Positions 1 through 64,000 of a stretch of DNA of 64,000 nucleotides are shown here, piece by piece. The notes under the pieces are model-generated. The model was not told where the DNA came from. It saw only the letters and a program-made list of their open reading frames with translations, and did no database searches. This DNA comes from Hyphomicrobiales bacterium (GTDB lineage Bacteria; Pseudomonadota; Alphaproteobacteria; Rhizobiales; Rhizobiaceae). The number at the start of each line of letters is the position of its first letter. Positions within the stretch are counted from its first letter, which is position 1. The stretch spans positions 1-64,000 of the forward strand of contig UEGQ01000027.1 in NCBI GenBank assembly GCA_900466005.1, in the 5' to 3' direction. The position numbers and the translations under genes were made by a program.

Positions 1-225
1 AGGGGGTGAACGAAAAAGGGTATCTGGGATTGATTTTATTGGGGAATTTTTGCGGTGAGCCGAAGGTGGGAGACGAACTCGATTCAACCGACCGTGCTGG
101 CCGCGACCGATTTCTTAAGCAACGATAGCTTTCGCCTCGGTTGTGGAACGACGAACGGCCCGCTTGACTTGCGACTACGAAAGAAACAATCTTAGTTATA
201 TAGCTCTCTTCAGCTTCAGAGAAAC

Positions 226-1791
226 ATGGCCGATTTCTGGCACGTAAAATGGCTCAGCGAAGGCGTTGAGCGATGGAATAGGCGGCGAAAGAAAGTACAC
301 TTTGTACCTGACCTCTCCGGACTAAGATTCTTTGAATTGTTGCCGTCTGATTTCAGAGATGCTCCAAAGACCTCGCGTTTCTTTGAAGGCATAGACTTTT
401 CGCAGGCAAATTTGGCCGGAGCAGACTTGTCGGGCCTTAATTTCTACAAAGCGAAATTTGCCAGCGCCGACCTAACTGGCGCGGACATGTCCATGTCAAA
501 CTTTAACAGAGCAAATTTCACGGGTGCGGATCTCAGAGACGCAGATGTATCTCGCTCCTTGTTTGCCGGTGCCGTTTTCGAGAAATCGCGCCTCGCCGGT
601 ATAACTTTCCAAAACGTCGATATCTCTGACGCGGTTTTCATAGAAAGCCACCTTAGTGCAGAGCAACAGTCAACGGCAATCAGTCAGTCGGCACACATAT
701 TCTCGGATGTGGCGACGTACAGAACTGAGCTGATGGCGAAGGGGCGTGGGGCGTCGGGCAGCGGAGCCGTCCTTTATGACCGTGAGGCGCGTGGAGCGGA
801 GGAGCCGCGAACAAGAAAGAATAGGTATGACGTATTCTTCGGTACCGACAGGACGCCGATTTTTGAGCGTGGTGCTTTGGTGGCGTTCGATGGAAACCGA
901 AGTGCGGACCTAAGCTATGGTGTTTGTGAAGTCATAGTTCCGGAAGGCCACAGAATGGGATCTCTAGGTTCTTCGCTGTGGAAGAGGCTTATAAACAGGA
1001 GAGATGACCGGCTCAAAGTGGAGTCGCTGATTCCTTTGAATGAGGAATTGTTTTGGTCGCTGCTACGTGAAACGTCTGTCAAAATGAAGATCAAGGAGCG
1101 TCCAACGATCTTTGTACACGGGTTCAACACTAGTTTTGAACAAGCGGTCCTACGGGCTGCGCAGCTTGGTTACGATCTCGGTCTTGGGCAAGGCATAGGC
1201 CTGTTTAGCTGGCCTTCTAAGGGCAAGGTGATGGGCTACAGTGCCGACGAGGCCTCGGCTGAAGCCAGCAAATACGCGCTGGCAGATTTTATCGAGAAAT
1301 TCGTAGAATATTCAGCGCAACGAAGTGCGAATATTATCGCGCATAGCATGGGTTGCAGGACGGTACTCGGCGCTATCGAGGTGCTCTCTGCCGGGAAAAA
1401 AGGTGTTCTAAGACGCCTCAATCAGGTTGTGTTAGCCGCCGCAGACGTTGATTCGAACATAATGCCAAGGTTGGCGGTGCATGCGGTAAGCAATTCGAAG
1501 AGAACCACGTCGTATGTTTCAGACAAGGACATCGCGCTTAAGGTATCGGGTTGGCTTCATGATTTTCCTCGCGTCGGCATTACACCGCCCACTTTCGTGT
1601 TAGAGGGGATGGATACGGTACTCGTAAATGACGTGGACTTGGGCGACTTTTCTCATGGCTACATAGGAACTAGCCGAGCCATCCTTGGAGACATTTTCAG
1701 CCTGCTCAAAACGAACTCGCCGCCGGATGAGCGGCATGCGCTTGAGGCGGTTTCTGTCGGGGCGCGGGGGTACTGGCGTATTAGAAAATGA
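226..1791 (+). CDS. Pentapeptide-repeat / DUF900 alpha-beta hydrolase fusion protein
   Basis: A 521-residue two-domain protein. Residues ~50-140 are pentapeptide repeats of the A(D/N)LxG type (runs such as ANLAGADLSG and ANFTGADLRDADVS), expected to fold as a right-handed quadrilateral beta-helix. Residues ~200-485 resemble DUF900-type alpha/beta hydrolases: FVHGFN oxyanion strand, nucleophile elbow AHSMG with Ser374, an Asp in AADVD (~405) and a His in DFSHGY (His477), so the S-D-H triad looks complete. There is no signal peptide or membrane segment. Substrate and role are unknown. The base composition is clearly less GC-rich than the neighbours and the gene is alone, followed by a cluster of palindromic repeats, which suggests horizontal acquisition. 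The 225 bases before it show no gene. Confidence 0.8.
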   Translation: MADFWHVKWLSEGVERWNRRRKKVHFVPDLSGLRFFELLPSDFRDAPKTSRFFEGIDFSQANLAGADLSGLNFYKAKFASADLTGADMSMSNFNRANFTGADLRDADVSRSLFAGAVFEKSRLAGITFQNVDISDAVFIESHLSAEQQSTAISQSAHIFSDVATYRTELMAKGRGASGSGAVLYDREARGAEEPRTRKNRYDVFFGTDRTPIFERGALVAFDGNRSADLSYGVCEVIVPEGHRMGSLGSSLWKRLINRRDDRLKVESLIPLNEELFWSLLRETSVKMKIKERPTIFVHGFNTSFEQAVLRAAQLGYDLGLGQGIGLFSWPSKGKVMGYSADEASAEASKYALADFIEKFVEYSAQRSANIIAHSMGCRTVLGAIEVLSAGKKGVLRRLNQVVLAAADVDSNIMPRLAVHAVSNSKRTTSYVSDKDIALKVSGWLHDFPRVGITPPTFVLEGMDTVLVNDVDLGDFSHGYIGTSRAILGDIFSLLKTNSPPDERHALEAVSVGARGYWRIRK

Positions 1792-1916
1792 CCGATGGTA
1801 CTGACGGTTACTCTGTTCACGGTGGCGCGAGCGGAGTCACGCTGCTGTCAGCAGCAGTCTACCAAGGCGGTGACTTTATGACGTCTCGGAGCAGAGATGG
1901 CAGCGTGCTACGGTCC

Positions 1917-1959
1917 ACCCCCCTCTGTCCTGCCGGACATCTTCCCCTCAAGGGGGGAG
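1917..1959. repeat. Palindromic intergenic element, type A
   Basis: Begins ACCCCCCTCTGTCCTGCCGG and ends in the short hairpin CCCCTCAAGGGG. The same unit occurs twice inside uvrB, at 2626-2674 (inverted) and 2701-2745. It lies in the 461-bp convergent gap between the hydrolase gene and uvrB, which is filled by such elements. Confidence 0.7.
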
Positions 1960-1995
1960 TCGGACTGCGGCCGACGTTGCAGTCAGAGAATTTTG

Positions 1996-2044
1996 CCCCT
2001 CATCCGCCTGCCGGCACCTTCTCCCCATCGGGATGGGGAGAAGG
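1996..2044. repeat. Palindromic element, truncated modular type
   Basis: Starts CCCCTCATCCGCC and ends with the hairpin CTTCTCCCCATCGGGATGGG plus GAGAAG. It has the constant outer parts of the modular element family (CCCCTCA box and terminal pyrimidine/purine hairpin) but lacks a long variable stem. Confidence 0.6.
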
Positions 2045-2069
2045 GACTCGTGGCGCTGCGCCGGCCGTT

Positions 2070-2147
2070 CCTCTCCCCTCGAGGGAGAGGAAGCGATTTC
2101 GGCAGCTTAGGCCGAAGGCGTAAGTGCCGGAAATCGCAGGTGAGGGG
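2070..2147. repeat. Palindromic modular element, inverted copy
   Basis: Read on the minus strand it starts CCCCTCACC, has a variable stem GCGATTTC/GAAATCGC, and ends in the hairpin CCTCTCCCTCGAGGGGAGAGG. The architecture matches the elements at 2168, 2377, 2818, 8233 and 10576, but the variable stem sequence is unique to this copy. Confidence 0.65.
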
Positions 2148-2167
2148 GATGTCAGACAGGCGAAACC

Positions 2168-2249
2168 GACCCCCTCACTTGGAATTTCTAACACTTAGCC
2201 TGCGGCTAAGATGTTGAAATTCCATTCTCCCCCACCAAGGGGGAGAAGG
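2168..2249. repeat. 82-bp palindromic element, copy 1 (type C)
   Basis: Begins GACCCCCTCACTTGGAATTT, has an internal stem GGAATTTC/GAAATTCC and a terminal CTCCCCC/GGGGGAG hairpin. A near-identical 82-bp copy lies at 10576-10657; they differ mainly in the loop. It ends 3 bp before the uvrB stop codon, so it could serve as an uvrB mRNA 3' structure. Confidence 0.85.
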
Positions 2250-2252
2250 AAG

Positions 2253-5714
<3,462 letters not shown>

Positions 5715-5855
5715 GCGCCGAATATGGAGAAACGGCCGGCGGATGGGAAGGGGCCGCGGCGAAAAAACGAGTACAAAAAGGAAACATGACGCAGCCTGCT
5801 GACAGGAACTGTCAGGACGCGGCCGGTGATCGCAGGCGGTGGCGGCCGGGCCCGG

Positions 5856-7853
5856 TCAGGCGACCGCGCGGCCGTCCTCCAGTGCGGCGGGACGATCCGC
5901 ACCGAGCCAGCCGACGAGGGCTGCGAGCGGCATCGGGCGGGCGAAATGGTAGCCCTGGGCGACGCGGCAGCCGAGCAGCGCCAGCACCTCGGCATCCTCG
6001 GCCGTCTCGACGCCCTCGACGACGATGTCGAGGGAGAGCGCGCGGCCGAGGCCGACGAGGGCGGCGATGAGGCTCTGGTTGGTGCGCGAGCCGGCGACGC
6101 CCTTGACGAAGCTGCGGTCGATCTTCAGCCGGTCGACCTTGAGGTCGATGAGGTAGGCGAGGGAGGAATGACCCATGCCGAAATCGTCGACGGCGAGCTT
6201 GTGGCCGGCATTCTCCAGCCGCTTGAGCTGCTCGCCGGCGCCTTCGGTGTCGAGCGTCGCCTCCTCGGTGATCTCGATCTCGAGCAGGGCGGGATTGATA
6301 CCGCGCGGTCCGGCGACCCGGCCGAGCATGTCGGCGACGCAGTAGAGCGAGAACTCCCGCGGCGAGATGTTGAGGGCGACGGTCGCCTCCGGCAGGCCGA
6401 GCGCCGGCAGGCGGGTGAGCAGGTCGCAGACGGCCGTCGCGACGTGCTCGGTCAGGGCTTGCGCGAGATGCTGCGAATGGGCGGCCTGGACGACCTCAGG
6501 CGGCGAGATCGGGCCGAGACGCGGATGGGTCCAGCGCAGCAGCGCCTCGAAGCCGGTCACCGCGCCGGTGTCGAGCCGCACCTGCGGCTGGAACCACGCC
6601 TCGACCGAGCCGTCGCGGATCGCCTCGGCGAGATCCTGTTCGACCGCGTGTTGGCGTTCGATGCGCGCCTTCAGCGCCGGATCGAATTCGCGGATGCGGC
6701 GGCGGCCGTGGTCCTTGGCCTCGTAGAGCGCCATGTCGGCGAAGGCCATCAGCTCCTCCGCGCTCGATGCCTGGGCGGGGTAGCAGGCGAGGCCGACGCT
6801 GATGCCGATCACGGCGGAGGTTCCGCCGACCGGAACGGGCTCCTGGCTGGCGTTCTGCAGTTCCGTGGCATAGGCGAGCGCGCGCCGGCGGGCATCGCTG
6901 CCAGTGAGGATGATGCCGAATTCATCGCCGCCGAGGCGGGCGACGAGACCGTCCTCGCCGATCACGCGGCGCAGGCGGCGGCCGACTTCCATCAGCACGG
7001 CGTCGCCGGCGCTGTGGCCGAAAGAATCGTTGATCGACTTGAAACGGTCGAGATCGAGGAGCAACAGGGCGACCGCCTCGTCGACGGCGACAGCGCGGGC
7101 GACATCGCCACTGAGGCGGCTGTTGAAGTGCGTCCGGTTCGCGAGGCCGGTGACGGGATCGCAATTGGCGAGCACCTCGAGGCGGCCGTTCTTGCGCAGG
7201 ATGTCGTCGTGAGCATCGGAAAGCGAGAGGGCGAGATCGGTCGCCTGGAGCTTGGCGAGCTCGTTGCTCGAGAACACCTGCTCGGCCGAAAGGCTGTGAC
7301 GGAAAAGGACGGCCGTCAGGGCGGCGGCGTTCACCGCAAGCACCAGCGAGGCGGAGTTGCCGGAGAGCACCAGCGAGACCAGCATCGAGAGCAGGAGCGG
7401 CGTCGCGAAGGCCATGGCGAGCTGGCTGTAACCGATCCCCTTGATGATCGCGCCGGAGGCCGTGCCGACCATGATCAGGAAGAGGGCGGCGTCGCGGCCG
7501 GAGCCGTCGAAGCCCTCGATCGAAAAGGGCAGAGCGGCCCAGGTGAGGCCGGAGACGAAGGCGCCGAAGGAGAGCAGGGTCAGGACGTCGCCGGGCCGGC
7601 GTTCGATCATGCCGCCGCGGATGCATCCGGCGGCTGCGGCATAGCGAAAGGCGAGCGTCAGCAGCACGATCGTCGCCCATATGATCACGCCGAGCGAGGT
7701 TCCATGGTTGATGACCGTGATGCCTGCCGTGGAAAGGGTGATGAAGCCGTTGAAGAGCAGCGTCGAGGTGTGGCTGGACATGATCAGGTCTGCCTGGAAG
7801 CGGACCAGTTCGGCCGGATGCTGTTCCTTACGGGAACCGTTGCGCGTATCCAC
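5856..7853 (-). CDS. Membrane GGDEF-EAL cyclic-di-GMP enzyme
   Basis: A 665-residue inner-membrane protein. The N-terminal ~190 residues hold several hydrophobic segments (a MASE-like sensor without recognised ligand residues). A GGDEF domain (~210-375) has an intact RLGGDEF signature near 308-313, as needed for making c-di-GMP from two GTP. An EAL domain (~395-650) has GFEALLRW near 433 and the DDFGMGHSSL metal-loop, as expected for an active phosphodiesterase. Both signatures look complete, so it may be bifunctional or switch direction. It is transcribed alone, 140 bp from the uvrB start. The signal it senses is unknown. Confidence 0.93.
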   Translation of the reverse strand: MDTRNGSRKEQHPAELVRFQADLIMSSHTSTLLFNGFITLSTAGITVINHGTSLGVIIWATIVLLTLAFRYAAAAGCIRGGMIERRPGDVLTLLSFGAFVSGLTWAALPFSIEGFDGSGRDAALFLIMVGTASGAIIKGIGYSQLAMAFATPLLLSMLVSLVLSGNSASLVLAVNAAALTAVLFRHSLSAEQVFSSNELAKLQATDLALSLSDAHDDILRKNGRLEVLANCDPVTGLANRTHFNSRLSGDVARAVAVDEAVALLLLDLDRFKSINDSFGHSAGDAVLMEVGRRLRRVIGEDGLVARLGGDEFGIILTGSDARRRALAYATELQNASQEPVPVGGTSAVIGISVGLACYPAQASSAEELMAFADMALYEAKDHGRRRIREFDPALKARIERQHAVEQDLAEAIRDGSVEAWFQPQVRLDTGAVTGFEALLRWTHPRLGPISPPEVVQAAHSQHLAQALTEHVATAVCDLLTRLPALGLPEATVALNISPREFSLYCVADMLGRVAGPRGINPALLEIEITEEATLDTEGAGEQLKRLENAGHKLAVDDFGMGHSSLAYLIDLKVDRLKIDRSFVKGVAGSRTNQSLIAALVGLGRALSLDIVVEGVETAEDAEVLALLGCRVAQGYHFARPMPLAALVGWLGADRPAALEDGRAVA

Positions 7854-8577
7854 TCTTCCCCCCGCCCGTCCGTTTTTCGTGTCTTGTCCGGGACAATGTG
7901 TTCGATCTCAGCATGAGGCGGGTGTAATAAAATTCGCTTAACGGTGGTGACGGATTGACGCAGGGGGACGGGAGGGCACCGATTTCACCCCTGAGGGGAA
8001 CTCGGGCCTCGGCGCCTGCGATGACACGCCTTCTGCCCTGCCGGGTACCTGCCGTCCTCGTGCCTCGTTAGCGGGGAGGGGTTTTCTCGGCTCGCCGATG
8101 CTCGCCGACTGGATGCCGGCTCGGGTGCGGGAACGGTTGAGGCATGAAATGAACTTCGAGCCCCCTTGCGACAGCCAAGTGCGAAAAATTCCAAGAGAGG
8201 GGCTTCGTGAGGCGTGTGCCACGGGAACCGAGCCCCTCACCTGAAAAATCTGAGGTTTAGGCGGCTTGCTCGGACCTTAAGCCCTCGATTTTTCTTCCTC
8301 CCCCGCAAGGGGGGAGCCGGGGACGCGCCCCCTCATCCGTCCTCGGCTCCCGGCCGGTCCTTCGCCCGAGCTCGGGGCGTTCGCCGTTGCAATCGATCCA
8401 CCGCATCGATCGCCCGGCTCCGTCGACATCTCTTGCCTGAAGGGAGACCGGCCGGATGCGTTGGCTGCGGGAAAAGCGCTTGGTATTTTCGCCGCCTTCG
8501 GCGAGTTTGATCGCCGTTCCGGTGATTCGCGGCAGCGGTCGCCCGGCCTCGTTCCCACTCAGACATTCCGGTGTTCC
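7854..8577. other. Intergenic region without a convincing gene
   Basis: About 720 bp between the GGDEF-EAL gene (minus) and the DUF486 gene (plus). It contains the modular palindromic element at 8233-8316 and other pyrimidine-rich repeat scraps near 7985-8000. Short open frames on both strands look like high-GC noise; I see no protein family in any of them. Confidence 0.6.
8233..8316. repeat. 84-bp palindromic modular element (type D)
   Basis: Starts CCCCTCACCTGAAAAATC, with opposing arm GATTTTTC, then the terminal hairpin CCTCCCCCGCAAGGGGGGAG. It has the same order of parts and nearly the same size as the 82-bp type C element, but an unrelated stem sequence. Confidence 0.7.
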
Positions 8578-8931
8578 ATGCCCACTCTTCTCAATCCGGC
8601 GGCGATCTGGCCGATCGTGCTGCTGTCCCTTTCCAACGTGTTCATGACGTTTGCCTGGTACGGGCACCTGAAATTCCGCCACAGCGCGATCTTCGCCGCG
8701 ATCCTCGTCAGCTGGGGGATCGCCTTCTTCGAATACTGCCTGGCGGTGCCGGCAAACCGCATAGGCGCGCAGGTCTATTCCGCGGCCCAGCTGAAGACCA
8801 TCCAGGAGGTGATCACCCTGCTGGTCTTCTCCGGTTTCTCGGTCTTCTGGCTGAAGGAATCGCTGACCTGGGGGCATGCCGCGGGTTTCGCGCTGATCGC
8901 GCTCGGCGCCTCGCTGATCTTCCGGGCGTAG
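8578..8931 (+). CDS. DUF486 family small membrane protein
   Basis: 117 residues, four predicted membrane spans (~8-25, 31-50, 70-88, 96-115), matching DUF486, a small family within the drug/metabolite-transporter-like fold. The conserved-looking centre includes FFEYCLAVPANRIG and the QEVITLLVF segment. The ATG at 8578 is chosen because everything conserved lies downstream; an upstream extension to 8461 would be Arg/Pro-rich intergenic sequence. Transport activity has not been established for the family as far as I know. It is monocistronic. Confidence 0.85.
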   Translation: MPTLLNPAAIWPIVLLSLSNVFMTFAWYGHLKFRHSAIFAAILVSWGIAFFEYCLAVPANRIGAQVYSAAQLKTIQEVITLLVFSGFSVFWLKESLTWGHAAGFALIALGASLIFRA

Positions 8932-9115
8932 GTGAGGGGTATGGCAGGCATCTGTGGATGCTCGGGTCAAGTGTAAAGCCCGAGGATGACGACCTTTTAT
9001 GTCCAGCCTCCGCAACCAACTCAAGCATAAATCAATAGCGGCGTCCGTCCGCCAGGAGCGTTTTTTGCGTTTGTGGACTATCACCCCGCTAACTGAAACG
9101 TGATAGAAATCATGC

Positions 9116-10546
9116 ATGTATGCTAGGGATCTTGCTCACCTTCTTCATGAAATTCTCGCCGGCGCGTCATCGTTCGACGAGACGCTAACCCGTTTCGAGC
9201 GTTTACGCGGATATTCCCTCCTTCCGAGAGGACGGGAAAATGCTTCCAAACGGCTCACAAATGTGGAGGTTGCAAACGCAATCCTTGGCTTCGTGCCAAC
9301 GTCACCCGGTCGGGCAGGACACGCTTCTCTTATTCTTGGCGGGCTGTGTGCCGTTGGCGGAGGCCGTGCTTCGTTCGAAGGCACGACGACATTGCATGAG
9401 ACACTAGCGGCCATTCTTGCCAGTGATCGAGGATGTCAATCACTTGTCGGGATGACATTTTCTATCGAGCGGGACTATGGCGACGAAGAATACCATGCAC
9501 GAGCGGTGTTCGAGGAAGCAGGTGGTCGTAAGATTGTTTCCTACGTATCACATATGGCCACTACGCTTTTGGCGGAAGGCGCTGAGGAACGGTACGATCA
9601 TGACAAGATGCGCGCTGTTTCCGGCAGGCAGCTAACTTTGGGGCAGAGTTTCTTCGTACGCGTACAGAGCGAGTTGGCAGTATCGCGCCATCTCGACCTG
9701 CCGTTGAAAACGGACTGGCAAGAATACGAAAGCGAGGAAGAGAAGAACGCGTTTCATAAGCGTATGGGGGCACGCCACAACTCGCGGTTCCTCAATCTGG
9801 CCGTGGATACTCACGCAATTTGGCCCCGGGAACCTACCCGCATGAAATTCGATGGCCATCAATTCGTGCTCTTCCCGAGGACAAATGAAAATTCCCATTC
9901 GATCAGCATAGACCTCACCGCTGAACGGTTATCGGCGGGGGAAGCGCGGACCTTGCTCAATCGCTTCTTAAGTCTCCTGGCATGGTGTGACGATCAGCAC
10001 GCAGTCCTTGGATTTGGCTGGTCTGGGAACCCTGTGCCCGTACCAGTTCCTCTGCCCCGAAGAGGCTTCTCAACAACGCCGCAATGGCTTTTCTCAAGAA
10101 CCCTTCCTGCCGATCAGGAACTGCGGCAGAGACTCGCGTACTATCGAGAAGGACTTAATGCGCGCGAAGCAGGGCTGGTAACATTTGCCGTCCTTAGCTT
10201 CTTCAAGGTTTTTGAAGTTCGGGCCAAGCCGAAGCGAGGCCGTCCCAACCCGACAACAGAATGGATTAGAGAGGCGTTTCCACTCGTAGAAAGCACACTT
10301 CGACCCGAAACGATCAGGGAGTTTCATAAAGATCGTCAAGAAATTGAGATCGAAAACTACATCTCACACAATTGCCGAGTGGCGACTGCGCATGCGTCAG
10401 CCAAAGTGCCGTCGGATGCAGACTCCTCCCCTGAAATCCAAAGGCTGTATTCAGCCGCAGAAGTAATACATGCGCTCGCCCGACACTTCCTCAGAAGTCA
10501 TTATCGCCTTTCTGATATTTACTATACCGATGAATGCCCCGACTGA
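9116..10546 (+). CDS. Hypothetical protein, possibly MauJ/HEPN-like
   Basis: A 476-residue soluble protein with no signal peptide. I do not recognise the N-terminal 300 residues. The C-terminal part (~335-470: LAYYREGLNAREAG, FAVLSFFKVFEV, then CRVATAHAS) resembles proteins loosely annotated as methylamine-utilisation MauJ and HEPN-like families, where a short R-x-x-x-A-H motif occurs in a helical bundle. This is a weak pattern match, not an assignment. GC content is lower than in the surrounding genes and the gene stands alone, followed at once by the 82-bp repeat, so it is probably an accessory gene. An alternative ATG lies 4 bp upstream in another frame. Confidence 0.6.
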   Translation: MYARDLAHLLHEILAGASSFDETLTRFERLRGYSLLPRGRENASKRLTNVEVANAILGFVPTSPGRAGHASLILGGLCAVGGGRASFEGTTTLHETLAAILASDRGCQSLVGMTFSIERDYGDEEYHARAVFEEAGGRKIVSYVSHMATTLLAEGAEERYDHDKMRAVSGRQLTLGQSFFVRVQSELAVSRHLDLPLKTDWQEYESEEEKNAFHKRMGARHNSRFLNLAVDTHAIWPREPTRMKFDGHQFVLFPRTNENSHSISIDLTAERLSAGEARTLLNRFLSLLAWCDDQHAVLGFGWSGNPVPVPVPLPRRGFSTTPQWLFSRTLPADQELRQRLAYYREGLNAREAGLVTFAVLSFFKVFEVRAKPKRGRPNPTTEWIREAFPLVESTLRPETIREFHKDRQEIEIENYISHNCRVATAHASAKVPSDADSSPEIQRLYSAAEVIHALARHFLRSHYRLSDIYYTDECPD

Positions 10547-10575
10547 TCTGGTCTTTGGGATGGGGCCTGAATTCC

Positions 10576-10657
10576 GACCCCCTCACTTGGAATTTCTAAC
10601 ACTTAGCTTTCAGCTAAGATGTTGAAATTCCATTCTCCCCCACCGAGGGGGAGAAGG
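10576..10657. repeat. 82-bp palindromic element, copy 2 (type C)
   Basis: Nearly identical to 2168-2249, differing chiefly in the loop and in the terminal hairpin loop. It lies between the converging hypothetical gene and thioesterase gene, and here too ends a few bases (7) before a minus-strand stop codon. Confidence 0.85.
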
Positions 10658-10664
10658 CCTCTCG

Positions 10665-11051
10665 TCAGGCTGCCGGGACCGGGGTCGGCTTGCCGGCGGC
10701 GTCGAGGGCCACCATGACGAAGGTGGCGGCGGTGACCTTTTCCATCGTGTGGGTGAGATAACGCTGCGCCCAGACCTCGACGGAGAGCGTGATGGAGGTG
10801 CGGCCGACTCTCGCGATATCCGTATAGACGCAGAGCGTGTCGCCGATCTTCACCGGCATGTCGAAGGCCATTTCCTTGACCGCGGCGGTCACGACGCGGC
10901 CGCGGGCGCGCTCGGCGGCGCGGATGCCGGAGGCGAGGTCCATCTGCGCCATGACCCAGCCGCCGAAGATGTCGCCGGCGGCGTTGGCGTCGCCCGGCAT
11001 CGCAAGCGTCCGCAGGGTGAGTTCGCCACAGGGCTTGGCGGTATCGGTCAT
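10665..11051 (-). CDS. Acyl-CoA thioesterase, hot-dog fold (YciA/BACH type)
   Basis: 128 residues, a single hot-dog domain. It hydrolyses acyl-CoA thioesters in the cytoplasm. Family hallmarks are the start ELTLRTLAMPGDANAAGDIFGGWVMAQMD in which N-x-x-G-D-I-F-G-G is the conserved active-site helix entry, and the VKIGDTLCVY strand. Start at 11051 (MTDTAKP) is chosen because the family begins a few residues before the first conserved motif; longer versions would add basic low-complexity sequence. It is monocistronic, convergent with the preceding gene. The in vivo substrate is unknown. Confidence 0.9.
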   Translation of the reverse strand: MTDTAKPCGELTLRTLAMPGDANAAGDIFGGWVMAQMDLASGIRAAERARGRVVTAAVKEMAFDMPVKIGDTLCVYTDIARVGRTSITLSVEVWAQRYLTHTMEKVTAATFVMVALDAAGKPTPVPAA

Positions 11052-11302
11052 GACGTCTGCTCCTTCGCTTTCATCCGTCGTCTGCCACAGGTTGCGCCGG
11101 TAAGGCGCCGGCCCCTGCCGCCCGACCTGATTAGGCAAAATCGCCGGTCTCCGCAATTGCGACGCTCGAAGGGGAGGCTTGTCCCCGGCGCAAGTGTGCG
11201 ACGGTTGCGACCGGCGCAGCGGGGACAACGAAACGTTTACGGCTTGGCCGTAAGCTCTCCGGCGATGGGCCGGATAACCGGCGGCGGCAGAGTGGTGCTG
11301 GT

Positions 11303-11929
11303 ATGGCGTTCGTTTCCTTTCTGCAGCGTTCGATGCTGGTGTTGGCGTCCGGAACGGCGCTGGCCGGCTGCATGTCGGACGAACTGATCCCGCCGGCCGA
11401 GATCGGCGACACGTCCGATTCGGTCATGCTCGAAGGCCCGGTCGGGGCGGAAACTTCCGGCCGCCGGCTGATCGGGCGGGTCGGCCGTGTCGATCGCGAG
11501 GACGTCGCCGAGAGCGCCTATTCCGCAGCAGGGGCCCGCAACGGCGGTGCGCAGGCGATCGACTATCTCGACACGCCCAACCTCGCAGGAACCGATAGCG
11601 GGCAGGCGGCGACCGTGCCGGTCGCGAGTGCGCCGCCCGACGATCCCGGCGACGGAATGCCGGACGCCGCGGGCGGGGACGGGCTTGCCGCCCCCGAACA
11701 GGCCTCCGCCGGTGCCTACGCCATTCCCGAAGAAGGGATCAATATCGACGCCGGGCTCGGCGTGGCGGGCGGAGAGGTCGCGGCGGAGGAGACGGCCGAA
11801 CCCGTGCCGACCGGGCCGATGACGATCGCCGAGGGCAATACCGACCAGCCGGTGATCGACGGCATCGGCACCGACAATCCGGTTCTGGTGCAGCCGGGGG
11901 CGCCGCAAACGGCGGACGGCGACCTGTAG
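11303..11929 (+). CDS. Putative exported lipoprotein
   Basis: 208 residues. The N-terminus has a hydrophobic stretch ending in a lipobox LAGC (Cys at ~22), so a lipid-anchored envelope protein is predicted. The rest is acidic, rich in Gly, Ala, Asp and Pro, without a domain that I recognise, and may be largely disordered. Hypothetical lipoproteins like this are common in the order. The 70-residue shift to other frames gives only noise, which supports this frame. Function is unknown. Confidence 0.65.
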   Translation: MAFVSFLQRSMLVLASGTALAGCMSDELIPPAEIGDTSDSVMLEGPVGAETSGRRLIGRVGRVDREDVAESAYSAAGARNGGAQAIDYLDTPNLAGTDSGQAATVPVASAPPDDPGDGMPDAAGGDGLAAPEQASAGAYAIPEEGINIDAGLGVAGGEVAAEETAEPVPTGPMTIAEGNTDQPVIDGIGTDNPVLVQPGAPQTADGDL

Positions 11930-12156
11930 CCGTCGTGGTGCGACGGGCGTACTGCAAGCGCCCGAGGCGACCTTGCGCCGGCGGCGCGATAGACTAAACC
12001 CGCGCACATGAGAGGCCATGCGTTCGGCGGATCGGGTCCGATTCCGCCCGCGGCCGAAGACCGATACCTGACCCGTCACGGCCGGAGAGGTTGCGCGATC
12101 GATGCCGGCGCGCCTCCATCTTTCGACCGACCGTGCCGGGCGCCGAAGGAACGCCC

Positions 12157-12981
12157 ATGTCGACCGTGCCCGATCTCGTCTTCTTCGCCGTGCTGCTGGT
12201 CTTCGCCGGGGCGCTGGCCGGACTGCTTGCCGGCCTGCTCGGCATCGGCGGCGGCGCCGTTCTGGTGCCGGTCTTCTACCAGGTCTTCGGCTATGTGGGC
12301 ATCGATCCGGCGGTGATCATGCATCTGGCGGTCGGGACGTCGACGGCGATCATCGTGCCGACCTCGATCCGCTCCTTCACGGCGCACCGGAAGCGCGGCG
12401 TGGTCGACATGGAGCTGCTGAAGGGCTGGATCGTCGCGGTGCCGCTCGGCGCGGTGCTGGCGACGGTCATCGCCTCGCATGCCTCCAGCGAAATGCTGCG
12501 GCTGATCTTCGCGGTGATCGCGCTCATGCTCGCCGCCCGCATGATCTTCCTGACCAACCGCCTGCACCTCGGCGACGACCTGCCGGGCGAGCCGGCGCGC
12601 TTCGCCGTCGGTACCGGATTCGGGCTGATTTCGGGGCTGATGGGGATCGGCGGCGGCGTGCTCAACAACACCTTCATGACGCTCTACCGGCGGCCGATCC
12701 ACCAGGCGGTGGCGACATCTTCCGGCGTCGGCGTGCTGATCTCGATCCCGGCGCTGATCGGCTACATCGCGGCCGGCTGGGGCGAGACGGGGCTGCCGCC
12801 GCTCTCCACCGGTTTCGTCAACTGGATCGCGTTCGCGCTGATCATTCCGGTGGCGATGGTGGTGACGCCGATGGGGGCGCGACTGGCGCATGCGATGAGC
12901 AAGCGGCAGCTGGAGTTCGGTTTTTCCGCCTTCCTGGTCGTGGTTTCGCTGCGCTTCTTCTGGAGCCTCTACGGCGGCTGA
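12157..12981 (+). CDS. TauE/SafE family sulfite/anion exporter-like permease
   Basis: 274 residues, eight or so membrane segments in two repeats. Each half carries the family's Gly-rich signature: GLLGIGGGAVLVPV near 28-41 and GLMGIGGGVLNN near 160-171. Family members export sulfite, sulfoacetate or related organic anions, but the substrate varies. The ATG at 12157 is preferred to an upstream Arg-rich extension. It converges on the GbdR-like regulator gene with only 3 bp between stop codons. Confidence 0.9.
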   Translation: MSTVPDLVFFAVLLVFAGALAGLLAGLLGIGGGAVLVPVFYQVFGYVGIDPAVIMHLAVGTSTAIIVPTSIRSFTAHRKRGVVDMELLKGWIVAVPLGAVLATVIASHASSEMLRLIFAVIALMLAARMIFLTNRLHLGDDLPGEPARFAVGTGFGLISGLMGIGGGVLNNTFMTLYRRPIHQAVATSSGVGVLISIPALIGYIAAGWGETGLPPLSTGFVNWIAFALIIPVAMVVTPMGARLAHAMSKRQLEFGFSAFLVVVSLRFFWSLYGG

Positions 12982-12984
12982 AGC

Positions 12985-14016
12985 TTACGCCGCCACCGCC
13001 GTCGCCGCCGTCGCGGCGGCACGCGCCGACATCAGCTTGCGCTCGGCCCGCTCCTGCTGCGGCGAGCGGTTGTAGACCTCGCGGTAGCACTTGGAGAAAT
13101 GCGAGGCGGAGACGAAGCCGCAGGCGACCGCCACCTCGACCACCGGCATCGACGACTGCACCAGCAGGTGGCGGGCGCGGTCGAGGCGGATCTCGAGATA
13201 GTAGCGGGCGGGCGAGCGGCCCATCTCCTGGCGGAAGAGGCGCTCGATCTGGCGGCGGGACAGGCCAGCATGGTCGGCGATATCGAGCAGCGAGAGCGGC
13301 TCGGAGAGATTGCTTTCCATGAGTTCGATGATCGACAGCACCTTGCCGTTCTGCACACCGAGGCGGGCTCTGAGCGGCAGGCGCTGGCGGTCGTTGGGAC
13401 TGCGCACGCGGTCGGTGAGGTGCTGCTCGCAAACCCGGTTGACGAGGCCCTCGCCGAAATCCTGGCCGATGAGGTTCAGCATCATGTCGAGCGAGGCGGT
13501 ACCGCCGGCACAGGTGTAGAGATTGCCGTCGACCTCGTAGAGATCGGCATAGACCTCCGCCTGCGGGAAGCTCTCGGAAAAGCCGGGCAGGTTCTCCCAG
13601 TGGATGGCGCAACGCTTGCCGTTGAGGAGGCCGGCCTGGGCCAGCACATGGGCGCCGGTACAGAGGCTGCCGACGGCGGCGCCGCGGTTGTAGGCCTCGC
13701 GGAGCCAGGCGTTGACCGACTTGTTGGCGAAGGTCTCGACGTCGATGCCGGAACAGACGAGCACCATGCTCGGCCGGTTCTCGCCGGAGAGGAAGCGGCG
13801 CTCGTCGGCGAGCGAGGTGTTGACCTCGATGCCGATGCCGCTCGAGGAGAGCACCCGCTGGCCATCGGCGGAGGCGATGCGCCACTCGTAGGCATCGTAG
13901 CCGAGCATGCGGTTGGCGATGCGCAGCGTCTCGACGGCGCCGGCGAACGGCAGCAGCGTGAACTGCGGCACGAGGAAGAAGACCAGGGAACGTTTCTTGA
14001 GTGGGTTTTTGCTCAT
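12985..14016 (-). CDS. GbdR/GlxA-type AraC transcriptional regulator
   Basis: 343 residues. The N-terminal ~190 residues form a DJ-1/PfpI-like domain (FFLVPQFTLLPFAGAVETLR at the start; the VGSLCTGAHVLAQAG segment corresponds to the nucleophile-elbow region). The C-terminal ~100 residues are an AraC double helix-turn-helix (LSLLDIADHAGLSRRQIERLF and VVEVAVACGFVSASHFSKCYRE). Regulators of this subfamily include GbdR, which senses glycine betaine or dimethylglycine. The start at 14016 gives the family length. Upstream lie three AGCGAC motifs 21 and 31 bp apart, also present at two methyltransferase-pathway promoters, so it may control that pathway and itself. The ligand is inferred, not shown. 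Confidence 0.88.
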   Translation of the reverse strand: MSKNPLKKRSLVFFLVPQFTLLPFAGAVETLRIANRMLGYDAYEWRIASADGQRVLSSSGIGIEVNTSLADERRFLSGENRPSMVLVCSGIDVETFANKSVNAWLREAYNRGAAVGSLCTGAHVLAQAGLLNGKRCAIHWENLPGFSESFPQAEVYADLYEVDGNLYTCAGGTASLDMMLNLIGQDFGEGLVNRVCEQHLTDRVRSPNDRQRLPLRARLGVQNGKVLSIIELMESNLSEPLSLLDIADHAGLSRRQIERLFRQEMGRSPARYYLEIRLDRARHLLVQSSMPVVEVAVACGFVSASHFSKCYREVYNRSPQQERAERKLMSARAAATAATAVAA

Positions 14017-14084
14017 GGCGGCAATCCGGATCAGGCGGCGATACCATATTCCTCGCTGGGAAACGGTCACCTCGATATCCTTAA

Positions 14085-14142
14085 AGCGACACGAGCGTAA
14101 AGAAAAGCGACATTCGCACTCCGCGAGGTGCGAAATAGCGAC
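14085..14142 (-). promoter_or_regulatory. Tandem AGCGAC operator upstream of the GbdR-like gene
   Basis: AGCGAC occurs at 14085, 14106 and 14137 in the same orientation, 21 and 31 bp apart (two and three helical turns). Two copies extend to AAAGCGACA and one to ATAGCGACAT. AraC-type proteins commonly bind tandem half-sites with such spacing; here autoregulation is the natural guess. Confidence 0.5.
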
Positions 14143-14305
14143 ATTTCCTGATGTATGACGGTCGTCCGGCGTTCGGTTCCGGCGGCAAACAGGGTCTGCG
14201 GGCGGATATCCCGGGAATTGCAGGGCATTGCACACACATCTCCGGGATGCGCCGGCGCGCCTGCCGGCGGGCGGCGGCGGCGGGCGGGCCGCCGCCATGT
14301 CGCAA

Positions 14306-14545
14306 TCAGGCGCGTGAGCGCAGGGATCGCACGGGGCGTTCCTGCGGACCGGCGGACGGCCAACCGATGTCCTTGCGCAGGTCGAGTGGCATGCCCTCCA
14401 GCGCGCGCTCCGTGCGGCGACGGCTCTGCCAGCGGCGCAACTGCGTTGCGACGGAGGCGAAGGGGGCCGCCAGTGCGACCAGGGGGAGCGGCCGCCGGAA
14501 TGTCCGGCTGCCGGTGATGGTGGTACCGAAGCTTGCCAGTGTCAT
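14306..14545 (-). CDS. DUF1127 small basic protein
   Basis: 79 residues. The C-terminal part has the DUF1127 pattern: RRWQSRRRTERALEGMPLD followed by LRKDIGW. A strong Shine-Dalgarno AAGGAG precedes the ATG. DUF1127 micro-proteins are abundant in Rhizobiales; some bind RNA or affect envelope, phosphate and stress gene expression. Here the gene shares a 13-bp upstream motif with the next DUF1127 gene and lies close to a LysR regulator of the VtlR/LsrB kind, which in Brucella activates several DUF1127 genes. Confidence 0.85.
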   Translation of the reverse strand: MTLASFGTTITGSRTFRRPLPLVALAAPFASVATQLRRWQSRRRTERALEGMPLDLRKDIGWPSAGPQERPVRSLRSRA

Positions 14546-14610
14546 GGTGATCTCCTTGTTTCCGCAACGCCTGCGCTGCAGACGTTACCGGTATGCGCTC
14601 CGCTCATTCA

Positions 14611-14623
14611 TCAATCAAACGAA
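14611..14623 (-). promoter_or_regulatory. Shared motif TCAATCAAACGAA, copy 1
   Basis: This 13-base motif lies 66 bp upstream of the first DUF1127 start and recurs exactly at 14897-14909, 55 bp upstream of the second DUF1127 start. Candidate LysR-regulator site. Confidence 0.5.
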
Positions 14624-14641
14624 TGTTCCTTATGTCAGACA

Positions 14642-14842
14642 TCACATCCAGTGATCCATCTCCCGGTCGTCGGCTTCCGCCCGACGGGCGATCTCCGGCC
14701 AGCCGACATCCCGTTGCAGGGAGCGTGGCAGGGATTCCATCTGCCGGATGCTGCGTCGGCGCGCATTGCGGGCGGCGATCTTCCTCAGCGCGCGGGTGAC
14801 GCCGAGATCCGGGATTTTCTGCGAGAGCGATGTGAACCGCAT
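14642..14842 (-). CDS. DUF1127-like small protein
   Basis: 66 residues from the ATG at 14842, which is preceded by a near-perfect AAGGAGG ribosome site and therefore preferred over upstream ATGs. The sequence RRRSIRQMESLPRSLQRDVGWPE carries the L-x-D-(I/V)-G-W ending of DUF1127. It is separated from the first DUF1127 gene by ~95 bp and transcribed divergently from the LysR gene. It has very likely the same kind of role as its neighbour. Confidence 0.8.
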   Translation of the reverse strand: MRFTSLSQKIPDLGVTRALRKIAARNARRRSIRQMESLPRSLQRDVGWPEIARRAEADDREMDHWM

Positions 14843-14896
14843 GGTTTCCTCCTTCAGCATTGACTGTATGAGGAAAGGATGAACCGCGATTGACAT

Positions 14897-14943
14897 TCAA
14901 TCAAACGAAATGATATGTTGGTTACGTTCAAATTAATTGATTG
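14897..14943. promoter_or_regulatory. Divergent LysR-DUF1127 intergenic operator region
   Basis: Contains the second exact copy of TCAATCAAACGAA (14897-14909) and, facing the lysR gene, a shorter inverted version TTGATTGAT (14936-14944). The stretch between is AT-rich, as expected for a LysR-controlled divergent promoter. Confidence 0.45.
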
Positions 14944-14964
14944 ATCTAACCGACGGAGCCGAAG

Positions 14965-15861
14965 ATGACTCTGACAATGCGCCAGCCCCTGCCGCTGCTC
15001 GACAACGACGTGCTGAGAACGTTCGTCGCGATCGCCGAGACCGGCAGCTTCACCACCGCGGCCGATGCCGTCTTCCGGACGCCGTCTGCGGTTTCCATGC
15101 AGATCAAGAAGCTCGAGGAACAGCTCGACACGACGCTCTTCCTGCGCGACGCGCGTTCGGTGACGCTGACGGAGAGCGGCGAGACGCTGTTGCCCTATGC
15201 GCGGCGGATGCTGGCGCTCTCCAACGAGGCGGTCGGCCGCTTCCGCATGCCCGAGATGAAGGGCGTGGTGCGCCTCGGCGCACCGGACGACATCGGCGAA
15301 CGGTTCATGCCGACGATCCTCAAGCGCTTCGCCGAGGTCTATCCGCTGATCATGGTCGACCTGACCGTCGACAGCAGCGGGGCGCTGCGCCGCCGGCTCG
15401 CCGAACAGCGCCTCGACCTGACGCTCATCAACACCGCACCCGGAACGACTTCGATCGAGGGCGAGGTGGTGCACAAGGAACAGCTGGTCTGGGCCGCCGC
15501 AAAATGCGGCACGGCGCATCTGCGCGATCCGCTGCCGGTGTCCATCTGGGAGGACGGCTGCTGCTGGCGGGCGGACGCGCTCTCGAGGCTCGACCGCGAC
15601 AAGCGCCCCTACCGGATCGCCTATCTCTCCGCCCACAGCATGGCGCAGCGCGCCGCGGTGATCGCCGACCTCGCCGTCGCGCCGCTGCCGCGCAGCTACC
15701 TGACCGCCGACATGGTGGCGCTCGGCTCCAAGCACGGGCTTCCCGACCTCGGCAGTTTCGAGGTGCGCCTGCTGAAGGGCCCCGAAAGCTCGGAGACGAC
15801 CGATGCGGTCGCCGACAGCATCCGCTACGCCTATTCCGAGATGATCGGGATGGCCGCCTGA
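14965..15861 (+). CDS. LysR-family regulator, VtlR/LsrB-like
   Basis: 298 residues. Winged helix-turn-helix at ~12-70 (LRTFVAIAETGSFTTAADAV, then TPSAVSMQIKKLEEQL, FLRDARSVTLTESGE), followed by a periplasmic-binding-like effector domain. The HTH wording closely resembles the VtlR/LsrB group as I remember it; in Brucella VtlR activates the sRNA AbcR2 and several DUF1127 genes. The gene is divergent from a DUF1127 gene, which fits that theme. It may be a paralogue rather than the true VtlR orthologue. It converges on the flavoprotein gene with 4 bp between stops. Confidence 0.88.
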   Translation: MTLTMRQPLPLLDNDVLRTFVAIAETGSFTTAADAVFRTPSAVSMQIKKLEEQLDTTLFLRDARSVTLTESGETLLPYARRMLALSNEAVGRFRMPEMKGVVRLGAPDDIGERFMPTILKRFAEVYPLIMVDLTVDSSGALRRRLAEQRLDLTLINTAPGTTSIEGEVVHKEQLVWAAAKCGTAHLRDPLPVSIWEDGCCWRADALSRLDRDKRPYRIAYLSAHSMAQRAAVIADLAVAPLPRSYLTADMVALGSKHGLPDLGSFEVRLLKGPESSETTDAVADSIRYAYSEMIGMAA

Positions 15862-15865
15862 GGCC

Positions 15866-16600
15866 TCAGTCGTCACCGCCTACGCGCTCGTAGAGCGACT
15901 GGCTTTCGATAAGAACGTCGTCCAGCCTGCGGCCCTCGCGGAAGTGCGCGAGGTGAGCGGGAAAGGCGACGCCCGGCGGAACATGCGGCGAGATTTCCGG
16001 CGCGCCGATGACGGTCGTCACGGGGATGACGCCGGCCCAGGCGGCGAGGCCGTAATCCGCCTCGTCGTCGCCCACACCCTTGGCGCGCGCCTTCGCCGAG
16101 GCTTCCTCGATTTCCATGCCGATGACCATGGTCGCCTTCAGCTCCTGCGCCTCGTCGGGGCGGAGTTCGGCGGTGCGGCCGGGATAGAAGCGGTCGACGA
16201 TCGCCTTCAGCGCGCGCGCCTTCTCTTGCGGTTCGTCCACAATGTGCGCCGTGCCGAAGCACATGGCGGAGCGGTAGTTGGCGGAATGGTTGAAGCCGGA
16301 GCGGGCGAGCACCAGGCCGTCGAGATGGCTGACGGTGAGGCAGACGGGCGTGCCATTCTTCAACTGCCGCAGCATACGGCTTGCCGAGGAACCGTGCCAG
16401 TAGAGCCGGTCGCCCTCGCGCCAGTGGATGGTCGGCGTGCAGAAGGGCTGGCCGTCGATCACGTAGGCGACGTGGCAGAGGAAGGCGGCGTCGAGGATCG
16501 GATAGATCACCGCGCGGTCGTAGCTGCCCCGCTCGTGCAGGCGCTTGATGCGACTTTTCGGGCTGACGGGGAAGGCGGATGTCTTCGGCTGGTCGTTCAT
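15866..16600 (-). CDS. Pyridoxamine 5'-phosphate oxidase-related FMN-binding protein
   Basis: 244 residues, FMN-binding split-barrel fold of the PNPOx-related group. Indicative segments are RIKRLHERGSYDR at the N-terminus, HVAYVIDGQPFCTPTIHWR and LYWHGSSASRMLRQL, which form the flavin-binding barrel. Such proteins are flavoreductases or oxidases, and many have no known substrate. The ATG at 16600 gives the family length. It faces a MocR-type regulator across a 79-bp divergent promoter, a common pairing that suggests control by pyridoxal phosphate status. Confidence 0.88.
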   Translation of the reverse strand: MNDQPKTSAFPVSPKSRIKRLHERGSYDRAVIYPILDAAFLCHVAYVIDGQPFCTPTIHWREGDRLYWHGSSASRMLRQLKNGTPVCLTVSHLDGLVLARSGFNHSANYRSAMCFGTAHIVDEPQEKARALKAIVDRFYPGRTAELRPDEAQELKATMVIGMEIEEASAKARAKGVGDDEADYGLAAWAGVIPVTTVIGAPEISPHVPPGVAFPAHLAHFREGRRLDDVLIESQSLYERVGGDD

Positions 16601-16679
16601 TGCGGATTCTCGCTTGCGTCCTCGGTGGTTTCGGGACACAGGTAGCCGAACGTCATTGGTCTGAAACAGGTCCACTTTT

Positions 16680-18089
16680 ATGGATAATTTGCGAACCAAT
16701 CCGCCGGACTGGTCGATCCTCATGCCGGTGCTGCCGGAGGAGGGCGCCCGGCCCCAGGCGCTTTACGCGGAAATCCGCCGGCTGATCGAGGAGGGCGGGC
16801 TGCCGCCCGGCGCCAAGCTGCCGACGACGCGCGATCTCGCCGCGCGGTTCTCGCTGTCGCGCGGTGCGGCGGTGGCGGCCTACGAGATGCTCGTCGCCGA
16901 CGGTTTTGCCGAGGCGCGGGTGGGCGCGGGTACCTATGTGGCCCGCGCCGTGCCGAACACCGGCGGCCGGCCGGTCCGGGCGCGGATACGCCCGCCGGAA
17001 CCGCAAGGGCCGCTTCCGGGCGCGCTCGGCTGCTCGACCGCGGACGAGACGACGATCCGCACCTTCCGCACGCTCCTCAACCGGCACCTGACGCAGCCTT
17101 CCGCCCGGCACTTTCATTACGGCGACCCGGCGGGCGGCGAGGACTTGAGGATCGAGATCGCCGCCTATCTGCGCGCGGCGCGCGGGGTGCGCTGCGAGGC
17201 CGACCAGGTGATCGTGACCTCGGGGACGCAGCAGGCGCTCGATCTCGTGATCCGCTCGCTCCTGCGTCCGGGCGATCCGGTCTGGGTCGAGGACCCGTGC
17301 TATCCGATGGCGAAGGCGGCACTTGCTGCCGCCGGTCTCGCCCTGACGGCCGTGCCGGTCGACGCCGAGGGCATGGATGTCACGGCCGGCGAGGCACTGC
17401 AACCGCAGGCGCGTGCGGCTTATGTGACGCCGTCGCATCAGTATCCGCTCGGTGTAACGCTCACCATGCCGCGGCGGCTCAAGCTGATCGACTGGGCGCG
17501 GCGCAACGACGCCTTCGTCATCGAGGACGACTACGACAGCGAGTTCCGCTTTTCCGGGCCGCCGCTGACCTCGCTGCAGGGCATCGACGGGGAGGGGCGG
17601 GTGATCTATGTCGGAACTTTCTCGAAGACGCTGATGCCGGGCTTCCGGATCGGCTACATGGTGGTGCCGCGGCCGCTCGTCGGTCGTATCCTCGACGTGC
17701 GCCGGCTGACGGACCGCTTCCCCTCGACGCTCTTCGAAAGCGCGCTTGCCGAGTTCCTGCGCGAGGGCCATTTCGCCGCGCATGTGAAGCGGGCGCGCAG
17801 ACGGGTGCGGGCGGCGCGCGATGCGCTGACCGGTGTGCTTAAGGATGCCGGCATGGCGGTCGCGACACCGGAGCAGGGCCTGCACATGGTGATGGAGGCG
17901 CCGCCCGGCCGCAGCGATGCCGAACACGTGCGCCTCGCCGCCGCGCACGGCTTCGGGCTCAGGGCGCTTTCACCGATGTATCACGGCGGCGCGGGCCGGC
18001 AGGGCCTCGTCGTAGGCTTTTCCGGCTTTCCCGCAGAGGTGCTGGCAGAGGCGGCCGCGCGGTGGGTGGGGGCGCTCCGAGAGGGATAG
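16680..18089 (+). CDS. MocR/PdxR-type GntR-aminotransferase regulator
   Basis: 469 residues. N-terminal GntR winged helix (~20-90: LYAEIRRLIEEGGLPPGAKLPTTRDLA, LSRGAAVAAYEMLVADGF) joined to a fold-type I aminotransferase domain. The PLP Lys is Lys316 in GTFSKTLMPGFRIGY; EDDYDSEFRF and the GDPAGGEDLR entry are also typical. MocR proteins use PLP as effector rather than for catalysis; PdxR regulates vitamin B6 genes. Divergent pairing with a PNPOx-like gene supports a PdxR-like role. Confidence 0.9.
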   Translation: MDNLRTNPPDWSILMPVLPEEGARPQALYAEIRRLIEEGGLPPGAKLPTTRDLAARFSLSRGAAVAAYEMLVADGFAEARVGAGTYVARAVPNTGGRPVRARIRPPEPQGPLPGALGCSTADETTIRTFRTLLNRHLTQPSARHFHYGDPAGGEDLRIEIAAYLRAARGVRCEADQVIVTSGTQQALDLVIRSLLRPGDPVWVEDPCYPMAKAALAAAGLALTAVPVDAEGMDVTAGEALQPQARAAYVTPSHQYPLGVTLTMPRRLKLIDWARRNDAFVIEDDYDSEFRFSGPPLTSLQGIDGEGRVIYVGTFSKTLMPGFRIGYMVVPRPLVGRILDVRRLTDRFPSTLFESALAEFLREGHFAAHVKRARRRVRAARDALTGVLKDAGMAVATPEQGLHMVMEAPPGRSDAEHVRLAAAHGFGLRALSPMYHGGAGRQGLVVGFSGFPAEVLAEAAARWVGALREG

Positions 18090-18244
18090 CTCGGACTGCC
18101 CCGTTCCAGTGCTGTTTCAAATCGGTGTCATCATATCTGATGCAAAAATGGCGCAACTGTTGATTGTTGCGGCGAGACCGTTGCGTGCCGCGATGCGGGC
18201 AGCTAAGGCGTTGAGAAACTGTTGTCACTTCGAGACTCAAGAAG

Positions 18245-20746
18245 ATGTTTTTCGCCTTTTACCCGACGGTTCGCACCCTCTTCAAAAGATCCGGCTTCCT
18301 CATTTCCCTTTCGACAACCACAGCCTTGGTGCCACTTGGAGAGGGGCAAGCGCTGGCGAGCTGCGGCTTTTCCGGATCCTTTGCCAGCACCCGTTGCGAT
18401 GCCGACCTCATCGGCGGGCTTGCGTATGCCGGCACGTCTTCACTGACGATCACGGACGAAAGCACGACACGCGTCGAACTGGGAGTGGTCACGTCATCGG
18501 AAACGCCGGCGACGCAGACGCTAACGATCACCGGCAACACCACGATCGACAATCCCGACGACAGTGCGGTCTTCTTTAGTACATTCGCGCCCGATCACAC
18601 GTTTGACGTCTACATCGGAAAGGACGTCGCCATAACGTCATCCGCCGGATATGGCACAGTCTCACTGAGCAACCATAGCAGCCGTGGAGACATTTCCGTC
18701 GTAAACGACGGGGCAGTTACGGCGGCGCCGGACGGTCCGGGCATTGACGCCGCTGCATTCGGGGGCAACATCACGATCGTCAACAATGGCCATGTGACGT
18801 CGGAGACCTACTCTGGGATCGACGCCTTTGGCGGCTCTTCCGCCAGGCGTGGTGCGGTGGTGTCGATAGTCAACAATGGCGTGGTCGACGCTTTTGCGAC
18901 TGGCATCGATGCCATGAACAATCATGGCATCGTGACCATAACGAATACCGGGTCCGTCACAAGCGCGCAGGGTGGCGGGCTTTACGCTTGGTCTAACCAG
19001 GGCACGTCGATCTACAACTCTGGCCGCGTGGAGACCGGCTATTACGCCGCGGTGGACGCCCAGAGTACGGAAGCCAATATCACGGTCTTTAACAGCGGCT
19101 GGCTGGGTACCAATGACTTATCGGCCGCTATCGACGCGAGAGCGGAATTCTCCGGCGACATTTCGATCACGAATACGGGCACGCTGCTAGCCCCGGGGTA
19201 TGTCGCGGTTTTGGCCGAGGCAGACCACGGCAGCATCTCGATCGTCAACAGCGGCAGCATCACCGGAAGATCTGGCATCGGAGCCGTCACCGGCGGCGAG
19301 CGGATCGACATCGAAAACAGCGGCACCATCGAGGCAGTCGACGACGTGGGTGTTGGCTTGTTGTCACGTGGACAGCTGACCAACAGCGGAACGATCTCCG
19401 GCGCTTTGGCCGGCGTTTTTCTGGCGGACATCGGCAACACCATTACAACATCCGGGAGGATCAGCGGTGGCGAGGCCTCCGTCATCTACGTCGCCGGTGG
19501 CGGCGGAAATACGCTCAATATCCTGCCGAACGCAGTGTTCGAGGGGGTGGTCGACTACAACGACAGCACAGGCAACACGACCACATTCGGCGCCGGCAGC
19601 TACCGGATCCCGGTCGCTGATTACGTCGCCGCGGGGAATAGCATCATTCTCGACAATCCGTCGCAGGTCGTGGTGCTGAGCGACGCGGACACAACGGGGA
19701 CCATCAACGTCGTGACCTCCACTCCGGTCGCCAACATCGCCAGCCAGTATACCAATTCTGTTTCCGACGTGATCGGGAACATTCTCTCGCTCGACCTGCA
19801 GCGGCCGGATGAAATCGGCGGCAATGTCCCTGGCCTGGAACCGCTTGCCTATGGCGAGGTGAAGCAGGCGTCCCCCGCACAGCAGGCCATCGCGCGTATC
19901 GGCGAGGGCGTCGCCCTCGACCGATCCGGCAACCTGTTCTGGACCCGCGCCTTCGGTGGTGGTCGGCATCAACCGGATACGTCCGACAGCTTCGAGAGTG
20001 CCATCTATCACTACGGCCTGATGGCAGGCGTTGACCGCCAGTCAGGCGATGCGCGCATCGGCGCCTTTGCCGGCGGGGGCGCCGTCAACGCCGACCTCAG
20101 CAATACCAGCGACTCGATCGATGGGCAGACCGGATTCGCCGGTATCTATGGCGCCGTTCCGGTCAACGGTTTCGTCGTCAGTACGTCCTTGACGGTCGGC
20201 GCGATCGAGAGTGATGCGCGCCGCGCGGTCAACGGTGGCGAATGGGCTGAAGGCAATTTCTGGGGCTGGTACGTCTCGCCGGAAGTCTCTGTTTCCAAGA
20301 GCTATGACGTGGCCTCCGGATGGTCACTCACGCCAAGCGCACGGCTGCGCTATGTCGGCGCGTTCTATGAGGGCTACACGGAAAGCGGTTCCTCACAGAA
20401 CATCAGCTACGATGCGCGCGACTCCCACGCACTCGAAGGTCGTCTGCAAATGGACCTGACCCGCAGGGCGATGCTGGAATCCGGGCGGGCAGCCGCATTC
20501 ACGCTGACGGGGGCCGTCGTCGACACGCAACACCTCGGAGACGACGGCTACGCGGCGAGCCTCGACGGGACGGAATTCACGCTCAATGACACAACGGCCC
20601 GCAACGTCGCAGGCCTCCGCCTCGGCGCTTCGTTCGATGTCCAGATCAAGGACTCCATGAGCGTGTACGGGGGAATAGAGGGCACGGTCTATACCGACGA
20701 ATCCGTGGCCTACACCGGTCGTCTCGGCCTCAAGTCGGCCTTCTGA
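18245..20746 (+). CDS. Autotransporter with beta-helix passenger
   Basis: 833 residues, type V secretion. A signal peptide (hydrophobic ~16-38) is followed by a passenger of ~500 residues built of recurring units such as ITIVNNGHVTS, ISITNTGTLLA and ISIVNSGSITG, typical of a right-handed beta-helix. The last ~265 residues form the translocator barrel, starting near GEGVALDRSGNLFWTRAFGG and ending ...GRLGLKSAF with the terminal Phe needed for barrel insertion. No protease or adhesin motif is visible. It is monocistronic, with a hairpin right after the stop. Confidence 0.9.
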   Translation: MFFAFYPTVRTLFKRSGFLISLSTTTALVPLGEGQALASCGFSGSFASTRCDADLIGGLAYAGTSSLTITDESTTRVELGVVTSSETPATQTLTITGNTTIDNPDDSAVFFSTFAPDHTFDVYIGKDVAITSSAGYGTVSLSNHSSRGDISVVNDGAVTAAPDGPGIDAAAFGGNITIVNNGHVTSETYSGIDAFGGSSARRGAVVSIVNNGVVDAFATGIDAMNNHGIVTITNTGSVTSAQGGGLYAWSNQGTSIYNSGRVETGYYAAVDAQSTEANITVFNSGWLGTNDLSAAIDARAEFSGDISITNTGTLLAPGYVAVLAEADHGSISIVNSGSITGRSGIGAVTGGERIDIENSGTIEAVDDVGVGLLSRGQLTNSGTISGALAGVFLADIGNTITTSGRISGGEASVIYVAGGGGNTLNILPNAVFEGVVDYNDSTGNTTTFGAGSYRIPVADYVAAGNSIILDNPSQVVVLSDADTTGTINVVTSTPVANIASQYTNSVSDVIGNILSLDLQRPDEIGGNVPGLEPLAYGEVKQASPAQQAIARIGEGVALDRSGNLFWTRAFGGGRHQPDTSDSFESAIYHYGLMAGVDRQSGDARIGAFAGGGAVNADLSNTSDSIDGQTGFAGIYGAVPVNGFVVSTSLTVGAIESDARRAVNGGEWAEGNFWGWYVSPEVSVSKSYDVASGWSLTPSARLRYVGAFYEGYTESGSSQNISYDARDSHALEGRLQMDLTRRAMLESGRAAAFTLTGAVVDTQHLGDDGYAASLDGTEFTLNDTTARNVAGLRLGASFDVQIKDSMSVYGGIEGTVYTDESVAYTGRLGLKSAF

Positions 20747-20752
20747 CCCGCT

Positions 20753-20786
20753 GTCGCCGGATGGCTTCGTCCGGCGACATTTGCTT
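20753..20786 (+). terminator. Hairpin after autotransporter gene
   Basis: Perfect 9-bp stem GTCGCCGGA / TCCGGCGAC with an 8-nt loop, followed by ATTTGCTT. The U-tract is weak, so it may act in both directions between the converging autotransporter and corrinoid-activator genes. Confidence 0.55.
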
Positions 20787-20812
20787 CTGCGGGCAATTTA
20801 CGCCTTCGACCG

Positions 20813-22852
20813 TCACTCCCGGCTCCTGCGCCTCCTGCGTCCGCCGCCTTCGCCGTCGCCGTCTGCAAGCAGCTTGCGTTCGGGGAGCGTGACGGCGGCC
20901 GCGAGTTTCGGGAAGGGATCGACCTTGTTCGGCAGCGCCATGGCGTCGATGAAGAGCTGCTGGAAGTGGGGTTCGAGCGCCGTCTCAATCTTCTCGATGC
21001 GGCGAACCGTCTCCTCGATTTCGCGGCGGTGGTCGCGGTTGAGGAGCGCCATCAGCGCGCCGGTGCCTGCCGCGTTGCCGACCGCCTTGACTTCCGCGAG
21101 ATCGCAATCGGGGATGAGGCCGAGCACCATTGCGTATTTGGGATCGATGAACGAGCCGAAGGCGCCCGCGAAGCGGATGGTGTCGACGGTTTCGACGCCC
21201 TGTTTCTCCATGAGCAGCTTGATGCCGGCATAGAGTGCCGCCTTGGCGAGCTGGATGGCGCGGACGTCGTTCTGCGTGACGGTGATCTTCTGCGCGCCGT
21301 CGTGCAGAAGGTAGGAGAAGGTGCGGCCGTTTTCCAGGATGCGCGGGCTCTTCGCGGCGAGCGATCCGTCGACCACGCCGTCGGCGGAGATGACGCCGGA
21401 AAGATACATTTCGGCGACGACCTCGATGATCGCCGAGCCGCAGATGCCGGTAATCCCGGTCTTTTCCGCGGCCTCTGCAAAGCCTTCCTCGTCCGACCAC
21501 TGGTCGACGCCGATCACCTTGAAGCGGGGTTCGAGCGTTTGCGCGTCGATGCGCACGCGCTCTATAGCGCCGGGGGCGGCGCGCTGGCCGCAGGAGATTT
21601 CCGCGCCCTCGAAGGCCGGACCGGTGGGCGAGGAGGCGGCGACGGTTCGCTCTCGGTTACCGAGCACGATCTCGGCATTGGTGCCGACATCGACGAGCAG
21701 CATCATGCGGTCCTGCCGATGCGGGCCTTCCGAGAGCGTGGCGCCGGCGGCGTCCGCCCCGACATGGCCGGCGATGCAGGGGAGCAGATAGGTGCGAGCG
21801 CCAGGGTTCAGCGCAAGCTCGATGTCCTTCGCCTCGCAGGCGACGGCGCCGGAAACGGCGAGCGCGAACGGCGCCTGGCCGAGTTCGGTCGGGTCGATGC
21901 CGAGGAAGAGGTGGTGCATGATCGGATTGGCGACGAAGACGCTGTCGAGAATGTCGGAGCGCGAGACGCCGCCTTCGGCGCAGACCTTGTCGACGAGTTC
22001 GGAGACGGCCTGGCGCACCGCCCTGGTCATCGCCTCGCGCCCGTCCGGGTTCATCATCACGTAGGAGACGCGGCTCATCAGATCCTCGCCGAAGCGGATC
22101 TGCGGGTTGGAGGCGCCGGAGGAGGCGACGACGCGGCCCGACAGCAGTGAGACGAGGTGCATGGCAATGGTGGTCGAGCCGATGTCGCAGGCAAGGCCGT
22201 AGGCCTCGTTGTGCAGGCCGGGCCAGAGGGCGACGATCGTCGGGCGCGAGGTCGGGCTGTCGCGGTGGATGGCGGCGGTGACGGTCCAGTTGCCCTTGCG
22301 GAGGATCTTCTGGACTTCGGGAAGAAAATGAGGTTCCACCTGCAAATCAGTGTAACCCCAGTCTTTTTCAAGCATGACCTTCATGCGGTCGAGATCGCCG
22401 AGCGGCTTGTGCATGTCGGGTTCGTCGACCTCGACATAGCAGAGATGGACGGCAGGATTGCGTTCGATGACGCGGTCGCTGGCCGCCTTGCGCACGACCT
22501 GGGCGTTGACCACGGCATCCTGCGGCACGTCGATGACGAGGTCGCCCTCGATCGTCGCGGAGCAGGAGAGGCGGCGGCCTTCGGGGAGCGTGCGCACCTC
22601 GGCGTAGCGCTTCTCCTTCGGGCCGACGGGGGAGATGTGGTCGTTGGAGGAGACGATGCCGTGCTTGGCGAAATTGCCCTCCTGCACTTCGACCTGGCAG
22701 CGGCCGCAGGTGGCGCGTCCGCCGCAGACGCTCTCGACATAGACGCCGAGCGCGCGGGCGGCCTCCAGCACCGGCGTGCCGACGGGGAAGCGGCCGCGCT
22801 TGCCCGACGGCATGAAGAGGATGAGGGGGTCCCTGGACTGGCCTTCGCTCAT
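20813..22852 (-). CDS. Corrinoid activation protein, RACo/RamA type (ASKHA + 2Fe-2S)
   Basis: 679 residues. It would reduce inactive Co(II) corrinoid proteins back to Co(I) in an ATP-dependent step. N-terminal 2Fe-2S ferredoxin domain with Cys43, Cys49, Cys52 and Cys97; then the DUF4445/ASKHA ATPase region with GLACDIGSTTIAMHL, LLVDVGTNAEIVLGN and GPAFEGAEISCGQRA. The C-terminus is a Gly/Arg tail (EGGGRRRRRSRE). Start at 22852 is the first Met before the ferredoxin fold. It is the partner expected for the MttB system encoded 9-11 kb away, although it sits apart from it. Confidence 0.93.
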   Translation of the reverse strand: MSEGQSRDPLILFMPSGKRGRFPVGTPVLEAARALGVYVESVCGGRATCGRCQVEVQEGNFAKHGIVSSNDHISPVGPKEKRYAEVRTLPEGRRLSCSATIEGDLVIDVPQDAVVNAQVVRKAASDRVIERNPAVHLCYVEVDEPDMHKPLGDLDRMKVMLEKDWGYTDLQVEPHFLPEVQKILRKGNWTVTAAIHRDSPTSRPTIVALWPGLHNEAYGLACDIGSTTIAMHLVSLLSGRVVASSGASNPQIRFGEDLMSRVSYVMMNPDGREAMTRAVRQAVSELVDKVCAEGGVSRSDILDSVFVANPIMHHLFLGIDPTELGQAPFALAVSGAVACEAKDIELALNPGARTYLLPCIAGHVGADAAGATLSEGPHRQDRMMLLVDVGTNAEIVLGNRERTVAASSPTGPAFEGAEISCGQRAAPGAIERVRIDAQTLEPRFKVIGVDQWSDEEGFAEAAEKTGITGICGSAIIEVVAEMYLSGVISADGVVDGSLAAKSPRILENGRTFSYLLHDGAQKITVTQNDVRAIQLAKAALYAGIKLLMEKQGVETVDTIRFAGAFGSFIDPKYAMVLGLIPDCDLAEVKAVGNAAGTGALMALLNRDHRREIEETVRRIEKIETALEPHFQQLFIDAMALPNKVDPFPKLAAAVTLPERKLLADGDGEGGGRRRRRSRE

Positions 22853-23012
22853 GTCGAACTCGTCTTTCCTGTGCGAACGTCTCTGCCGGCGCGGGCCGGC
22901 CATTCTCGATAGACTGCACGGGTCCGGCGGCTGACGTCCGTCAATTTCCGACATGGAGATGCGTCCGCCGGACTTTTGCCTGCCCCTGCCCGGAGACGCA
23001 AGCGCCGAAATG

Positions 23013-23435
23013 TCAGGGCTCGTCGGAGGTGATCCAGGCGCCGATGTTGATCGTGCTCGTCAGGATGTCGAGGTAGAGGCCGGTGATGCCGAGAATGACC
23101 ACCATGGTCGCGATGACCGAGACGACGAAGACGAGCACCTCGCGCAGGTCGCTGACCGGGGCGCCGAACCACGAGCTCACATAGTCGTAGGTCATCCAGT
23201 AGATGTGCTTCATCAGGTGCAGCACGAGGAGCGCCATGCCGAGGGCGAGCGGATAGTAGAGGAAGCCGCCGCCCGTGGCTTCGCCGGCGTGGCGGAGGAT
23301 GATGGCCGAAAGCGCGGAAATGAAGATCACCCGCGAGATCAGCGCTACGTAGTCGGCGAGGTGCTTGGCGTCCTGGTAGTCGCCGTGGGCGAGGACGCGG
23401 GATTTACGGGAGAAGCGGGCAAGGGTGTCGAGCAT
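23013..23435 (-). CDS. Hypothetical integral membrane protein
   Basis: 140 residues with three or four membrane spans (~32-48, 57-75, 100-125). I recognise no family. The N-terminus (LDTLARFSRKSRVLAHGDYQDAKHLADYV) is soluble and probably cytoplasmic. It lies between the corrinoid activator and the pterin methyltransferase genes on the same strand, but a strong terminator upstream separates it from the latter, so it is probably transcribed from its own promoter or with the activator. Confidence 0.7.
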   Translation of the reverse strand: MLDTLARFSRKSRVLAHGDYQDAKHLADYVALISRVIFISALSAIILRHAGEATGGGFLYYPLALGMALLVLHLMKHIYWMTYDYVSSWFGAPVSDLREVLVFVVSVIATMVVILGITGLYLDILTSTINIGAWITSDEP

Positions 23436-23447
23436 GAAAAGGCCTGA

Positions 23448-23486
23448 TGAAAAACGGTTCGCCGCATGTTGCTGCGGCGAACCGTT
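23448..23486 (-). terminator. Strong intrinsic terminator of the pterin methyltransferase transcript
   Basis: Perfect 14-bp stem AACGGTTCGCCGCA / TGCGGCGAACCGTT with a 6-nt loop; on the minus strand it is followed by TTTTTC. It lies ~150 bp beyond the methyltransferase stop and 13 bp before the next gene's start. Confidence 0.85.
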
Positions 23487-23520
23487 CCGTCAAGGGGGCG
23501 TGCGTCGAGGCGCAATATTG

Positions 23521-23561
23521 CCCCTCACCCTAGCCCTCTCCCCGCACGCGGGGCGAGGGGA
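23521..23561. repeat. Short palindromic element
   Basis: CCCCTCACCCTAGCCCTC followed by the hairpin CCCCGCACGCGGGG. It has the constant box of the modular repeats without a variable stem, and lies between the methyltransferase gene and its terminator. Confidence 0.55.
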
Positions 23562-23635
23562 CGCCGCTTTATCTCTTGTCCGTCAGGACGACTTCCCCTT
23601 CCTGCCGCGGAGAAGAGGCCGTCAGTCGTGCCGGT

Positions 23636-24604
23636 TCACTCCGTCGCGGCACCCGCGCCGACGCGGGCGGCACGGCCGCCGCGGCGTCCGCCGCCGGTAG
23701 AGGCCGCAGCCGGAGCCGGGGCGGCTGCTGCGCCGCCGTCGGCGGGCTTGTAGTCGCGGTAGGTCTTGATCCAGTTGTAGCAGTTCTCGTCGGTGCCGTT
23801 CAGCACGTTGGCGGCGCGCACGGCCTCCATTTCCTGCGGGCGGCAGGGGTTCATGATCGCCGACGTCATGCCGGCGCCGATGACCATCGGGATGAAGCCG
23901 GCATTGATGCCGTGGCGGTGCGGCAGGCCGAAGGAGATGTTGGAGAGGCCGCAGGTCGTGTTGACCTTCAGCTCTTCGCGCAGACGCCGGACGAGGGCGA
24001 AGACCTGGAGGCCTGCCGAGCCGACGGCGCCGATCGGCATGACCAGCGGGTCGACGACGATGTCGCAGGGCTTGATGCCGTAGTCTGCGGCGCGCTCGAC
24101 GATCTTCTTGGCGACGGCGAAGCGGACGTCCGGATCCTGCGAAATGCCGGTCTCGTCGTTGGAGATCGCGACGACCGGCACGTTGTACTTGGCGCAGAGC
24201 GGCAGGATCGCTTCGAGCTTCTCTTCCTCACCGGTGACGGAGTTGATGAGCGGCCGGCCCTTGGCGACCTTGAGTGCGGCCTCGATGGCGGCGGTCACGG
24301 AACTGTCGATCGAGAGCGGCACGTCGACGAGGCCCTGGACGATCTCCATGGTCTTGACGAGGAGGCCCGGCTCCGTCTCGTTCGGGTTGACGGAGGTGAC
24401 GCCGGCATTGACGTCGAGCATGGTGGCGCCGGCGGCGACCTGTTCCAGCGCGTCCTTGATGACGGTGTCGAAGTTGCCTTCCATCATCTCGGCGGCGAGC
24501 TTCTTGCGGCCGGTGGGATTGATGCGTTCGCCGATGACGCAGAACGGCTGGTCGAAGCCGATGATGATTTCGCGGGTGGCGGACGCGACGATGGTGCGGG
24601 TCAT
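23636..24604 (-). CDS. Pterin-binding methyltransferase (methylcorrinoid:THF type, MtgA/MtrH/AcsE-like)
   Basis: 322 residues, one dihydropteroate-synthase-like TIM barrel. It should transfer the methyl group between a corrinoid protein and tetrahydrofolate. Typical pterin-barrel segments: VIGERINPTGRKKLAAEM at the start, TMLDVNAGV, PLSIDSS, PLINSVTGE, VAISNDETG and CGLSNISFGLP, where the Asn and Asp residues contact the pterin. The last ~33 residues are a low-complexity tail containing GGGRRGGRAAR. No homocysteine or B12 domain is attached, unlike MetH. It is the expected second methyltransferase after MttB. MetF-like and MetV-like genes lie just upstream on the same strand. Confidence 0.92.
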   Translation of the reverse strand: MTRTIVASATREIIIGFDQPFCVIGERINPTGRKKLAAEMMEGNFDTVIKDALEQVAAGATMLDVNAGVTSVNPNETEPGLLVKTMEIVQGLVDVPLSIDSSVTAAIEAALKVAKGRPLINSVTGEEEKLEAILPLCAKYNVPVVAISNDETGISQDPDVRFAVAKKIVERAADYGIKPCDIVVDPLVMPIGAVGSAGLQVFALVRRLREELKVNTTCGLSNISFGLPHRHGINAGFIPMVIGAGMTSAIMNPCRPQEMEAVRAANVLNGTDENCYNWIKTYRDYKPADGGAAAAPAPAAASTGGGRRGGRAARVGAGAATE

Positions 24605-24705
24605 TTCATTCCTCCGGTCGGATGCGCGGGAGAGCAGTCTAGCGCGCGGTCAATGGGTTCAAAAGACGGTTGCCGGCGCGAACGTCGCGCCGGCTTTCGA
24701 TCTGG

Positions 24706-25797
24706 TCAATGGGGATGCTGGGCGGCGATGCCGGCGAGTCGCTGCTGGTCCTCGACCTTTTCCTCGCGGATCGCCTCCAGCCGCTCGGCGACGAGCGCGT
24801 CGACCGGGTTCGGTTCGCGCTTCCAGGGCCTGCGACCCTTCAGCACGCCGGATTCGTGGACGATCTCGGCGACATATTCCTCCTGGCGGTAGGCCATCAC
24901 GTGGATGCCGGAGACGCCTGCGACCTCCTTCACCTCGTTGATGATGTCGATGCAGAGCTGCTTGCCTTCCTTCTTCTGGTCCTGAGCTCCTTCGAGGCGG
25001 GCGATGACGTGGTCCGGGATATGCACGCCCGGCACGTTGGAGCGGATCCACTTGGCGGTCCTGGCCGACGCCAGCGGACCGACGCCGACGAGGATGAAGC
25101 ATTTTTCATCGAGGCCGAGATCGCGGACCTTCTGCATGTAGTCCTTCAGCATCGGCACGTCGTAGCAATACTGGCTCTGCACGAACTGGGCGCCGGCGGC
25201 GATCTTCTTCGCCAGCCGATACGGGCGGAAGTCGTAAGGCGGCGCGAACGGATTGATCGCGGCGCCGAGGAAGACCTGCGGCGGCGTCGTGAGCTTGCGC
25301 CCGGAGAGGAACTTCGCCTCGTCGCGCATGGTGCGCACGGTTTCCAGGAGCGACATGGAATCGAGGTCGAAGACGGGCTTGGCGCCCGGCTGGTCGCCGG
25401 CCTGCACGCCGTCGCCGGTGAGGCACAGGATGTTCTGCACGCCCATGGCGGAAGCGCCGAGGACGTCGCCCTGGATGGCGATGCGGTTCTTGTCGCGGCA
25501 GGCGATCTGCATGATCGGCGCGTAGCCCATGCGGGTCAGAAGGGCGCAGATGCCGACCGACGACATGTGGCAGTTGGCGCCCGACGCATCGACGGCGTTG
25601 ATGCCGTCCACCCAGCCGTCGAAGATCGCCGCGCGTTCGTAGACGTCGTGCGGATTGGCGCTGTCGGGCGGGTTCAGTTCGGCGGTGACGGCGAATTCGC
25701 CGCGCCGCAAAATGCGCTCGAGGCGGCCGCGGGAGGAATGGCCGGGCAGCGGGTCGAGCGGCAGGCCGGGATCGACGGGATTGATGTCGGGGCTCAT
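24706..25797 (-). CDS. Methylenetetrahydrofolate reductase-like protein (MetF family)
   Basis: 363 residues, FAD-dependent TIM barrel of the MTHFR family. Features are FAVTAELNPPDSANPH at the first strand (the Glu corresponds to the catalytic acid region), CLTGDGVQAGDQPGAKPVFDLDS as the flavin loop, GAAINPF, and the AGAQFVQSQYCYDV strand. In this setting it probably runs methyl-THF toward methylene-THF rather than feeding methionine synthesis. Its ATG overlaps the stop of the MetV-like gene by 4 bp, so the two are coupled; pairing with a MetV-type Cys-rich subunit is known in anaerobes. Confidence 0.92.
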   Translation of the reverse strand: MSPDINPVDPGLPLDPLPGHSSRGRLERILRRGEFAVTAELNPPDSANPHDVYERAAIFDGWVDGINAVDASGANCHMSSVGICALLTRMGYAPIMQIACRDKNRIAIQGDVLGASAMGVQNILCLTGDGVQAGDQPGAKPVFDLDSMSLLETVRTMRDEAKFLSGRKLTTPPQVFLGAAINPFAPPYDFRPYRLAKKIAAGAQFVQSQYCYDVPMLKDYMQKVRDLGLDEKCFILVGVGPLASARTAKWIRSNVPGVHIPDHVIARLEGAQDQKKEGKQLCIDIINEVKEVAGVSGIHVMAYRQEEYVAEIVHESGVLKGRRPWKREPNPVDALVAERLEAIREEKVEDQQRLAGIAAQHPH

Positions 25798-26378
25798 GCG
25801 CTTTCCCCCTTCTTGGCGTTTTCACGGGCGGCGGCGGCTTCGGCGGTCACCCGCAGCCAGGACGAGGTTTCGCGCAGCGACTGGTTCACCGGCTTCTGCA
25901 CCTTGAGGATCGCGTCGCCATTGACCATGTTGCGGGAGCCGGCCCAGGCCTGCACCCAGACGCATGGCATGTCGGGCTCGACCTCACAGTGGCCGTTGGC
26001 GCGAACGCCGCCGCAAGGGCCGTTCCGGAGCTGCTTCGGGCAGTTCATCGGGCAGGACATGCCGGTCGAGGAAAGCACGCACTGGCCGCACATGCGACAG
26101 TCAAAGAGGAGACCCTTGACGTTGCGCTCGACGAAGGTCACCGGACGCTCGACGCGGCCGTAACCGATGCGGTTCCAGACCGGATGCAGCCACAGGAAGG
26201 CGTTGGCGAAGCGGCCGTAGAACCATTCGAGAAAGCGCGAGTGGCGCACCGACCACAGACGGATGGTGTAGGAACGGCGGGCGCGGCGGTTCGGAGAGAC
26301 CGCCGCGGGCGTATAGGCTCCCGTCGCCGCCTTCTTGGCCGGCGCCGCATTGCCGGGGCCGGGTTTGCCGTCAACCAT
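25794..26378 (-). CDS. MetV-like Cys-rich MTHFR partner subunit
   Basis: 194 residues, matching the 'methylenetetrahydrofolate reductase C-terminal' (MetV-like) family. The cysteine core at ~100-145 (CRMCGQCVLSSTGMSCPMNCP, CGGVRANGHCEVEPDMPCVW) could bind an Fe-S cluster or zinc. The first ~40 residues are basic and low complexity (PNRRARRSY). ATG at 26378 is chosen for its GGAGG site 7 nt upstream; the longer open frame is noise. It overlaps the upstream PF13769-type gene by 8 bp and metF-like by 4 bp, a tight three-gene unit. MetV recruits or stabilises MetF in acetogens. Confidence 0.9.
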   Translation of the reverse strand: MVDGKPGPGNAAPAKKAATGAYTPAAVSPNRRARRSYTIRLWSVRHSRFLEWFYGRFANAFLWLHPVWNRIGYGRVERPVTFVERNVKGLLFDCRMCGQCVLSSTGMSCPMNCPKQLRNGPCGGVRANGHCEVEPDMPCVWVQAWAGSRNMVNGDAILKVQKPVNQSLRETSSWLRVTAEAAAARENAKKGESA

Positions 26379-26673
26379 TCTCACGTCCTCCCTTCTGGAC
26401 GAGCGCGACGAGCCGCGCCTTGTCATATGCCTCTTCGATCGCGGCTGCGGCCTTGTCGGCCTCGGCTTCGAGATCGTCGGAGACCGGCACGGGATCGCCC
26501 TTGCGCCACTCGGCGAGATAATCGTCGGTTTCGGCGGCGCCGGTGCGCATCGCGCACATGTCGATCGCCTCGGTGAAGCGCAGCGACAGCTCACGTTTTG
26601 CCGTCTTCCTGCCTTGCTTGACGATCACCTGGGCGGGGATGTCGCGCCAATAGACGATGATGCGGTCTGCCAT
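26371..26673 (-). CDS. Small conserved protein ('virulence factor' family, PF13769-like)
   Basis: 100 residues from the ATG at 26673, which has an AAGGAG site. The family starts with the pattern seen here, RIIVYWRDIPAQVIVKQGR, and is annotated only by an old 'virulence factor' label; no biochemical role is known to me. It is the first gene of the overlapping unit with the MetV-like and MetF-like genes, so a function in methyl-THF oxidation or in protecting that complex is plausible. The promoter region just upstream carries GCGAC repeats shared with mttB and the GbdR-like gene. Confidence 0.82.
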   Translation of the reverse strand: MADRIIVYWRDIPAQVIVKQGRKTAKRELSLRFTEAIDMCAMRTGAAETDDYLAEWRKGDPVPVSDDLEAEADKAAAAIEEAYDKARLVALVQKGGRENG

Positions 26674-26730
26674 GCCTTTTCGGTCTCCTTTGTCGCCACA
26701 TTGCACGGCCCCCGTGCGGCGGACTGCGCT

Positions 26731-26767
26731 TGCGACGACGTCGCACAGAGCAAAAAGCGACGTCGCG
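26731..26767 (-). promoter_or_regulatory. GCGAC operator upstream of the PF13769-metV-metF unit
   Basis: Contains TGCGACGACGTCGCA (26731-26745) and AGCGACGTCGCG (26756-26767). On the minus strand GCGAC units are 22 bp apart. The same AAAGCGAC element occurs at 14085-14142 and 32097-32125. It lies 58-94 bp upstream of the first start codon. Confidence 0.5.
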
Positions 26768-26805
26768 GAGAATTCCTGCATCTGTGCTCCCGGTCGACCG
26801 GGAAT

Positions 26806-27597
26806 CTACCAGATGCCGCGGGTGAGGCCGTAACGCAACCAGGTCCAGAGGGGCGGCGGAAAACGCAAATGCGACGGCCCTTCGGCGGGCCTCGGCCGCA
26901 GGCGGCCGTGCACGGCATCCTCGACAGCCTGCTCTACGATCTCCAGCGAGGCGATGGTGAGCGTCAGCGGATAGGTGCCGATGAAATCGCCGGGCTCCGG
27001 GCGGGTGCGGACTTCGTAGAGCGTGCCGCCGGTGTCGGTGCCGGCGTCGACCAGGTGCACGGTGGCGCCGAAATTGCCGTCGTCTCGAAGCGCCAGAGAC
27101 CAGTAGCCGCCCATCTGACCGCGATAGGCGGGGTTTATGCCGGCGTGGAGGTTGAGGACCGGGCAGGGAAGTCTCTCGAGCGCCGTCCGGGTCATCAGTC
27201 GGGTGCTGACGAGCAGGATCACGGCGGGTCGAAGCTCCCGGACGAGGTCGGCGCATTGCGGGTCGTTGATCGAGGCGACCCGGCTCACCGGCACGCGTTC
27301 CGGCATGACCGGATCGACGTTGCGATTGCGGCAGGTCTCGGCGGTGCGACGGGCGGCGAGCGGACGGAGAAGGCGCCCGGCCATCATGGTCGCAAGCTGC
27401 CCTAGAGCGTTCGGCCAGCCGAAGCGTCGTGCACGCCGGCGAGTGATCTCGAGCTTCGATTCCGGGTCTTCGAGAATGACGTGGAGATTTCGCCAACGCG
27501 CCGCAAGCGCATTGATGACGACGGCGGGATTGGGACCGCCGGCGGTCATCACCACCACGCGGGCGTCGTCGTCACTTACCGGCGGATACGTGGTCAT
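26806..27597 (-). CDS. Formyltransferase-fold protein
   Basis: 263 residues with the formyl-transferase core: a Rossmann-like start (ARVVVMTAGG), the N-x-H motif in CPVLNLHAGINPAYRG and a later Asp in HLVDAGTDTGGTL, which match the Asn-His-Asp catalytic set of GART/FMT enzymes. Such proteins move a formyl group from 10-formyl-THF, or use formyl groups in sugar modification. The acceptor cannot be read from the sequence. The position next to folate one-carbon genes may be meaningful, but it is 132 bp upstream of them and has an ExoD gene behind it. ATG at 27597 fits the family length. Confidence 0.82.
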   Translation of the reverse strand: MTTYPPVSDDDARVVVMTAGGPNPAVVINALAARWRNLHVILEDPESKLEITRRRARRFGWPNALGQLATMMAGRLLRPLAARRTAETCRNRNVDPVMPERVPVSRVASINDPQCADLVRELRPAVILLVSTRLMTRTALERLPCPVLNLHAGINPAYRGQMGGYWSLALRDDGNFGATVHLVDAGTDTGGTLYEVRTRPEPGDFIGTYPLTLTIASLEIVEQAVEDAVHGRLRPRPAEGPSHLRFPPPLWTWLRYGLTRGIW

Positions 27598-27634
27598 TCG
27601 GGGGAACTCGCTGGACGGGACCGCACGGGCTGGC

Positions 27635-28312
27635 TCAGAAGACGAGGGCGAGTATAGCACCCGCCGTGAGGACGACAAAGCCGGCGAGCAGCAGGGCGAT
27701 GATGCCGACGAGGCAGCCGACCAGCACGCCGAGGCCGTCGCGTTCGGAGTGAGCAAAGCCGATGATCGCCAGCGCGAAGGCGGGCGGCCAGTTGCCGAGC
27801 GGAATCGGCAGGATCACCACGAGCGCGAGAAGCAGGACGTAGAGTCCGAGAATGCGTTCGGAGAAGCGGCTGCCGAGAAACCAGTGTCGCGGCCTGAACA
27901 GCCGTTCTGCAACACGCAGCGAAGGCACCAGCTTCTCGACGATCTTTTCGAAAGTGGAGCTGCTGAAACCGTAGTCGCCGAGCCAGCGCGGGAGAACGAC
28001 GCGGCCGTGGGGCGAGGCGATCATCTGCCAGGCGACGACGGCGAGCGGCAGGCCGAGCACGAGCGTCGCGCCCGGTGGTGCCGGCACCAGATTGGGAAGC
28101 GCGAAGATCAGGAGAAAGGCGCCGAAGGAGCGGTCCTGAAGCGCGATCGCGATGTCGCGAACGGTGGTACGCTCATGCGGCGCCTGCGCCAGACGCTCCA
28201 GCAGCACCGAAAGGTGCTCGCCCGGCCTGCCTCCTCCATTGTGGTCGAAAGCTGCCGCCACCGGTTCCACTCCGTCCGTCGTTCGCTCCGTTACCTTCTC
28301 CATGAAAACCAT
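27635..28312 (-). CDS. exoD: ExoD-family membrane protein
   Basis: 225 residues with four to five membrane spans. N-terminal LSVLLERLAQAPHERTTVRDI and the long hydrophobic hairpin around FALPNLVPAPPGATLVLGLPL are characteristic of ExoD, first described in Sinorhizobium as affecting exopolysaccharide production and nodule invasion. The molecular function is unresolved. Its stop lies 37 bp before the formyltransferase start, so the two may be co-transcribed. Confidence 0.9.
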   Translation of the reverse strand: MVFMEKVTERTTDGVEPVAAAFDHNGGGRPGEHLSVLLERLAQAPHERTTVRDIAIALQDRSFGAFLLIFALPNLVPAPPGATLVLGLPLAVVAWQMIASPHGRVVLPRWLGDYGFSSSTFEKIVEKLVPSLRVAERLFRPRHWFLGSRFSERILGLYVLLLALVVILPIPLGNWPPAFALAIIGFAHSERDGLGVLVGCLVGIIALLLAGFVVLTAGAILALVF

Positions 28313-28533
28313 CGTGCACGGAAAATGTTGCGGCTGAATTAAGGCGGGCTCGCCGAACCACGCGGATTCACGGCCGCATTTGCGGGCTTTCCTGCAACTT
28401 TACGGCGGCCGTCTCCGCCACAGAAACAACCAGAATCATCGATAGGATTATATTCCTTCGACGCTGAAAAGCACTCCGAAGGCGAGGAAACGGCTCCGGC
28501 GGGAATGGCCGGGCGAACACAAGGAGACGTCAA

Positions 28534-29904
28534 ATGCCCTATTACAAGCGTGAAAGCGAGGTCCTGGTTCTCAGCGCGGCAACAAGCTCGCCGGGGACGG
28601 GCTGGGTGTCGACGACCGTTCAGAATGCGATGAATTATGCCCGCACGAACGGGCTGACCCTGGTGCTCCTGAGCGGCATCTTCTCGACCGGCGCATTGAC
28701 CGTCGACACGGCTACCGGCGGCGGGCAGAAGCTCACCATGCAGGCGGCGGTCGCGGGTGCGGCGACGCTGCGCTTCACCGGCGGCAGCTATCTCTTCCAG
28801 GTCAACGGGATCAACGATGTTTCGGTGTCGGGCGTGGTGTTCGACGGACAGAATGCCACGATCAGCGACGGTTCCAACCAGGCGGGCCTCGTGCGCTTCC
28901 AGAGCTGCAGCGGCTTCAGGCTCGTCGGCTGCACGGTGACGCGCAGCGCAAAGACGGGTGTGGTGGCGCTCGGCGCCGCTCGTGGCACGATCGCCGACTG
29001 CGCCATCGACAACTGCTCGGTCGGGGTGCTGGTCTACAACAGCCGCGCGGATGTGGTGCATAACCGCATCATCACCTGTTCGAACAACGGCGTCTACGTC
29101 TGGCGAGAGCCGGCGGGCGGAGGCGTCCAGTACGACGGCTCAACGATCATCGACAACGTCATCGCCGACATCGACACCGCGGGCGGCGGCACCGGCCAGA
29201 ACGGCAACGGCATCGTGGTCTACAGGGCGCTCGGCGTAAAGGCGTCCGGCAACACGATCTCCGACGTGCAGTATTCGTGCATTCGCTTCAATGCCTCGGG
29301 TGCCGCGCAGATCCTCGGCAATCACTGCATCTCGGCGCGGGAATGCTCGATCTTCGTCGAGGCCACCGCTCCGGGCCTGAACCTCGACGGCGCGGTGGTC
29401 GCCAACAATATCATCGAGCTGGCAGGCGACGGCATCAAGGTCGTGAACCTCGGGCTCTACAGCGACGGCATCGCCCGGCGGATCGCGATCTCCTCGAACC
29501 ACATCCGCGGCATCACCAAGAACACGATCAACGACCCGGGCTATTCGCCGACCGTCTCCAACGCCTGCGGCATCCAGGTGGAGGGGCTCTGCGTGCTGAC
29601 CGGCAACATGATCGAGGACGCGGACGGATTCGGGATCGTGCTCGGCACCAACGAGGCGACCTACGACCTGCTGGCGACGGGCAACCTCGTCCATGCGTCC
29701 GTGACCGGCATCGGCTATTCGAACAACGCTTCGGCAGGACGTATCTCGATTGTCGGCAATGTGGTCAGCGGCGCGACGAACGGTTCCATCGTTCCCGTGG
29801 CGTTCAACGGCGTGAACTTCTACCGCGTCGGGTCGACCGATGTCGCCAATACCGCCGACAGCCAGATCGGCAACGTCTACGTCGGCAACAACCGCGGCTA
29901 CTGA
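28534..29904 (+). CDS. Right-handed parallel beta-helix repeat protein
   Basis: 456 residues of pectate-lyase-like or TIGR03808-like beta-helix repeats; many coils follow the pattern G(I/V)xVxxxxNxI (for example NGVYVWREP, GNTISDVQYSCIRF, GIQVEGLCVLTGNMIEDADGFGIVLG). No signal peptide is visible at the N-terminus (MPYYKRESEVLVLSA), unlike the TAT-exported relatives, so either export is by another route or the true start is unclear. No catalytic motif can be picked out. It is transcribed divergently from exoD, and a surface-glycan role is possible but unproven. Confidence 0.82.
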   Translation: MPYYKRESEVLVLSAATSSPGTGWVSTTVQNAMNYARTNGLTLVLLSGIFSTGALTVDTATGGGQKLTMQAAVAGAATLRFTGGSYLFQVNGINDVSVSGVVFDGQNATISDGSNQAGLVRFQSCSGFRLVGCTVTRSAKTGVVALGAARGTIADCAIDNCSVGVLVYNSRADVVHNRIITCSNNGVYVWREPAGGGVQYDGSTIIDNVIADIDTAGGGTGQNGNGIVVYRALGVKASGNTISDVQYSCIRFNASGAAQILGNHCISARECSIFVEATAPGLNLDGAVVANNIIELAGDGIKVVNLGLYSDGIARRIAISSNHIRGITKNTINDPGYSPTVSNACGIQVEGLCVLTGNMIEDADGFGIVLGTNEATYDLLATGNLVHASVTGIGYSNNASAGRISIVGNVVSGATNGSIVPVAFNGVNFYRVGSTDVANTADSQIGNVYVGNNRGY

Positions 29905-30059
29905 GGCCGGTACAGCCGGCGCCGGGGGCGAGGAAACCCGCCTCCGGACCGGCATCAGGGCGCGACCATCCTCATGCAAGACCCTGCCTTGCTTTTACCC
30001 AAAGCCGGTGCCATGGAGCTCTCGCATTTCCGTTGGAACAAGAGGAGAGGTTAACCCCC

Positions 30060-30218
30060 GTGTCCTTCACCCGCATCTCCGCCGCCGCACTGGTCGGCCT
30101 CGCACTTCTTTCGCTCGCCGGCTGCGGCAACACCATCCGCGGCATCGGTCGCGACGTCGGCAATGCCGTCGACGCCACCCAGGACGCCGGACGCAGCGTC
30201 GCCCACTCGGTCGACTGA
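30060..30218 (+). CDS. Entericidin-like small lipoprotein 1
   Basis: 52 residues starting with GTG after a GAGGAGAGG site. Signal peptide with lipobox LAGC (Cys ~22), then CGNTIRGIGRDVGNAVDAT, the classic EcnA/EcnB pattern. Entericidins are tiny outer-envelope lipoproteins, originally seen as a toxin/antidote pair involved in stress-induced lysis. A second 52-residue copy is encoded at 30921. Confidence 0.85.
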   Translation: MSFTRISAAALVGLALLSLAGCGNTIRGIGRDVGNAVDATQDAGRSVAHSVD

Positions 30219-30250
30219 TCCATCCCTGAGGTAGAGCCGGTAAACGGCCT

Positions 30251-30922
30251 TCAGCCGCCGGTCTTCGGATCGGCGAGCGCCTTCAGTTCATGCTCCAGGT
30301 CGCCGTAGCCGGTGAAGCGGTATTCGTAGTCGAGCTTCAGGTAGTCGGCCGCCCATTTTGCCTTGGCCTGCAATTCCGCGTCTTCGGTCTGGGCGAGGTA
30401 GACGAGCTTCGTGTAGTTGCCGAAGACCATGTCGCGGATTTCGGGATGGCGGTCGAGCTTCAGGGGTTCGATGACGAAGGCCTCGAACTGGCGGGTGATC
30501 AGGTCCGTCAGGTAGAACGCGGTGAATTCGCTCTCGCATTCGGCGAGGAACTTTTCCGTTCCTGTGAAGAAGGCGTAGCAATGCGGACCGGAGAGCCGCT
30601 CGATACCTTCCTCGCGACAGATCCGGTCGATCTCGCCTTGCGTGCCGCATTCGGCGTAGCCGATGAAGATTTTCGCATGTCCTTCGGACCGCGCCTCGGC
30701 AATCTTTTGGCGCAGGGCCGGCGCGATCCTTTCCGGCCAGACATGCCAGATCGCAGGCAGACATTCGAGCGTCAGATGATCGAGCCCGTTCAGGGCCTTC
30801 ACCGCCAGAATCTCCCGCGCGATCGCGCCGCAGGCGATGACGTGAACTTTTCCGGCCGCCCCGCGTTGGAGCAAGGCAGAGCCGAACACTTCATCGCCAT
30901 CGTTTACGGAGTTCTCGACCAT
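30251..30922 (-). CDS. DUF1638 protein
   Basis: 223 residues if started at the ATG at 30922. The DUF1638 domain begins at KVHVIACGAIAREI and continues through FIGYAECGTQGEIDR and LSGPHCYAFFTG; conserved Cys and His in these motifs could bind a metal or cofactor. I recall this family as a neighbour of corrinoid methyltransferase genes in methanogens and proteobacteria, which fits this island. The proposed start overlaps the start codon of the divergent entericidin 2 gene by 2 bp and has no clear ribosome site, so a shorter start (a GTG ~11 residues in) is possible. Confidence 0.8.
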   Translation of the reverse strand: MVENSVNDGDEVFGSALLQRGAAGKVHVIACGAIAREILAVKALNGLDHLTLECLPAIWHVWPERIAPALRQKIAEARSEGHAKIFIGYAECGTQGEIDRICREEGIERLSGPHCYAFFTGTEKFLAECESEFTAFYLTDLITRQFEAFVIEPLKLDRHPEIRDMVFGNYTKLVYLAQTEDAELQAKAKWAADYLKLDYEYRFTGYGDLEHELKALADPKTGG

Positions 30923-31079
30923 GATCTTCAGGAAACTCGCAATCGCTACGGTTCTTCTCGCGTCGGGCGTCGCTCTTGCCGGCTGCGGCAACACCATCCG
31001 GGGCATGGGCAAGGACACCGCCAACGCCGTCGATGCGACCCAGGCCGCCGGGCAGGACGTCGAGAACGCCTCGAAGTAG
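30921..31079 (+). CDS. Entericidin-like small lipoprotein 2
   Basis: 52 residues, ATG after ACGGAG. The lipobox is LAGC, followed by CGNTIRGMGKDTANAVDATQAAG; the same core as entericidin 1. The gene starts head-on with the DUF1638 gene. The two entericidins therefore bracket DUF1638, as if a tandem pair had been split by it. Confidence 0.85.
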   Translation: MIFRKLAIATVLLASGVALAGCGNTIRGMGKDTANAVDATQAAGQDVENASK

Positions 31080-31098
31080 GCTGCCGGGGGCGTTTCCG

Positions 31099-31248
31099 AT
31101 GTCGCCGCAATCGCTCGCGAGGCTCAGCGCCTATTATATGGTTGCCGCCGTCATGGCGGCAAGCCTGTCGTCCGTCTGGCCGCATCTCGGCCAGCAGGCG
31201 GGGCCGGCGGCCGGGACGGTCGCCGGAGAGAGGGACACCGGCCGCTGA
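31099..31248 (+). CDS. Possible small membrane peptide
   Basis: 49 codons right after entericidin 2 (20 bp gap), with one hydrophobic segment (AYYMVAAVMAASLSSVW). The ribosome site is weak (GGGGGCG). I cannot name a family; it could be a real micro-protein cotranscribed with the entericidin, or chance coding. Confidence 0.35.
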   Translation: MSPQSLARLSAYYMVAAVMAASLSSVWPHLGQQAGPAAGTVAGERDTGR

Positions 31249-31297
31249 GGCGGCCGGCGCACGGGTTTTCGTGCCTACCGGCGGACCGTCTTTGCGA

Positions 31298-31999
<702 letters not shown>

Positions 32000-32096
32000 T
32001 GTATTGGTTCCCGCTTGCCTGAAACGCGATTCCGATTGCAGTTCGAGACTGCCTGTGATGCAGTTAAACCGCAATATAGCAGAAACCCCCTTTCGA

Positions 32097-32125
32097 ATGC
32101 GACGTCGCATGCCGCGAAAAGCGAC
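32097..32125. promoter_or_regulatory. GCGAC operator between corrinoid and mttB genes
   Basis: A perfect palindrome ATGCGACGTCGCAT (32097-32110) is followed by AAAAGCGAC ending at 32125; the two GCGAC units are 22 bp apart. Matching pairs are found upstream of the GbdR-like gene and of the PF13769-metV-metF unit. Confidence 0.5.
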
Positions 32126-32284
32126 GGCGGCGGCAAGGTCGACGCCGGTCGGGTGCCCGCCCCGTGCGTTCCGATGTCTGTCTCATGCAAGTGGTTGGCG
32201 CATTAAGAAAGGTTTCACGCCTCAAAACGAATAGCATAGCCGCGATAACGAGCGCCGCTCGGGCGCGAGAGTGAGGAAAAGACC

Positions 32285-33856
32285 ATGGACGAGACGACAG
32301 AGCAGACGGGCGCCGCCGCAGGCCGACGTTCCCGGGGCGAGGGCCGCGGGGCGGCCGCACGCCGGGCATCGCGCGGAGGAGCGGGCGCGGGCCCGCAGAT
32401 GCCCTACATCACCCGCAAGATCGCGGTCTACGAAGTGCTGGACGAGGAAGGTCTCTCGATCATCGAGCGCAATGCCGACACCGTGCTCGAGGAAATCGGC
32501 ATCGAGTTCCGCGACGACGCCGAGGCGCTCGACATGTGGAGACAGGCCGGCGCCGACGTGAAGGGCGAGCGCGTGCATTTCCCGAAGGGGCTCTGCCGCG
32601 AACTCCTGAAGACCGCGCCCTCGGAATTCACCTGGCATGCCCGCAACCCGGAACGCAGCGTCCAGATCGGCGGCAAGGCTACCGTCTTCGCGCCCGTCTA
32701 CGGCTCGCCCTTCGTGCGCGACCTCGACGGCAACCGCCGCTATGCGACGCTCGAGGACTTCCGCAATCTCGTGAAGCTCGCCTACATGGCGCCCTCGATC
32801 CATTCGTCCGGCGGCACGGTCTGCGAGCCGGTGGACATTCCGGTGAACAAGCGTCACCTGGACATGGTCTACAGCCACATCAAATATTCCGACAAGCCGT
32901 TCATGGGCTCGGTGACCGCGCCGGAACGCGCGGAAGACTCCGTCGCCATGGCGAAGCTGGTCTTCGGCGACGAGTTCGTCGAGAACAATTGCGTGATGCT
33001 GAACCTCATCAACGCCAACTCGCCGATGGTCTTCGACGAGACGATGCTCGGCGCCGCCAAGGTCTATGCCCGCCACAACCAGGCCTGCGTGCTCTCGCCG
33101 TTCATCCTGTCGGGCGCGATGAGCCCGGTCACCGTCGCCGGCACGCTGACGCAGATCCTCGCGGAAGTTCTCGCCGGCGCCTCCTTCACCCAGCTCGTGC
33201 GTCCCGGCGCGCCGGTGCTCTTCGGCACCTTCGCCGCCTCGATCTCGATGCAGTCGGGCGCGCCCACCTTCGGCACGCCGGAACCGGCGCTCGTCTCCTA
33301 TGGCGCGGCCCAGCTCGCCCGCCGTCTCGGCCTGCCGTTCCGGACCGGCGGCTCGCTCTGCGCCTCCAAGGTGCCGGACGCCCAGGCCGCGCATGAAAGC
33401 GCCAACACGCTGAACATGACGCTGCTTGCCGGCACGAACTTCGTGCTGCACGCCGCCGGCTGGCTCGAAGGCGGGCTTGCCGCCTGCTACGAGAAGTTCA
33501 TGATCGACCAGGACCAGCTCGGCATGATGCAGAAGATGGCCGCCGGCGTCGATCTCTCCGAAAGCGGCCAGGCGATGGACGCGATCCGCGAAGTCGGCCC
33601 CGGCGCGCACTATCTCGGCTGCGCCCACACCCAGGCGAACTTCCAGACGGCTTTCTATCGCTCTGCACTCGCCGACAACAACTCGTTCGAGCAGTGGGAG
33701 ATCGAGGGCAAGAAGCGGATCGAGGACCGCGCCAACGCGCTCTGCCGTTCGTGGCTCGATTCTTACGAAGCGCCGGCGCTCGATCCGGCGATCGACGAGG
33801 CGCTCATCGCCTATATCGCCAAGCGCAAGGACGAGATGCCCGACGCCTTCTCTTGA
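32285..33856 (+). CDS. MttB-family quaternary/tertiary amine:corrinoid methyltransferase (non-pyrrolysine)
   Basis: 523 residues, full-length MttB superfamily TIM barrel. There is no in-frame amber codon, so it belongs to the non-Pyl branch, which includes glycine betaine (MtgB), proline betaine, carnitine and butyrobetaine enzymes. Recognisable family segments: YGSPFVRDLDGNRRYATLEDF, KPFMGSVTAPERAEDSV, GTLTQILAEVLAGASFTQL and AGTNFVLHAAGWLEGGL. The first ~36 residues are an Arg/Gly-rich low-complexity extension (GRRSRGEGRGAAARRASRGG). The substrate cannot be read from sequence; the betaine-type importer nearby hints at a betaine. Confidence 0.94.
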   Translation: MDETTEQTGAAAGRRSRGEGRGAAARRASRGGAGAGPQMPYITRKIAVYEVLDEEGLSIIERNADTVLEEIGIEFRDDAEALDMWRQAGADVKGERVHFPKGLCRELLKTAPSEFTWHARNPERSVQIGGKATVFAPVYGSPFVRDLDGNRRYATLEDFRNLVKLAYMAPSIHSSGGTVCEPVDIPVNKRHLDMVYSHIKYSDKPFMGSVTAPERAEDSVAMAKLVFGDEFVENNCVMLNLINANSPMVFDETMLGAAKVYARHNQACVLSPFILSGAMSPVTVAGTLTQILAEVLAGASFTQLVRPGAPVLFGTFAASISMQSGAPTFGTPEPALVSYGAAQLARRLGLPFRTGGSLCASKVPDAQAAHESANTLNMTLLAGTNFVLHAAGWLEGGLAACYEKFMIDQDQLGMMQKMAAGVDLSESGQAMDAIREVGPGAHYLGCAHTQANFQTAFYRSALADNNSFEQWEIEGKKRIEDRANALCRSWLDSYEAPALDPAIDEALIAYIAKRKDEMPDAFS

Positions 33857-33889
33857 AGGCATCCCGAAGCCAGGGAGCAAGGCGGAGCG

Positions 33890-33958
33890 GTGGCGGTGGC
33901 CGACATGATCCAGGAGGAGGTCTGGCGTCCGCATTACAAGTTCGAGGGGCCGCGGTGA
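33890..33958 (+). CDS. Micro-ORF coupled to the downstream Fe-S gene
   Basis: GTG start, 22 codons, ending ...HYKFEGPR. Its TGA overlaps the GTG of the next gene in the sequence GTGA, a typical translational-coupling junction. It has purine-rich ribosome sites in front (GGGAGCAAGGCGGAG). An internal ATG at 33905 is an alternative start. It may be a regulatory leader or a small protein; it could also be chance. Confidence 0.35.
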   Translation: MAVADMIQEEVWRPHYKFEGPR

Positions 33959-34644
33959 GCGGCCCCGAGAGCCTGCGCGCGGCGCTCCGGCCGCACGGGC
34001 TCATGCCGCGCGGCAGCGTGCATTTCCCGGACGGGGAGGGCGGACCTCGCCTTCCGGGCGGCAAGACGGCCCGCACGATCGTGCTCGTCGGCCATGCCGG
34101 CGACGCGATGTGGCAGGCCTTCTGCGACTGGCGGGCGACAATGCCCGCCGACCTTGCCGACCCGCTCGACACATGGTCGAAGGCGGTGATCGGCGCAATC
34201 GCCGAAGGCTTCGGCGCATTTCCCTTCTATCCCTCCGATCCGCCCTACCAGCCGTTCCAGCGCTGGGCGATCGCCGCCGAAGGGCTTGCGGCCTCGCCGC
34301 TCGGCATCCTCGCCCATCCCCGCTACGGCCTCTGGCACGGCTATCGGGCCGCGCTCGGCTTCGCGGAGGACTTCTCGGACATCGAGACGGAAGAGGTGCC
34401 GCGGGCGCCGGTCTGTGAAAGCTGCCGCGAGAAGCCGTGCCTGACGGCCTGTCCTGCCGGTGCGGTGACGGAGGGAAGTTTCGACGTCGCGGCCTGCCGG
34501 CGCCATCTCGCGTCGGAGGAGGGGCGGACCTGCCGCGACGAGGGCTGCCGGGCACGCGCAGCCTGCCCGGTCGGACGCGACTACACCTATCCGGCGGAGG
34601 AGATCCGCTTCCATATGGCGGCGCTTTCGCTTCCCTCCGGCTGA
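33955..34644 (+). CDS. 4Fe-4S ferredoxin-domain protein downstream of mttB
   Basis: 229 residues, GTG start. The C-terminal ~80 residues have two groups of cysteines: Cys154, 157, 162, 166 (CESCREKPCLTACP) and Cys181, 193, 198, 204 (ending in CPVG), suggesting two 4Fe-4S clusters, arranged as in the ferredoxin end of epoxyqueuosine-reductase-like proteins. The N-terminal half is a nitroreductase-free region resembling the QueG-type/'reductase' families with no B12 motif that I can see. Next to mttB, it is a candidate electron donor for corrinoid reactivation; this is inference. Confidence 0.82.
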   Translation: MSGPESLRAALRPHGLMPRGSVHFPDGEGGPRLPGGKTARTIVLVGHAGDAMWQAFCDWRATMPADLADPLDTWSKAVIGAIAEGFGAFPFYPSDPPYQPFQRWAIAAEGLAASPLGILAHPRYGLWHGYRAALGFAEDFSDIETEEVPRAPVCESCREKPCLTACPAGAVTEGSFDVAACRRHLASEEGRTCRDEGCRARAACPVGRDYTYPAEEIRFHMAALSLPSG

Positions 34645-34728
34645 CCGGCTTCCAACGCGAGGGCAAGTGCGGCATAAGTCCCGACACCGGACTGTTCACG
34701 TCAAGCGGCTTGCGCAGACAGGATATCG

Positions 34729-35523
34729 ATGAGAATTCAGCGGGTTTTCGCAAGGCGCTTCGTCGCCGCAATCATGCTGGCGGCAGCGACCGCGTGCCTA
34801 TCCGGCCCGGCGATGGCCGCCTGCCGCGACCTCGTCGTCGAGAATGGCGGGTACACGGTCTGCAGCTTCGATCCGAAGACGGAAGAGATCCGCGTCTACC
34901 ACAGCGATCCCGCGGGCAGGCCGTTTTCCGGCTTCGATGCGCTGGTGCGGCAGCTCTGGGAGGAGCGGCACTATCTCGTCTTCGGGACCAATGGCGGCAT
35001 GTACCACGACGACCTCTCGCCGGTCGGGCTCTTCGTCGAATACGGGGTTGAGCGCCGGCCGATCAGCACGAAGGCCGGATGGGGCAATTTCCACCTGCTG
35101 CCGAACGGGGTGTTTTCGGTAACGGACGGTAAGGCGGCAATCACCGAAAGCCTGCGCTATGCCCGCCGGCGTCCAGAGGCCGACTATGCGACGCAGTCGG
35201 GCCCGATGCTGGTGATCGACGGCGCGCTGCACCCGAAATTCCTGCCCGACAGCGACAGCTTCAAGATCCGCAACGGCGTCGGCGTCGACAGGGACGGCAA
35301 GGTCCATTTCGTCATCTCGAACACGCCGGTTCGTTTTTACGATTTCGCCCGCCTCTTCCGCGACACGCTCGGCTGCCCGAACGCGCTCTATCTCGACGGG
35401 ACGATTTCGAGCGCCTACATCCCCGAGCGCGGGCGGCGGGACCGGCTGTTTCCGCTCGGCCCCATCATCGCGGTGATCGGCACCGTGCCGCAACGGAGCT
35501 CCGGCAGCGGGCGGACGCCCTGA
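34729..35523 (+). CDS. Exported phosphodiester glycosidase family (DUF2233/NAGPA) protein
   Basis: 264 residues. Cleavable signal peptide (~1-30, ending GPAMA). The NAGPA-type domain has the motif FGTNGGMYHDDLSPVGLFVE, later QSGPMLVIDG and ALYLDGTISSAYIP, which are typical of this family. Relatives include human uncovering enzyme (phosphodiester alpha-GlcNAcase) and bacterial proteins acting on envelope glycans. The bacterial substrate is unknown. Confidence 0.88.
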   Translation: MRIQRVFARRFVAAIMLAAATACLSGPAMAACRDLVVENGGYTVCSFDPKTEEIRVYHSDPAGRPFSGFDALVRQLWEERHYLVFGTNGGMYHDDLSPVGLFVEYGVERRPISTKAGWGNFHLLPNGVFSVTDGKAAITESLRYARRRPEADYATQSGPMLVIDGALHPKFLPDSDSFKIRNGVGVDRDGKVHFVISNTPVRFYDFARLFRDTLGCPNALYLDGTISSAYIPERGRRDRLFPLGPIIAVIGTVPQRSSGSGRTP

Positions 35524-35536
35524 GCACCGGTTCCTC

Positions 35537-35890
35537 TCAGACAGACGACTTCGGATAGGCGCGCTCGAGGCCGCCGGAGCGCTCCAGGCCGGTGCGGAAG
35601 GCCCGGTAGGCGGGGTGCTGGCCGGATTTCGCGGCTTCCGAAAGCCGGATCTGCAGCCGGGCGGGTGCGGTGTTGCCGAGCCATTCGCCGCAGCGTTCGA
35701 GTTTCAGCGAATTGAGGAAGGGCGCGGCCGCGGCGCGGTCGATATAGAGATGCAGGCCTTCGAGCAGGCTTTCGTCCTGGGCGGGGTTCTCGAAGAGGAG
35801 CTTCAGGAAGGCCTGGTCGGCATCGGCAAGTGTCGCGAGCTTGTCGGCGACGGTTTCGCGGTCGGGGAAGGGGAGCGATTGCGCGGACAT
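35537..35890 (-). CDS. Hypothetical protein
   Basis: 117 residues from the ATG at 35890 (GAGGG site upstream). Mostly helical, no signal peptide, no recognised family. The N-terminus (LPFPDRETVADKLATLADADQAFLKLLFENPAQDE) is amphipathic. It is 114 bp downstream of the bmt stop, on the same strand, so it could be the last gene of the ABC-bmt transcript. Confidence 0.6.
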   Translation of the reverse strand: MSAQSLPFPDRETVADKLATLADADQAFLKLLFENPAQDESLLEGLHLYIDRAAAAPFLNSLKLERCGEWLGNTAPARLQIRLSEAAKSGQHPAYRAFRTGLERSGGLERAYPKSSV

Positions 35891-36004
35891 GACGTGTTCC
35901 CTCGTCTTTTGATTCGGCTGTCTTTTCACCCGGATAGGACAGCCGGGCCGGCGACGCAAGCGCGGGTGGCGGCCGCCCGGCCAGGGGCCGGGCAGTCGAT
36001 TCGA

Positions 36005-37024
36005 TCAGCCGCGACGGCGACCGCGACGCTCGCGGCCGGCATCGCCCGAGGATTCCTCGGCGGTCTTGTTGCGCAGCGGGCCGATGTGCTCGACGATGGC
36101 CTCGATCGTCGGGCGGGGCCCCGGGGTATAGTTGTCGAGCGCCTGCCGCATGGCGGCGAGGTGGCCGCAGGAGGTGCCGCAGCATCCGCCGATGATCTTC
36201 GCACCGGCGTCGCGGGCGAGCTTGGCATATTCGGCCATCAGCGGCGGCGTGCCGGAATAGTGGATCTCGGCGCCGCGATATTCCGGAATGCCGCAATTGC
36301 CCTTGACGATCACGGTGGCGGCGGGATCGGCCGACGTCATGTCGAGCAGGCTCGCCAGGATGTCGGAGGCGCCGACGCCGCAATTGGCGCCGACGGCGAC
36401 CGGACCGTCGCCGATGTCCTTCGCGACACCGTGGATGTCCTTCGGCGCAAGCCCCATCATCGTCTTGCCGGCGGTATCGAAGGAGCCGGTATAGGTGTAG
36501 GGCAGGCCGACCTTGACGGCGGCTTCGGCCGCGGCACGGATCTCCTCGGGCGAGGACATGGTCTCGATCCAGGCGATGTCGACGCCGCCGGCCTTCAGGC
36601 CCTCCATCTGCTCGACGAAGGCGGCGACGGCATCCTCGTAGGTGAGCGCGCCGAGCGGCTGCAGGAGCTCGCCCGTCGGGCCGACGGATCCGGCGACGAT
36701 GACCTTGCGCGGCGCCTTGTCGGCGACGGAGCGGGCGATCTCGGCGGCCTTCCGGTTGAGTTCGAAGACGCGATCGTCCGCCTTGTGCAGCTTCAGCCGG
36801 TGACGGGTGCCGCCGAACGAATTGGTGAGGATGATGTCGGCGCCGGCATCGACGAAATCCTGGTGAAGCTTGACGATCCGCTCCGGGTGGCTCTCGTTCC
36901 AGAGTTCTGGCGCCTCTCCGGCTTCGAGCCCCATGGCGAACAGGTTCGTGCCGGTCGCGCCGTCGGCGAGCAGGACGCCCTTTTCTGCAAGCAATCTGGA
37001 AAGCGGATCGGAAGCGGTGGCCAT
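36005..37024 (-). CDS. bmt: Betaine/other methyl donor:homocysteine S-methyltransferase (Bmt-like)
   Basis: 339 residues, homocysteine methyltransferase TIM barrel. Zinc ligands are visible in VAVGANCGVG and GGCCGTS; ADGATGTNLF and NSFGGTRHRL are family motifs. It should methylate homocysteine to methionine, with glycine betaine the likely donor in rhizobia, where a related bmt gene is known. Adjacent betaine-type ABC transporter genes, and the one-carbon island around it, agree. The last ~13 residues are an Arg-rich tail (RERRGRRRG), as in other proteins of the island. S-methylmethionine as donor cannot be excluded. Confidence 0.85.
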   Translation of the reverse strand: MATASDPLSRLLAEKGVLLADGATGTNLFAMGLEAGEAPELWNESHPERIVKLHQDFVDAGADIILTNSFGGTRHRLKLHKADDRVFELNRKAAEIARSVADKAPRKVIVAGSVGPTGELLQPLGALTYEDAVAAFVEQMEGLKAGGVDIAWIETMSSPEEIRAAAEAAVKVGLPYTYTGSFDTAGKTMMGLAPKDIHGVAKDIGDGPVAVGANCGVGASDILASLLDMTSADPAATVIVKGNCGIPEYRGAEIHYSGTPPLMAEYAKLARDAGAKIIGGCCGTSCGHLAAMRQALDNYTPGPRPTIEAIVEHIGPLRNKTAEESSGDAGRERRGRRRG

Positions 37025-37114
37025 GGGTCGTCCCCTCTAAGAAATCTGTCGGTCAACCCATAGAGAATGCCGGCCTGCGCCGCAACGGGATTTGCCGCCT
37101 GCGTCTCGCGCGGC

Positions 37115-38158
37115 TCAATCCGCGGCGGGCGGTGCGGCGACCGGCGTGACGATGGCCGCGAGGATGGTCGTGATGTCGACGGAACCGACGGTCGCGCCGT
37201 CCGCATCGATGACCGCGGCGGTGGATCGGCCGGCGCCGGTCATGGCGCGGGCGGCGTCTTCGAGACGGGTCGAGGCGGGCAGGGCGAGATCCCGCGACGT
37301 GCCGTCGACGGGCTGCATGACGGTGCCGAGTTCGATCACCCGTCCGCGGTTCACCTGCCGGACGAAGGCGGCAACATGATCGTCGGCCGGATCGAGGACG
37401 ATCTCCTCACCGCTTCCCTGCTGCACGATCTCGCCATCGCGCAGGATGACGATGCGGTCGCCGAGCGCCAGCGCCTCGTCGAGGTCGTGGGTGATGAAGA
37501 CGATGGTCTTCTTCAGCTCCGCCTGCAGGTCGAGGAGCATCGAGCGCATGTCGACCCGGATCAGCGGGTCGAGGGCGGAGAAGGCCTCGTCCATCAGCAG
37601 GATATCGGCGTCGGTGGCGAGCGCGCGGGCAATGCCGACGCGTTGCTGCATGCCGCCGGAGAGCTGGTTCGGGTAGTGATCCTCGTATCCGGAAAGACCG
37701 ACACGGACGATCCAGCGAGCGGCGCGGCGTGCGCCTTCCCGGCGGGGAACGCCCTGGACCTTCAGGCCGTAGAGCGTGTTTTCAAGGACGGTGCGGTGGG
37801 GCAGCAGCGCAAAGTTCTGGAAGACCATCGCGGTGCGGTGGCGGCGGAACTCGCGAAGCTCGGCTGCGCTCATGCGGCAGACGTCGACGCCGTCGCAGAG
37901 GATCTCGCCCGCGGTCGGTTCGATCAGCCGGTTGATGTGGCGGATCAGCGTCGACTTGCCCGAGCCGGAAAGGCCCATGACGACGGTCACCCTTCCGGCC
38001 GGAATCGTCATGTCGATGTCCTTGAGGCCGAGGACATGGCCGTAGCGGGTGTTGAGGTCGGCCTTGGAAAGGCCGGCCTTCACCGCTTCGACATAGCGCT
38101 CGCCATGCGGACCGAAGATCTTGTAGAGGCCGCGGATCTCGATCCGGCCCTCAGCCAT
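37115..38158 (-). CDS. proV: Glycine/proline betaine-type ABC transporter ATP-binding protein
   Basis: 347 residues of the ProV/OpuAA/ChoV family: Walker A GLSGSGKST, signature LSGGMQQRVG, Walker B ADILLMDEAFSALDP, and a C-terminal CBS-type sensor region (~270-345). Such importers take up quaternary amines such as glycine betaine or choline. The start overlaps the permease gene stop by 8 bp, and bmt follows 90 bp later on the same strand, so substrate import and methyl-group use seem to be coupled. Confidence 0.92.
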   Translation of the reverse strand: MAEGRIEIRGLYKIFGPHGERYVEAVKAGLSKADLNTRYGHVLGLKDIDMTIPAGRVTVVMGLSGSGKSTLIRHINRLIEPTAGEILCDGVDVCRMSAAELREFRRHRTAMVFQNFALLPHRTVLENTLYGLKVQGVPRREGARRAARWIVRVGLSGYEDHYPNQLSGGMQQRVGIARALATDADILLMDEAFSALDPLIRVDMRSMLLDLQAELKKTIVFITHDLDEALALGDRIVILRDGEIVQQGSGEEIVLDPADDHVAAFVRQVNRGRVIELGTVMQPVDGTSRDLALPASTRLEDAARAMTGAGRSTAAVIDADGATVGSVDITTILAAIVTPVAAPPAAD

Positions 38159-39065
38159 GGACGACCTCCAGGTGGCGCTGCAGGCGCTTGCCGTAGGACT
38201 GGCTCGCCCGGTCGAAGACGACGGCGATCGCCACCAGCGCGAAGCCGTTCAGGAAGCCGATGGTGAAGAACTGGTTGGTGATCGCCTGAAGGACGTTGCG
38301 GCCGAGCCCGCCGACGCCGATCATCGAGGCGACCACGACCATGGCGAGCGCCATCATGATCGTCTGGTTGACACCGGCCATGATGGTCGGGAGCGCAAGC
38401 GGCAGCTGGACGTCGAAGAGCTTGTGGCGGACGGAGGAGCCGAAGGCGTCGGCCGCCTCGATGACCTCGCGGTCGACGAGGCGGATGCCGAGATTGGTGA
38501 GGCGGATCATCGGCGGCACGGCGTAGACGACGACGGCGATCAGGCCCGGCACCTTGCCGATGCCGAAGATCATCACCACGGGGATGAGATAGACGAAGCT
38601 CGGCAGCGTCTGCATGACGTCGAGGACGGGGATCACCGCCGCCTGCAGCCGGTCGGAGCGGGAAAGCGCGATGCCGAGCGGAATGCCGACGGCGACGGAG
38701 ACGGCCGTGCAGACGGTGACCATGGCGAGCGTCACCATGGTATCCTCCCAGAGCCCGAGGAGGCCGATCGCGACCAGTGCGGCAAGCGCCCCCAATGTGA
38801 TGCGGACATCGCGGCCGACCGCCTGCACGAGCGCGGCGACGAGGAGGAGGACGAGCGGCCACGGCGCGTCGACGAAGAGCTCTTCGAGGCCGTTCAGGAG
38901 CCATTGCAGGGGCTCCGTCGCCCTGTCGATCGCATCGCCATAGGTGCGCACGAAGGTCTTGAAGGCGGCGTCGACCGCTTTGCGGACATTCCGCAACAGA
39001 TCCTCGTCGAGGGCGGGGAAACGGCAGGCGAGTTCGGGCAGGGCGGCGCAGATGCCGGAAGCCAT
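38151..39065 (-). CDS. proW: Glycine/proline betaine-type ABC transporter permease
   Basis: 304 residues with six membrane spans and the permease EAA-like loop (EAADAFGSSVRHKLFDVQLPLALPTIMAG). The cytoplasmic N-terminal ~65 residues precede the first span, as in ProW. ATG at 39065 is preferred (AAGGA site); the longer frame is noise. It is 103 bp downstream of the binding-protein gene. Confidence 0.92.
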   Translation of the reverse strand: MASGICAALPELACRFPALDEDLLRNVRKAVDAAFKTFVRTYGDAIDRATEPLQWLLNGLEELFVDAPWPLVLLLVAALVQAVGRDVRITLGALAALVAIGLLGLWEDTMVTLAMVTVCTAVSVAVGIPLGIALSRSDRLQAAVIPVLDVMQTLPSFVYLIPVVMIFGIGKVPGLIAVVVYAVPPMIRLTNLGIRLVDREVIEAADAFGSSVRHKLFDVQLPLALPTIMAGVNQTIMMALAMVVVASMIGVGGLGRNVLQAITNQFFTIGFLNGFALVAIAVVFDRASQSYGKRLQRHLEVVHG

Positions 39066-39168
39066 GTCTCGTGTTCCTTTCGGGATACCGGCGAGAAAGG
39101 TCGATACGGGCGGACGAAGGCCGGCGGAAGCCGGCCGCGCGTCGAACGGCGCGGCCGTGGGCGGTGGC

Positions 39169-40167
39169 TCAGAGCGATTCCTTGACCTTTGCCGCGACGT
39201 CGGCAGGCACCCAGGTGGTCCAGAGGTCGGGATATTCCTTGAGGAAGTGCTCGGCCGCCTCTTCGTTGTCCGCCTGGTTCTCGTCCATCCATGCAAGCAC
39301 GGCGCCGACCGTCTGGTTGTCCCACTTTCGGGCCTTCACATAGTCCATCGCGACCCCCGCCTTTTCGGCGAAGGCCTTGGTGACCACCGTGAAGACGCCG
39401 GCGACCGGATAGGAATTGACCTTCGGGTCCGGGCAGTCGGCGGTGCCGGTGCAGCGGTCCCATTCGGCCTTGTCGTGCTCGACGCCGAAGCTCAGCTTCA
39501 CCATCTCGTACTTGCCGAGGATCGCCGTCGGCGCCCAGTAGTAGCCGAGCCAGCCAGTCTTCTTCTCGAAGGCGTTGGCGATCGAGCCGTCGAGGCCGGC
39601 GGCCGAGCCGGTGTCGACGAGCTCGAAGCCCTTGTCCTTGGCGCCGACCGCCTTGAAGAGGTTGGCGGTGGAAATCTGGCAGCTCCAGCCCGAAGGGCAG
39701 TTGTGGATCGCGCCCTTCGACGGATCCTCCGGCGCGGGGAACAGCTCCGGGTGTGCCAGCGCCGCCTCGACCGACTTGATGTCGGGATTGGCGTCGGCGA
39801 GGAATTTCGGGATCCACCAGCCTTCGACGCCGCCGTCGCTGAGGATCGGCGCGGCCTGGATCAGCCGGCCCTCTTTCACGGCGGCATCCATCGCCGCGCG
39901 CACGGAGTTGACCCAGAGTTCCGGCGCCATATCCGGCTCGCCCTTCTCGTTCATCGAGGCGAAGGTCGGAACGGTGTCGCCGGTGACGAGCGTCACGTTG
40001 CAGCCGTAGCCTTTCTCGAGGATGATCCCGTCGACATGAGCGGCGACGCCGGCCGAAGCCCAGTTCATTTCGGCAATCGAGACATCGCCGCATTCGGCGG
40101 CGCCGGCGGTCCCCGCGACGGACAAAAGCCCGCCGGCAAGGAGCGCGGCAGCGAGAAATTTCATCAT
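39169..40167 (-). CDS. proX: Glycine/proline betaine-type ABC transporter substrate-binding protein
   Basis: 332 residues, type II periplasmic binding protein of the OpuAC/ProX family. Signal peptide MMKFLAAALLAGGLLSVAGTAGA. Trp- and Tyr-rich segments (EMNWASAGVAAH, GVEGWWIPKF, WLGYYWAPTAILG) can form the aromatic cage typical for quaternary ammonium ligands. Cys pairs (CPSGWSC, CTGTADC) suggest disulphides. It heads the ABC-bmt cluster. The exact ligand (betaine, choline or other) is not decided by sequence. Confidence 0.9.
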   Translation of the reverse strand: MMKFLAAALLAGGLLSVAGTAGAAECGDVSIAEMNWASAGVAAHVDGIILEKGYGCNVTLVTGDTVPTFASMNEKGEPDMAPELWVNSVRAAMDAAVKEGRLIQAAPILSDGGVEGWWIPKFLADANPDIKSVEAALAHPELFPAPEDPSKGAIHNCPSGWSCQISTANLFKAVGAKDKGFELVDTGSAAGLDGSIANAFEKKTGWLGYYWAPTAILGKYEMVKLSFGVEHDKAEWDRCTGTADCPDPKVNSYPVAGVFTVVTKAFAEKAGVAMDYVKARKWDNQTVGAVLAWMDENQADNEEAAEHFLKEYPDLWTTWVPADVAAKVKESL

Positions 40168-40449
40168 GTCTTCGGACCTCCTGGTCTCGTGGTTCCCTTG
40201 TCTTCTTCTTTCGACGGCTTCCGCCGCCCGCAATGCGTTCAGTCGCATTCGCCCATACGACAGATTTGCCGCGCCATTGTGACGGCGCGCCCGACGACGG
40301 GACGCGCGATGCGAGGAGACGCTCGGCATCGGCACAGATGCGGGACCTATCCCTCCGAGGCCTCGATGAAAAAGGTATCCTGTCCACTGGAGAAATCAAC
40401 CTTCGAACTTTCAGGTTGCGTTAACAGATGATTTCACGCGACTGAAAAT

Positions 40450-40708
40450 AAATGCTTTTTACTATGTTTGAATTCGCGTTTACGCGACAAGGATCATCGG
40501 CGCGAAAATGTGGACAAGCCGATACAGGTAAACCATCCGGTAATAATGTCCGGCTATGGCTGTCGGCGCGGTCTTTCGCCGTCAGCGTCTCCGGCTCAGG
40601 TGTTTTGCGTACCGGAGACGCCGAAAGCCCGGGCCTCCATGGCCGGACTTCGGGGTGATCCGACGGGATGCACCAATCGTGCCGCCGTCAGGGCGGCTTT
40701 TCTTTTTC
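40450..40708 (+). ncRNA. Putative structured RNA / leader upstream of cobQ
   Basis: In the 669-bp gap between the binding-protein gene (minus) and cobQ (plus) there is no protein gene, but strong RNA structure: a perfect 10-bp hairpin GCGTCTCCGG / CCGGAGACGC (40585-40594 with 40612-40621, 17-nt loop), smaller pairings such as GGCC-TCCAT-GGCC, and an intrinsic terminator at 40681-40708. The 5' end is a guess. No B12-box of the usual cobalamin riboswitch is recognisable. It is either an independent sRNA or a terminating leader of cobQ, which starts 128 bp beyond the terminator. Confidence 0.5.
40681..40708 (+). terminator. Intrinsic terminator ahead of cobQ
   Basis: GCCGCC-GTCAG-GGCGGC stem followed by TTTTCTTTTTC, a textbook Rho-independent terminator on the plus strand, 128 bp before the cobQ start. 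Confidence 0.85.
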
Positions 40709-40836
40709 CGAACGAAAGCGAAGACGAACGTCCGTCCGGGCCGAGAGGCCTTGCGGCGCGGCTGAGATTTCGGCAGGAGAGAAGCGGCGATCGGCCCGCG
40801 GGCTGCAGCGCGGGTGCGAAGTCGGGAGAACGGGCA

Positions 40837-42291
40837 GTGGCGAAGGCGGTGATGTTGCAGGGGACCGGCTCCGACGTCGGCAAGACCGTGCTGGTCGCCG
40901 GCCTCTGCCGGCTCGCCGCCAATCGCGGCCTCACGGTGCGGCCCTTCAAGCCGCAGAACATGTCGAACAATGCGGCGGTCGCCGACGACGGCGGCGAGAT
41001 CGGCCGGGCGCAATGGCTGCAGGCGCTCGCCGCGCGCACCCCGTCTTCGGTGCACATGAACCCGGTGCTGCTGAAGCCGCAATCCGACACCGGCAGCCAG
41101 ATCATCCTGCAGGGGCGGGTGTTCGGGCAGGCGAAGGGCAGGGACTATCAGCGGCTGAAGCCGCAACTGCTTTCCGCCGTGCTCGAAAGCTACGAAAAGG
41201 TGCGCGACGGCGCGGATCTGGTGATCGTCGAGGGTGCCGGTTCGCCGGCCGAGATCAATCTCCGGGCCGGAGACATCGCCAACATGGGTTTCGCGACCCG
41301 GGCGAAGGTCCCGGTCGTGCTCGTCGGCGACATCGACCGCGGCGGCGTCATCGCCTCGCTCGTCGGAACGCACGCCATCCTGCCGCCCGAGGACCGGGCG
41401 ATGATCACCGGCTACATCATCAACAAGTTCCGCGGCGACGTCTCGCTGTTTGCCGACGGGATCACCGCCGTCGAAGGCTTTACCGGCTGGCCGTGCTTCG
41501 GCGTCGTGCCTTTCCTCAAGGCGGCCTCCCGGTTGCCGGCCGAGGATTCGGTCGTTCTGGAGCGGCTTGCCGGCGGCAGCCGGGCGGCGCTCAAGGTCGC
41601 GGTGCCGATGCTCTCGCGTATCGCCAATTTCGACGATCTCGACCCGCTTGCCGCCGAACCGCAAGTGGAACTGGTCTTCGTGCGTGCCGGCGAACGCATT
41701 CCCGCCGATGCCGGCCTCGTCGTTCTGCCGGGATCGAAGTCGACGATCGGCGATCTCGAAGATCTGCGGGCGCAGGGCTGGGATAGTGACATCGCCGCGC
41801 ATGTGCGCCGCGGCGGCCGCGTGATCGGCATTTGCGGCGGCTACCAGATGCTGGGGACGAGTGTCGCCGATCCCTTGGGGATCGAGGGAGCGAAGGAGCG
41901 GATCGACGGGCTCGGCCTCCTCGACGTTGAGACGGTGATGGCGCCGGAAAAGACCGTCCGCAACAGCACTGCGCATTCGGTGGACTACGACGTCCCGCTC
42001 ACCGGCTACGAAATTCACATGGGCCGCACCGAGGGGCCGGATTGCGCCCGCCCGCCGGTCACGATCGACGGACGCGCCGACGGCGCAAGCTCGCCGGACG
42101 GGCGTGTCATCGGCACCTACCTGCATGGGCTGTTCGGCAGCGACGCCTATCGCAAGCGGTTGCTGGCGAGCTTCGGGATCGAGGGGGGCGGCGAGAACTA
42201 CCGGGCCGGCGTCGAGGCGGCGCTCGACGACGTCGCCGCCGAGCTGGAGCGGGTGCTGTCACGGGACTGGCTGGACCGCCTGCTCGGGTAA
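40837..42291 (+). CDS. cobQ: Cobyric acid synthase
   Basis: 484 residues. It amidates adenosylcobyrinic a,c-diamide at four side chains with glutamine and ATP in cobalamin synthesis. N-terminal dethiobiotin-synthetase-like ATPase (LQGTGSDVGKTVLVAGL) and C-terminal class I amidotransferase with nucleophile Cys in VIGICGGYQMLG and the His in YLHGLFGS. GTG start at 40837 with GGAGA 8 nt upstream; the longer upstream frame runs through the terminator and is not credible. It supplies the cofactor used by the corrinoid protein nearby. Confidence 0.96.
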   Translation: MAKAVMLQGTGSDVGKTVLVAGLCRLAANRGLTVRPFKPQNMSNNAAVADDGGEIGRAQWLQALAARTPSSVHMNPVLLKPQSDTGSQIILQGRVFGQAKGRDYQRLKPQLLSAVLESYEKVRDGADLVIVEGAGSPAEINLRAGDIANMGFATRAKVPVVLVGDIDRGGVIASLVGTHAILPPEDRAMITGYIINKFRGDVSLFADGITAVEGFTGWPCFGVVPFLKAASRLPAEDSVVLERLAGGSRAALKVAVPMLSRIANFDDLDPLAAEPQVELVFVRAGERIPADAGLVVLPGSKSTIGDLEDLRAQGWDSDIAAHVRRGGRVIGICGGYQMLGTSVADPLGIEGAKERIDGLGLLDVETVMAPEKTVRNSTAHSVDYDVPLTGYEIHMGRTEGPDCARPPVTIDGRADGASSPDGRVIGTYLHGLFGSDAYRKRLLASFGIEGGGENYRAGVEAALDDVAAELERVLSRDWLDRLLG

Positions 42292-42375
42292 AGGGCCGGC
42301 AGCGTCATAATTTCTGCCTCTTCATGAGGAACTTCCTTCCTCCCTGGACGTTTGTCGCCCGCCATGGAGGACCAC

Positions 42376-42645
42376 ATGAACGAACTGCATATCACCTGGT
42401 GCAAGCCCGTCGTCATCCGCCTTCCCTCGGGACTGACCCGCCGATTCGACGGCCCCTACGAGGCGAAGGACTTCCTTGAAAACGAATGGCCCCTTCGTCG
42501 CGGCAGACACCGCGACAATGCATCGCGGCAGTGCGAGGCGGCGCTGAGGCGCATCTGCAGCGCCGAAATCGCGCGAGAGGCCTTCATCGCCGCGGCGATC
42601 GAGGCGAACTGTCTGGACACAGGCGACATGGCCGCCGCCGCCTGA
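42376..42645 (+). CDS. DUF982 family protein
   Basis: 89 residues from the ATG at 42376, which follows a strong GGAGG. DUF982 hallmarks: VVIRLPSGLTRRFDGPYEAKDFLENEWP and the later helix. The family is nearly confined to Rhizobiales, often in multiple copies or on plasmids, and its function is unknown. It is 84 bp after cobQ on the same strand but probably independent. Confidence 0.85.
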   Translation: MNELHITWCKPVVIRLPSGLTRRFDGPYEAKDFLENEWPLRRGRHRDNASRQCEAALRRICSAEIAREAFIAAAIEANCLDTGDMAAAA

Positions 42646-42848
42646 TTTTCTTCAGTTTTTGCCAATACGGGCCGGCGCGGAAACCCGCCGGTCCAGCCAA
42701 TTGCTTGCCGATAGGAACGCTCGCAAGCTGCGGCAATACCCAAAATTTCATATGCCTAAAATTTGATCTACAAACACAATGAAGACGTAATCTGAAGTAT
42801 CCATTCTGGAACGGCAGGTCTCCTGCGGTTTCTCAGGGTGGAACTAAC

Positions 42849-43460
42849 ATGCGGCAAACATCTCCTTCATTCTCGTTCAAGTTGTTTTCGGGAATCGCTC
42901 TCGCGGCGTTTCTTGGGGGCGCAAGTATATCTGCAACTCCGGTCTTTGCTCAGGAGGCGGCACAATTGACGAATGTCAAATTGGCAGTCGCCAAACGCAA
43001 GACGGTCCAGCTGACGGCCTATATCACCGGCTACAGCTACTGGGACAACACGCCTCCGGGCTCGGCGGAAATCGCCCGTCCGGTCGTCCATCGCCTCGCC
43101 GGCGGCAAGGGCAGCTACAGCGATCCGATCACGCTGGCCGTCGGCCACTCGATCGCGAACGGCCGCCAGACGCTCGACATCCCTGCCGGGACACGGGTCT
43201 ACCTCAAGCGGCTGAAGAAGTATGCGATTGTCGAGGACGTTTGCGGCGACGGTCCACGCCCGCAGAACGGTCCCTGCCACACCGGCCACCGCGGCCATCC
43301 GTGGTTCGACATCTATGTCGGCGGCGCCGGCAGCACCGCGAGCAGGGCTCAGGCTTGCATGAACAGGATAACGGCCCTGCAGACCGTCATCATCCATCCA
43401 AGGAAGGACCTGCCGGTGGTCGCCGGTGCGTTGACGGAAAGCGGTTGCCGGGTCTTCTGA
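42849..43460 (+). CDS. Exported protein with 3D/double-psi-barrel-like domain
   Basis: 203 residues with a signal peptide (~1-34, ending PVFAQ). The mature part (VQLTAYITGYSYWDNTPPGS ... AVGHSIANGRQTLDIPAGTRVYL ... YAIVEDVCGDGP) resembles the double-psi beta-barrel '3D'/RlpA-like folds found in cell-wall-active and secreted proteins. Two pairs of Cys could form disulphides. The family is only a guess. Its last 71 bp overlap the 3' end of the convergent GT gene, so transcripts run into each other. Confidence 0.65.
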   Translation: MRQTSPSFSFKLFSGIALAAFLGGASISATPVFAQEAAQLTNVKLAVAKRKTVQLTAYITGYSYWDNTPPGSAEIARPVVHRLAGGKGSYSDPITLAVGHSIANGRQTLDIPAGTRVYLKRLKKYAIVEDVCGDGPRPQNGPCHTGHRGHPWFDIYVGGAGSTASRAQACMNRITALQTVIIHPRKDLPVVAGALTESGCRVF

Positions 43461-46400
43461 CCGGGCTTGACGTCGGCCGGGGGATGTGGGTCTCGACGCG
43501 GACCGCTTCCCCGGTCGCGGACAGCCCGGCCCGGCCCGTCTTGCGCCAACGCATGAGCTGGCCCGTGAGCGCAAGCGCGATCGCGCGGTAAGTCGAGATG
43601 CAGAGCAGCTGGCGATAGAAGAGCCGTTGCAGCGGCAGCAGGAAAAGCAGGCGCTTGTCTTCGCTTCGTTCGAAGCTGAAGGCCATGAGCCCGACGGCAA
43701 GATCCGACAGGACGAAGGCACCGTAGGCGGCCGCGATATAGGGCGAACTCTGTGACCACGGCGCCGAGGGGTCGAAATAGAGCGCGACGGCGTGATCGAC
43801 GAGCGTCCAGAAAAAGATGATGTCGACGAGCGGGGCCAGCGCGGTCATCACCACGCCGAAGAGCAGGAGGTCGGTGATCGAGACCAGGCCGAGGCCCTTC
43901 ATCTCTGTCACTGCCCCGCGGTGCTTCCAGCCGGTCTGCATCATGCCGAACAGCCAGCGCAGGCGCTGGTGCAGGAACCGGTCGAGGCCCGCCGGCGCCT
44001 TGGTCCGCGCGATCGCACCTTCCTCGTAGATAACCCTGTAGCCGGCGCGGATCACCGAGACGGTGAGATCGGCATCCTCGGCGAGTGTCTGGCCGGAATA
44101 GTAGCCGGCATCCTCGACGGCCTTGCGACGCCAGGCGCCGATGGCGCCGGGGACCACGAGCATGCCGTTTATTCTCTCGGCGGCACGGCGATCCATGTTC
44201 TGGGCCGTGATGTATTCGAGCGCCTGCATGCGTGTCAGCAGACGGTCGCGGTTGCTGACCTTGACGTTGCCGGCGACCGCACCGACGGCCGGGTCGCGGA
44301 AGTGGCGGACGAGCTTGCCGATCGCGTCGGAAGCGATCGTCGTGTCTGCGTCGATCGCCACGACGATATCGGTGTCGACATGCGTGTAGGCATGGTTGAG
44401 GGCGGCATATTTGCCATGATTGCTCTGCCGGATGAGCCGGACGCGGGGATCGTTGCCGTATTCGCGCATCAGCCGGCTCGCCGTGCGGTCGGTCGAGCCG
44501 TCGTCCATGACGATCACCCTGAGATCGTGATAGTCCGACACCAGCACGGAGGCGACAGTGCCGACGATGGTGTCCTCTTCACAATAGGCGGGGATGAGCA
44601 CGGTGACCGGCGGTGCGTAGTCCGGATCCCGCAGGGGATGGCGGCGACGGAGATGGGAGACGACCGTGACGAAGAGCACGCGGGCCACGCCGGCGACCAC
44701 CGAAACCCAGAAGAGCGCGTTGATCGCCACGGCAAAATGGCTCAAGGCGGTGAAGGAAAAGGCATCGAAGGTGGTGCCGGGGCCTTCGACCGGCGGCATG
44801 ACCTTTTCGGCGGGCAGTCCGAGCATGTCGGCAAGCGTCACGAAGCGATAACCCTCGGTGCGCAGCGTATCGACGAGCAGGGCGGTCGCTTCGACGGTCG
44901 CCTCGCGATTGCCGCCGCCATCATGCAGCACGATGACGTTGCCGCTGCCGGCCTTCAGGTCGCGCAGGACCGAAGCGACGATCTCATCCGCGGAAATGCG
45001 CCGCCAGTCCGGCGGCACGATGTCGGCACCGGCGATGATGTAACCCTGCTGGTCCAGGAGTTGCATCGGCTCGGCTTCGGCGCCGGTCAACGGCCCCTCG
45101 CTACGTCCGTAGGGCGAGCGAAAGAGCAGGGTCTGGCGGCCGGTGAGGCTCGCGATCAGCCGCTCGGTGGTGTTGAGCTCCATGCGCGCACGCCAGCCGG
45201 AGGCATTCTCGAGCGCCGGGTGGGTGAAGGTGTGGACGCCGATTTCATGGCCATCGTCGACGATCCGGCGGATGATGTCGGGATTGTCGAGGGCCTCCTT
45301 GCCGATGACGAAGAAGGTTGCAGGCGCGCCGCGGGCGGCGAGCTCGTCCAGGATCTCGGTGGTGTAGACGCGGTCCGGCCCGTCGTCGAAGGTGAGCGCC
45401 ACCGTTCCCGGTTCGCCAGCGCCATAGCGCAGCACCGTGAACGGCTCGGCCGGACGCGCATAATCCTCGGCGATGAGGAGCCCGGTCGAGGGATCGAGGA
45501 CGACGTTGCGGATGCCGGTTTCCGGTGCGCGGAGCAGCTTGTGGAAGGCGCCCTTGCCGTCGTAACCGACGTAATCGCCGATCGGGACTTCCTCGAGCAG
45601 GGACTTTACGGACCGGGGCGCCGCATTGCGGTCGAGCAGGTGCCAGATGCCGGGATCGGCATCCGTCGATGGCCAGACTGCGACGGCGGGCATCGTTCCG
45701 CTGCGCGAGAGGGCGATCAGCTGGTTGTGGAAGGAAACCGCATCGAGCATCCAGATGCGGTGGCGGTTGCCTTCGCTGTCGACGAACCGTGTCGTCGGAT
45801 TGAGCGATACGGGGTCAAGCCGGATACTCCCGCCGTGGAGCGCCGAAAGGCGTGCGGCTTCCGGAAAGGCTATGGGCCGCGGCTCGCCGGCATTGCTGAC
45901 CCAGTCGTAGCCGCCGGTGCCGAGCGCGACGATCAGCTTGTCGGCCGGTACCGCCGCGACTACCGAGGAAAGGGCTGTCGTCAGCCAGTCCTGGGGAGCC
46001 AGCGGCGTCGGCCGGAGACTGTCGGCCGGCTCCTGAAAGGCGAGAACGACGTAGCGGTCGACCGCGGCGTCAACTGCCGGTTCGCTCCAGGGCGCCTCGG
46101 AGATCGGATTGATGACGCAGGTCTGCCGGCCGGTCGCGGCGAAGGATTGCTTCAGCGAGGCGAGCAGGCGCCCCAGGTCGCGATAGGCCGTTTCCGGCAC
46201 GGATGCGACATCGAGGCAGATGCCGTCATAGCCCTTTGCCTGAACCTCCCGCGCCAGATCCCCGGCGATCCGGGTCGACGTCGTAGGGGAGGCGAGGGCC
46301 GCGGCCGTCTTTGCGGAGTCGTTCTCGGCGGAGAGTTCCACGACCGGCATCAGGGTGAGCGTCGAGCGCCGGCGTGCGACGAGCTCGGCGATGCGCTGCT

Positions 46401-46875
46401 GGTGGGGGGCGGAGAAGCCGAGCGGAACGAGATCGCCCTCCGGCAGGGCGATCTGGTACCATTCCGGCATCAGGCCGTCCAATTCCGGCAGGTTCTTCTG
46501 CAGCGAAAGGTCGCTCCACTCCGGCCAATAGGGGAGATAGCCGAAAACCTGTGGCGGGATCGAAAAACTCGTCGGCGACCGGGCTGCCGCGTCAGAGACC
46601 TTGTCGGGAGCGGGCGCGCGAGGAGAGGGAGCGTCGATGGGCTGTTGTGCCCCGGCGCCATCGCGCACGATGCCGGGCGACGGCAGCTTTTCGAGGAGAT
46701 ACAGGCTGGCGCCAAAGGTTCCGAGCCAGAGGACGAAGAAGATGAGCGCAATCGCGGCACCGATCTTGACGATCGTTCCGCGTTTCGATCCGGGATCGTA
46801 GAAAATGGGCGCGTCTTTTCTCGCCCGGCGTCCGCGCGCGTGACGGACCGCCGGCAGCGTTGGCCCTTGCTGCAC
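43390..46875 (-). CDS. GH18-like / CE4 deacetylase / GT2 synthase fusion, paralogue 1
   Basis: 1161 residues in one polypeptide: cytoplasmic N-tail, a membrane span (~36-61), an outside GH18-like barrel (~115-430), a CE4 NodB-type polysaccharide deacetylase (~490-690) and a processive GT2 (NodC/PgaC-like, ~765-985) followed by several membrane spans. CE4 motifs are complete (TFDDGPD ~495, HTFTHP ~546, RSPYG, PPDW, VLHDG). GT2 motifs are complete (DDGS, DADT, EDAD, QRLRW ~970). The GH18 catalytic motif reads YDGICLDVAS (216-225), lacking the essential Glu. Predicted product: an N-acetylhexosamine polymer that is made, exported and partly deacetylated. A 1157-residue paralogue is encoded at 47277. 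Confidence 0.9.
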   Translation of the reverse strand: MQQGPTLPAVRHARGRRARKDAPIFYDPGSKRGTIVKIGAAIALIFFVLWLGTFGASLYLLEKLPSPGIVRDGAGAQQPIDAPSPRAPAPDKVSDAAARSPTSFSIPPQVFGYLPYWPEWSDLSLQKNLPELDGLMPEWYQIALPEGDLVPLGFSAPHQQRIAELVARRRSTLTLMPVVELSAENDSAKTAAALASPTTSTRIAGDLAREVQAKGYDGICLDVASVPETAYRDLGRLLASLKQSFAATGRQTCVINPISEAPWSEPAVDAAVDRYVVLAFQEPADSLRPTPLAPQDWLTTALSSVVAAVPADKLIVALGTGGYDWVSNAGEPRPIAFPEAARLSALHGGSIRLDPVSLNPTTRFVDSEGNRHRIWMLDAVSFHNQLIALSRSGTMPAVAVWPSTDADPGIWHLLDRNAAPRSVKSLLEEVPIGDYVGYDGKGAFHKLLRAPETGIRNVVLDPSTGLLIAEDYARPAEPFTVLRYGAGEPGTVALTFDDGPDRVYTTEILDELAARGAPATFFVIGKEALDNPDIIRRIVDDGHEIGVHTFTHPALENASGWRARMELNTTERLIASLTGRQTLLFRSPYGRSEGPLTGAEAEPMQLLDQQGYIIAGADIVPPDWRRISADEIVASVLRDLKAGSGNVIVLHDGGGNREATVEATALLVDTLRTEGYRFVTLADMLGLPAEKVMPPVEGPGTTFDAFSFTALSHFAVAINALFWVSVVAGVARVLFVTVVSHLRRRHPLRDPDYAPPVTVLIPAYCEEDTIVGTVASVLVSDYHDLRVIVMDDGSTDRTASRLMREYGNDPRVRLIRQSNHGKYAALNHAYTHVDTDIVVAIDADTTIASDAIGKLVRHFRDPAVGAVAGNVKVSNRDRLLTRMQALEYITAQNMDRRAAERINGMLVVPGAIGAWRRKAVEDAGYYSGQTLAEDADLTVSVIRAGYRVIYEEGAIARTKAPAGLDRFLHQRLRWLFGMMQTGWKHRGAVTEMKGLGLVSITDLLLFGVVMTALAPLVDIIFFWTLVDHAVALYFDPSAPWSQSSPYIAAAYGAFVLSDLAVGLMAFSFERSEDKRLLFLLPLQRLFYRQLLCISTYRAIALALTGQLMRWRKTGRAGLSATGEAVRVETHIPRPTSSPVRRPGNRFPSTHRRPPAGPSLDG

Positions 46876-46946
46876 GGTTGGTACTCTTGGTTACGTTACC
46901 CGTTAATTTCTACTGGTATTTAAGCGTTCATTCGAAAATAGTGAAG

Positions 46947-46960
46947 TTGATCGACATCAA
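46947..46960 (-). promoter_or_regulatory. FNR/FixK-type box upstream of paralogue 1
   Basis: TTGATCGACATCAA is a perfect match to the anaerobox TTGAT-N4-ATCAA, 72 bp upstream of the start codon. The surrounding ~400 bp (46876-47276) hold no gene that I can find. The flanks resemble the region upstream of paralogue 2. Confidence 0.65.
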
Positions 46961-47276
46961 AAATCTGCATTATTCCTGACTAATTTAGGGTATTTTCAAC
47001 CCTGGGGATCTCCGGTGCTCACTTTCCATTCTTACGCTCGTCTACACATCTCGTCGCCTCACCTATTCGGGTGAAAAACGGGCGATATCGCGAATAACCT
47101 CAAAAGGTTAGTGTCTGCGAAAGGGGAGGGGCGGCGTCTCGTCCCGCACGCCGGCAGCCGTCTGCACAGAGGTGGCGGAGGATTGTGCCGGGTGTCGCAA
47201 AGCCGGGGCTTCGAGCGCAGACAGGCGTTCGTGCGGAGAATGCTGTAGCGCGGATCAGGCAGGTCGAGGCCAATGC

Positions 47277-50200
47277 TCAGCCGTGGTTGTCCGGCGGGCG
47301 GTTGGGCGCGGATGGCGGTCGATCACCGGGTTTCGTGGCCGTTACCACGCGAGGCGCCAGACGTCTGGCCGCGGAGCCGACGGTCGCAGCGTCGGTCGCC
47401 TTGCGCCAGCGCATGAGGCGGCCCGTCAGCGCCAGCGCGATCGCCCGGTATGTCGAGAAATAGAGCAGTTGCCGGTAGAACACACGCTGCAAGGGAAGCA
47501 GCAGAATGAGGCGCTTGTCTTCCTTCGCCTCGAAGTAGAAGGGCATGAGGCCGACCATCAGGTCGCACATGGCAAAGACCGTGTAGGCGGCGATGACGAA
47601 GAGGGACGTGTCGGACCACGGCGCCGAAGGGTCGAAATAGAGGGTCACGACGCGGTCGGCGATGACCCAGACGAGTCCGGCATCGATGAGCGGTGCCATG
47701 ATGGTCGTCAGCACGCCGAACAGCAGGAGATCTGTAATCGAGATCAGCCCGATGCCCTTCATCTCGAAGACGGCGCCACGATGCTTCCAGCCGGTCTGCA
47801 TCATGCCGAACAGCCAGCGCAGGCGCTGGTGCAGGAAGCGGTCGAGGCTCGTCGGCGCCCTGGTGCGGGCGATCGCATCCTCCTCGTAGACGACCTTGTA
47901 GCCGGCCCGGATCACCGAAACGGTGAGATCGGCATCCTCCGCGGAGGTTTCCGAGGAATAGTATCCGGCATCCTCCACGGCCTTGCGACGCCACGCGCCG
48001 AGGGCGCCGGGAACGACCAGCATCCCGTTGATGACCTCGGAAGCCCGCCGGTCGACGTTCTGACTCGTCAGATATTCGAGCGCCTGCATTCGGGCGAGGA
48101 GACGGTCGCGGTTGCCAACCTTGACGTTGCCGGCGACGGCCCCGATCGCGGGATCGCGGAAGTGACGGACGATCTTGCGTATTGCATCCGGCTCGATACG
48201 GGTGTCGGCATCGATCGCCACGACGATATCGGTGTCGACATGCGTGTAGGCATGGTTGAGGGCGGCGTATTTGCCATGATTGGCTTGCCGCGTGATCAGC
48301 ACACGCGGACGGTGGCCATAGGTTTCCAGAAGCCTGACGCAGGTATTGTCGGTCGACCCGTCGTCGATGACGACGACCCTCAGGTCGGGATAGTCCGACG
48401 CAAGAACGGCAGCGACGGTATCGAGGATGGTTTCCTCCTCGCAATAGGCGGGTATGAGCACGGTGACCGGCGGGGCGTAGTCCGCGACGCGCAGCGGATG
48501 GGGAGTGCGAAGCTGGGAAGTGACGATGACGAAGACCGCACGTGTGATGCCGGCGACGATGGATATCCAGAAGAGCCAATAGAACGCCTTGGACTGATAA
48601 CGGATGATGTCGAAGGAGATCGCATCGAACGTGGCGTCGGCACGTCGGTCCTGCGGCATGATCACCTCCGTGGGCAGGCCGAGCATTTCGGCGAGCGAGA
48701 CGAAGCGGTAACCTTCGCGGCGGAGCGTGCTGACGAGGATGGGGATCGCCTTTACGGTCGCCTCCCGGTTGCCGCCGCCGTCATGCAGGACGATGACATT
48801 GCCGCTTCCGGCCTTCAGTTGCCGCAGAACCGAAGCGACGATCTCGTCGGCGGAAATCCGCTGCCAGTCGGGCGGCACGATGTCGGCGCCGACGACGATG
48901 TATCCCTGCTGATCGAGGAGGCGCATCGGTTCCGCCTCGGCGCCCGTCAGAGGGCCTTCGCTGTTGCCGTAGGGCGAGCGGAAGAGCAGCGTCTGGCGCC
49001 CGGTGAGGCTCGCGATCAACCGCTCGGTGATGTTGAGCTCGAAGCGTGAGCGCCATTCGGACGATTTCTCGAGCATCGGATGGGAGTAGGTGTGGACGCC
49101 GATCTCATGGCCCCTCTCGACGATCCGGTGGACGATGTCGGTGTTTTCCAGAGCCTGCCGGCCGATGACGAAGAACGCGCCCGGTGCATCGAGGGCGGCC
49201 AGCGCGTCCAGGATCGCATCGGTAAAGCGCGGGTCCGGTCCGTCGTCGAAGGTGAGCGCCACCATTTCCGGCTTGCCGGCGCCGTAACGCAGCACGCTGA
49301 AGGGTTCTGCCGCGCGTTCGTAGTTCTCGTCGGTGATGAGGCCCGTGGCCGGATCGAGCACGACATTACGAAGGCCCGATTCCGGCGCGCGAACCAGCTT
49401 GTGGAAAGCCCCCTTGCCGTCGTAGCCGATATAGCCGGAGAGCGACACGTTCTTCAGAAGCGACTGGACCGGCTTTCGAGCCGACGGGCCGTCGAGAAGG
49501 CGCCAGACGCCCGGGTCGGCATCGGTCAGCGGCCAGATGGCGACGGCGGGCATCTTGCCGGAGCCCGAGAGTGCGACCAACTGGTTGTGGAACGAGATGG
49601 CGTCGAGCAGCCAGAGGCGGTGCCGGTTGCCGTCCCCGTCGATGAAGCGGGTCGTGGAATTGAGTGAGACCGGATCCACCCGGATGCCGCTCCTGTAAAG
49701 GCCGGCAAGCCGGGAAGCCTCGGGGAAGCTCATCGCGCGCGGGACATTGTCGCCGCTCACCCAATCGTAGCTGTGATTGCCGAGGGCGACGACGAGCTTT
49801 TCCGGCGGAACCTGTGCGGCGACCGAGGCGAACAGGTCGGTGAACCAAGCCTGGGGCGCGAGCGGCACCGGACGGGCGCTGTCGGCCGGCTCGTTGAAGG
49901 CGAGCACGACGTAGCGGTCGACCGACGCTGCGATGGTCGCGTCCGTCCATGGCGTCTGATAGCTTGCAACGACGATGCAGGTCTGGCGATCGATCGCGGC
50001 AAAGGATTGCCGGAGCCCTGCGAGCAGCCGTCCGAGATCCTTGTAGGAGGTATCGGGCACGCTGGCGATGTTGAGACATATCCCGTCATAGGCCTTCGCC
50101 GCAACCTCGCGTACAAGCGCCGAGCGGATCTGCTCCACCTTTTCCGGGGAGGCGAGCGCGCGTGCGATCTCGGCGGGATCGAATAGATCGACGACCGGCA

Positions 50201-50750
50201 GCAAGGTGAGTGCCCAGCGGCGGCGGGCGACGATATCGGCAATGCGCACCTGATGGGTGGCGGAAAAACCGATAGGCACGAGTTCACCCGCAGGCAGGGA
50301 GATCTCGTACCATTCGGGCATCAGGCCATCCATGGCCGTGAGGTGCTTTTCGAGGGCCTGATCGCCCCATGCCGACCAGTAGGGCAGATAGCCGTAAACC
50401 TCCTCCGGGACGAGCGCCTTCCTCGGCGTTGCGGGGCTTGCGCCCGGGGAGGGCTGCGGCACGCCCGCGGCGGCGGGACGAGAACCGGGAGCCGGCGGCG
50501 GCCTCTGGTCGGCAAACGCCGTCCCGCCGCCGGCGATTTCGGGCGAGGGCAGCTTGCCAAGCAGATAGATCCCGAGACCGAAGCTGACGAACCAGACGAT
50601 GGCGCCGAGCACCAAGAGAGAGCCGACGACCTCGAGGGCGATGCCCCTTCTGGCCGTCGGATCGTAGAATATCGGACTTTGCTTCTTCTTCCGGCGTCCG
50701 TTCTTCGAGCCGGGTTCCGGCGGGTTTGGCTTCAATGACAAGGTCAGCAC
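47277..50750 (-). CDS. GH18-like / CE4 deacetylase / GT2 synthase fusion, paralogue 2
   Basis: 1157 residues, same order of parts as paralogue 1 and visibly homologous throughout, so the pair arose by tandem duplication. CE4 motifs (TFDDGPD ~500, HTYSHP, RSPYGNS, PPDW, VLHDG) and GT2 motifs (DDGST, DADT, EDAD, QRLRW) are intact. The GH18 motif is YDGICLNIAS (221-230): again without the catalytic Glu, and here the inner Asp is Asn. The Pro-rich linker after the membrane span (~75-110) differs from paralogue 1. It is transcribed away from the divergent DUF3131 gene across a 141-bp region with an FNR/FixK-like box. Confidence 0.9.
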   Translation of the reverse strand: MLTLSLKPNPPEPGSKNGRRKKKQSPIFYDPTARRGIALEVVGSLLVLGAIVWFVSFGLGIYLLGKLPSPEIAGGGTAFADQRPPPAPGSRPAAAGVPQPSPGASPATPRKALVPEEVYGYLPYWSAWGDQALEKHLTAMDGLMPEWYEISLPAGELVPIGFSATHQVRIADIVARRRWALTLLPVVDLFDPAEIARALASPEKVEQIRSALVREVAAKAYDGICLNIASVPDTSYKDLGRLLAGLRQSFAAIDRQTCIVVASYQTPWTDATIAASVDRYVVLAFNEPADSARPVPLAPQAWFTDLFASVAAQVPPEKLVVALGNHSYDWVSGDNVPRAMSFPEASRLAGLYRSGIRVDPVSLNSTTRFIDGDGNRHRLWLLDAISFHNQLVALSGSGKMPAVAIWPLTDADPGVWRLLDGPSARKPVQSLLKNVSLSGYIGYDGKGAFHKLVRAPESGLRNVVLDPATGLITDENYERAAEPFSVLRYGAGKPEMVALTFDDGPDPRFTDAILDALAALDAPGAFFVIGRQALENTDIVHRIVERGHEIGVHTYSHPMLEKSSEWRSRFELNITERLIASLTGRQTLLFRSPYGNSEGPLTGAEAEPMRLLDQQGYIVVGADIVPPDWQRISADEIVASVLRQLKAGSGNVIVLHDGGGNREATVKAIPILVSTLRREGYRFVSLAEMLGLPTEVIMPQDRRADATFDAISFDIIRYQSKAFYWLFWISIVAGITRAVFVIVTSQLRTPHPLRVADYAPPVTVLIPAYCEEETILDTVAAVLASDYPDLRVVVIDDGSTDNTCVRLLETYGHRPRVLITRQANHGKYAALNHAYTHVDTDIVVAIDADTRIEPDAIRKIVRHFRDPAIGAVAGNVKVGNRDRLLARMQALEYLTSQNVDRRASEVINGMLVVPGALGAWRRKAVEDAGYYSSETSAEDADLTVSVIRAGYKVVYEEDAIARTRAPTSLDRFLHQRLRWLFGMMQTGWKHRGAVFEMKGIGLISITDLLLFGVLTTIMAPLIDAGLVWVIADRVVTLYFDPSAPWSDTSLFVIAAYTVFAMCDLMVGLMPFYFEAKEDKRLILLLPLQRVFYRQLLYFSTYRAIALALTGRLMRWRKATDAATVGSAARRLAPRVVTATKPGDRPPSAPNRPPDNHG

Positions 50751-50806
50751 CCGTTCCTGCCGTAAACCTTTCTATTATTGTTACCTGATATTCGGATGTT
50801 ACGAAA

Positions 50807-50820
50807 CTGATCTGCGTCAA
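50807..50820. promoter_or_regulatory. FNR/FixK-like box between paralogue 2 and the DUF3131 gene
   Basis: CTGATCTGCGTCAA matches TTGAY-N4-RTCAA at all but the first base. It lies 57 bp upstream of paralogue 2 and 72 bp upstream of the divergent DUF3131 gene, so it could serve either. Confidence 0.5.
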
Positions 50821-50891
50821 AGACATCCGCGATTCGTGACCAAAACTGGCCATGCCCGCCTGCTCCCATGTGAACCCGAAAGAGGCAATCC

Positions 50892-53507
50892 ATGCGTCTG
50901 ACCCGCCGTGAACTCCTGCAGTCCTTGTGCATCGGTATCGTCGGGGCGCCCTTTCTCGCCGGCGGGGTGGCCCGGGCGCAGGCCTATGCGCCTTTCATGC
51001 TGGTCCTCGACGGAACGGACAGTGCGCCGGCGCCGGACAAGATCCGCCTCCTTTCCGAGGCGATCATCCGCCGCAACGTGCCACTCGGTTTCGCGCTGCC
51101 TGCGGACGCAGGAGACGAGGCGTTCGGCGCGGCACTCGCGCTGCGCGCGGCCTATGGCGGAATGTTCGAGCCCGTCGCCTTCCTGCCCGGCATGGAGACG
51201 GAGCGGGTCTACTTCCAGATGCGACGCGCCGGTATCGCACAGGAGCGGCTGGCGGCACTCGCTGCACGGACGGAGGTCGGCACGATGCCGCATCCCGCGT
51301 GCGTTACAATGCTCTGCCGGCAGGGCCAAACGGAGGTGCCGACGCTTTCCGGCGTCAGGGCCGGCGGGTTCCGCACCGTTCTGGCGATGCCGAAGGACGA
51401 TGCTCCGACCAGTTACTCGGAAACCGAGAACGGCATCATGCATGTGGCCGGCGGCTTGCGCCTCGGCTCACTCTCCGAACTCGATGAGCGGCGGGGAAAG
51501 ATCACCCAGCGCATCGCAAGCGACGAGCCGACCGTGCTCTACGTCTCGCTCGCCGACATCACCCGCTTCGACGACGATCGCCTCGCCGCGCTGGCGGCCG
51601 CGCTCGCCGATTTCATCGCCGAGGCGGAGGACGAGGGAAAGATCGCGACGATCCTGCCCTCGGAATTCTATCTGCGCTCGGATGCCTTTTCGCGTGAAAT
51701 CGCGCTTCACCTCGACCTCGGTTCCGGCATGGCCCCGGCGGATGCCGAGACGGCCTTCGTCACGGCGCTGACGGCGGCGGGGATCGCGTTTACCCGCTCG
51801 GGCGGAGCGGATGCGACCGACGGGGCGGGTTGCCCGATGCTCGGCACGGACCCGCAGGCGCCGGACTGGCAGGCGGTGCGAGCTGCGGCGGTCGGCGCCT
51901 TCGACCTCGATCGGCCGGAGGGCGAGGCTTCAGCGGTGACATGCGCGGTGACGGCGAAGGACGAGCCGGACGCGGCGGCGCTGTCTGCGGCGGGCATCAC
52001 GGTGCGCGCGGTTCTCGGGGCGAGCGAGGCGAGGGCGGGGCTCGACGCGAACGGGCTCCTCGAGGTGCCGGTCGCCTTCTCCATCGGCGGCGGGCGGATC
52101 GGCAACGGGTCGGAACTGGCCGAAGCGCTGAAGGCGCGGCTCGGACCGGACCGTGACGCGCTGGTGCTGGTCGATGGTGCGGCGCTCGCCGCAGAGGGGG
52201 CGGGCGAGGTGATCGCGGGGATCCTCACAGGGCTTTCGACCCACAAGGGCAACCACGTCACGGGTCTCGCCGCCTACGGCGAGACGGTCGTCGGCCGCGA
52301 CCCGGCCTTCGAGCGGCTCAGGCGATCCGACAGGAGCCGTTTTGCCGAGGGCGTTGCGCCGCCGGCGGAGATCGATGCCGGCGAGAAGGCACGGCTCGAG
52401 GCAGATGCCGAACTCGCGTGGCAGTATTTCGCGCGCCTTGCGGACAAGTGGACCGGCCTTGCCCCGGCGAGCGCGGAAGCCTCGGGCGACAGCATCGTTC
52501 CCTATCCTTTCGTCACGATGTGGGACATCGCCAGCCAGATCTTCGGACTGGACGCCGCCCACGCGCTCGGGCTTGCTACGGACGATGAGTTCGCCGAGGC
52601 GGCGGGAAAGATCCTGAAGAGCCTGCCGGCAACGCGCATCGGCAAGCTCCGGCTGCCGCAGGCGAACGTGTCGACCAGGCGTGGCGGTGCGGTGGAAGAC
52701 AGTTACAACGCCTCCGACACGGGCCGGCTGCTGGTGGCGCTGAAACTGCTTGCCAGCCGGGGGCTGGAGAAGGAGGTCGCCGCCGTGTTCACGCGCTGGG
52801 ACCTTGCTGCGACGATCTCCCAACGCCGGCTGCACGACATCGACGACGGCAGGTGGAAAACCTATTTCCGCTCCAATTACGCCCATTACGCCACGCGTGG
52901 TTTCGCGCTCTGGGGCATGGAGGTCGACACGCCCTATGCACCGGAGCCGGAGGATGTCGCGACCGACCGGCGCATGCGCATTCTCGGCAGGGTCGCCGAC
53001 ATCGGTGCGGTCGGGACAGAGCCGCACACGCTGGAGGCCATGGAACTCGGCGCCTCGGAGGCCGCGCAGGTCATCTCCGACGTCCTCTTCGCCGCCCAGG
53101 TCGAAGAATACCGCAGGACGGGCCGGTTCGTCTGCGTCTCGGAAGGCTCGATCGACCGCGCACCCTGGTTCGTCTACCAGGGGCTGGACGTGGAGGCGGA
53201 AGGCGACCCCTGGACGCTGGAGGCGATGGTCGACCGGGCGCGCTACGGAACGCCGGAGATGCGCCGGGCGCTCGAAGTGGTGAACTGCAAGGGCGCCTAC
53301 CTATGGAATGCGGTGCGTCCGCACGCCTATTCCGCCCGCCTCGTCGGCCATGTGCGTGAAAGGGGGCGCGTCCCGGGACTTGGGTTTGCCTCCGGCATCT
53401 ATGCCGCGACCGGCCGGCCGACGACGAACTACAGCGACGTCAACACCAACGGCATCATCCTCGAAGCCATCGCCTATACGCTGAAGGGGCGCAAGGCGCT
53501 GTTGTGA
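50892..53507 (+). CDS. Exported DUF3131 protein with N-terminal deacetylase-like domain
   Basis: 871 residues. A twin-arginine-like signal (TRRELLQSLCIGIVGAPFLAGG) targets it outside. Residues ~35-300 look like a degenerate polysaccharide-deacetylase barrel without the D-D/H-H metal motifs. The C-terminal ~400 residues are DUF3131, an all-alpha glycosidase-like domain (EDSYNASDTGRLLVALKLL, YFRSNYAHYATRGFALWGM, NTNGIILEAIAYTLKG). DUF3131 proteins usually occur with polysaccharide genes. It is divergent from the giant synthase paralogue 2, with which it probably forms one exopolysaccharide locus. Confidence 0.82.
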   Translation: MRLTRRELLQSLCIGIVGAPFLAGGVARAQAYAPFMLVLDGTDSAPAPDKIRLLSEAIIRRNVPLGFALPADAGDEAFGAALALRAAYGGMFEPVAFLPGMETERVYFQMRRAGIAQERLAALAARTEVGTMPHPACVTMLCRQGQTEVPTLSGVRAGGFRTVLAMPKDDAPTSYSETENGIMHVAGGLRLGSLSELDERRGKITQRIASDEPTVLYVSLADITRFDDDRLAALAAALADFIAEAEDEGKIATILPSEFYLRSDAFSREIALHLDLGSGMAPADAETAFVTALTAAGIAFTRSGGADATDGAGCPMLGTDPQAPDWQAVRAAAVGAFDLDRPEGEASAVTCAVTAKDEPDAAALSAAGITVRAVLGASEARAGLDANGLLEVPVAFSIGGGRIGNGSELAEALKARLGPDRDALVLVDGAALAAEGAGEVIAGILTGLSTHKGNHVTGLAAYGETVVGRDPAFERLRRSDRSRFAEGVAPPAEIDAGEKARLEADAELAWQYFARLADKWTGLAPASAEASGDSIVPYPFVTMWDIASQIFGLDAAHALGLATDDEFAEAAGKILKSLPATRIGKLRLPQANVSTRRGGAVEDSYNASDTGRLLVALKLLASRGLEKEVAAVFTRWDLAATISQRRLHDIDDGRWKTYFRSNYAHYATRGFALWGMEVDTPYAPEPEDVATDRRMRILGRVADIGAVGTEPHTLEAMELGASEAAQVISDVLFAAQVEEYRRTGRFVCVSEGSIDRAPWFVYQGLDVEAEGDPWTLEAMVDRARYGTPEMRRALEVVNCKGAYLWNAVRPHAYSARLVGHVRERGRVPGLGFASGIYAATGRPTTNYSDVNTNGIILEAIAYTLKGRKALL

Positions 53508-53531
53508 GGGTGGCGGCCGGGCGGCGCGCCA

Positions 53532-54761
53532 TCAGGTGGCGGCTGCGGTCCGTCGGGTGAGGCCCACAAGGACGATCGCCGCGATCATCAGGCCGCCGGC
53601 GGTGAGAAAGGTGAGCCGCATCCCGGCGGCGATCGCCGACGGTGCGGCATGGGCGAGGTCCTCCGTCCCGGTGCCGAGCGCGAAGACGGCGCCCATGACG
53701 GCCGCGCCGGCGACGAGCCCGATATTGCGCGACAGGCCGAGCAGCCCGGAGACGGTGCCGCGGCGATCACTCGGCACGCCGGAGAGTGCCGCGACATTGT
53801 TGGCGGCCTGGAAGAGCTGATAGCCCGGCGTCAGGACGGCGATGGCCAGCACATAGCCGCCGAGGCCGATTGCCTCCGGCAGGAGCGCCAGCAGGAAGGC
53901 GCCGGCCGCCAGAGCCAAGAGGCCGGCCGCGAGCACCCGACCCGTTCCCCGGGCGTCGACCAGCCGGCCGGAAGGAACCCCGCTGAAGATCGAGATCACC
54001 GGACCGACCGACATGACGACACCGACCGACGTTTCCTTCAGGCCGAGACCGAAGCCCAGATAGAAGGGGCCGACCACCAGCGTCGTCATCATCACGGCGG
54101 CGACCACGAGGTTGACGACGAGATTGGGCACGATGGTCCCGTCGAACGCGGTCCATGTGTTCGACGACGATTTCTTCGCGCCCGCATCGGCCGGCAGGAG
54201 AACGACGGCGAGGATGAATGCGAACCCGGCGAGCGGCGCCTGCACCAGAAAGATGCCGCGCCATCCCGTCGCCGGCACCAGCATGCCGCCGAGCACCGGA
54301 CCGATGGCCATGCCAAGCGCGGACATCGTGCCGAGCAGGCCCATCGCCCGGCCGATGCGCGCCTCGCCCGCCGTCTCCCGGATCAGCGCCATGGAAAGCG
54401 TCATGAGGAATGCCGCGCCGATGCCCTGAACGGCCCGCGCGGCGACCAGCAGCGGGAGGCTCGGCGCAAGACCGCAGATCAGCGAGGCGCCGGCGAAGAG
54501 GCCGAGGCCGGTGACGAGCATGCGCTTCAGGCCGTGGACGTCGCCGAGGCGACCGGCGATGACGGCCGCCGCCGTCAGGCCCGCGAGATAGGCGACGACG
54601 ACCGCCTGCACTGCACCGAAGGAGGCGGAAAACGCCGCGGCGAGCGCCGGCAGCGCGATGTTGGCGATGCTGGTGCCGAGCGAGGCGAGCAGCATTGCGA
54701 GCGCGAGCGTCGTCGCGATCATCCCCGTCCGCTCCGACCGGCCTGTTTCTTCCTGTTTCAT
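53532..54761 (-). CDS. MFS drug-efflux-type transporter
   Basis: 409 residues from the ATG at 54761 (AAGGGG site), with 12 predicted membrane spans. The DHA-type motif is seen in ...AGRLGDVHGLKRMLVTGL (motif A) and the RAVQGIGAAFLMTLSMALI helix (motif C-like). Likely exports toxic hydrophobic compounds. Divergent from a MerR regulator through a SoxR-box-like palindrome 45 bp upstream of this start, suggesting control by redox-cycling drugs or by the regulator's own ligand. Confidence 0.88.
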   Translation of the reverse strand: MKQEETGRSERTGMIATTLALAMLLASLGTSIANIALPALAAAFSASFGAVQAVVVAYLAGLTAAAVIAGRLGDVHGLKRMLVTGLGLFAGASLICGLAPSLPLLVAARAVQGIGAAFLMTLSMALIRETAGEARIGRAMGLLGTMSALGMAIGPVLGGMLVPATGWRGIFLVQAPLAGFAFILAVVLLPADAGAKKSSSNTWTAFDGTIVPNLVVNLVVAAVMMTTLVVGPFYLGFGLGLKETSVGVVMSVGPVISIFSGVPSGRLVDARGTGRVLAAGLLALAAGAFLLALLPEAIGLGGYVLAIAVLTPGYQLFQAANNVAALSGVPSDRRGTVSGLLGLSRNIGLVAGAAVMGAVFALGTGTEDLAHAAPSAIAAGMRLTFLTAGGLMIAAIVLVGLTRRTAAAT

Positions 54762-54805
54762 CGGCTTTCCCCTTGCGTGATTTGCCATTCCGGAGCAGGC
54801 TACGA

Positions 54806-54823
54806 CTTCAAGTCAACTTGAGG
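54806..54823. promoter_or_regulatory. SoxR-box-like palindrome
   Basis: CTTCAAGTCAACTTGAGG, differing in only two positions from the SoxR operator CCTCAAGTTAACTTGAGG. It lies in the divergent promoter between the MFS and MerR genes. Confidence 0.7.
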
Positions 54824-54829
54824 TCAAGC

Positions 54830-55273
54830 ATGAAATTTCTCGATATCGGAGAGGTCGCTGCGGCAAGCGGAGTGGCGCCTTCGGCGCTGCGCTACTACGA
54901 GGAGGTGGGGCTGATCGCCTCGGTGTCGCGGCACGGCCTGCGCCGCCAGTTTCCGCCCGAGGTGCTGCTGCAACTGAAGCTGATCGCGATGGGCCGGTCG
55001 GCCGGATTCTCGCTCGACGAGATCGGCGGTATGTTCGGCCGCAACGGCCTGCCGGAATTGCCGCGCGACGTGCTGCACCAGAAGGCCGACGACCTCGACC
55101 GGCAGATACAGGAGCTTTCGGCGCTTCGCGACACGCTGCGCCATGTCGCCGACTGCCCGGCTCCCTCGCACATGGAGTGCCCGACCTTCCGGCGTCTGGT
55201 GGATGTGGCGGGCAAACGCGGCAGGCGGCGGGCGACGTCGAAGGACGGGCAGGCGCGTCCGCGCCGCGGTTGA
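54830..55273 (+). CDS. MerR-family regulator, SoxR-like DNA-binding domain
   Basis: 147 residues. N-terminal winged helix (LDIGEVAAASGVAPSALRYYEEVGLI ... RQFPPEVLLQLKLIAMGRSAGFSLDEI), then a dimerisation helix. SoxR proper carries a CX2CXCX5C cluster for 2Fe-2S; here only two Cys are seen (CPAPSHMEC, ~117-126), so it cannot be a standard redox SoxR. The SoxR-like operator next to it and the divergent pump gene suggest that it regulates the pump and itself. The basic C-terminal tail (RRRATSKDG) is unusual. Confidence 0.87.
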   Translation: MKFLDIGEVAAASGVAPSALRYYEEVGLIASVSRHGLRRQFPPEVLLQLKLIAMGRSAGFSLDEIGGMFGRNGLPELPRDVLHQKADDLDRQIQELSALRDTLRHVADCPAPSHMECPTFRRLVDVAGKRGRRRATSKDGQARPRRG

Positions 55274-55308
55274 CGGCTTCGGGGCTCTGCCGTGGACGTC
55301 GGCAGGGC

Positions 55309-55893
55309 TTAAGGAGCCGTCACCACCAGGGCCTTGCAGGCGACGGCGCCTTCGCGGCGGTAGCTGTGGGGCACGCTGGAATCGAAATACATCGCATCGC
55401 CGGGGTGGAGCACGTTTTCCTCCCCGTCGACATCGACCGAGAGGCGGCCGCTCAGCACGTAGATGAATTCCGCATTGCCGTGCCGGTGCGGCTCCGACGG
55501 CGGTGCGTCGCTCGGGAACTCGGCATAGAAGGCCTCCATCCGGCGATCCGCGACCGGATAGTCCAGGCTTTCGAACAGCCAGGCGGGCGGCCCGTCGCCT
55601 GCCGGCACCGGCAGCCTGATCCGCTCTCCCTTGCGCACCACCGCGACGAGCGGCCTGTCCTTCTCCGGTGCGAAGAAATGATCGAGGCCGACGCCGAAGA
55701 CCATCGCGATGCGGACCAGTGTGGGCAGGGTCGGGAAGAGCTGGCCACGCTCGATCTTCGACAGCATGGCCGGCGAAAGCCCGGTATGGGCGCCGAGCTG
55801 CACCAGGCCGAGCTTCTTCTTCAGTCGCAGCGTCCTGATGCGGGGGCCGATCGCATAGCGCTGAAGTTCGTTGGTCAGTGTCTCGGACAGCAC
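55309..55893 (-). CDS. XRE-cupin transcriptional regulator
   Basis: 194 residues. HTH_3 domain at ~16-72 (IRTLRLKKKLGLVQLGAHTGLSPAMLSKIERG) plus a C-terminal cupin (~115-190: EPHRHGNAEFIYVLSGRLSVDVDGEENVLHPGDAMYFDSSVPHSYR), whose His/Glu residues could bind a metal. Such regulators control amino-acid, polyamine or stress genes; the target here is unknown. It converges on the MerR gene. Confidence 0.9.
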   Translation of the reverse strand: MLSETLTNELQRYAIGPRIRTLRLKKKLGLVQLGAHTGLSPAMLSKIERGQLFPTLPTLVRIAMVFGVGLDHFFAPEKDRPLVAVVRKGERIRLPVPAGDGPPAWLFESLDYPVADRRMEAFYAEFPSDAPPSEPHRHGNAEFIYVLSGRLSVDVDGEENVLHPGDAMYFDSSVPHSYRREGAVACKALVVTAP

Positions 55894-56057
55894 GTCTGCA
55901 AACCTTGTTTTCGTCTCGTGAACGCTGTTGTAGCGGATTTTTCAGCTTATGAAAATCTACTTGATTATCACGAACATGTTATTGGTAAGAAAAAGATTTC
56001 TCACCAGATGATAATTCGTGCCCTGCCAAGCGGGCATGTCATCGAGAGGAAAATGCC

Positions 56058-56543
56058 ATGAAACTGAAGACAGCCATTCTTGCCGCAGCGATCGGCCTCG
56101 CGGGCATCCAGGGCGCCTCGGCCGCAGAGAAAGACATCGTCGACACGGCGGTCGGAGCGGGCCAGTTCAAGACGCTCGCCGCTGCGCTCGACGCAGCCGG
56201 TCTGGTGACGACCCTGAAGGGGGCCGGTCCGTTTACGGTCTTTGCGCCCACCGACGAGGCCTTCGCCAAGCTGCCGGCCGGCACCGTGGAGGGCCTGCTG
56301 AAGCCCGAAAACAAGCAGAAGCTTACCGAAATCCTGACCTATCACGTCGTCCCCGGCAAGGTGATGGCCGCGGATGTCGCGGGGCTCGACGAGGCGAAGA
56401 CGGTGAACGGCAAGGCGATCGACATTACGGTCGACGGCCAGTCGGCCAAGGTCAACGACGCCAGCGTCATCAAGACGGACATCGCCGCCTCGAACGGCGT
56501 CATCCATGTCATCGACACGGTGATCCTGCCGCCCGAAGGCTGA
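56058..56543 (+). CDS. Exported fasciclin (FAS1) domain protein
   Basis: 161 residues. Signal peptide (~1-22, ending GASA). One FAS1 domain: the H1 motif [19 protein letters not shown], the YHVVPGKV strand and the [16 protein letters not shown] ending are all present. Related secreted proteins of rhizobia include Nex18, needed for symbiosis in Sinorhizobium; adhesion is the usual role. It is followed after 27 bp by the DUF378 gene with its own AAGGAG. Confidence 0.93.
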
Positions 56544-56570
56544 TCCGACCCTGAAACAAGGAGAACAGAC

Positions 56571-56795
56571 ATGACCTTCATCAACGTGCTGACACTCGCC
56601 CTCGTCATCGTGGGCGGGCTCAACTGGGGGCTGGTGGGCCTCTTCGGCTTCGATCTCGTCGCCGCGATCTTCGGCGCGGGCTCGCTGCTCGCCGGAACCG
56701 TCTACGTGCTGGTCGGACTGTCCGCCGTCTGGCAGATCATGCCGCTGACGTCCGCCCTGGGCGCCCGCGAACTTGCCGCAGAGCGCAAGCACTAG
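56571..56795 (+). CDS. DUF378 small membrane protein
   Basis: 74 residues, two membrane spans. The family signature is NWGLVGLFGFDLVAAIFG. An AAGGAG site lies 8 nt upstream. It probably shares a transcript with the fasciclin gene. Function unknown. Confidence 0.88.
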   Translation: MTFINVLTLALVIVGGLNWGLVGLFGFDLVAAIFGAGSLLAGTVYVLVGLSAVWQIMPLTSALGARELAAERKH

Positions 56796-56988
56796 CCTTC
56801 TGGAGGGGGCGGCCGGTCCGGTCCGCCGGCCGGCTCCTTCCGGTTCTGCGTATTGTAGAGATTGTGTTGGGACGGCCGATCGGTTGCGGGCCGGCACAAC
56901 TCATAAGCGCTCCTTGCGTGCGCATGCGGACGAACCGTCCGGTCCCTGATCCTGTCTGCAAAGGGGATCGAGCAGGCCTGTTTCGACC

Positions 56989-57380
56989 GTGCCGCAGCGC
57001 GCCGCGCTTTATCTCCGCGTCTCGACCGCGCGCCAAGCCAAGCATGATGTCTCCATTCCCGACCAGAAGCGACAGGGCGAAGCCCTATTGCGCGACGAGG
57101 GGCCTGCAGTTGGTCGAGACCTTCATCGAACCGGGCGCGTCTACGACCAACGACCGCGGTCCCGAGTTCCAGCGCATGATAGAGGCGGGAACATCGAAGC
57201 CCGCTCCGTTCGATGTCGTCGTGGTGCGCAAATCCGCCGCGACCGCCCGCCAGCGTATCCGCCGGGAAGGCCGCTCCCTCCTGCGCGCGCTGGCACAGCG
57301 TCGAGGTCGCAGAAGGCGAGGTCCGCATCACGGGATCGAAGTTCCGGCTGCTTCAGACGCTGGTATCGGGAAGTGGCGTA
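56989..57380 (+). pseudogene. Serine site-specific recombinase relic
   Basis: The N-terminal resolvase start is readable (AALYLRVSTARQAKHDVSIPDQ, with the YLRVST motif). After a frameshift near 57085 a second frame continues (GLQLVETFIEPGAS ... EFQRMIEAGTSKPAPFDVVVV). A large internal deletion then joins the C-terminal end in a third frame (VEVAEGEVRITGSKFRLLQTLV). So only the two ends of a ~500-residue recombinase remain. It lies beside tRNA-Ser, a frequent integration site, and marks a lost mobile element. Confidence 0.82.
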
Positions 57381-57407
57381 AACTCAGTGCCCACTCAGGG
57401 ACTGACA

Positions 57408-57497
57408 TGGCGGACAGGGTGGGATTCGAACCCACGGTACGGTTCCCCGCACGACGGTTTTCAAGACCGTTGCCTTAAACCACTCGGCCACCTGTCC
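57408..57497 (-). tRNA. tRNA-Ser (anticodon UGA)
   Basis: Minus strand: acceptor GGACAGG...CCTGTCC, D-arm GTGGCCGAGTGG, anticodon arm ACGGT-CTTGAAA-ACCGT giving anticodon TGA, a long variable arm as expected for serine, T-arm GGGTTCGAATCCC, discriminator G and an encoded CCA (57408-57410). Confidence 0.97.
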
Positions 57498-57838
57498 GGC
57501 GCATGGCGTTATGCGCAATGGCGCGAAACTTGGCAAGAGCGTTCGCCGCTGGCGGCGTTGAAAATCGGGCGGCGAGGGCGCTTGAATATTGCCTAACGTC
57601 AAATACCTTCCCCAAAGGGAAGAGCACGCCGATAGCGGCGCCCGGAACTGTATAATTTACCAGTCGTTAACCATTGATCTTGCATCATAGAACAAAGTTG
57701 CGACACTTTGCGCCCCCTCTGCCATGTTGTCGACAAGTTTATCTTCCTGATATAGCCGGAGTGACCGGGAAGAGGGGCATTGTTTCCTGGTCGCGTGGCG
57801 GAGCTGTTTGCCGCAGCGTGAACGAACAAGTGGGGCGT
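57498..57838. other. Intergenic region with rlpA promoter
   Basis: 341 bp between tRNA-Ser (minus) and rlpA (plus). No gene is seen; the AT-richer part around 57640-57700 probably contains the rlpA promoter. The upstream part of the open frame continuing from 57674 is not needed for the protein, because the lipoprotein signal starts at 57839. Confidence 0.5.
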
Positions 57839-58906
57839 ATGAGTTTCGATCGCGGTGGAGCTGTGAGGAGCGGTGCAAGGTGGATCGCCTTGTCGGTCCT
57901 TTGCGTGAGTGTGGCATCGTGCGCGAGCACGGAGGGCAAGAAGAAGACCCGCCACGGCAAGGAATATTTCTCCGAGTCCGAATACGGCGTGAAGGCGAGC
58001 CCGCGGGTTGCCACCGGCAAGAGCATCCCGAAGGGCGGCGGGCGCTATCTCGTCGGCAACCCTTACGTGGTCAAGGGCAAGGTCTACGTGCCCAAGGAAA
58101 ACCCGAATTACGACAAGGTGGGCATCGCCTCCTGGTACGGCTCGGCCTTCCACGGCCGCAAGACCGCCAACGGCGAGGTCTACGACCAGTTCTATCTTTC
58201 CGCTGCCCATCCGACCCTGCCGCTGCCGAGCTATGCGCGGGTGACGAATATCGAGAACGGCAACTCGGTGATCGTGCGCGTCAACGACCGCGGACCCTTC
58301 CACTCCAATCGCATCATCGACCTTTCGAACAAGACGGCCGATCTCCTCGACATGACGCACAGCGGCACCGGCAAGGTGCGCGTGCAGTATGTCGGCCCCG
58401 CCCGCATGGACGGGCACGACATGCCCTATCTCATGGCCTCCTACATCAGGAAGGGCGACCGCTTCCCGCTGGTCGATCCCGCCGGCCAGATCGCGAGCGG
58501 CGTGATGGTCGCCTCGGCCGATCCCGCGTCGGTTCCGCTGCCCGCTCCCTCGCCGATGGCGATGGCGGAGGCGCCTGCGCCGGCCATCCAGACGAGCCTT
58601 GCAGGCCCGACACCTTCGGAAGCCTTCGGCGGTCAGCAGATCGTGCCGGCGGCGCTCGATTCCTTCACCGGCTTCGTGCTGCTGCCGGAACTCGGCCCCT
58701 TACCCTATGAGCGGCCGCAGCCCGGCCTCGGCGACGGCGCGAGCTATGCCTCGGCCTATGCCGAGGAGCCCACCGTCACCGTGCGTCTTGCCTTCGACGC
58801 GGTTATGGTGCGCAATGACGGCCTGACCGAGGGCGCGATTCTGGCCTCGGCCCGGCGCGCGGCGGCAGGGAAGGCCTCTTCCGACGGCGCCAAGCCGACG
58901 CGGTGA
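57839..58906 (+). CDS. rlpA: RlpA-like septal lipoprotein / lytic transglycosylase
   Basis: 355 residues. Lipoprotein signal (WIALSVLCVSVASCAST, lipobox VASC). The double-psi beta-barrel has the family motifs ASWYGSAFHGRKTANGEVYD and VRVNDRGPF, including the catalytic Asp. RlpA binds and may cleave denuded peptidoglycan at the septum. The start at 57839 is chosen so that the signal peptide begins at once; GTG codons slightly upstream are alternatives. The C-terminal third is Pro/Ala-rich without a clear SPOR domain. It is followed by a D,D-carboxypeptidase-like gene. Confidence 0.88.
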   Translation: MSFDRGGAVRSGARWIALSVLCVSVASCASTEGKKKTRHGKEYFSESEYGVKASPRVATGKSIPKGGGRYLVGNPYVVKGKVYVPKENPNYDKVGIASWYGSAFHGRKTANGEVYDQFYLSAAHPTLPLPSYARVTNIENGNSVIVRVNDRGPFHSNRIIDLSNKTADLLDMTHSGTGKVRVQYVGPARMDGHDMPYLMASYIRKGDRFPLVDPAGQIASGVMVASADPASVPLPAPSPMAMAEAPAPAIQTSLAGPTPSEAFGGQQIVPAALDSFTGFVLLPELGPLPYERPQPGLGDGASYASAYAEEPTVTVRLAFDAVMVRNDGLTEGAILASARRAAAGKASSDGAKPTR

Positions 58907-58964
58907 CGTTCGGGCTGCGACCGGCGGTCCGCCCGGGAAGAGGAAAGCGGGCCGAAGGCAGACG

Positions 58965-60200
58965 ATGACGGGAAACAGCCTCGCAAGACCCATCGGGCAC
59001 CGTCCGGCACGGCAAGTTGCCGATGCACCCGTCATTTGCCGTCTCGCGGCCATGTTCGCCGTTCTTTTCCTTGTCCTCGTGACCGGCCTGCCGGCGGCCG
59101 CGCAGCAGAAGGCCGCCCCCGCCTTCGAGACCAAGGCGGCCCAAGCCTATCTGATCGAAGCCTCGACCGGCACCATCCTGCTTTCGAAGAACCCGACGAA
59201 GACGCTCGCGCCCGCATCGCTCGCCAAGATGATGACGCTCGAAGTGGTGTTCGACGCGCTGAAGCGCGGCGAGGTGAGCCTCGACACCGTCTACAAGGTC
59301 TCCGAGCATGCCTGGCGGACCGGGGGCGCGCCCTCGCGCACCTCGACGATGTTCGCCGCGCTCAATTCGCTGGTGCGGGTCGAGGACCTGCTGAAGGGCG
59401 TCGCGGTGCAGATGGCGAACGACGGCTGCATCGTGCTCGCCGAGGGGATGGCCGGCAGCGAGGAAAAGTTCGCCGAACGCATGAATGCGCGCGCGACCGC
59501 AATCGGGCTTACCGACACGCATTTTGCCAACCCGACGGGGCTTCCCGATCCCGCCAACCGCACGACGGTCAAGGACATGGTGACGCTCGCGCGGCACCTC
59601 GAGACGGCCTATTCGGATTACTACCGGCTGCTGTCGCTGCCGGATTTCGAGTGGAACAAGATCTACCAGCGCAACCGCAATCCGATGCTGGCGGCCGGCA
59701 TCGGCGCCGACGGGCTCGCCACCGGCTTTGCCGAAGGGGAGGGGTTCTCGATCCTGACCTCTGCGGAGCAGAACGGCCGGCGACTTTTCCTCGCTATGGG
59801 CGGGCTTGCGACCGACAAGGACCGGCGCGAGGAGGCGGTCAGGCTCCTCAAATGGGGTTTCGAGAACTTCGAGATGCGCACCGTCTTCAAGGCGGGCGAG
59901 ACAATCGGGCAGGCGAGCGTCTACGGCGGCGATCGCGGCAAGGTCGACCTCGTCGCGGCAGCGCCGGTCGAGATCTACGTCCCGGTGACGAACCCGGAAC
60001 GGCTTTCCGCCCGGATCGTCTATCGCTGGCCGCTCGACGCACCCGTGTCGCAGGGACAGGATGTGGGGACACTCAGAATCACCGCCGGCGACAGGCTGCT
60101 GCGCGAGGTGCCGCTGAAGACCGCGGCGGCGGTCGGGCCGGGCACGCTGCGGCAGAAGGCGACCGACGCGCTGATCGAACTCCTGTTCTTCTGGCTGTAG
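58965..60200 (+). CDS. D-alanyl-D-alanine carboxypeptidase-like (PBP5/DacF family), with altered motifs
   Basis: 411 residues, signal peptide/anchor at ~20-48, peptidase S11 domain and C-terminal PBP5-type beta domain. The S-x-x-K motif is present (Ser85-Leu-Ala-Lys88). But the S-x-N motif reads Met150-Ala-Asn152 and the K-T-G motif reads Ala252-Thr-Gly254, so two of three active-site motifs have lost the key residue. Other parts (FANPTGLPD, ADGLATGF) align well with the family. It could be a divergent or inactive enzyme that binds peptidoglycan. It lies between rlpA and tmk. Confidence 0.85.
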   Translation: MTGNSLARPIGHRPARQVADAPVICRLAAMFAVLFLVLVTGLPAAAQQKAAPAFETKAAQAYLIEASTGTILLSKNPTKTLAPASLAKMMTLEVVFDALKRGEVSLDTVYKVSEHAWRTGGAPSRTSTMFAALNSLVRVEDLLKGVAVQMANDGCIVLAEGMAGSEEKFAERMNARATAIGLTDTHFANPTGLPDPANRTTVKDMVTLARHLETAYSDYYRLLSLPDFEWNKIYQRNRNPMLAAGIGADGLATGFAEGEGFSILTSAEQNGRRLFLAMGGLATDKDRREEAVRLLKWGFENFEMRTVFKAGETIGQASVYGGDRGKVDLVAAAPVEIYVPVTNPERLSARIVYRWPLDAPVSQGQDVGTLRITAGDRLLREVPLKTAAAVGPGTLRQKATDALIELLFFWL

Positions 60201-60278
60201 AGCGCTTCCGGCTCCGATACGGCTTGCCGAGGTTTCGCGGCACGGGCATATGGGATAGAAACGGAAGCGGGCCGGCAC

Positions 60279-60989
60279 GTGCGCCGGGATGACGGGAAGC
60301 AGAGATTGGCGACGGGACGGGGATTGTTCGTAACATTCGAAGGCGGCGAGGGGGCCGGCAAGTCGACGCAGATTCGCCGTCTTGCCGAGGCGCTGAAGGC
60401 CCGCGGCCTCGAAGTGCTGGTCACCCGCGAGCCCGGCGGTTCGCCGGGGGCCGAGGCGCTGCGCCATGTGCTCCTGTCCGGCGCGGCGGAGGATTTCGGC
60501 GTGCGCATGGAGGCACTGCTCTTCGCCGCCGCGCGCAACGACCACGTCGAGACGGTGATCCGGCCGGCGCTCCAAAGGGGTGCGGTGGTGCTCTGCGACC
60601 GCTTCATGGATTCCTCGCGCGTCTATCAGGGTGTCACCGGCAATCTCGAATCGGAATTCATCGATACACTCGAGCGGGTGGCGGTGGACGGCGTGGTGCC
60701 CGACCTTACCCTCATCCTCGACCTGCCGGCCGAGCGCGGCCTCGAACGGGCGCGCGGCAGGGCCGGGCCGGGCGCGAACGGTGCGCCGGACCGGTTCGAA
60801 AAGGAGGAACTGGAGACGCATGAGAAGCGGCGCCAGGGCTTTCTCGACATCGCGGCCGCCGATCCGAAACGCTGTCGGGTGGTAGATGCCGGCCGGCCGG
60901 TCGAGGCGATTGCCGCCGAGATACTCGCACTTGTCGAGCCGCTGGCGCTCGGCCTGCGAAGGACGGAAAGACCGGTGACCGCCGAATGA
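60279..60989 (+). CDS. tmk: Thymidylate kinase
   Basis: 236 residues from GTG 60279; a TTG at 60306 (227 residues) is an equally reasonable start closer to the usual length. It phosphorylates dTMP to dTDP. P-loop [11 protein letters not shown], the DRF motif in [13 protein letters not shown] and the TREPGG sequence are intact. The stop overlaps the holB ATG by 4 bp (ATGA), so the two are translationally coupled. Confidence 0.96.
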
Positions 60990-62011
60990 GCGACGAACGC
61001 CAGGGACTTCTCGACGGCGCGGCACCGCCGCTCGCCACGGCCAAGCTTTTCGGCCATCAGGAGGCGGAACGCTTCCTCGCCGAAAGCTATCGCTCCGGCA
61101 AGGGCCACCATGCGATCCTGATCGAGGGACCGGAGGGGATCGGCAAGGCGACGCTCGCCTTCCGGTTTGCCGCGCATGTGCTTTCGCATCCGGAGCCGTC
61201 GCAGGCGCCGGCCGTGCTCGGCGATCCCGATCCGGCCTCGGCGCTGGTGCGCCAGCTTGCCTCCGGCGCCAGCCACAACCTGCTCCATCTTACCCGCCCC
61301 GTGGACGAGAAGACCGGCAAGGTGCGCAGCGCCATCACCATCGACGAGGTGCGCAGGGCCGGCCACTTCTTTTCGCAGACCTCGGGGACGGGGAACTGGC
61401 GGATCGTCATCATCGATCCGGCCGACGACCTCAACCGCAACGCGGCGAACGCCATCCTGAAAATCCTCGAGGAGCCGCCGAAGCGGGCGATGTTCCTGGT
61501 GCTGAGCCACGCGCCGGGCAAGCTCCTGCCGACGATCCGTTCGCGCTGCCTGCCGCTGAAGCTCGAGCCGCTCTCCGCCGGCGACATGAAACGGGCGCTC
61601 GGGCAGCTCGGGATCGCGCTTGCCGGCGGGCAGCGGGAGACGGTGCTCGCGCTCGCCAAGGGCAGTGTCGCGCGGGCGCTGAAGGTCATCAATTACGGCG
61701 GCCTCGACATCATCGCCGCCTTCGACGAACTGCTGGCGGCCCAAGGGCCGGCGGCACGCAAGGTCATGCACAGGATCGCCGATGCGCTGAGCGCCAGGGA
61801 CAGCGACGTCGCCTTCGGCTTCTTCGTCGAGCACCTCGGCGACCATCTCCACGAGCAGGCGAGGGCGGCGGCCCTTTCCGGCGCGAGCGGCGAGGCAGAC
61901 CGTTTCGCGCGGCTCTCCTCCTCGGTCACCGAGCGGCTCGCCGTCAGCGCCGCCTACAATCTCGACCGCAAGCAGACCATCCTCGACATCCTCGACGAGG
62001 TCGCCCGGTAG
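60986..62011 (+). CDS. holB: DNA polymerase III subunit delta'
   Basis: 341 residues, AAA+ clamp-loader subunit. Walker A-like [12 protein letters not shown], sensor-like SRC ([10 protein letters not shown]), and a C-terminal collar helix region. It loads the beta clamp as part of the gamma/delta' complex. It overlaps tmk and precedes metG by 106 bp; the order tmk-holB-metG-tatD is common in alphaproteobacteria. Confidence 0.95.
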
Positions 62012-62117
62012 GATGGTCGTTCAACATTTCGCAAGAGCGAAACTTGTTGTTTCGCATGGCGATGACATGCGCTAGAGCAGGACGGCAAAAAGAACGCAGT
62101 CCGCAACAGGGCCGATC

Positions 62118-63674
62118 ATGAAAGACACATTCTATATTACGACCGCCATTTCCTATCCGAACGGCAAGCCGCATATCGGCCATGCCTACGAACTGATCGC
62201 CACCGATGCGATGGCGCGGTTCCAGCGGCTCGACGGGCGGGACGTGTTCTTTCTGACCGGCACTGACGAACACGGACAGAAGATGCAGCAGACGGCGCGC
62301 GCCGAAGGCATCACCCCGGAGGCGCTCGCCGAGCGCAATTCGAACGAATTCCGCGCCATGGGCAAGCTGCTCAACGCCTCGAACGACGATTTCATCCGCA
62401 CGACCGAGAAGCGCCACCATGAGACGGTGCAGGAAGTCTGGCGGCGCATGGCTGCGAACGGCGACATCTACAAGGACAGCTATGCCGGCTGGTACTCGGT
62501 CCGCGACGAAGCCTATTACCAGGAAGAGGAAACCGAAGTGCGCGCCGATGGCGTGCGTTACGGGCCGCAGGGCACGCCGGTCGAATGGGTCGAGGAGGAG
62601 AGCTATTTCTTCCGCCTCTCCGCCTATGCCGAGCCGCTGCTCAGGCACTACGAGGAGAACCCGGACTTCATCGGCCCGGCGGAGCGCCGCAACGAGGTGA
62701 TCTCCTTCGTGAAATCGGGTCTCAAGGATCTCTCGATCTCGCGGACGACCTTCGACTGGGGCATCAAGGTGCCGGATGATCCGAAACACGTGATGTATGT
62801 CTGGGTCGACGCGCTGACCAACTACATCACCGCTACCGGCTATGTCGAAGACCAGAGCGGGCCGCGGGCGAAATACTGGCCGGCGGATATCCATGTTATC
62901 GGCAAGGACATCATCCGTTTCCACGCCGTCTACTGGCCGGCTTTCCTGATGTCGGCCAAGCTGCCGCTGCCGAAGCGGGTCTACGCCCACGGCTTCCTGC
63001 TCAACAAGGGCGAGAAGATGTCGAAATCGCTCGGCAACGTCGTCGACCCGGTCAACCTGGTGAACCATTTCGGCCTCGACCAGGTGCGCTACTTCTTCCT
63101 GCGCGAAGTCTCCTTCGGCCACGACGGCAGCTATTCGGAAGAGGCGATCGCCACCCGCATCAATGCCGATCTGGCGAACGGCATCGGCAATCTCGCGAGC
63201 CGCTCGCTGTCGATGATCGTCAAGAACTGCGACGGCAAGATTCCCGAATGCGGCGAACTTACCGATGCCGACAGGGAGATGCTCGCCTCGGCCGACGGGC
63301 TGATCGAGATCTGCCGCGAGGAGATGAACCGCCAGGCGATTCACAAGGCGGTCACGGCGATCATCGCCGTCGTCTCCGAGGCCGACCGGTACTTCGCGGG
63401 CCAAGAGCCCTGGGCACTGAAGAAGACCGATCCCGAGCGCATGGCCACAGTGCTCTACGTGACGGCGGAAGTCGTCCGGCAGATCGCGATCCTCCTGCAG
63501 CCGATCGTGCCGGACTCGGCCGCAAAGCTGCTCGACCTCGTCGCCGTTCCGCAGGATGCGCGCGACTTCGCCCGTCTCGGCGCAGCCGGCCGGCTTGCCG
63601 CCGGCACGCCCCTCGAGGCACCGAAGCCGGTCTTCCCGCGTTATGTCGCACCGGAAGAGACAGCGAAGGCCTGA
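62118..63674 (+). CDS. metG: Methionyl-tRNA synthetase
   Basis: 518 residues, class I aminoacyl-tRNA synthetase. HIGH-type motif [14 protein letters not shown] motif [10 protein letters not shown], and an anticodon-binding helical domain. It has no zinc-knuckle pair and no C-terminal EMAP domain, so it is the compact type. Start at 62118 gives the usual family N-terminus ([19 protein letters not shown]). Confidence 0.98.
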
Positions 63675-63678
63675 CGGA

Positions 63679-64000
63679 ATGCTGATCGACACCCATTGCC
63701 ATCTCGACTTCCCCGATTTCGATGAAGAGCGCGACGCGCTCGTCGCGCGCGCGCACGCCGCAGGCGTCGGCCGGATGGTGACGATCTCGACCAGGGTGCG
63801 TAAGCTCGACACGCTGCTTGCAATCACCGAGCGCCATCCATCGGTTTTCTGTTCGGTCGGTACGCATCCGAACAATGCAAACGAGGAACTCGACGTGACG
63901 GCCGATGACCTCGTGCGGCTTGCCGAGCATCCGAAGGTGGTTGCGATCGGCGAATGCGGGCTCGACTATTTCTACGACACGCAGACGCCGGAAGACCAGA
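63679..64000 (+). CDS. tatD: TatD-family metal-dependent hydrolase (5' part, cut by window end)
   Basis: The first 107 residues are visible. LIDTHCHLDFPDF carries the first His pair of the metal site and IGECGLDYFYD the Glu ligand. The gene starts 5 bp after metG. TatD proteins are 3'-5' exonuclease-like nucleases. The remaining ~150 residues lie beyond the window. Confidence 0.95.
   Translation, partial: MLIDTHCHLDFPDFDEERDALVARAHAAGVGRMVTISTRVRKLDTLLAITERHPSVFCSVGTHPNNANEELDVTADDLVRLAEHPKVVAIGECGLDYFYDTQTPEDQ

Follow-up and report, generated by a model that had tools for sequence, protein, structure and literature searches.

The closest described relatives of the locus analysed here belong to the Mtg system. 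In Ruegeria pomeroyi this system, published in 2025, consists of MtgB, MtgC, MtgD and MtgE together with RamA/RACo, DUF1638 and MetF2, and works as a glycine betaine demethylase and as a split methionine synthase; the dual role of MtgC and MtgD was established by genetics and proteomics (PMC12478193). Co-located mtg genes were also reported in S. meliloti, and R. pomeroyi lacks MetH (PMC12478193). In Phaeobacter inhibens, according to the available text of PMC5764234, the three MetH modules are separate genes, and RamA-like and DUF1638 proteins, both with mutant phenotypes, are linked to reactivation; P. inhibens has no MetH, and that text treats the set as one for methionine synthesis, not betaine demethylation. 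DUF1638 was thereby linked to corrinoid reactivation, with no specific function offered by its discoverers in the same text. The MtgABC system of Desulfitobacterium hafniense and the MttB-type systems of acetogens, as outlined in passages of PMC12478193, are anaerobic and combine a non-pyrrolysine MttB-superfamily enzyme, a corrinoid protein and a methyl-THF transferase. Acetogens also contain a MetVF-type methylene-THF reductase, in which MetF is paired with a MetV-like protein encoded alongside (excerpts of PMC8760232 and PMC8515935).

The window, a 64,000-nucleotide stretch of a Rhizobiaceae genome, was analysed by gene calling and Pfam/NCBIfam scans. Positions 20813-42291 encode a vitamin-B12-dependent gene set for betaine-like demethylation and methionine making. 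Very probably the locus is the form that the aerobic Mtg system takes in Rhizobiaceae, and its gene set (MtgBCDE, RamA, DUF1638, MetF2) is identical to that of R. pomeroyi and S. meliloti (PMC12478193). The pathway itself is thus already known. A preliminary description of the window had proposed a corrinoid-dependent demethylation route to methyl- or methylene-THF in a rhizobium-like organism; all the parts that it named were recovered in place, and gene content and co-occurrence over relatives support the route. An aerobic host is hardly the surprise it was taken for, the same system having been demonstrated genetically in aerobic R. pomeroyi in a paper that also names the S. meliloti locus (PMC12478193).

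The demethylase core consists of MttB (MtgB) and MtgC. The mttB gene (32285-33856, plus strand; an internal start at 32399 is also possible) encodes a non-pyrrolysine MttB-superfamily methyltransferase (PF06253, 784 bits). As had been stated, it has no in-frame UAG, the terminal stop being the sole stop in frame. A pyrrolysine MttB was rejected on this ground and because Leu is aligned to the X of the trimethylamine methyltransferase structure 7xcl, which we take to be the pyrrolysine site. The corrinoid protein MtgC (31298-31999, minus strand) has B12-binding domains (PF02310 and PF02607, over cut-off) and the DxHxxG motif as DIHDIG at residue 112. In contrast to the anaerobic systems, it scores well under the NCBIfam MtgC cut-offs (NF047996, 210 of 370 bits); the best-matching NCBIfam models of RACo (383 of 800 bits) and MttB (282 of 525) are likewise below cut-off. 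The RACo/RamA-type ATP-dependent corrinoid reductive activator (20813-22852, minus strand) matches PF14574 (300 bits), PF17651, PF17650 and Fer2, and its N-terminus is of the 2Fe-2S type (C43/C49/C52). Together with the DUF1638 protein (30251-30922, minus strand; PF07796, 87 bits), which had escaped the preliminary description, it makes up the RamA plus DUF1638 reactivation pair of the Mtg system.

The methyl-THF branch lies on the minus strand. It comprises MtgD, the methyl-THF:corrinoid (pterin) methyltransferase (23636-24604; NF005719, 397 bits, cut-off 259), the MetF-like methylene-THF reductase MetF2 (24706-25797; PF02219, 113 bits) and a cysteine-rich, MetV-like partner of MetF2 (25794-26378; DUF5981, PF12225, 95 bits, 8 Cys) whose gene overlaps metF2 by four bases. 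The adjacency of MetF to a cysteine-rich MetV is the pairing known from MetVF. Because the pair in the window belongs to a demethylation locus and to a rhizobium-like genome, its direction here is probably oxidative, and we propose that MetF2 runs as a methyl-THF oxidase. An ORF at 23013-23435 interrupts the run from RACo to MtgD and was found in none of the 80 fetched relatives' loci, so it is not counted as a part. MtgE, annotated as Bmt (36005-37024, minus strand), is followed, in window numbering, by a betaine importer made up of a ProV-type ATPase (37115-38158; TIGR01186, 350 bits, over cut-off), a ProW-type permease (38151-39065; PF00528, 90 bits; TIGR03416, 258 bits, below the cut-off of 363) and an OpuAC-type substrate-binding protein (39169-40167; PF04069, 202 bits), all on the minus strand. 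The cobyric acid synthase CobQ (40837-42291, plus strand; NF001989, 624 bits) serves cofactor supply and is not specific to the Mtg system. At Rfam gathering level, a tRNA was the sole match in the window, with no B12 riboswitch or other RNA. A promoter and terminator scan of 22700-42400 gave 9 terminators against 11.2 in shuffled sequences, and 4 promoters against 1.8.

Conservation was read from the closest 80 of 374 loci found; nearly all of these are from Rhizobiaceae, and some contigs stop before all genes. Matches were present for MetV (80 of 80), MtgD (80), PF13769 (79), RACo (76), DUF1638 (72), MtgC (72) and MttB (70). MtgD lay less than 500 bases from MetF2 in all 80. Measured between BLAST match ends, MetV and MetF2 were no more than 50 bases apart in only 45 of the 80, and we take the gap in the other loci as an artefact of those ends. 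Outside the window's own genome, MetF2 adjoined MetV in 13 of 13 over-cut-off places read, tying MetV to one type of MetF. The genes fall into several units on both strands, and to this extent the locus is dispersed, as had been said; the term is nevertheless overstated, as the blocks RACo-MtgD-MetF2-MetV-PF13769 and DUF1638-MtgC-MttB are conserved. The exoD gene (PF06055) and a beta-helix protein gene (TIGR03808) are indeed interspersed among the pathway genes. These two, and a weak formyltransferase-like ORF (26806-27597) newly added here, are unevenly kept (19, 1 and 58 of the 80 loci); a search of 52 further-read stretches recovered none of them, and they are not counted as parts. The supposed entericidin genes are two ORFs of 52 aa with a lipobox-like start by eye but without a Pfam match. 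In a sample of 142 genomes of the class, about one per family, MttB and RACo each occurred in 30 and together in 28, which is the co-occurrence that the preliminary description had named as a check; MttB was found with PF13769 in 26 and with DUF1638 in 24. The MetV-like family occurred in 12 of the 142.

The substrate of MttB is most likely glycine betaine, judging from sequence comparison. Its best solved match is PDB 4yyc (991 bits), a putative trimethylamine methyltransferase by title only, followed by the putative methyltransferase 2qne and the glycine betaine methyltransferase 9yce (426 bits); the E value was 1.4e-126 to 9yce and 1.7e-38 to 7xcl. Rhizobia encounter plant betaines, among them proline betaine, and MttB might act on proline betaine, carnitine or choline instead. 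Eubacterium MttB homologs do differ in substrate (PMC12478193). We consider such an alternative rather unlikely, given that 2qne and 9yce rank directly after 4yyc, that the genome encodes a single MttB, and that a betaine-type importer is encoded close by. The preliminary description regarded Bmt as a side exit, that is, a stand-alone betaine:homocysteine methyltransferase, as did Barra et al. 2006 in the account given by PMC12478193. The NCBIfam equivalog name (NF005718, 577 bits, cut-off 338) agrees with this. The Bmt of P. inhibens formed methionine in vitro with betaine as donor, which makes direct betaine use conceivable, although the assay had 200 uM enzyme and 200 uM donor (PMC12366255). 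Against it, the protein is nearer to a MetH-type fragment (1q7m, its best solved match, 140 bits) than to BHMT (1lt7, 55 bits), and the S. meliloti type, to which it shows an 82% match (locus L048), lacks betaine-binding residues according to Mausz et al., who reassign Bmt as MtgE (PMC12478193). The side exit is therefore doubtful, and Bmt is better read, from its sequence, as MtgE, the homocysteine S-methyltransferase module. MtgE, MtgD and MtgC cover separate segments of the MetH model (positions 3-325, 319-595 and 627-841), and P. inhibens requires these genes for methionine (available text of PMC5764234), as expected if the locus served chiefly for split methionine synthesis, by MtgCDE and the reactivation proteins, with MttB as a minor methyl donor. 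That reading is improbable here. Unlike R. pomeroyi, the genome carries a full-length MetH (1769 bits); over-cut-off MetH was found in just 11 of the 30 MttB-positive genomes, so the window falls in the minority that can make methionine without the split enzyme. Catabolism is suggested by the betaine importer, and also by soxA (1452 bits), soxB (726 bits) and three dimethylglycine-dehydrogenase-like genes (DAO, FAO_M and GCV_T domains) in the genome, two of which adjoin a choline/betaine-type permease. With MetH the genome already has a way to make methionine, and with these genes of the dimethylglycine/sarcosine-oxidation type it can use the product, so a catabolic role fits best; the methionine role may be minor.

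Three linked genes that were missed or left unexplained before, encoding a PF13769 protein, MetV and the ORF at 33955-34644, look like extra working parts. The 100-aa PF13769 protein (26371-26673, minus strand; 88 bits; WRDIPxQ) is encoded by a gene overlapping metV by eight bases, and its family name, 'Virulence_fact', misleads. Each of the 26 class genomes that have it also has MttB and RACo. Its structure model (pLDDT 60) was too weak for use; an accessory part in cofactor handling is proposed. Beside mttB, the ORF at 33955-34644 (plus strand) encodes a 229-aa protein with eight conserved Cys, likely carrying two 4Fe-4S clusters. Its predicted fold resembles the B12 proteins CblC/MMACHC and QueG, as in the CblC/QueG/RdhA superfamily, whereas Pfam and NCBIfam scans gave no family match, and identity in the structure matches to CblC/MMACHC, QueG and reductive dehalogenases is 14-19% with a Foldseek TM-score of at most ~0.55. 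QueG was reached at E 0.27 by sequence; a profile search with the alignment of the ORF product gave chiefly generic ferredoxin-type chains, with QueG at E 1.3, so the B12-fold claim rests on structure prediction. A role as corrinoid reductase or chaperone is proposed.

Whether these three genes are working parts or neighbours through shared descent was weighed on their distribution. Unrelated genes are conserved neighbours too (NAGPA in 56 of the 80 fetched loci). Homologs of the ORF beside mttB occur in 21 of 30 MttB-positive genomes, compared with 8 of the 60 in which MetH alone is present; they are missing from the other 9 and matched in 9 genomes without MttB, and 16 of 20 loci read have no mtg gene nearby. 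In MttB-lacking genomes (one, G125, excluded), the 10 neighbour proteins scanned around six clear homologs were housekeeping, miscellaneous or without match, so the Mtg system is not its only setting. Mere shared descent nonetheless appears the less probable account, at odds with the presence of PF13769 in 26 of 30 MttB-positive and 0 of 112 MttB-negative genomes (about one genome per family), with its position no more than ~1 kb from the gene for MtgD or for DUF1638 in 22 of the 24 loci read, and with homologs of the ORF adjoining mtg genes in four lineages beyond the family. As a tentative idea guided by the fold model, aerobic corrinoid methyltransferase systems might own a compact Fe-S relative of human CblC and of QueG. 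This protein would reduce the corrinoid or remove its alkyl group, and load it onto MtgC or reactivate it there; with PF13769 and MetV it could form an undescribed accessory set aiding the Co(I) cycle in air. MetV, DUF5981, ferredoxin, QueG and virulence were absent from the main text of PMC12478193 in a term search, and titles and abstract starts in the open-licence literature, among the matches listed, never tied PF13769 or a CblC-like protein to the Mtg system.

In the mechanism that we propose, the importer would take up the quaternary amine, and MtgB would move one of the amine's methyl groups onto the Co(I) corrinoid carried by MtgC, leaving dimethylglycine. MtgD would pass the methyl group from MtgC to THF, and MetF2 with MetV would convert methyl-THF to methylene-THF, with electrons leaving via Fe-S clusters. 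In the reverse direction, MtgD, MtgC and MtgE would together amount to a split methionine synthase. Corrinoid that has been oxidised to Co(II) would be brought back to Co(I) by ATP-using RACo and by DUF1638, and the PF13769 and CblC/QueG-like proteins may be extra cofactor-handling parts.

The accessory set of PF13769, MetV and the ORF at 33955-34644 is what is new to test. Behind these candidate genes stands the question of how Co(I) corrinoids are kept up under aerobic conditions and how B12 is loaded onto methyltransferases, for which PF13769 and the CblC/QueG-like protein offer specific candidates. Since rhizobia meet betaines on plants, aerobic B12-based methyl removal would touch their carbon, nitrogen and methionine economy.

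The gene set of the locus is that of the published Mtg system (Mausz et al. 2025, PMC12478193), comprising MtgB (MttB), the corrinoid protein MtgC, the methyl-THF:corrinoid methyltransferase MtgD and MtgE (annotated Bmt), with RACo/RamA, DUF1638 and MetF2. In Ruegeria pomeroyi that system serves both as a glycine betaine demethylase and as a split methionine synthase, and its authors describe the S. meliloti genes as co-located. For Phaeobacter, an earlier study documents a split methionine synthase together with RamA-like and DUF1638 phenotypes (Price et al. 2018, PMC5764234). The corrinoid pathway is this known system and the locus a further example, so that finding it in an aerobe is no new surprise. 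The preliminary description had placed a dispersed demethylation pathway at 20813–42291; gene calls and family scans located all of its named parts at the positions given. Three parts of the locus are under-described and worth testing.

The source genome (5.01 Mb, 42 contigs) was rightly called rhizobium-like, because its MetF gene finds its best named matches in Rhizobium terricola (92%) and in Ciceribacter and Rhizobium species, a search in which records very near the genome itself may be absent. MttB is free of internal stops and has leucine opposite the pyrrolysine site of 7xcl. Four genes were added to the earlier list: DUF1638 (30251–30922), PF13769 (26371–26673), an ORF of 229 aa directly 3′ of mttB (33955–34644), without a match in Pfam and NCBIfam scans, and a weak formyltransferase-like ORF (26806–27597, reverse strand; PF00551, 41 bits), present in 58 of the best 80 of 374 loci and possibly a C1 link. 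Two similar lipoprotein-like ORFs of 52 aa (30060–30218 and 30921–31079, forward strand), without a match in the Pfam scan, lie on either side of DUF1638, which is encoded on the other strand; many of these 80 loci have them too. An 833-aa protein, autotransporter-like by eye (18245–20746, forward strand), adjoins the RACo gene and is kept in 2 of the 80 (L008, L010). Elsewhere lie neighbouring reverse-strand ORFs of 1161 and 1157 aa (43390–46875 and 47277–50750); the first looks by eye like a fusion of a polysaccharide deacetylase with a family-2 glycosyltransferase.

Gene order is conserved in the best 80 of 374 loci, titled nearly all as Rhizobiaceae or Hyphomicrobiales (exceptions: L015, Arenimonas; L026, Rhodobacteraceae). 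Among these, MetF2 is paired with MtgD in 80/80, DUF1638 with MtgC in 72/72, and the 229-aa ORF lies ≤1 kb from MttB in 60 of the 62 with room to see it. The co-occurrence expected of such a pathway was also found among 142 class genomes, nearly one per family, where MttB (30 carriers) is accompanied by RACo in 28 (30 carriers), DUF1638 in 24 (25), PF13769 in 26 (26), MetV in 11 (12) and the 229-aa ORF in 21 (30). Fisher p values for the five pairs range from 7e-8 to 5e-25; they take no account of shared descent, an effect limited by family-level sampling.

The source genome encodes a full MetH (1769 bits), and the split enzyme is therefore dispensable for methionine. The same genome carries soxA and soxB, as well as three genes resembling those for dimethylglycine dehydrogenase, and a choline/betaine-type permease gene adjoins two of the three. 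These features favour a catabolic role for the locus. Over-cut-off MetH occurs in 11 of 30 MttB-positive versus 60 of 112 MttB-negative class genomes, with G064 (a 987-bit fragment) scored as lacking it. Bmt (36005–37024) may be a side exit using betaine directly: a 2025 paper reports methionine formation from betaine and DMSP by P. inhibens Bmt in vitro, with enzyme and donor each at 200 uM (PMC12366255). The protein here, however, scores higher against the homocysteine domain of MetH (1q7m, 140 bits) than against BHMT (1lt7, 55 bits), and the S. meliloti type, named MtgE, is reported to lack residues for binding betaine (PMC12478193). We lean towards MtgE rather than a stand-alone Bmt.

All 26 PF13769 carriers in the class sample also have MttB and RACo, and the protein was found in none of the 60 MetH-positive, MttB-negative genomes and none of the 52 lacking both. 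Four MttB-positive genomes lack it, three at 68–82% completeness (G064, G071, G127) and one with MttB in pieces only (G077). In 22 of the 24 loci read (the source genome and a fragment in G007 left out) DUF1638 or MtgD is no more than about 1 kb away from it, the exceptions being L174 and L184 (4.8 kb contig). Its WRDIPxQ motif has invariant W, D, I, P and Q, with R in 23/25 sequences; the structure model was too weak for use. Among 398 phylum genomes, the 41 with PF13769 all fall within the 57 with DUF1638 (lists matched by eye), and of the 16 genomes beyond the class that carry DUF1638, just 1 has it; PF13769 is therefore mainly an alphaproteobacterial addition.

MetV (25794–26378, reverse strand), a cysteine-rich partner of MetF2, adjoins this MetF2 type in 13/13 over-cut-off places read, the window's own excluded. 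In four MetV-lacking genomes of other Alphaproteobacteria (G022, G057, G082 and G109; loci L170, L175, L181 and L165), the MetF2–MetV place between PF13769 and MtgD is taken by another, divergent protein some 300 aa long; two of the four match MTHFR weakly, at 35 and 38 bits, and two are without a Pfam match. The same slot thus seems to accommodate two solutions to the oxidation of methyl-THF. On thermodynamic grounds, an Fe-S electron exit would probably ease this oxidation relative to NAD+.
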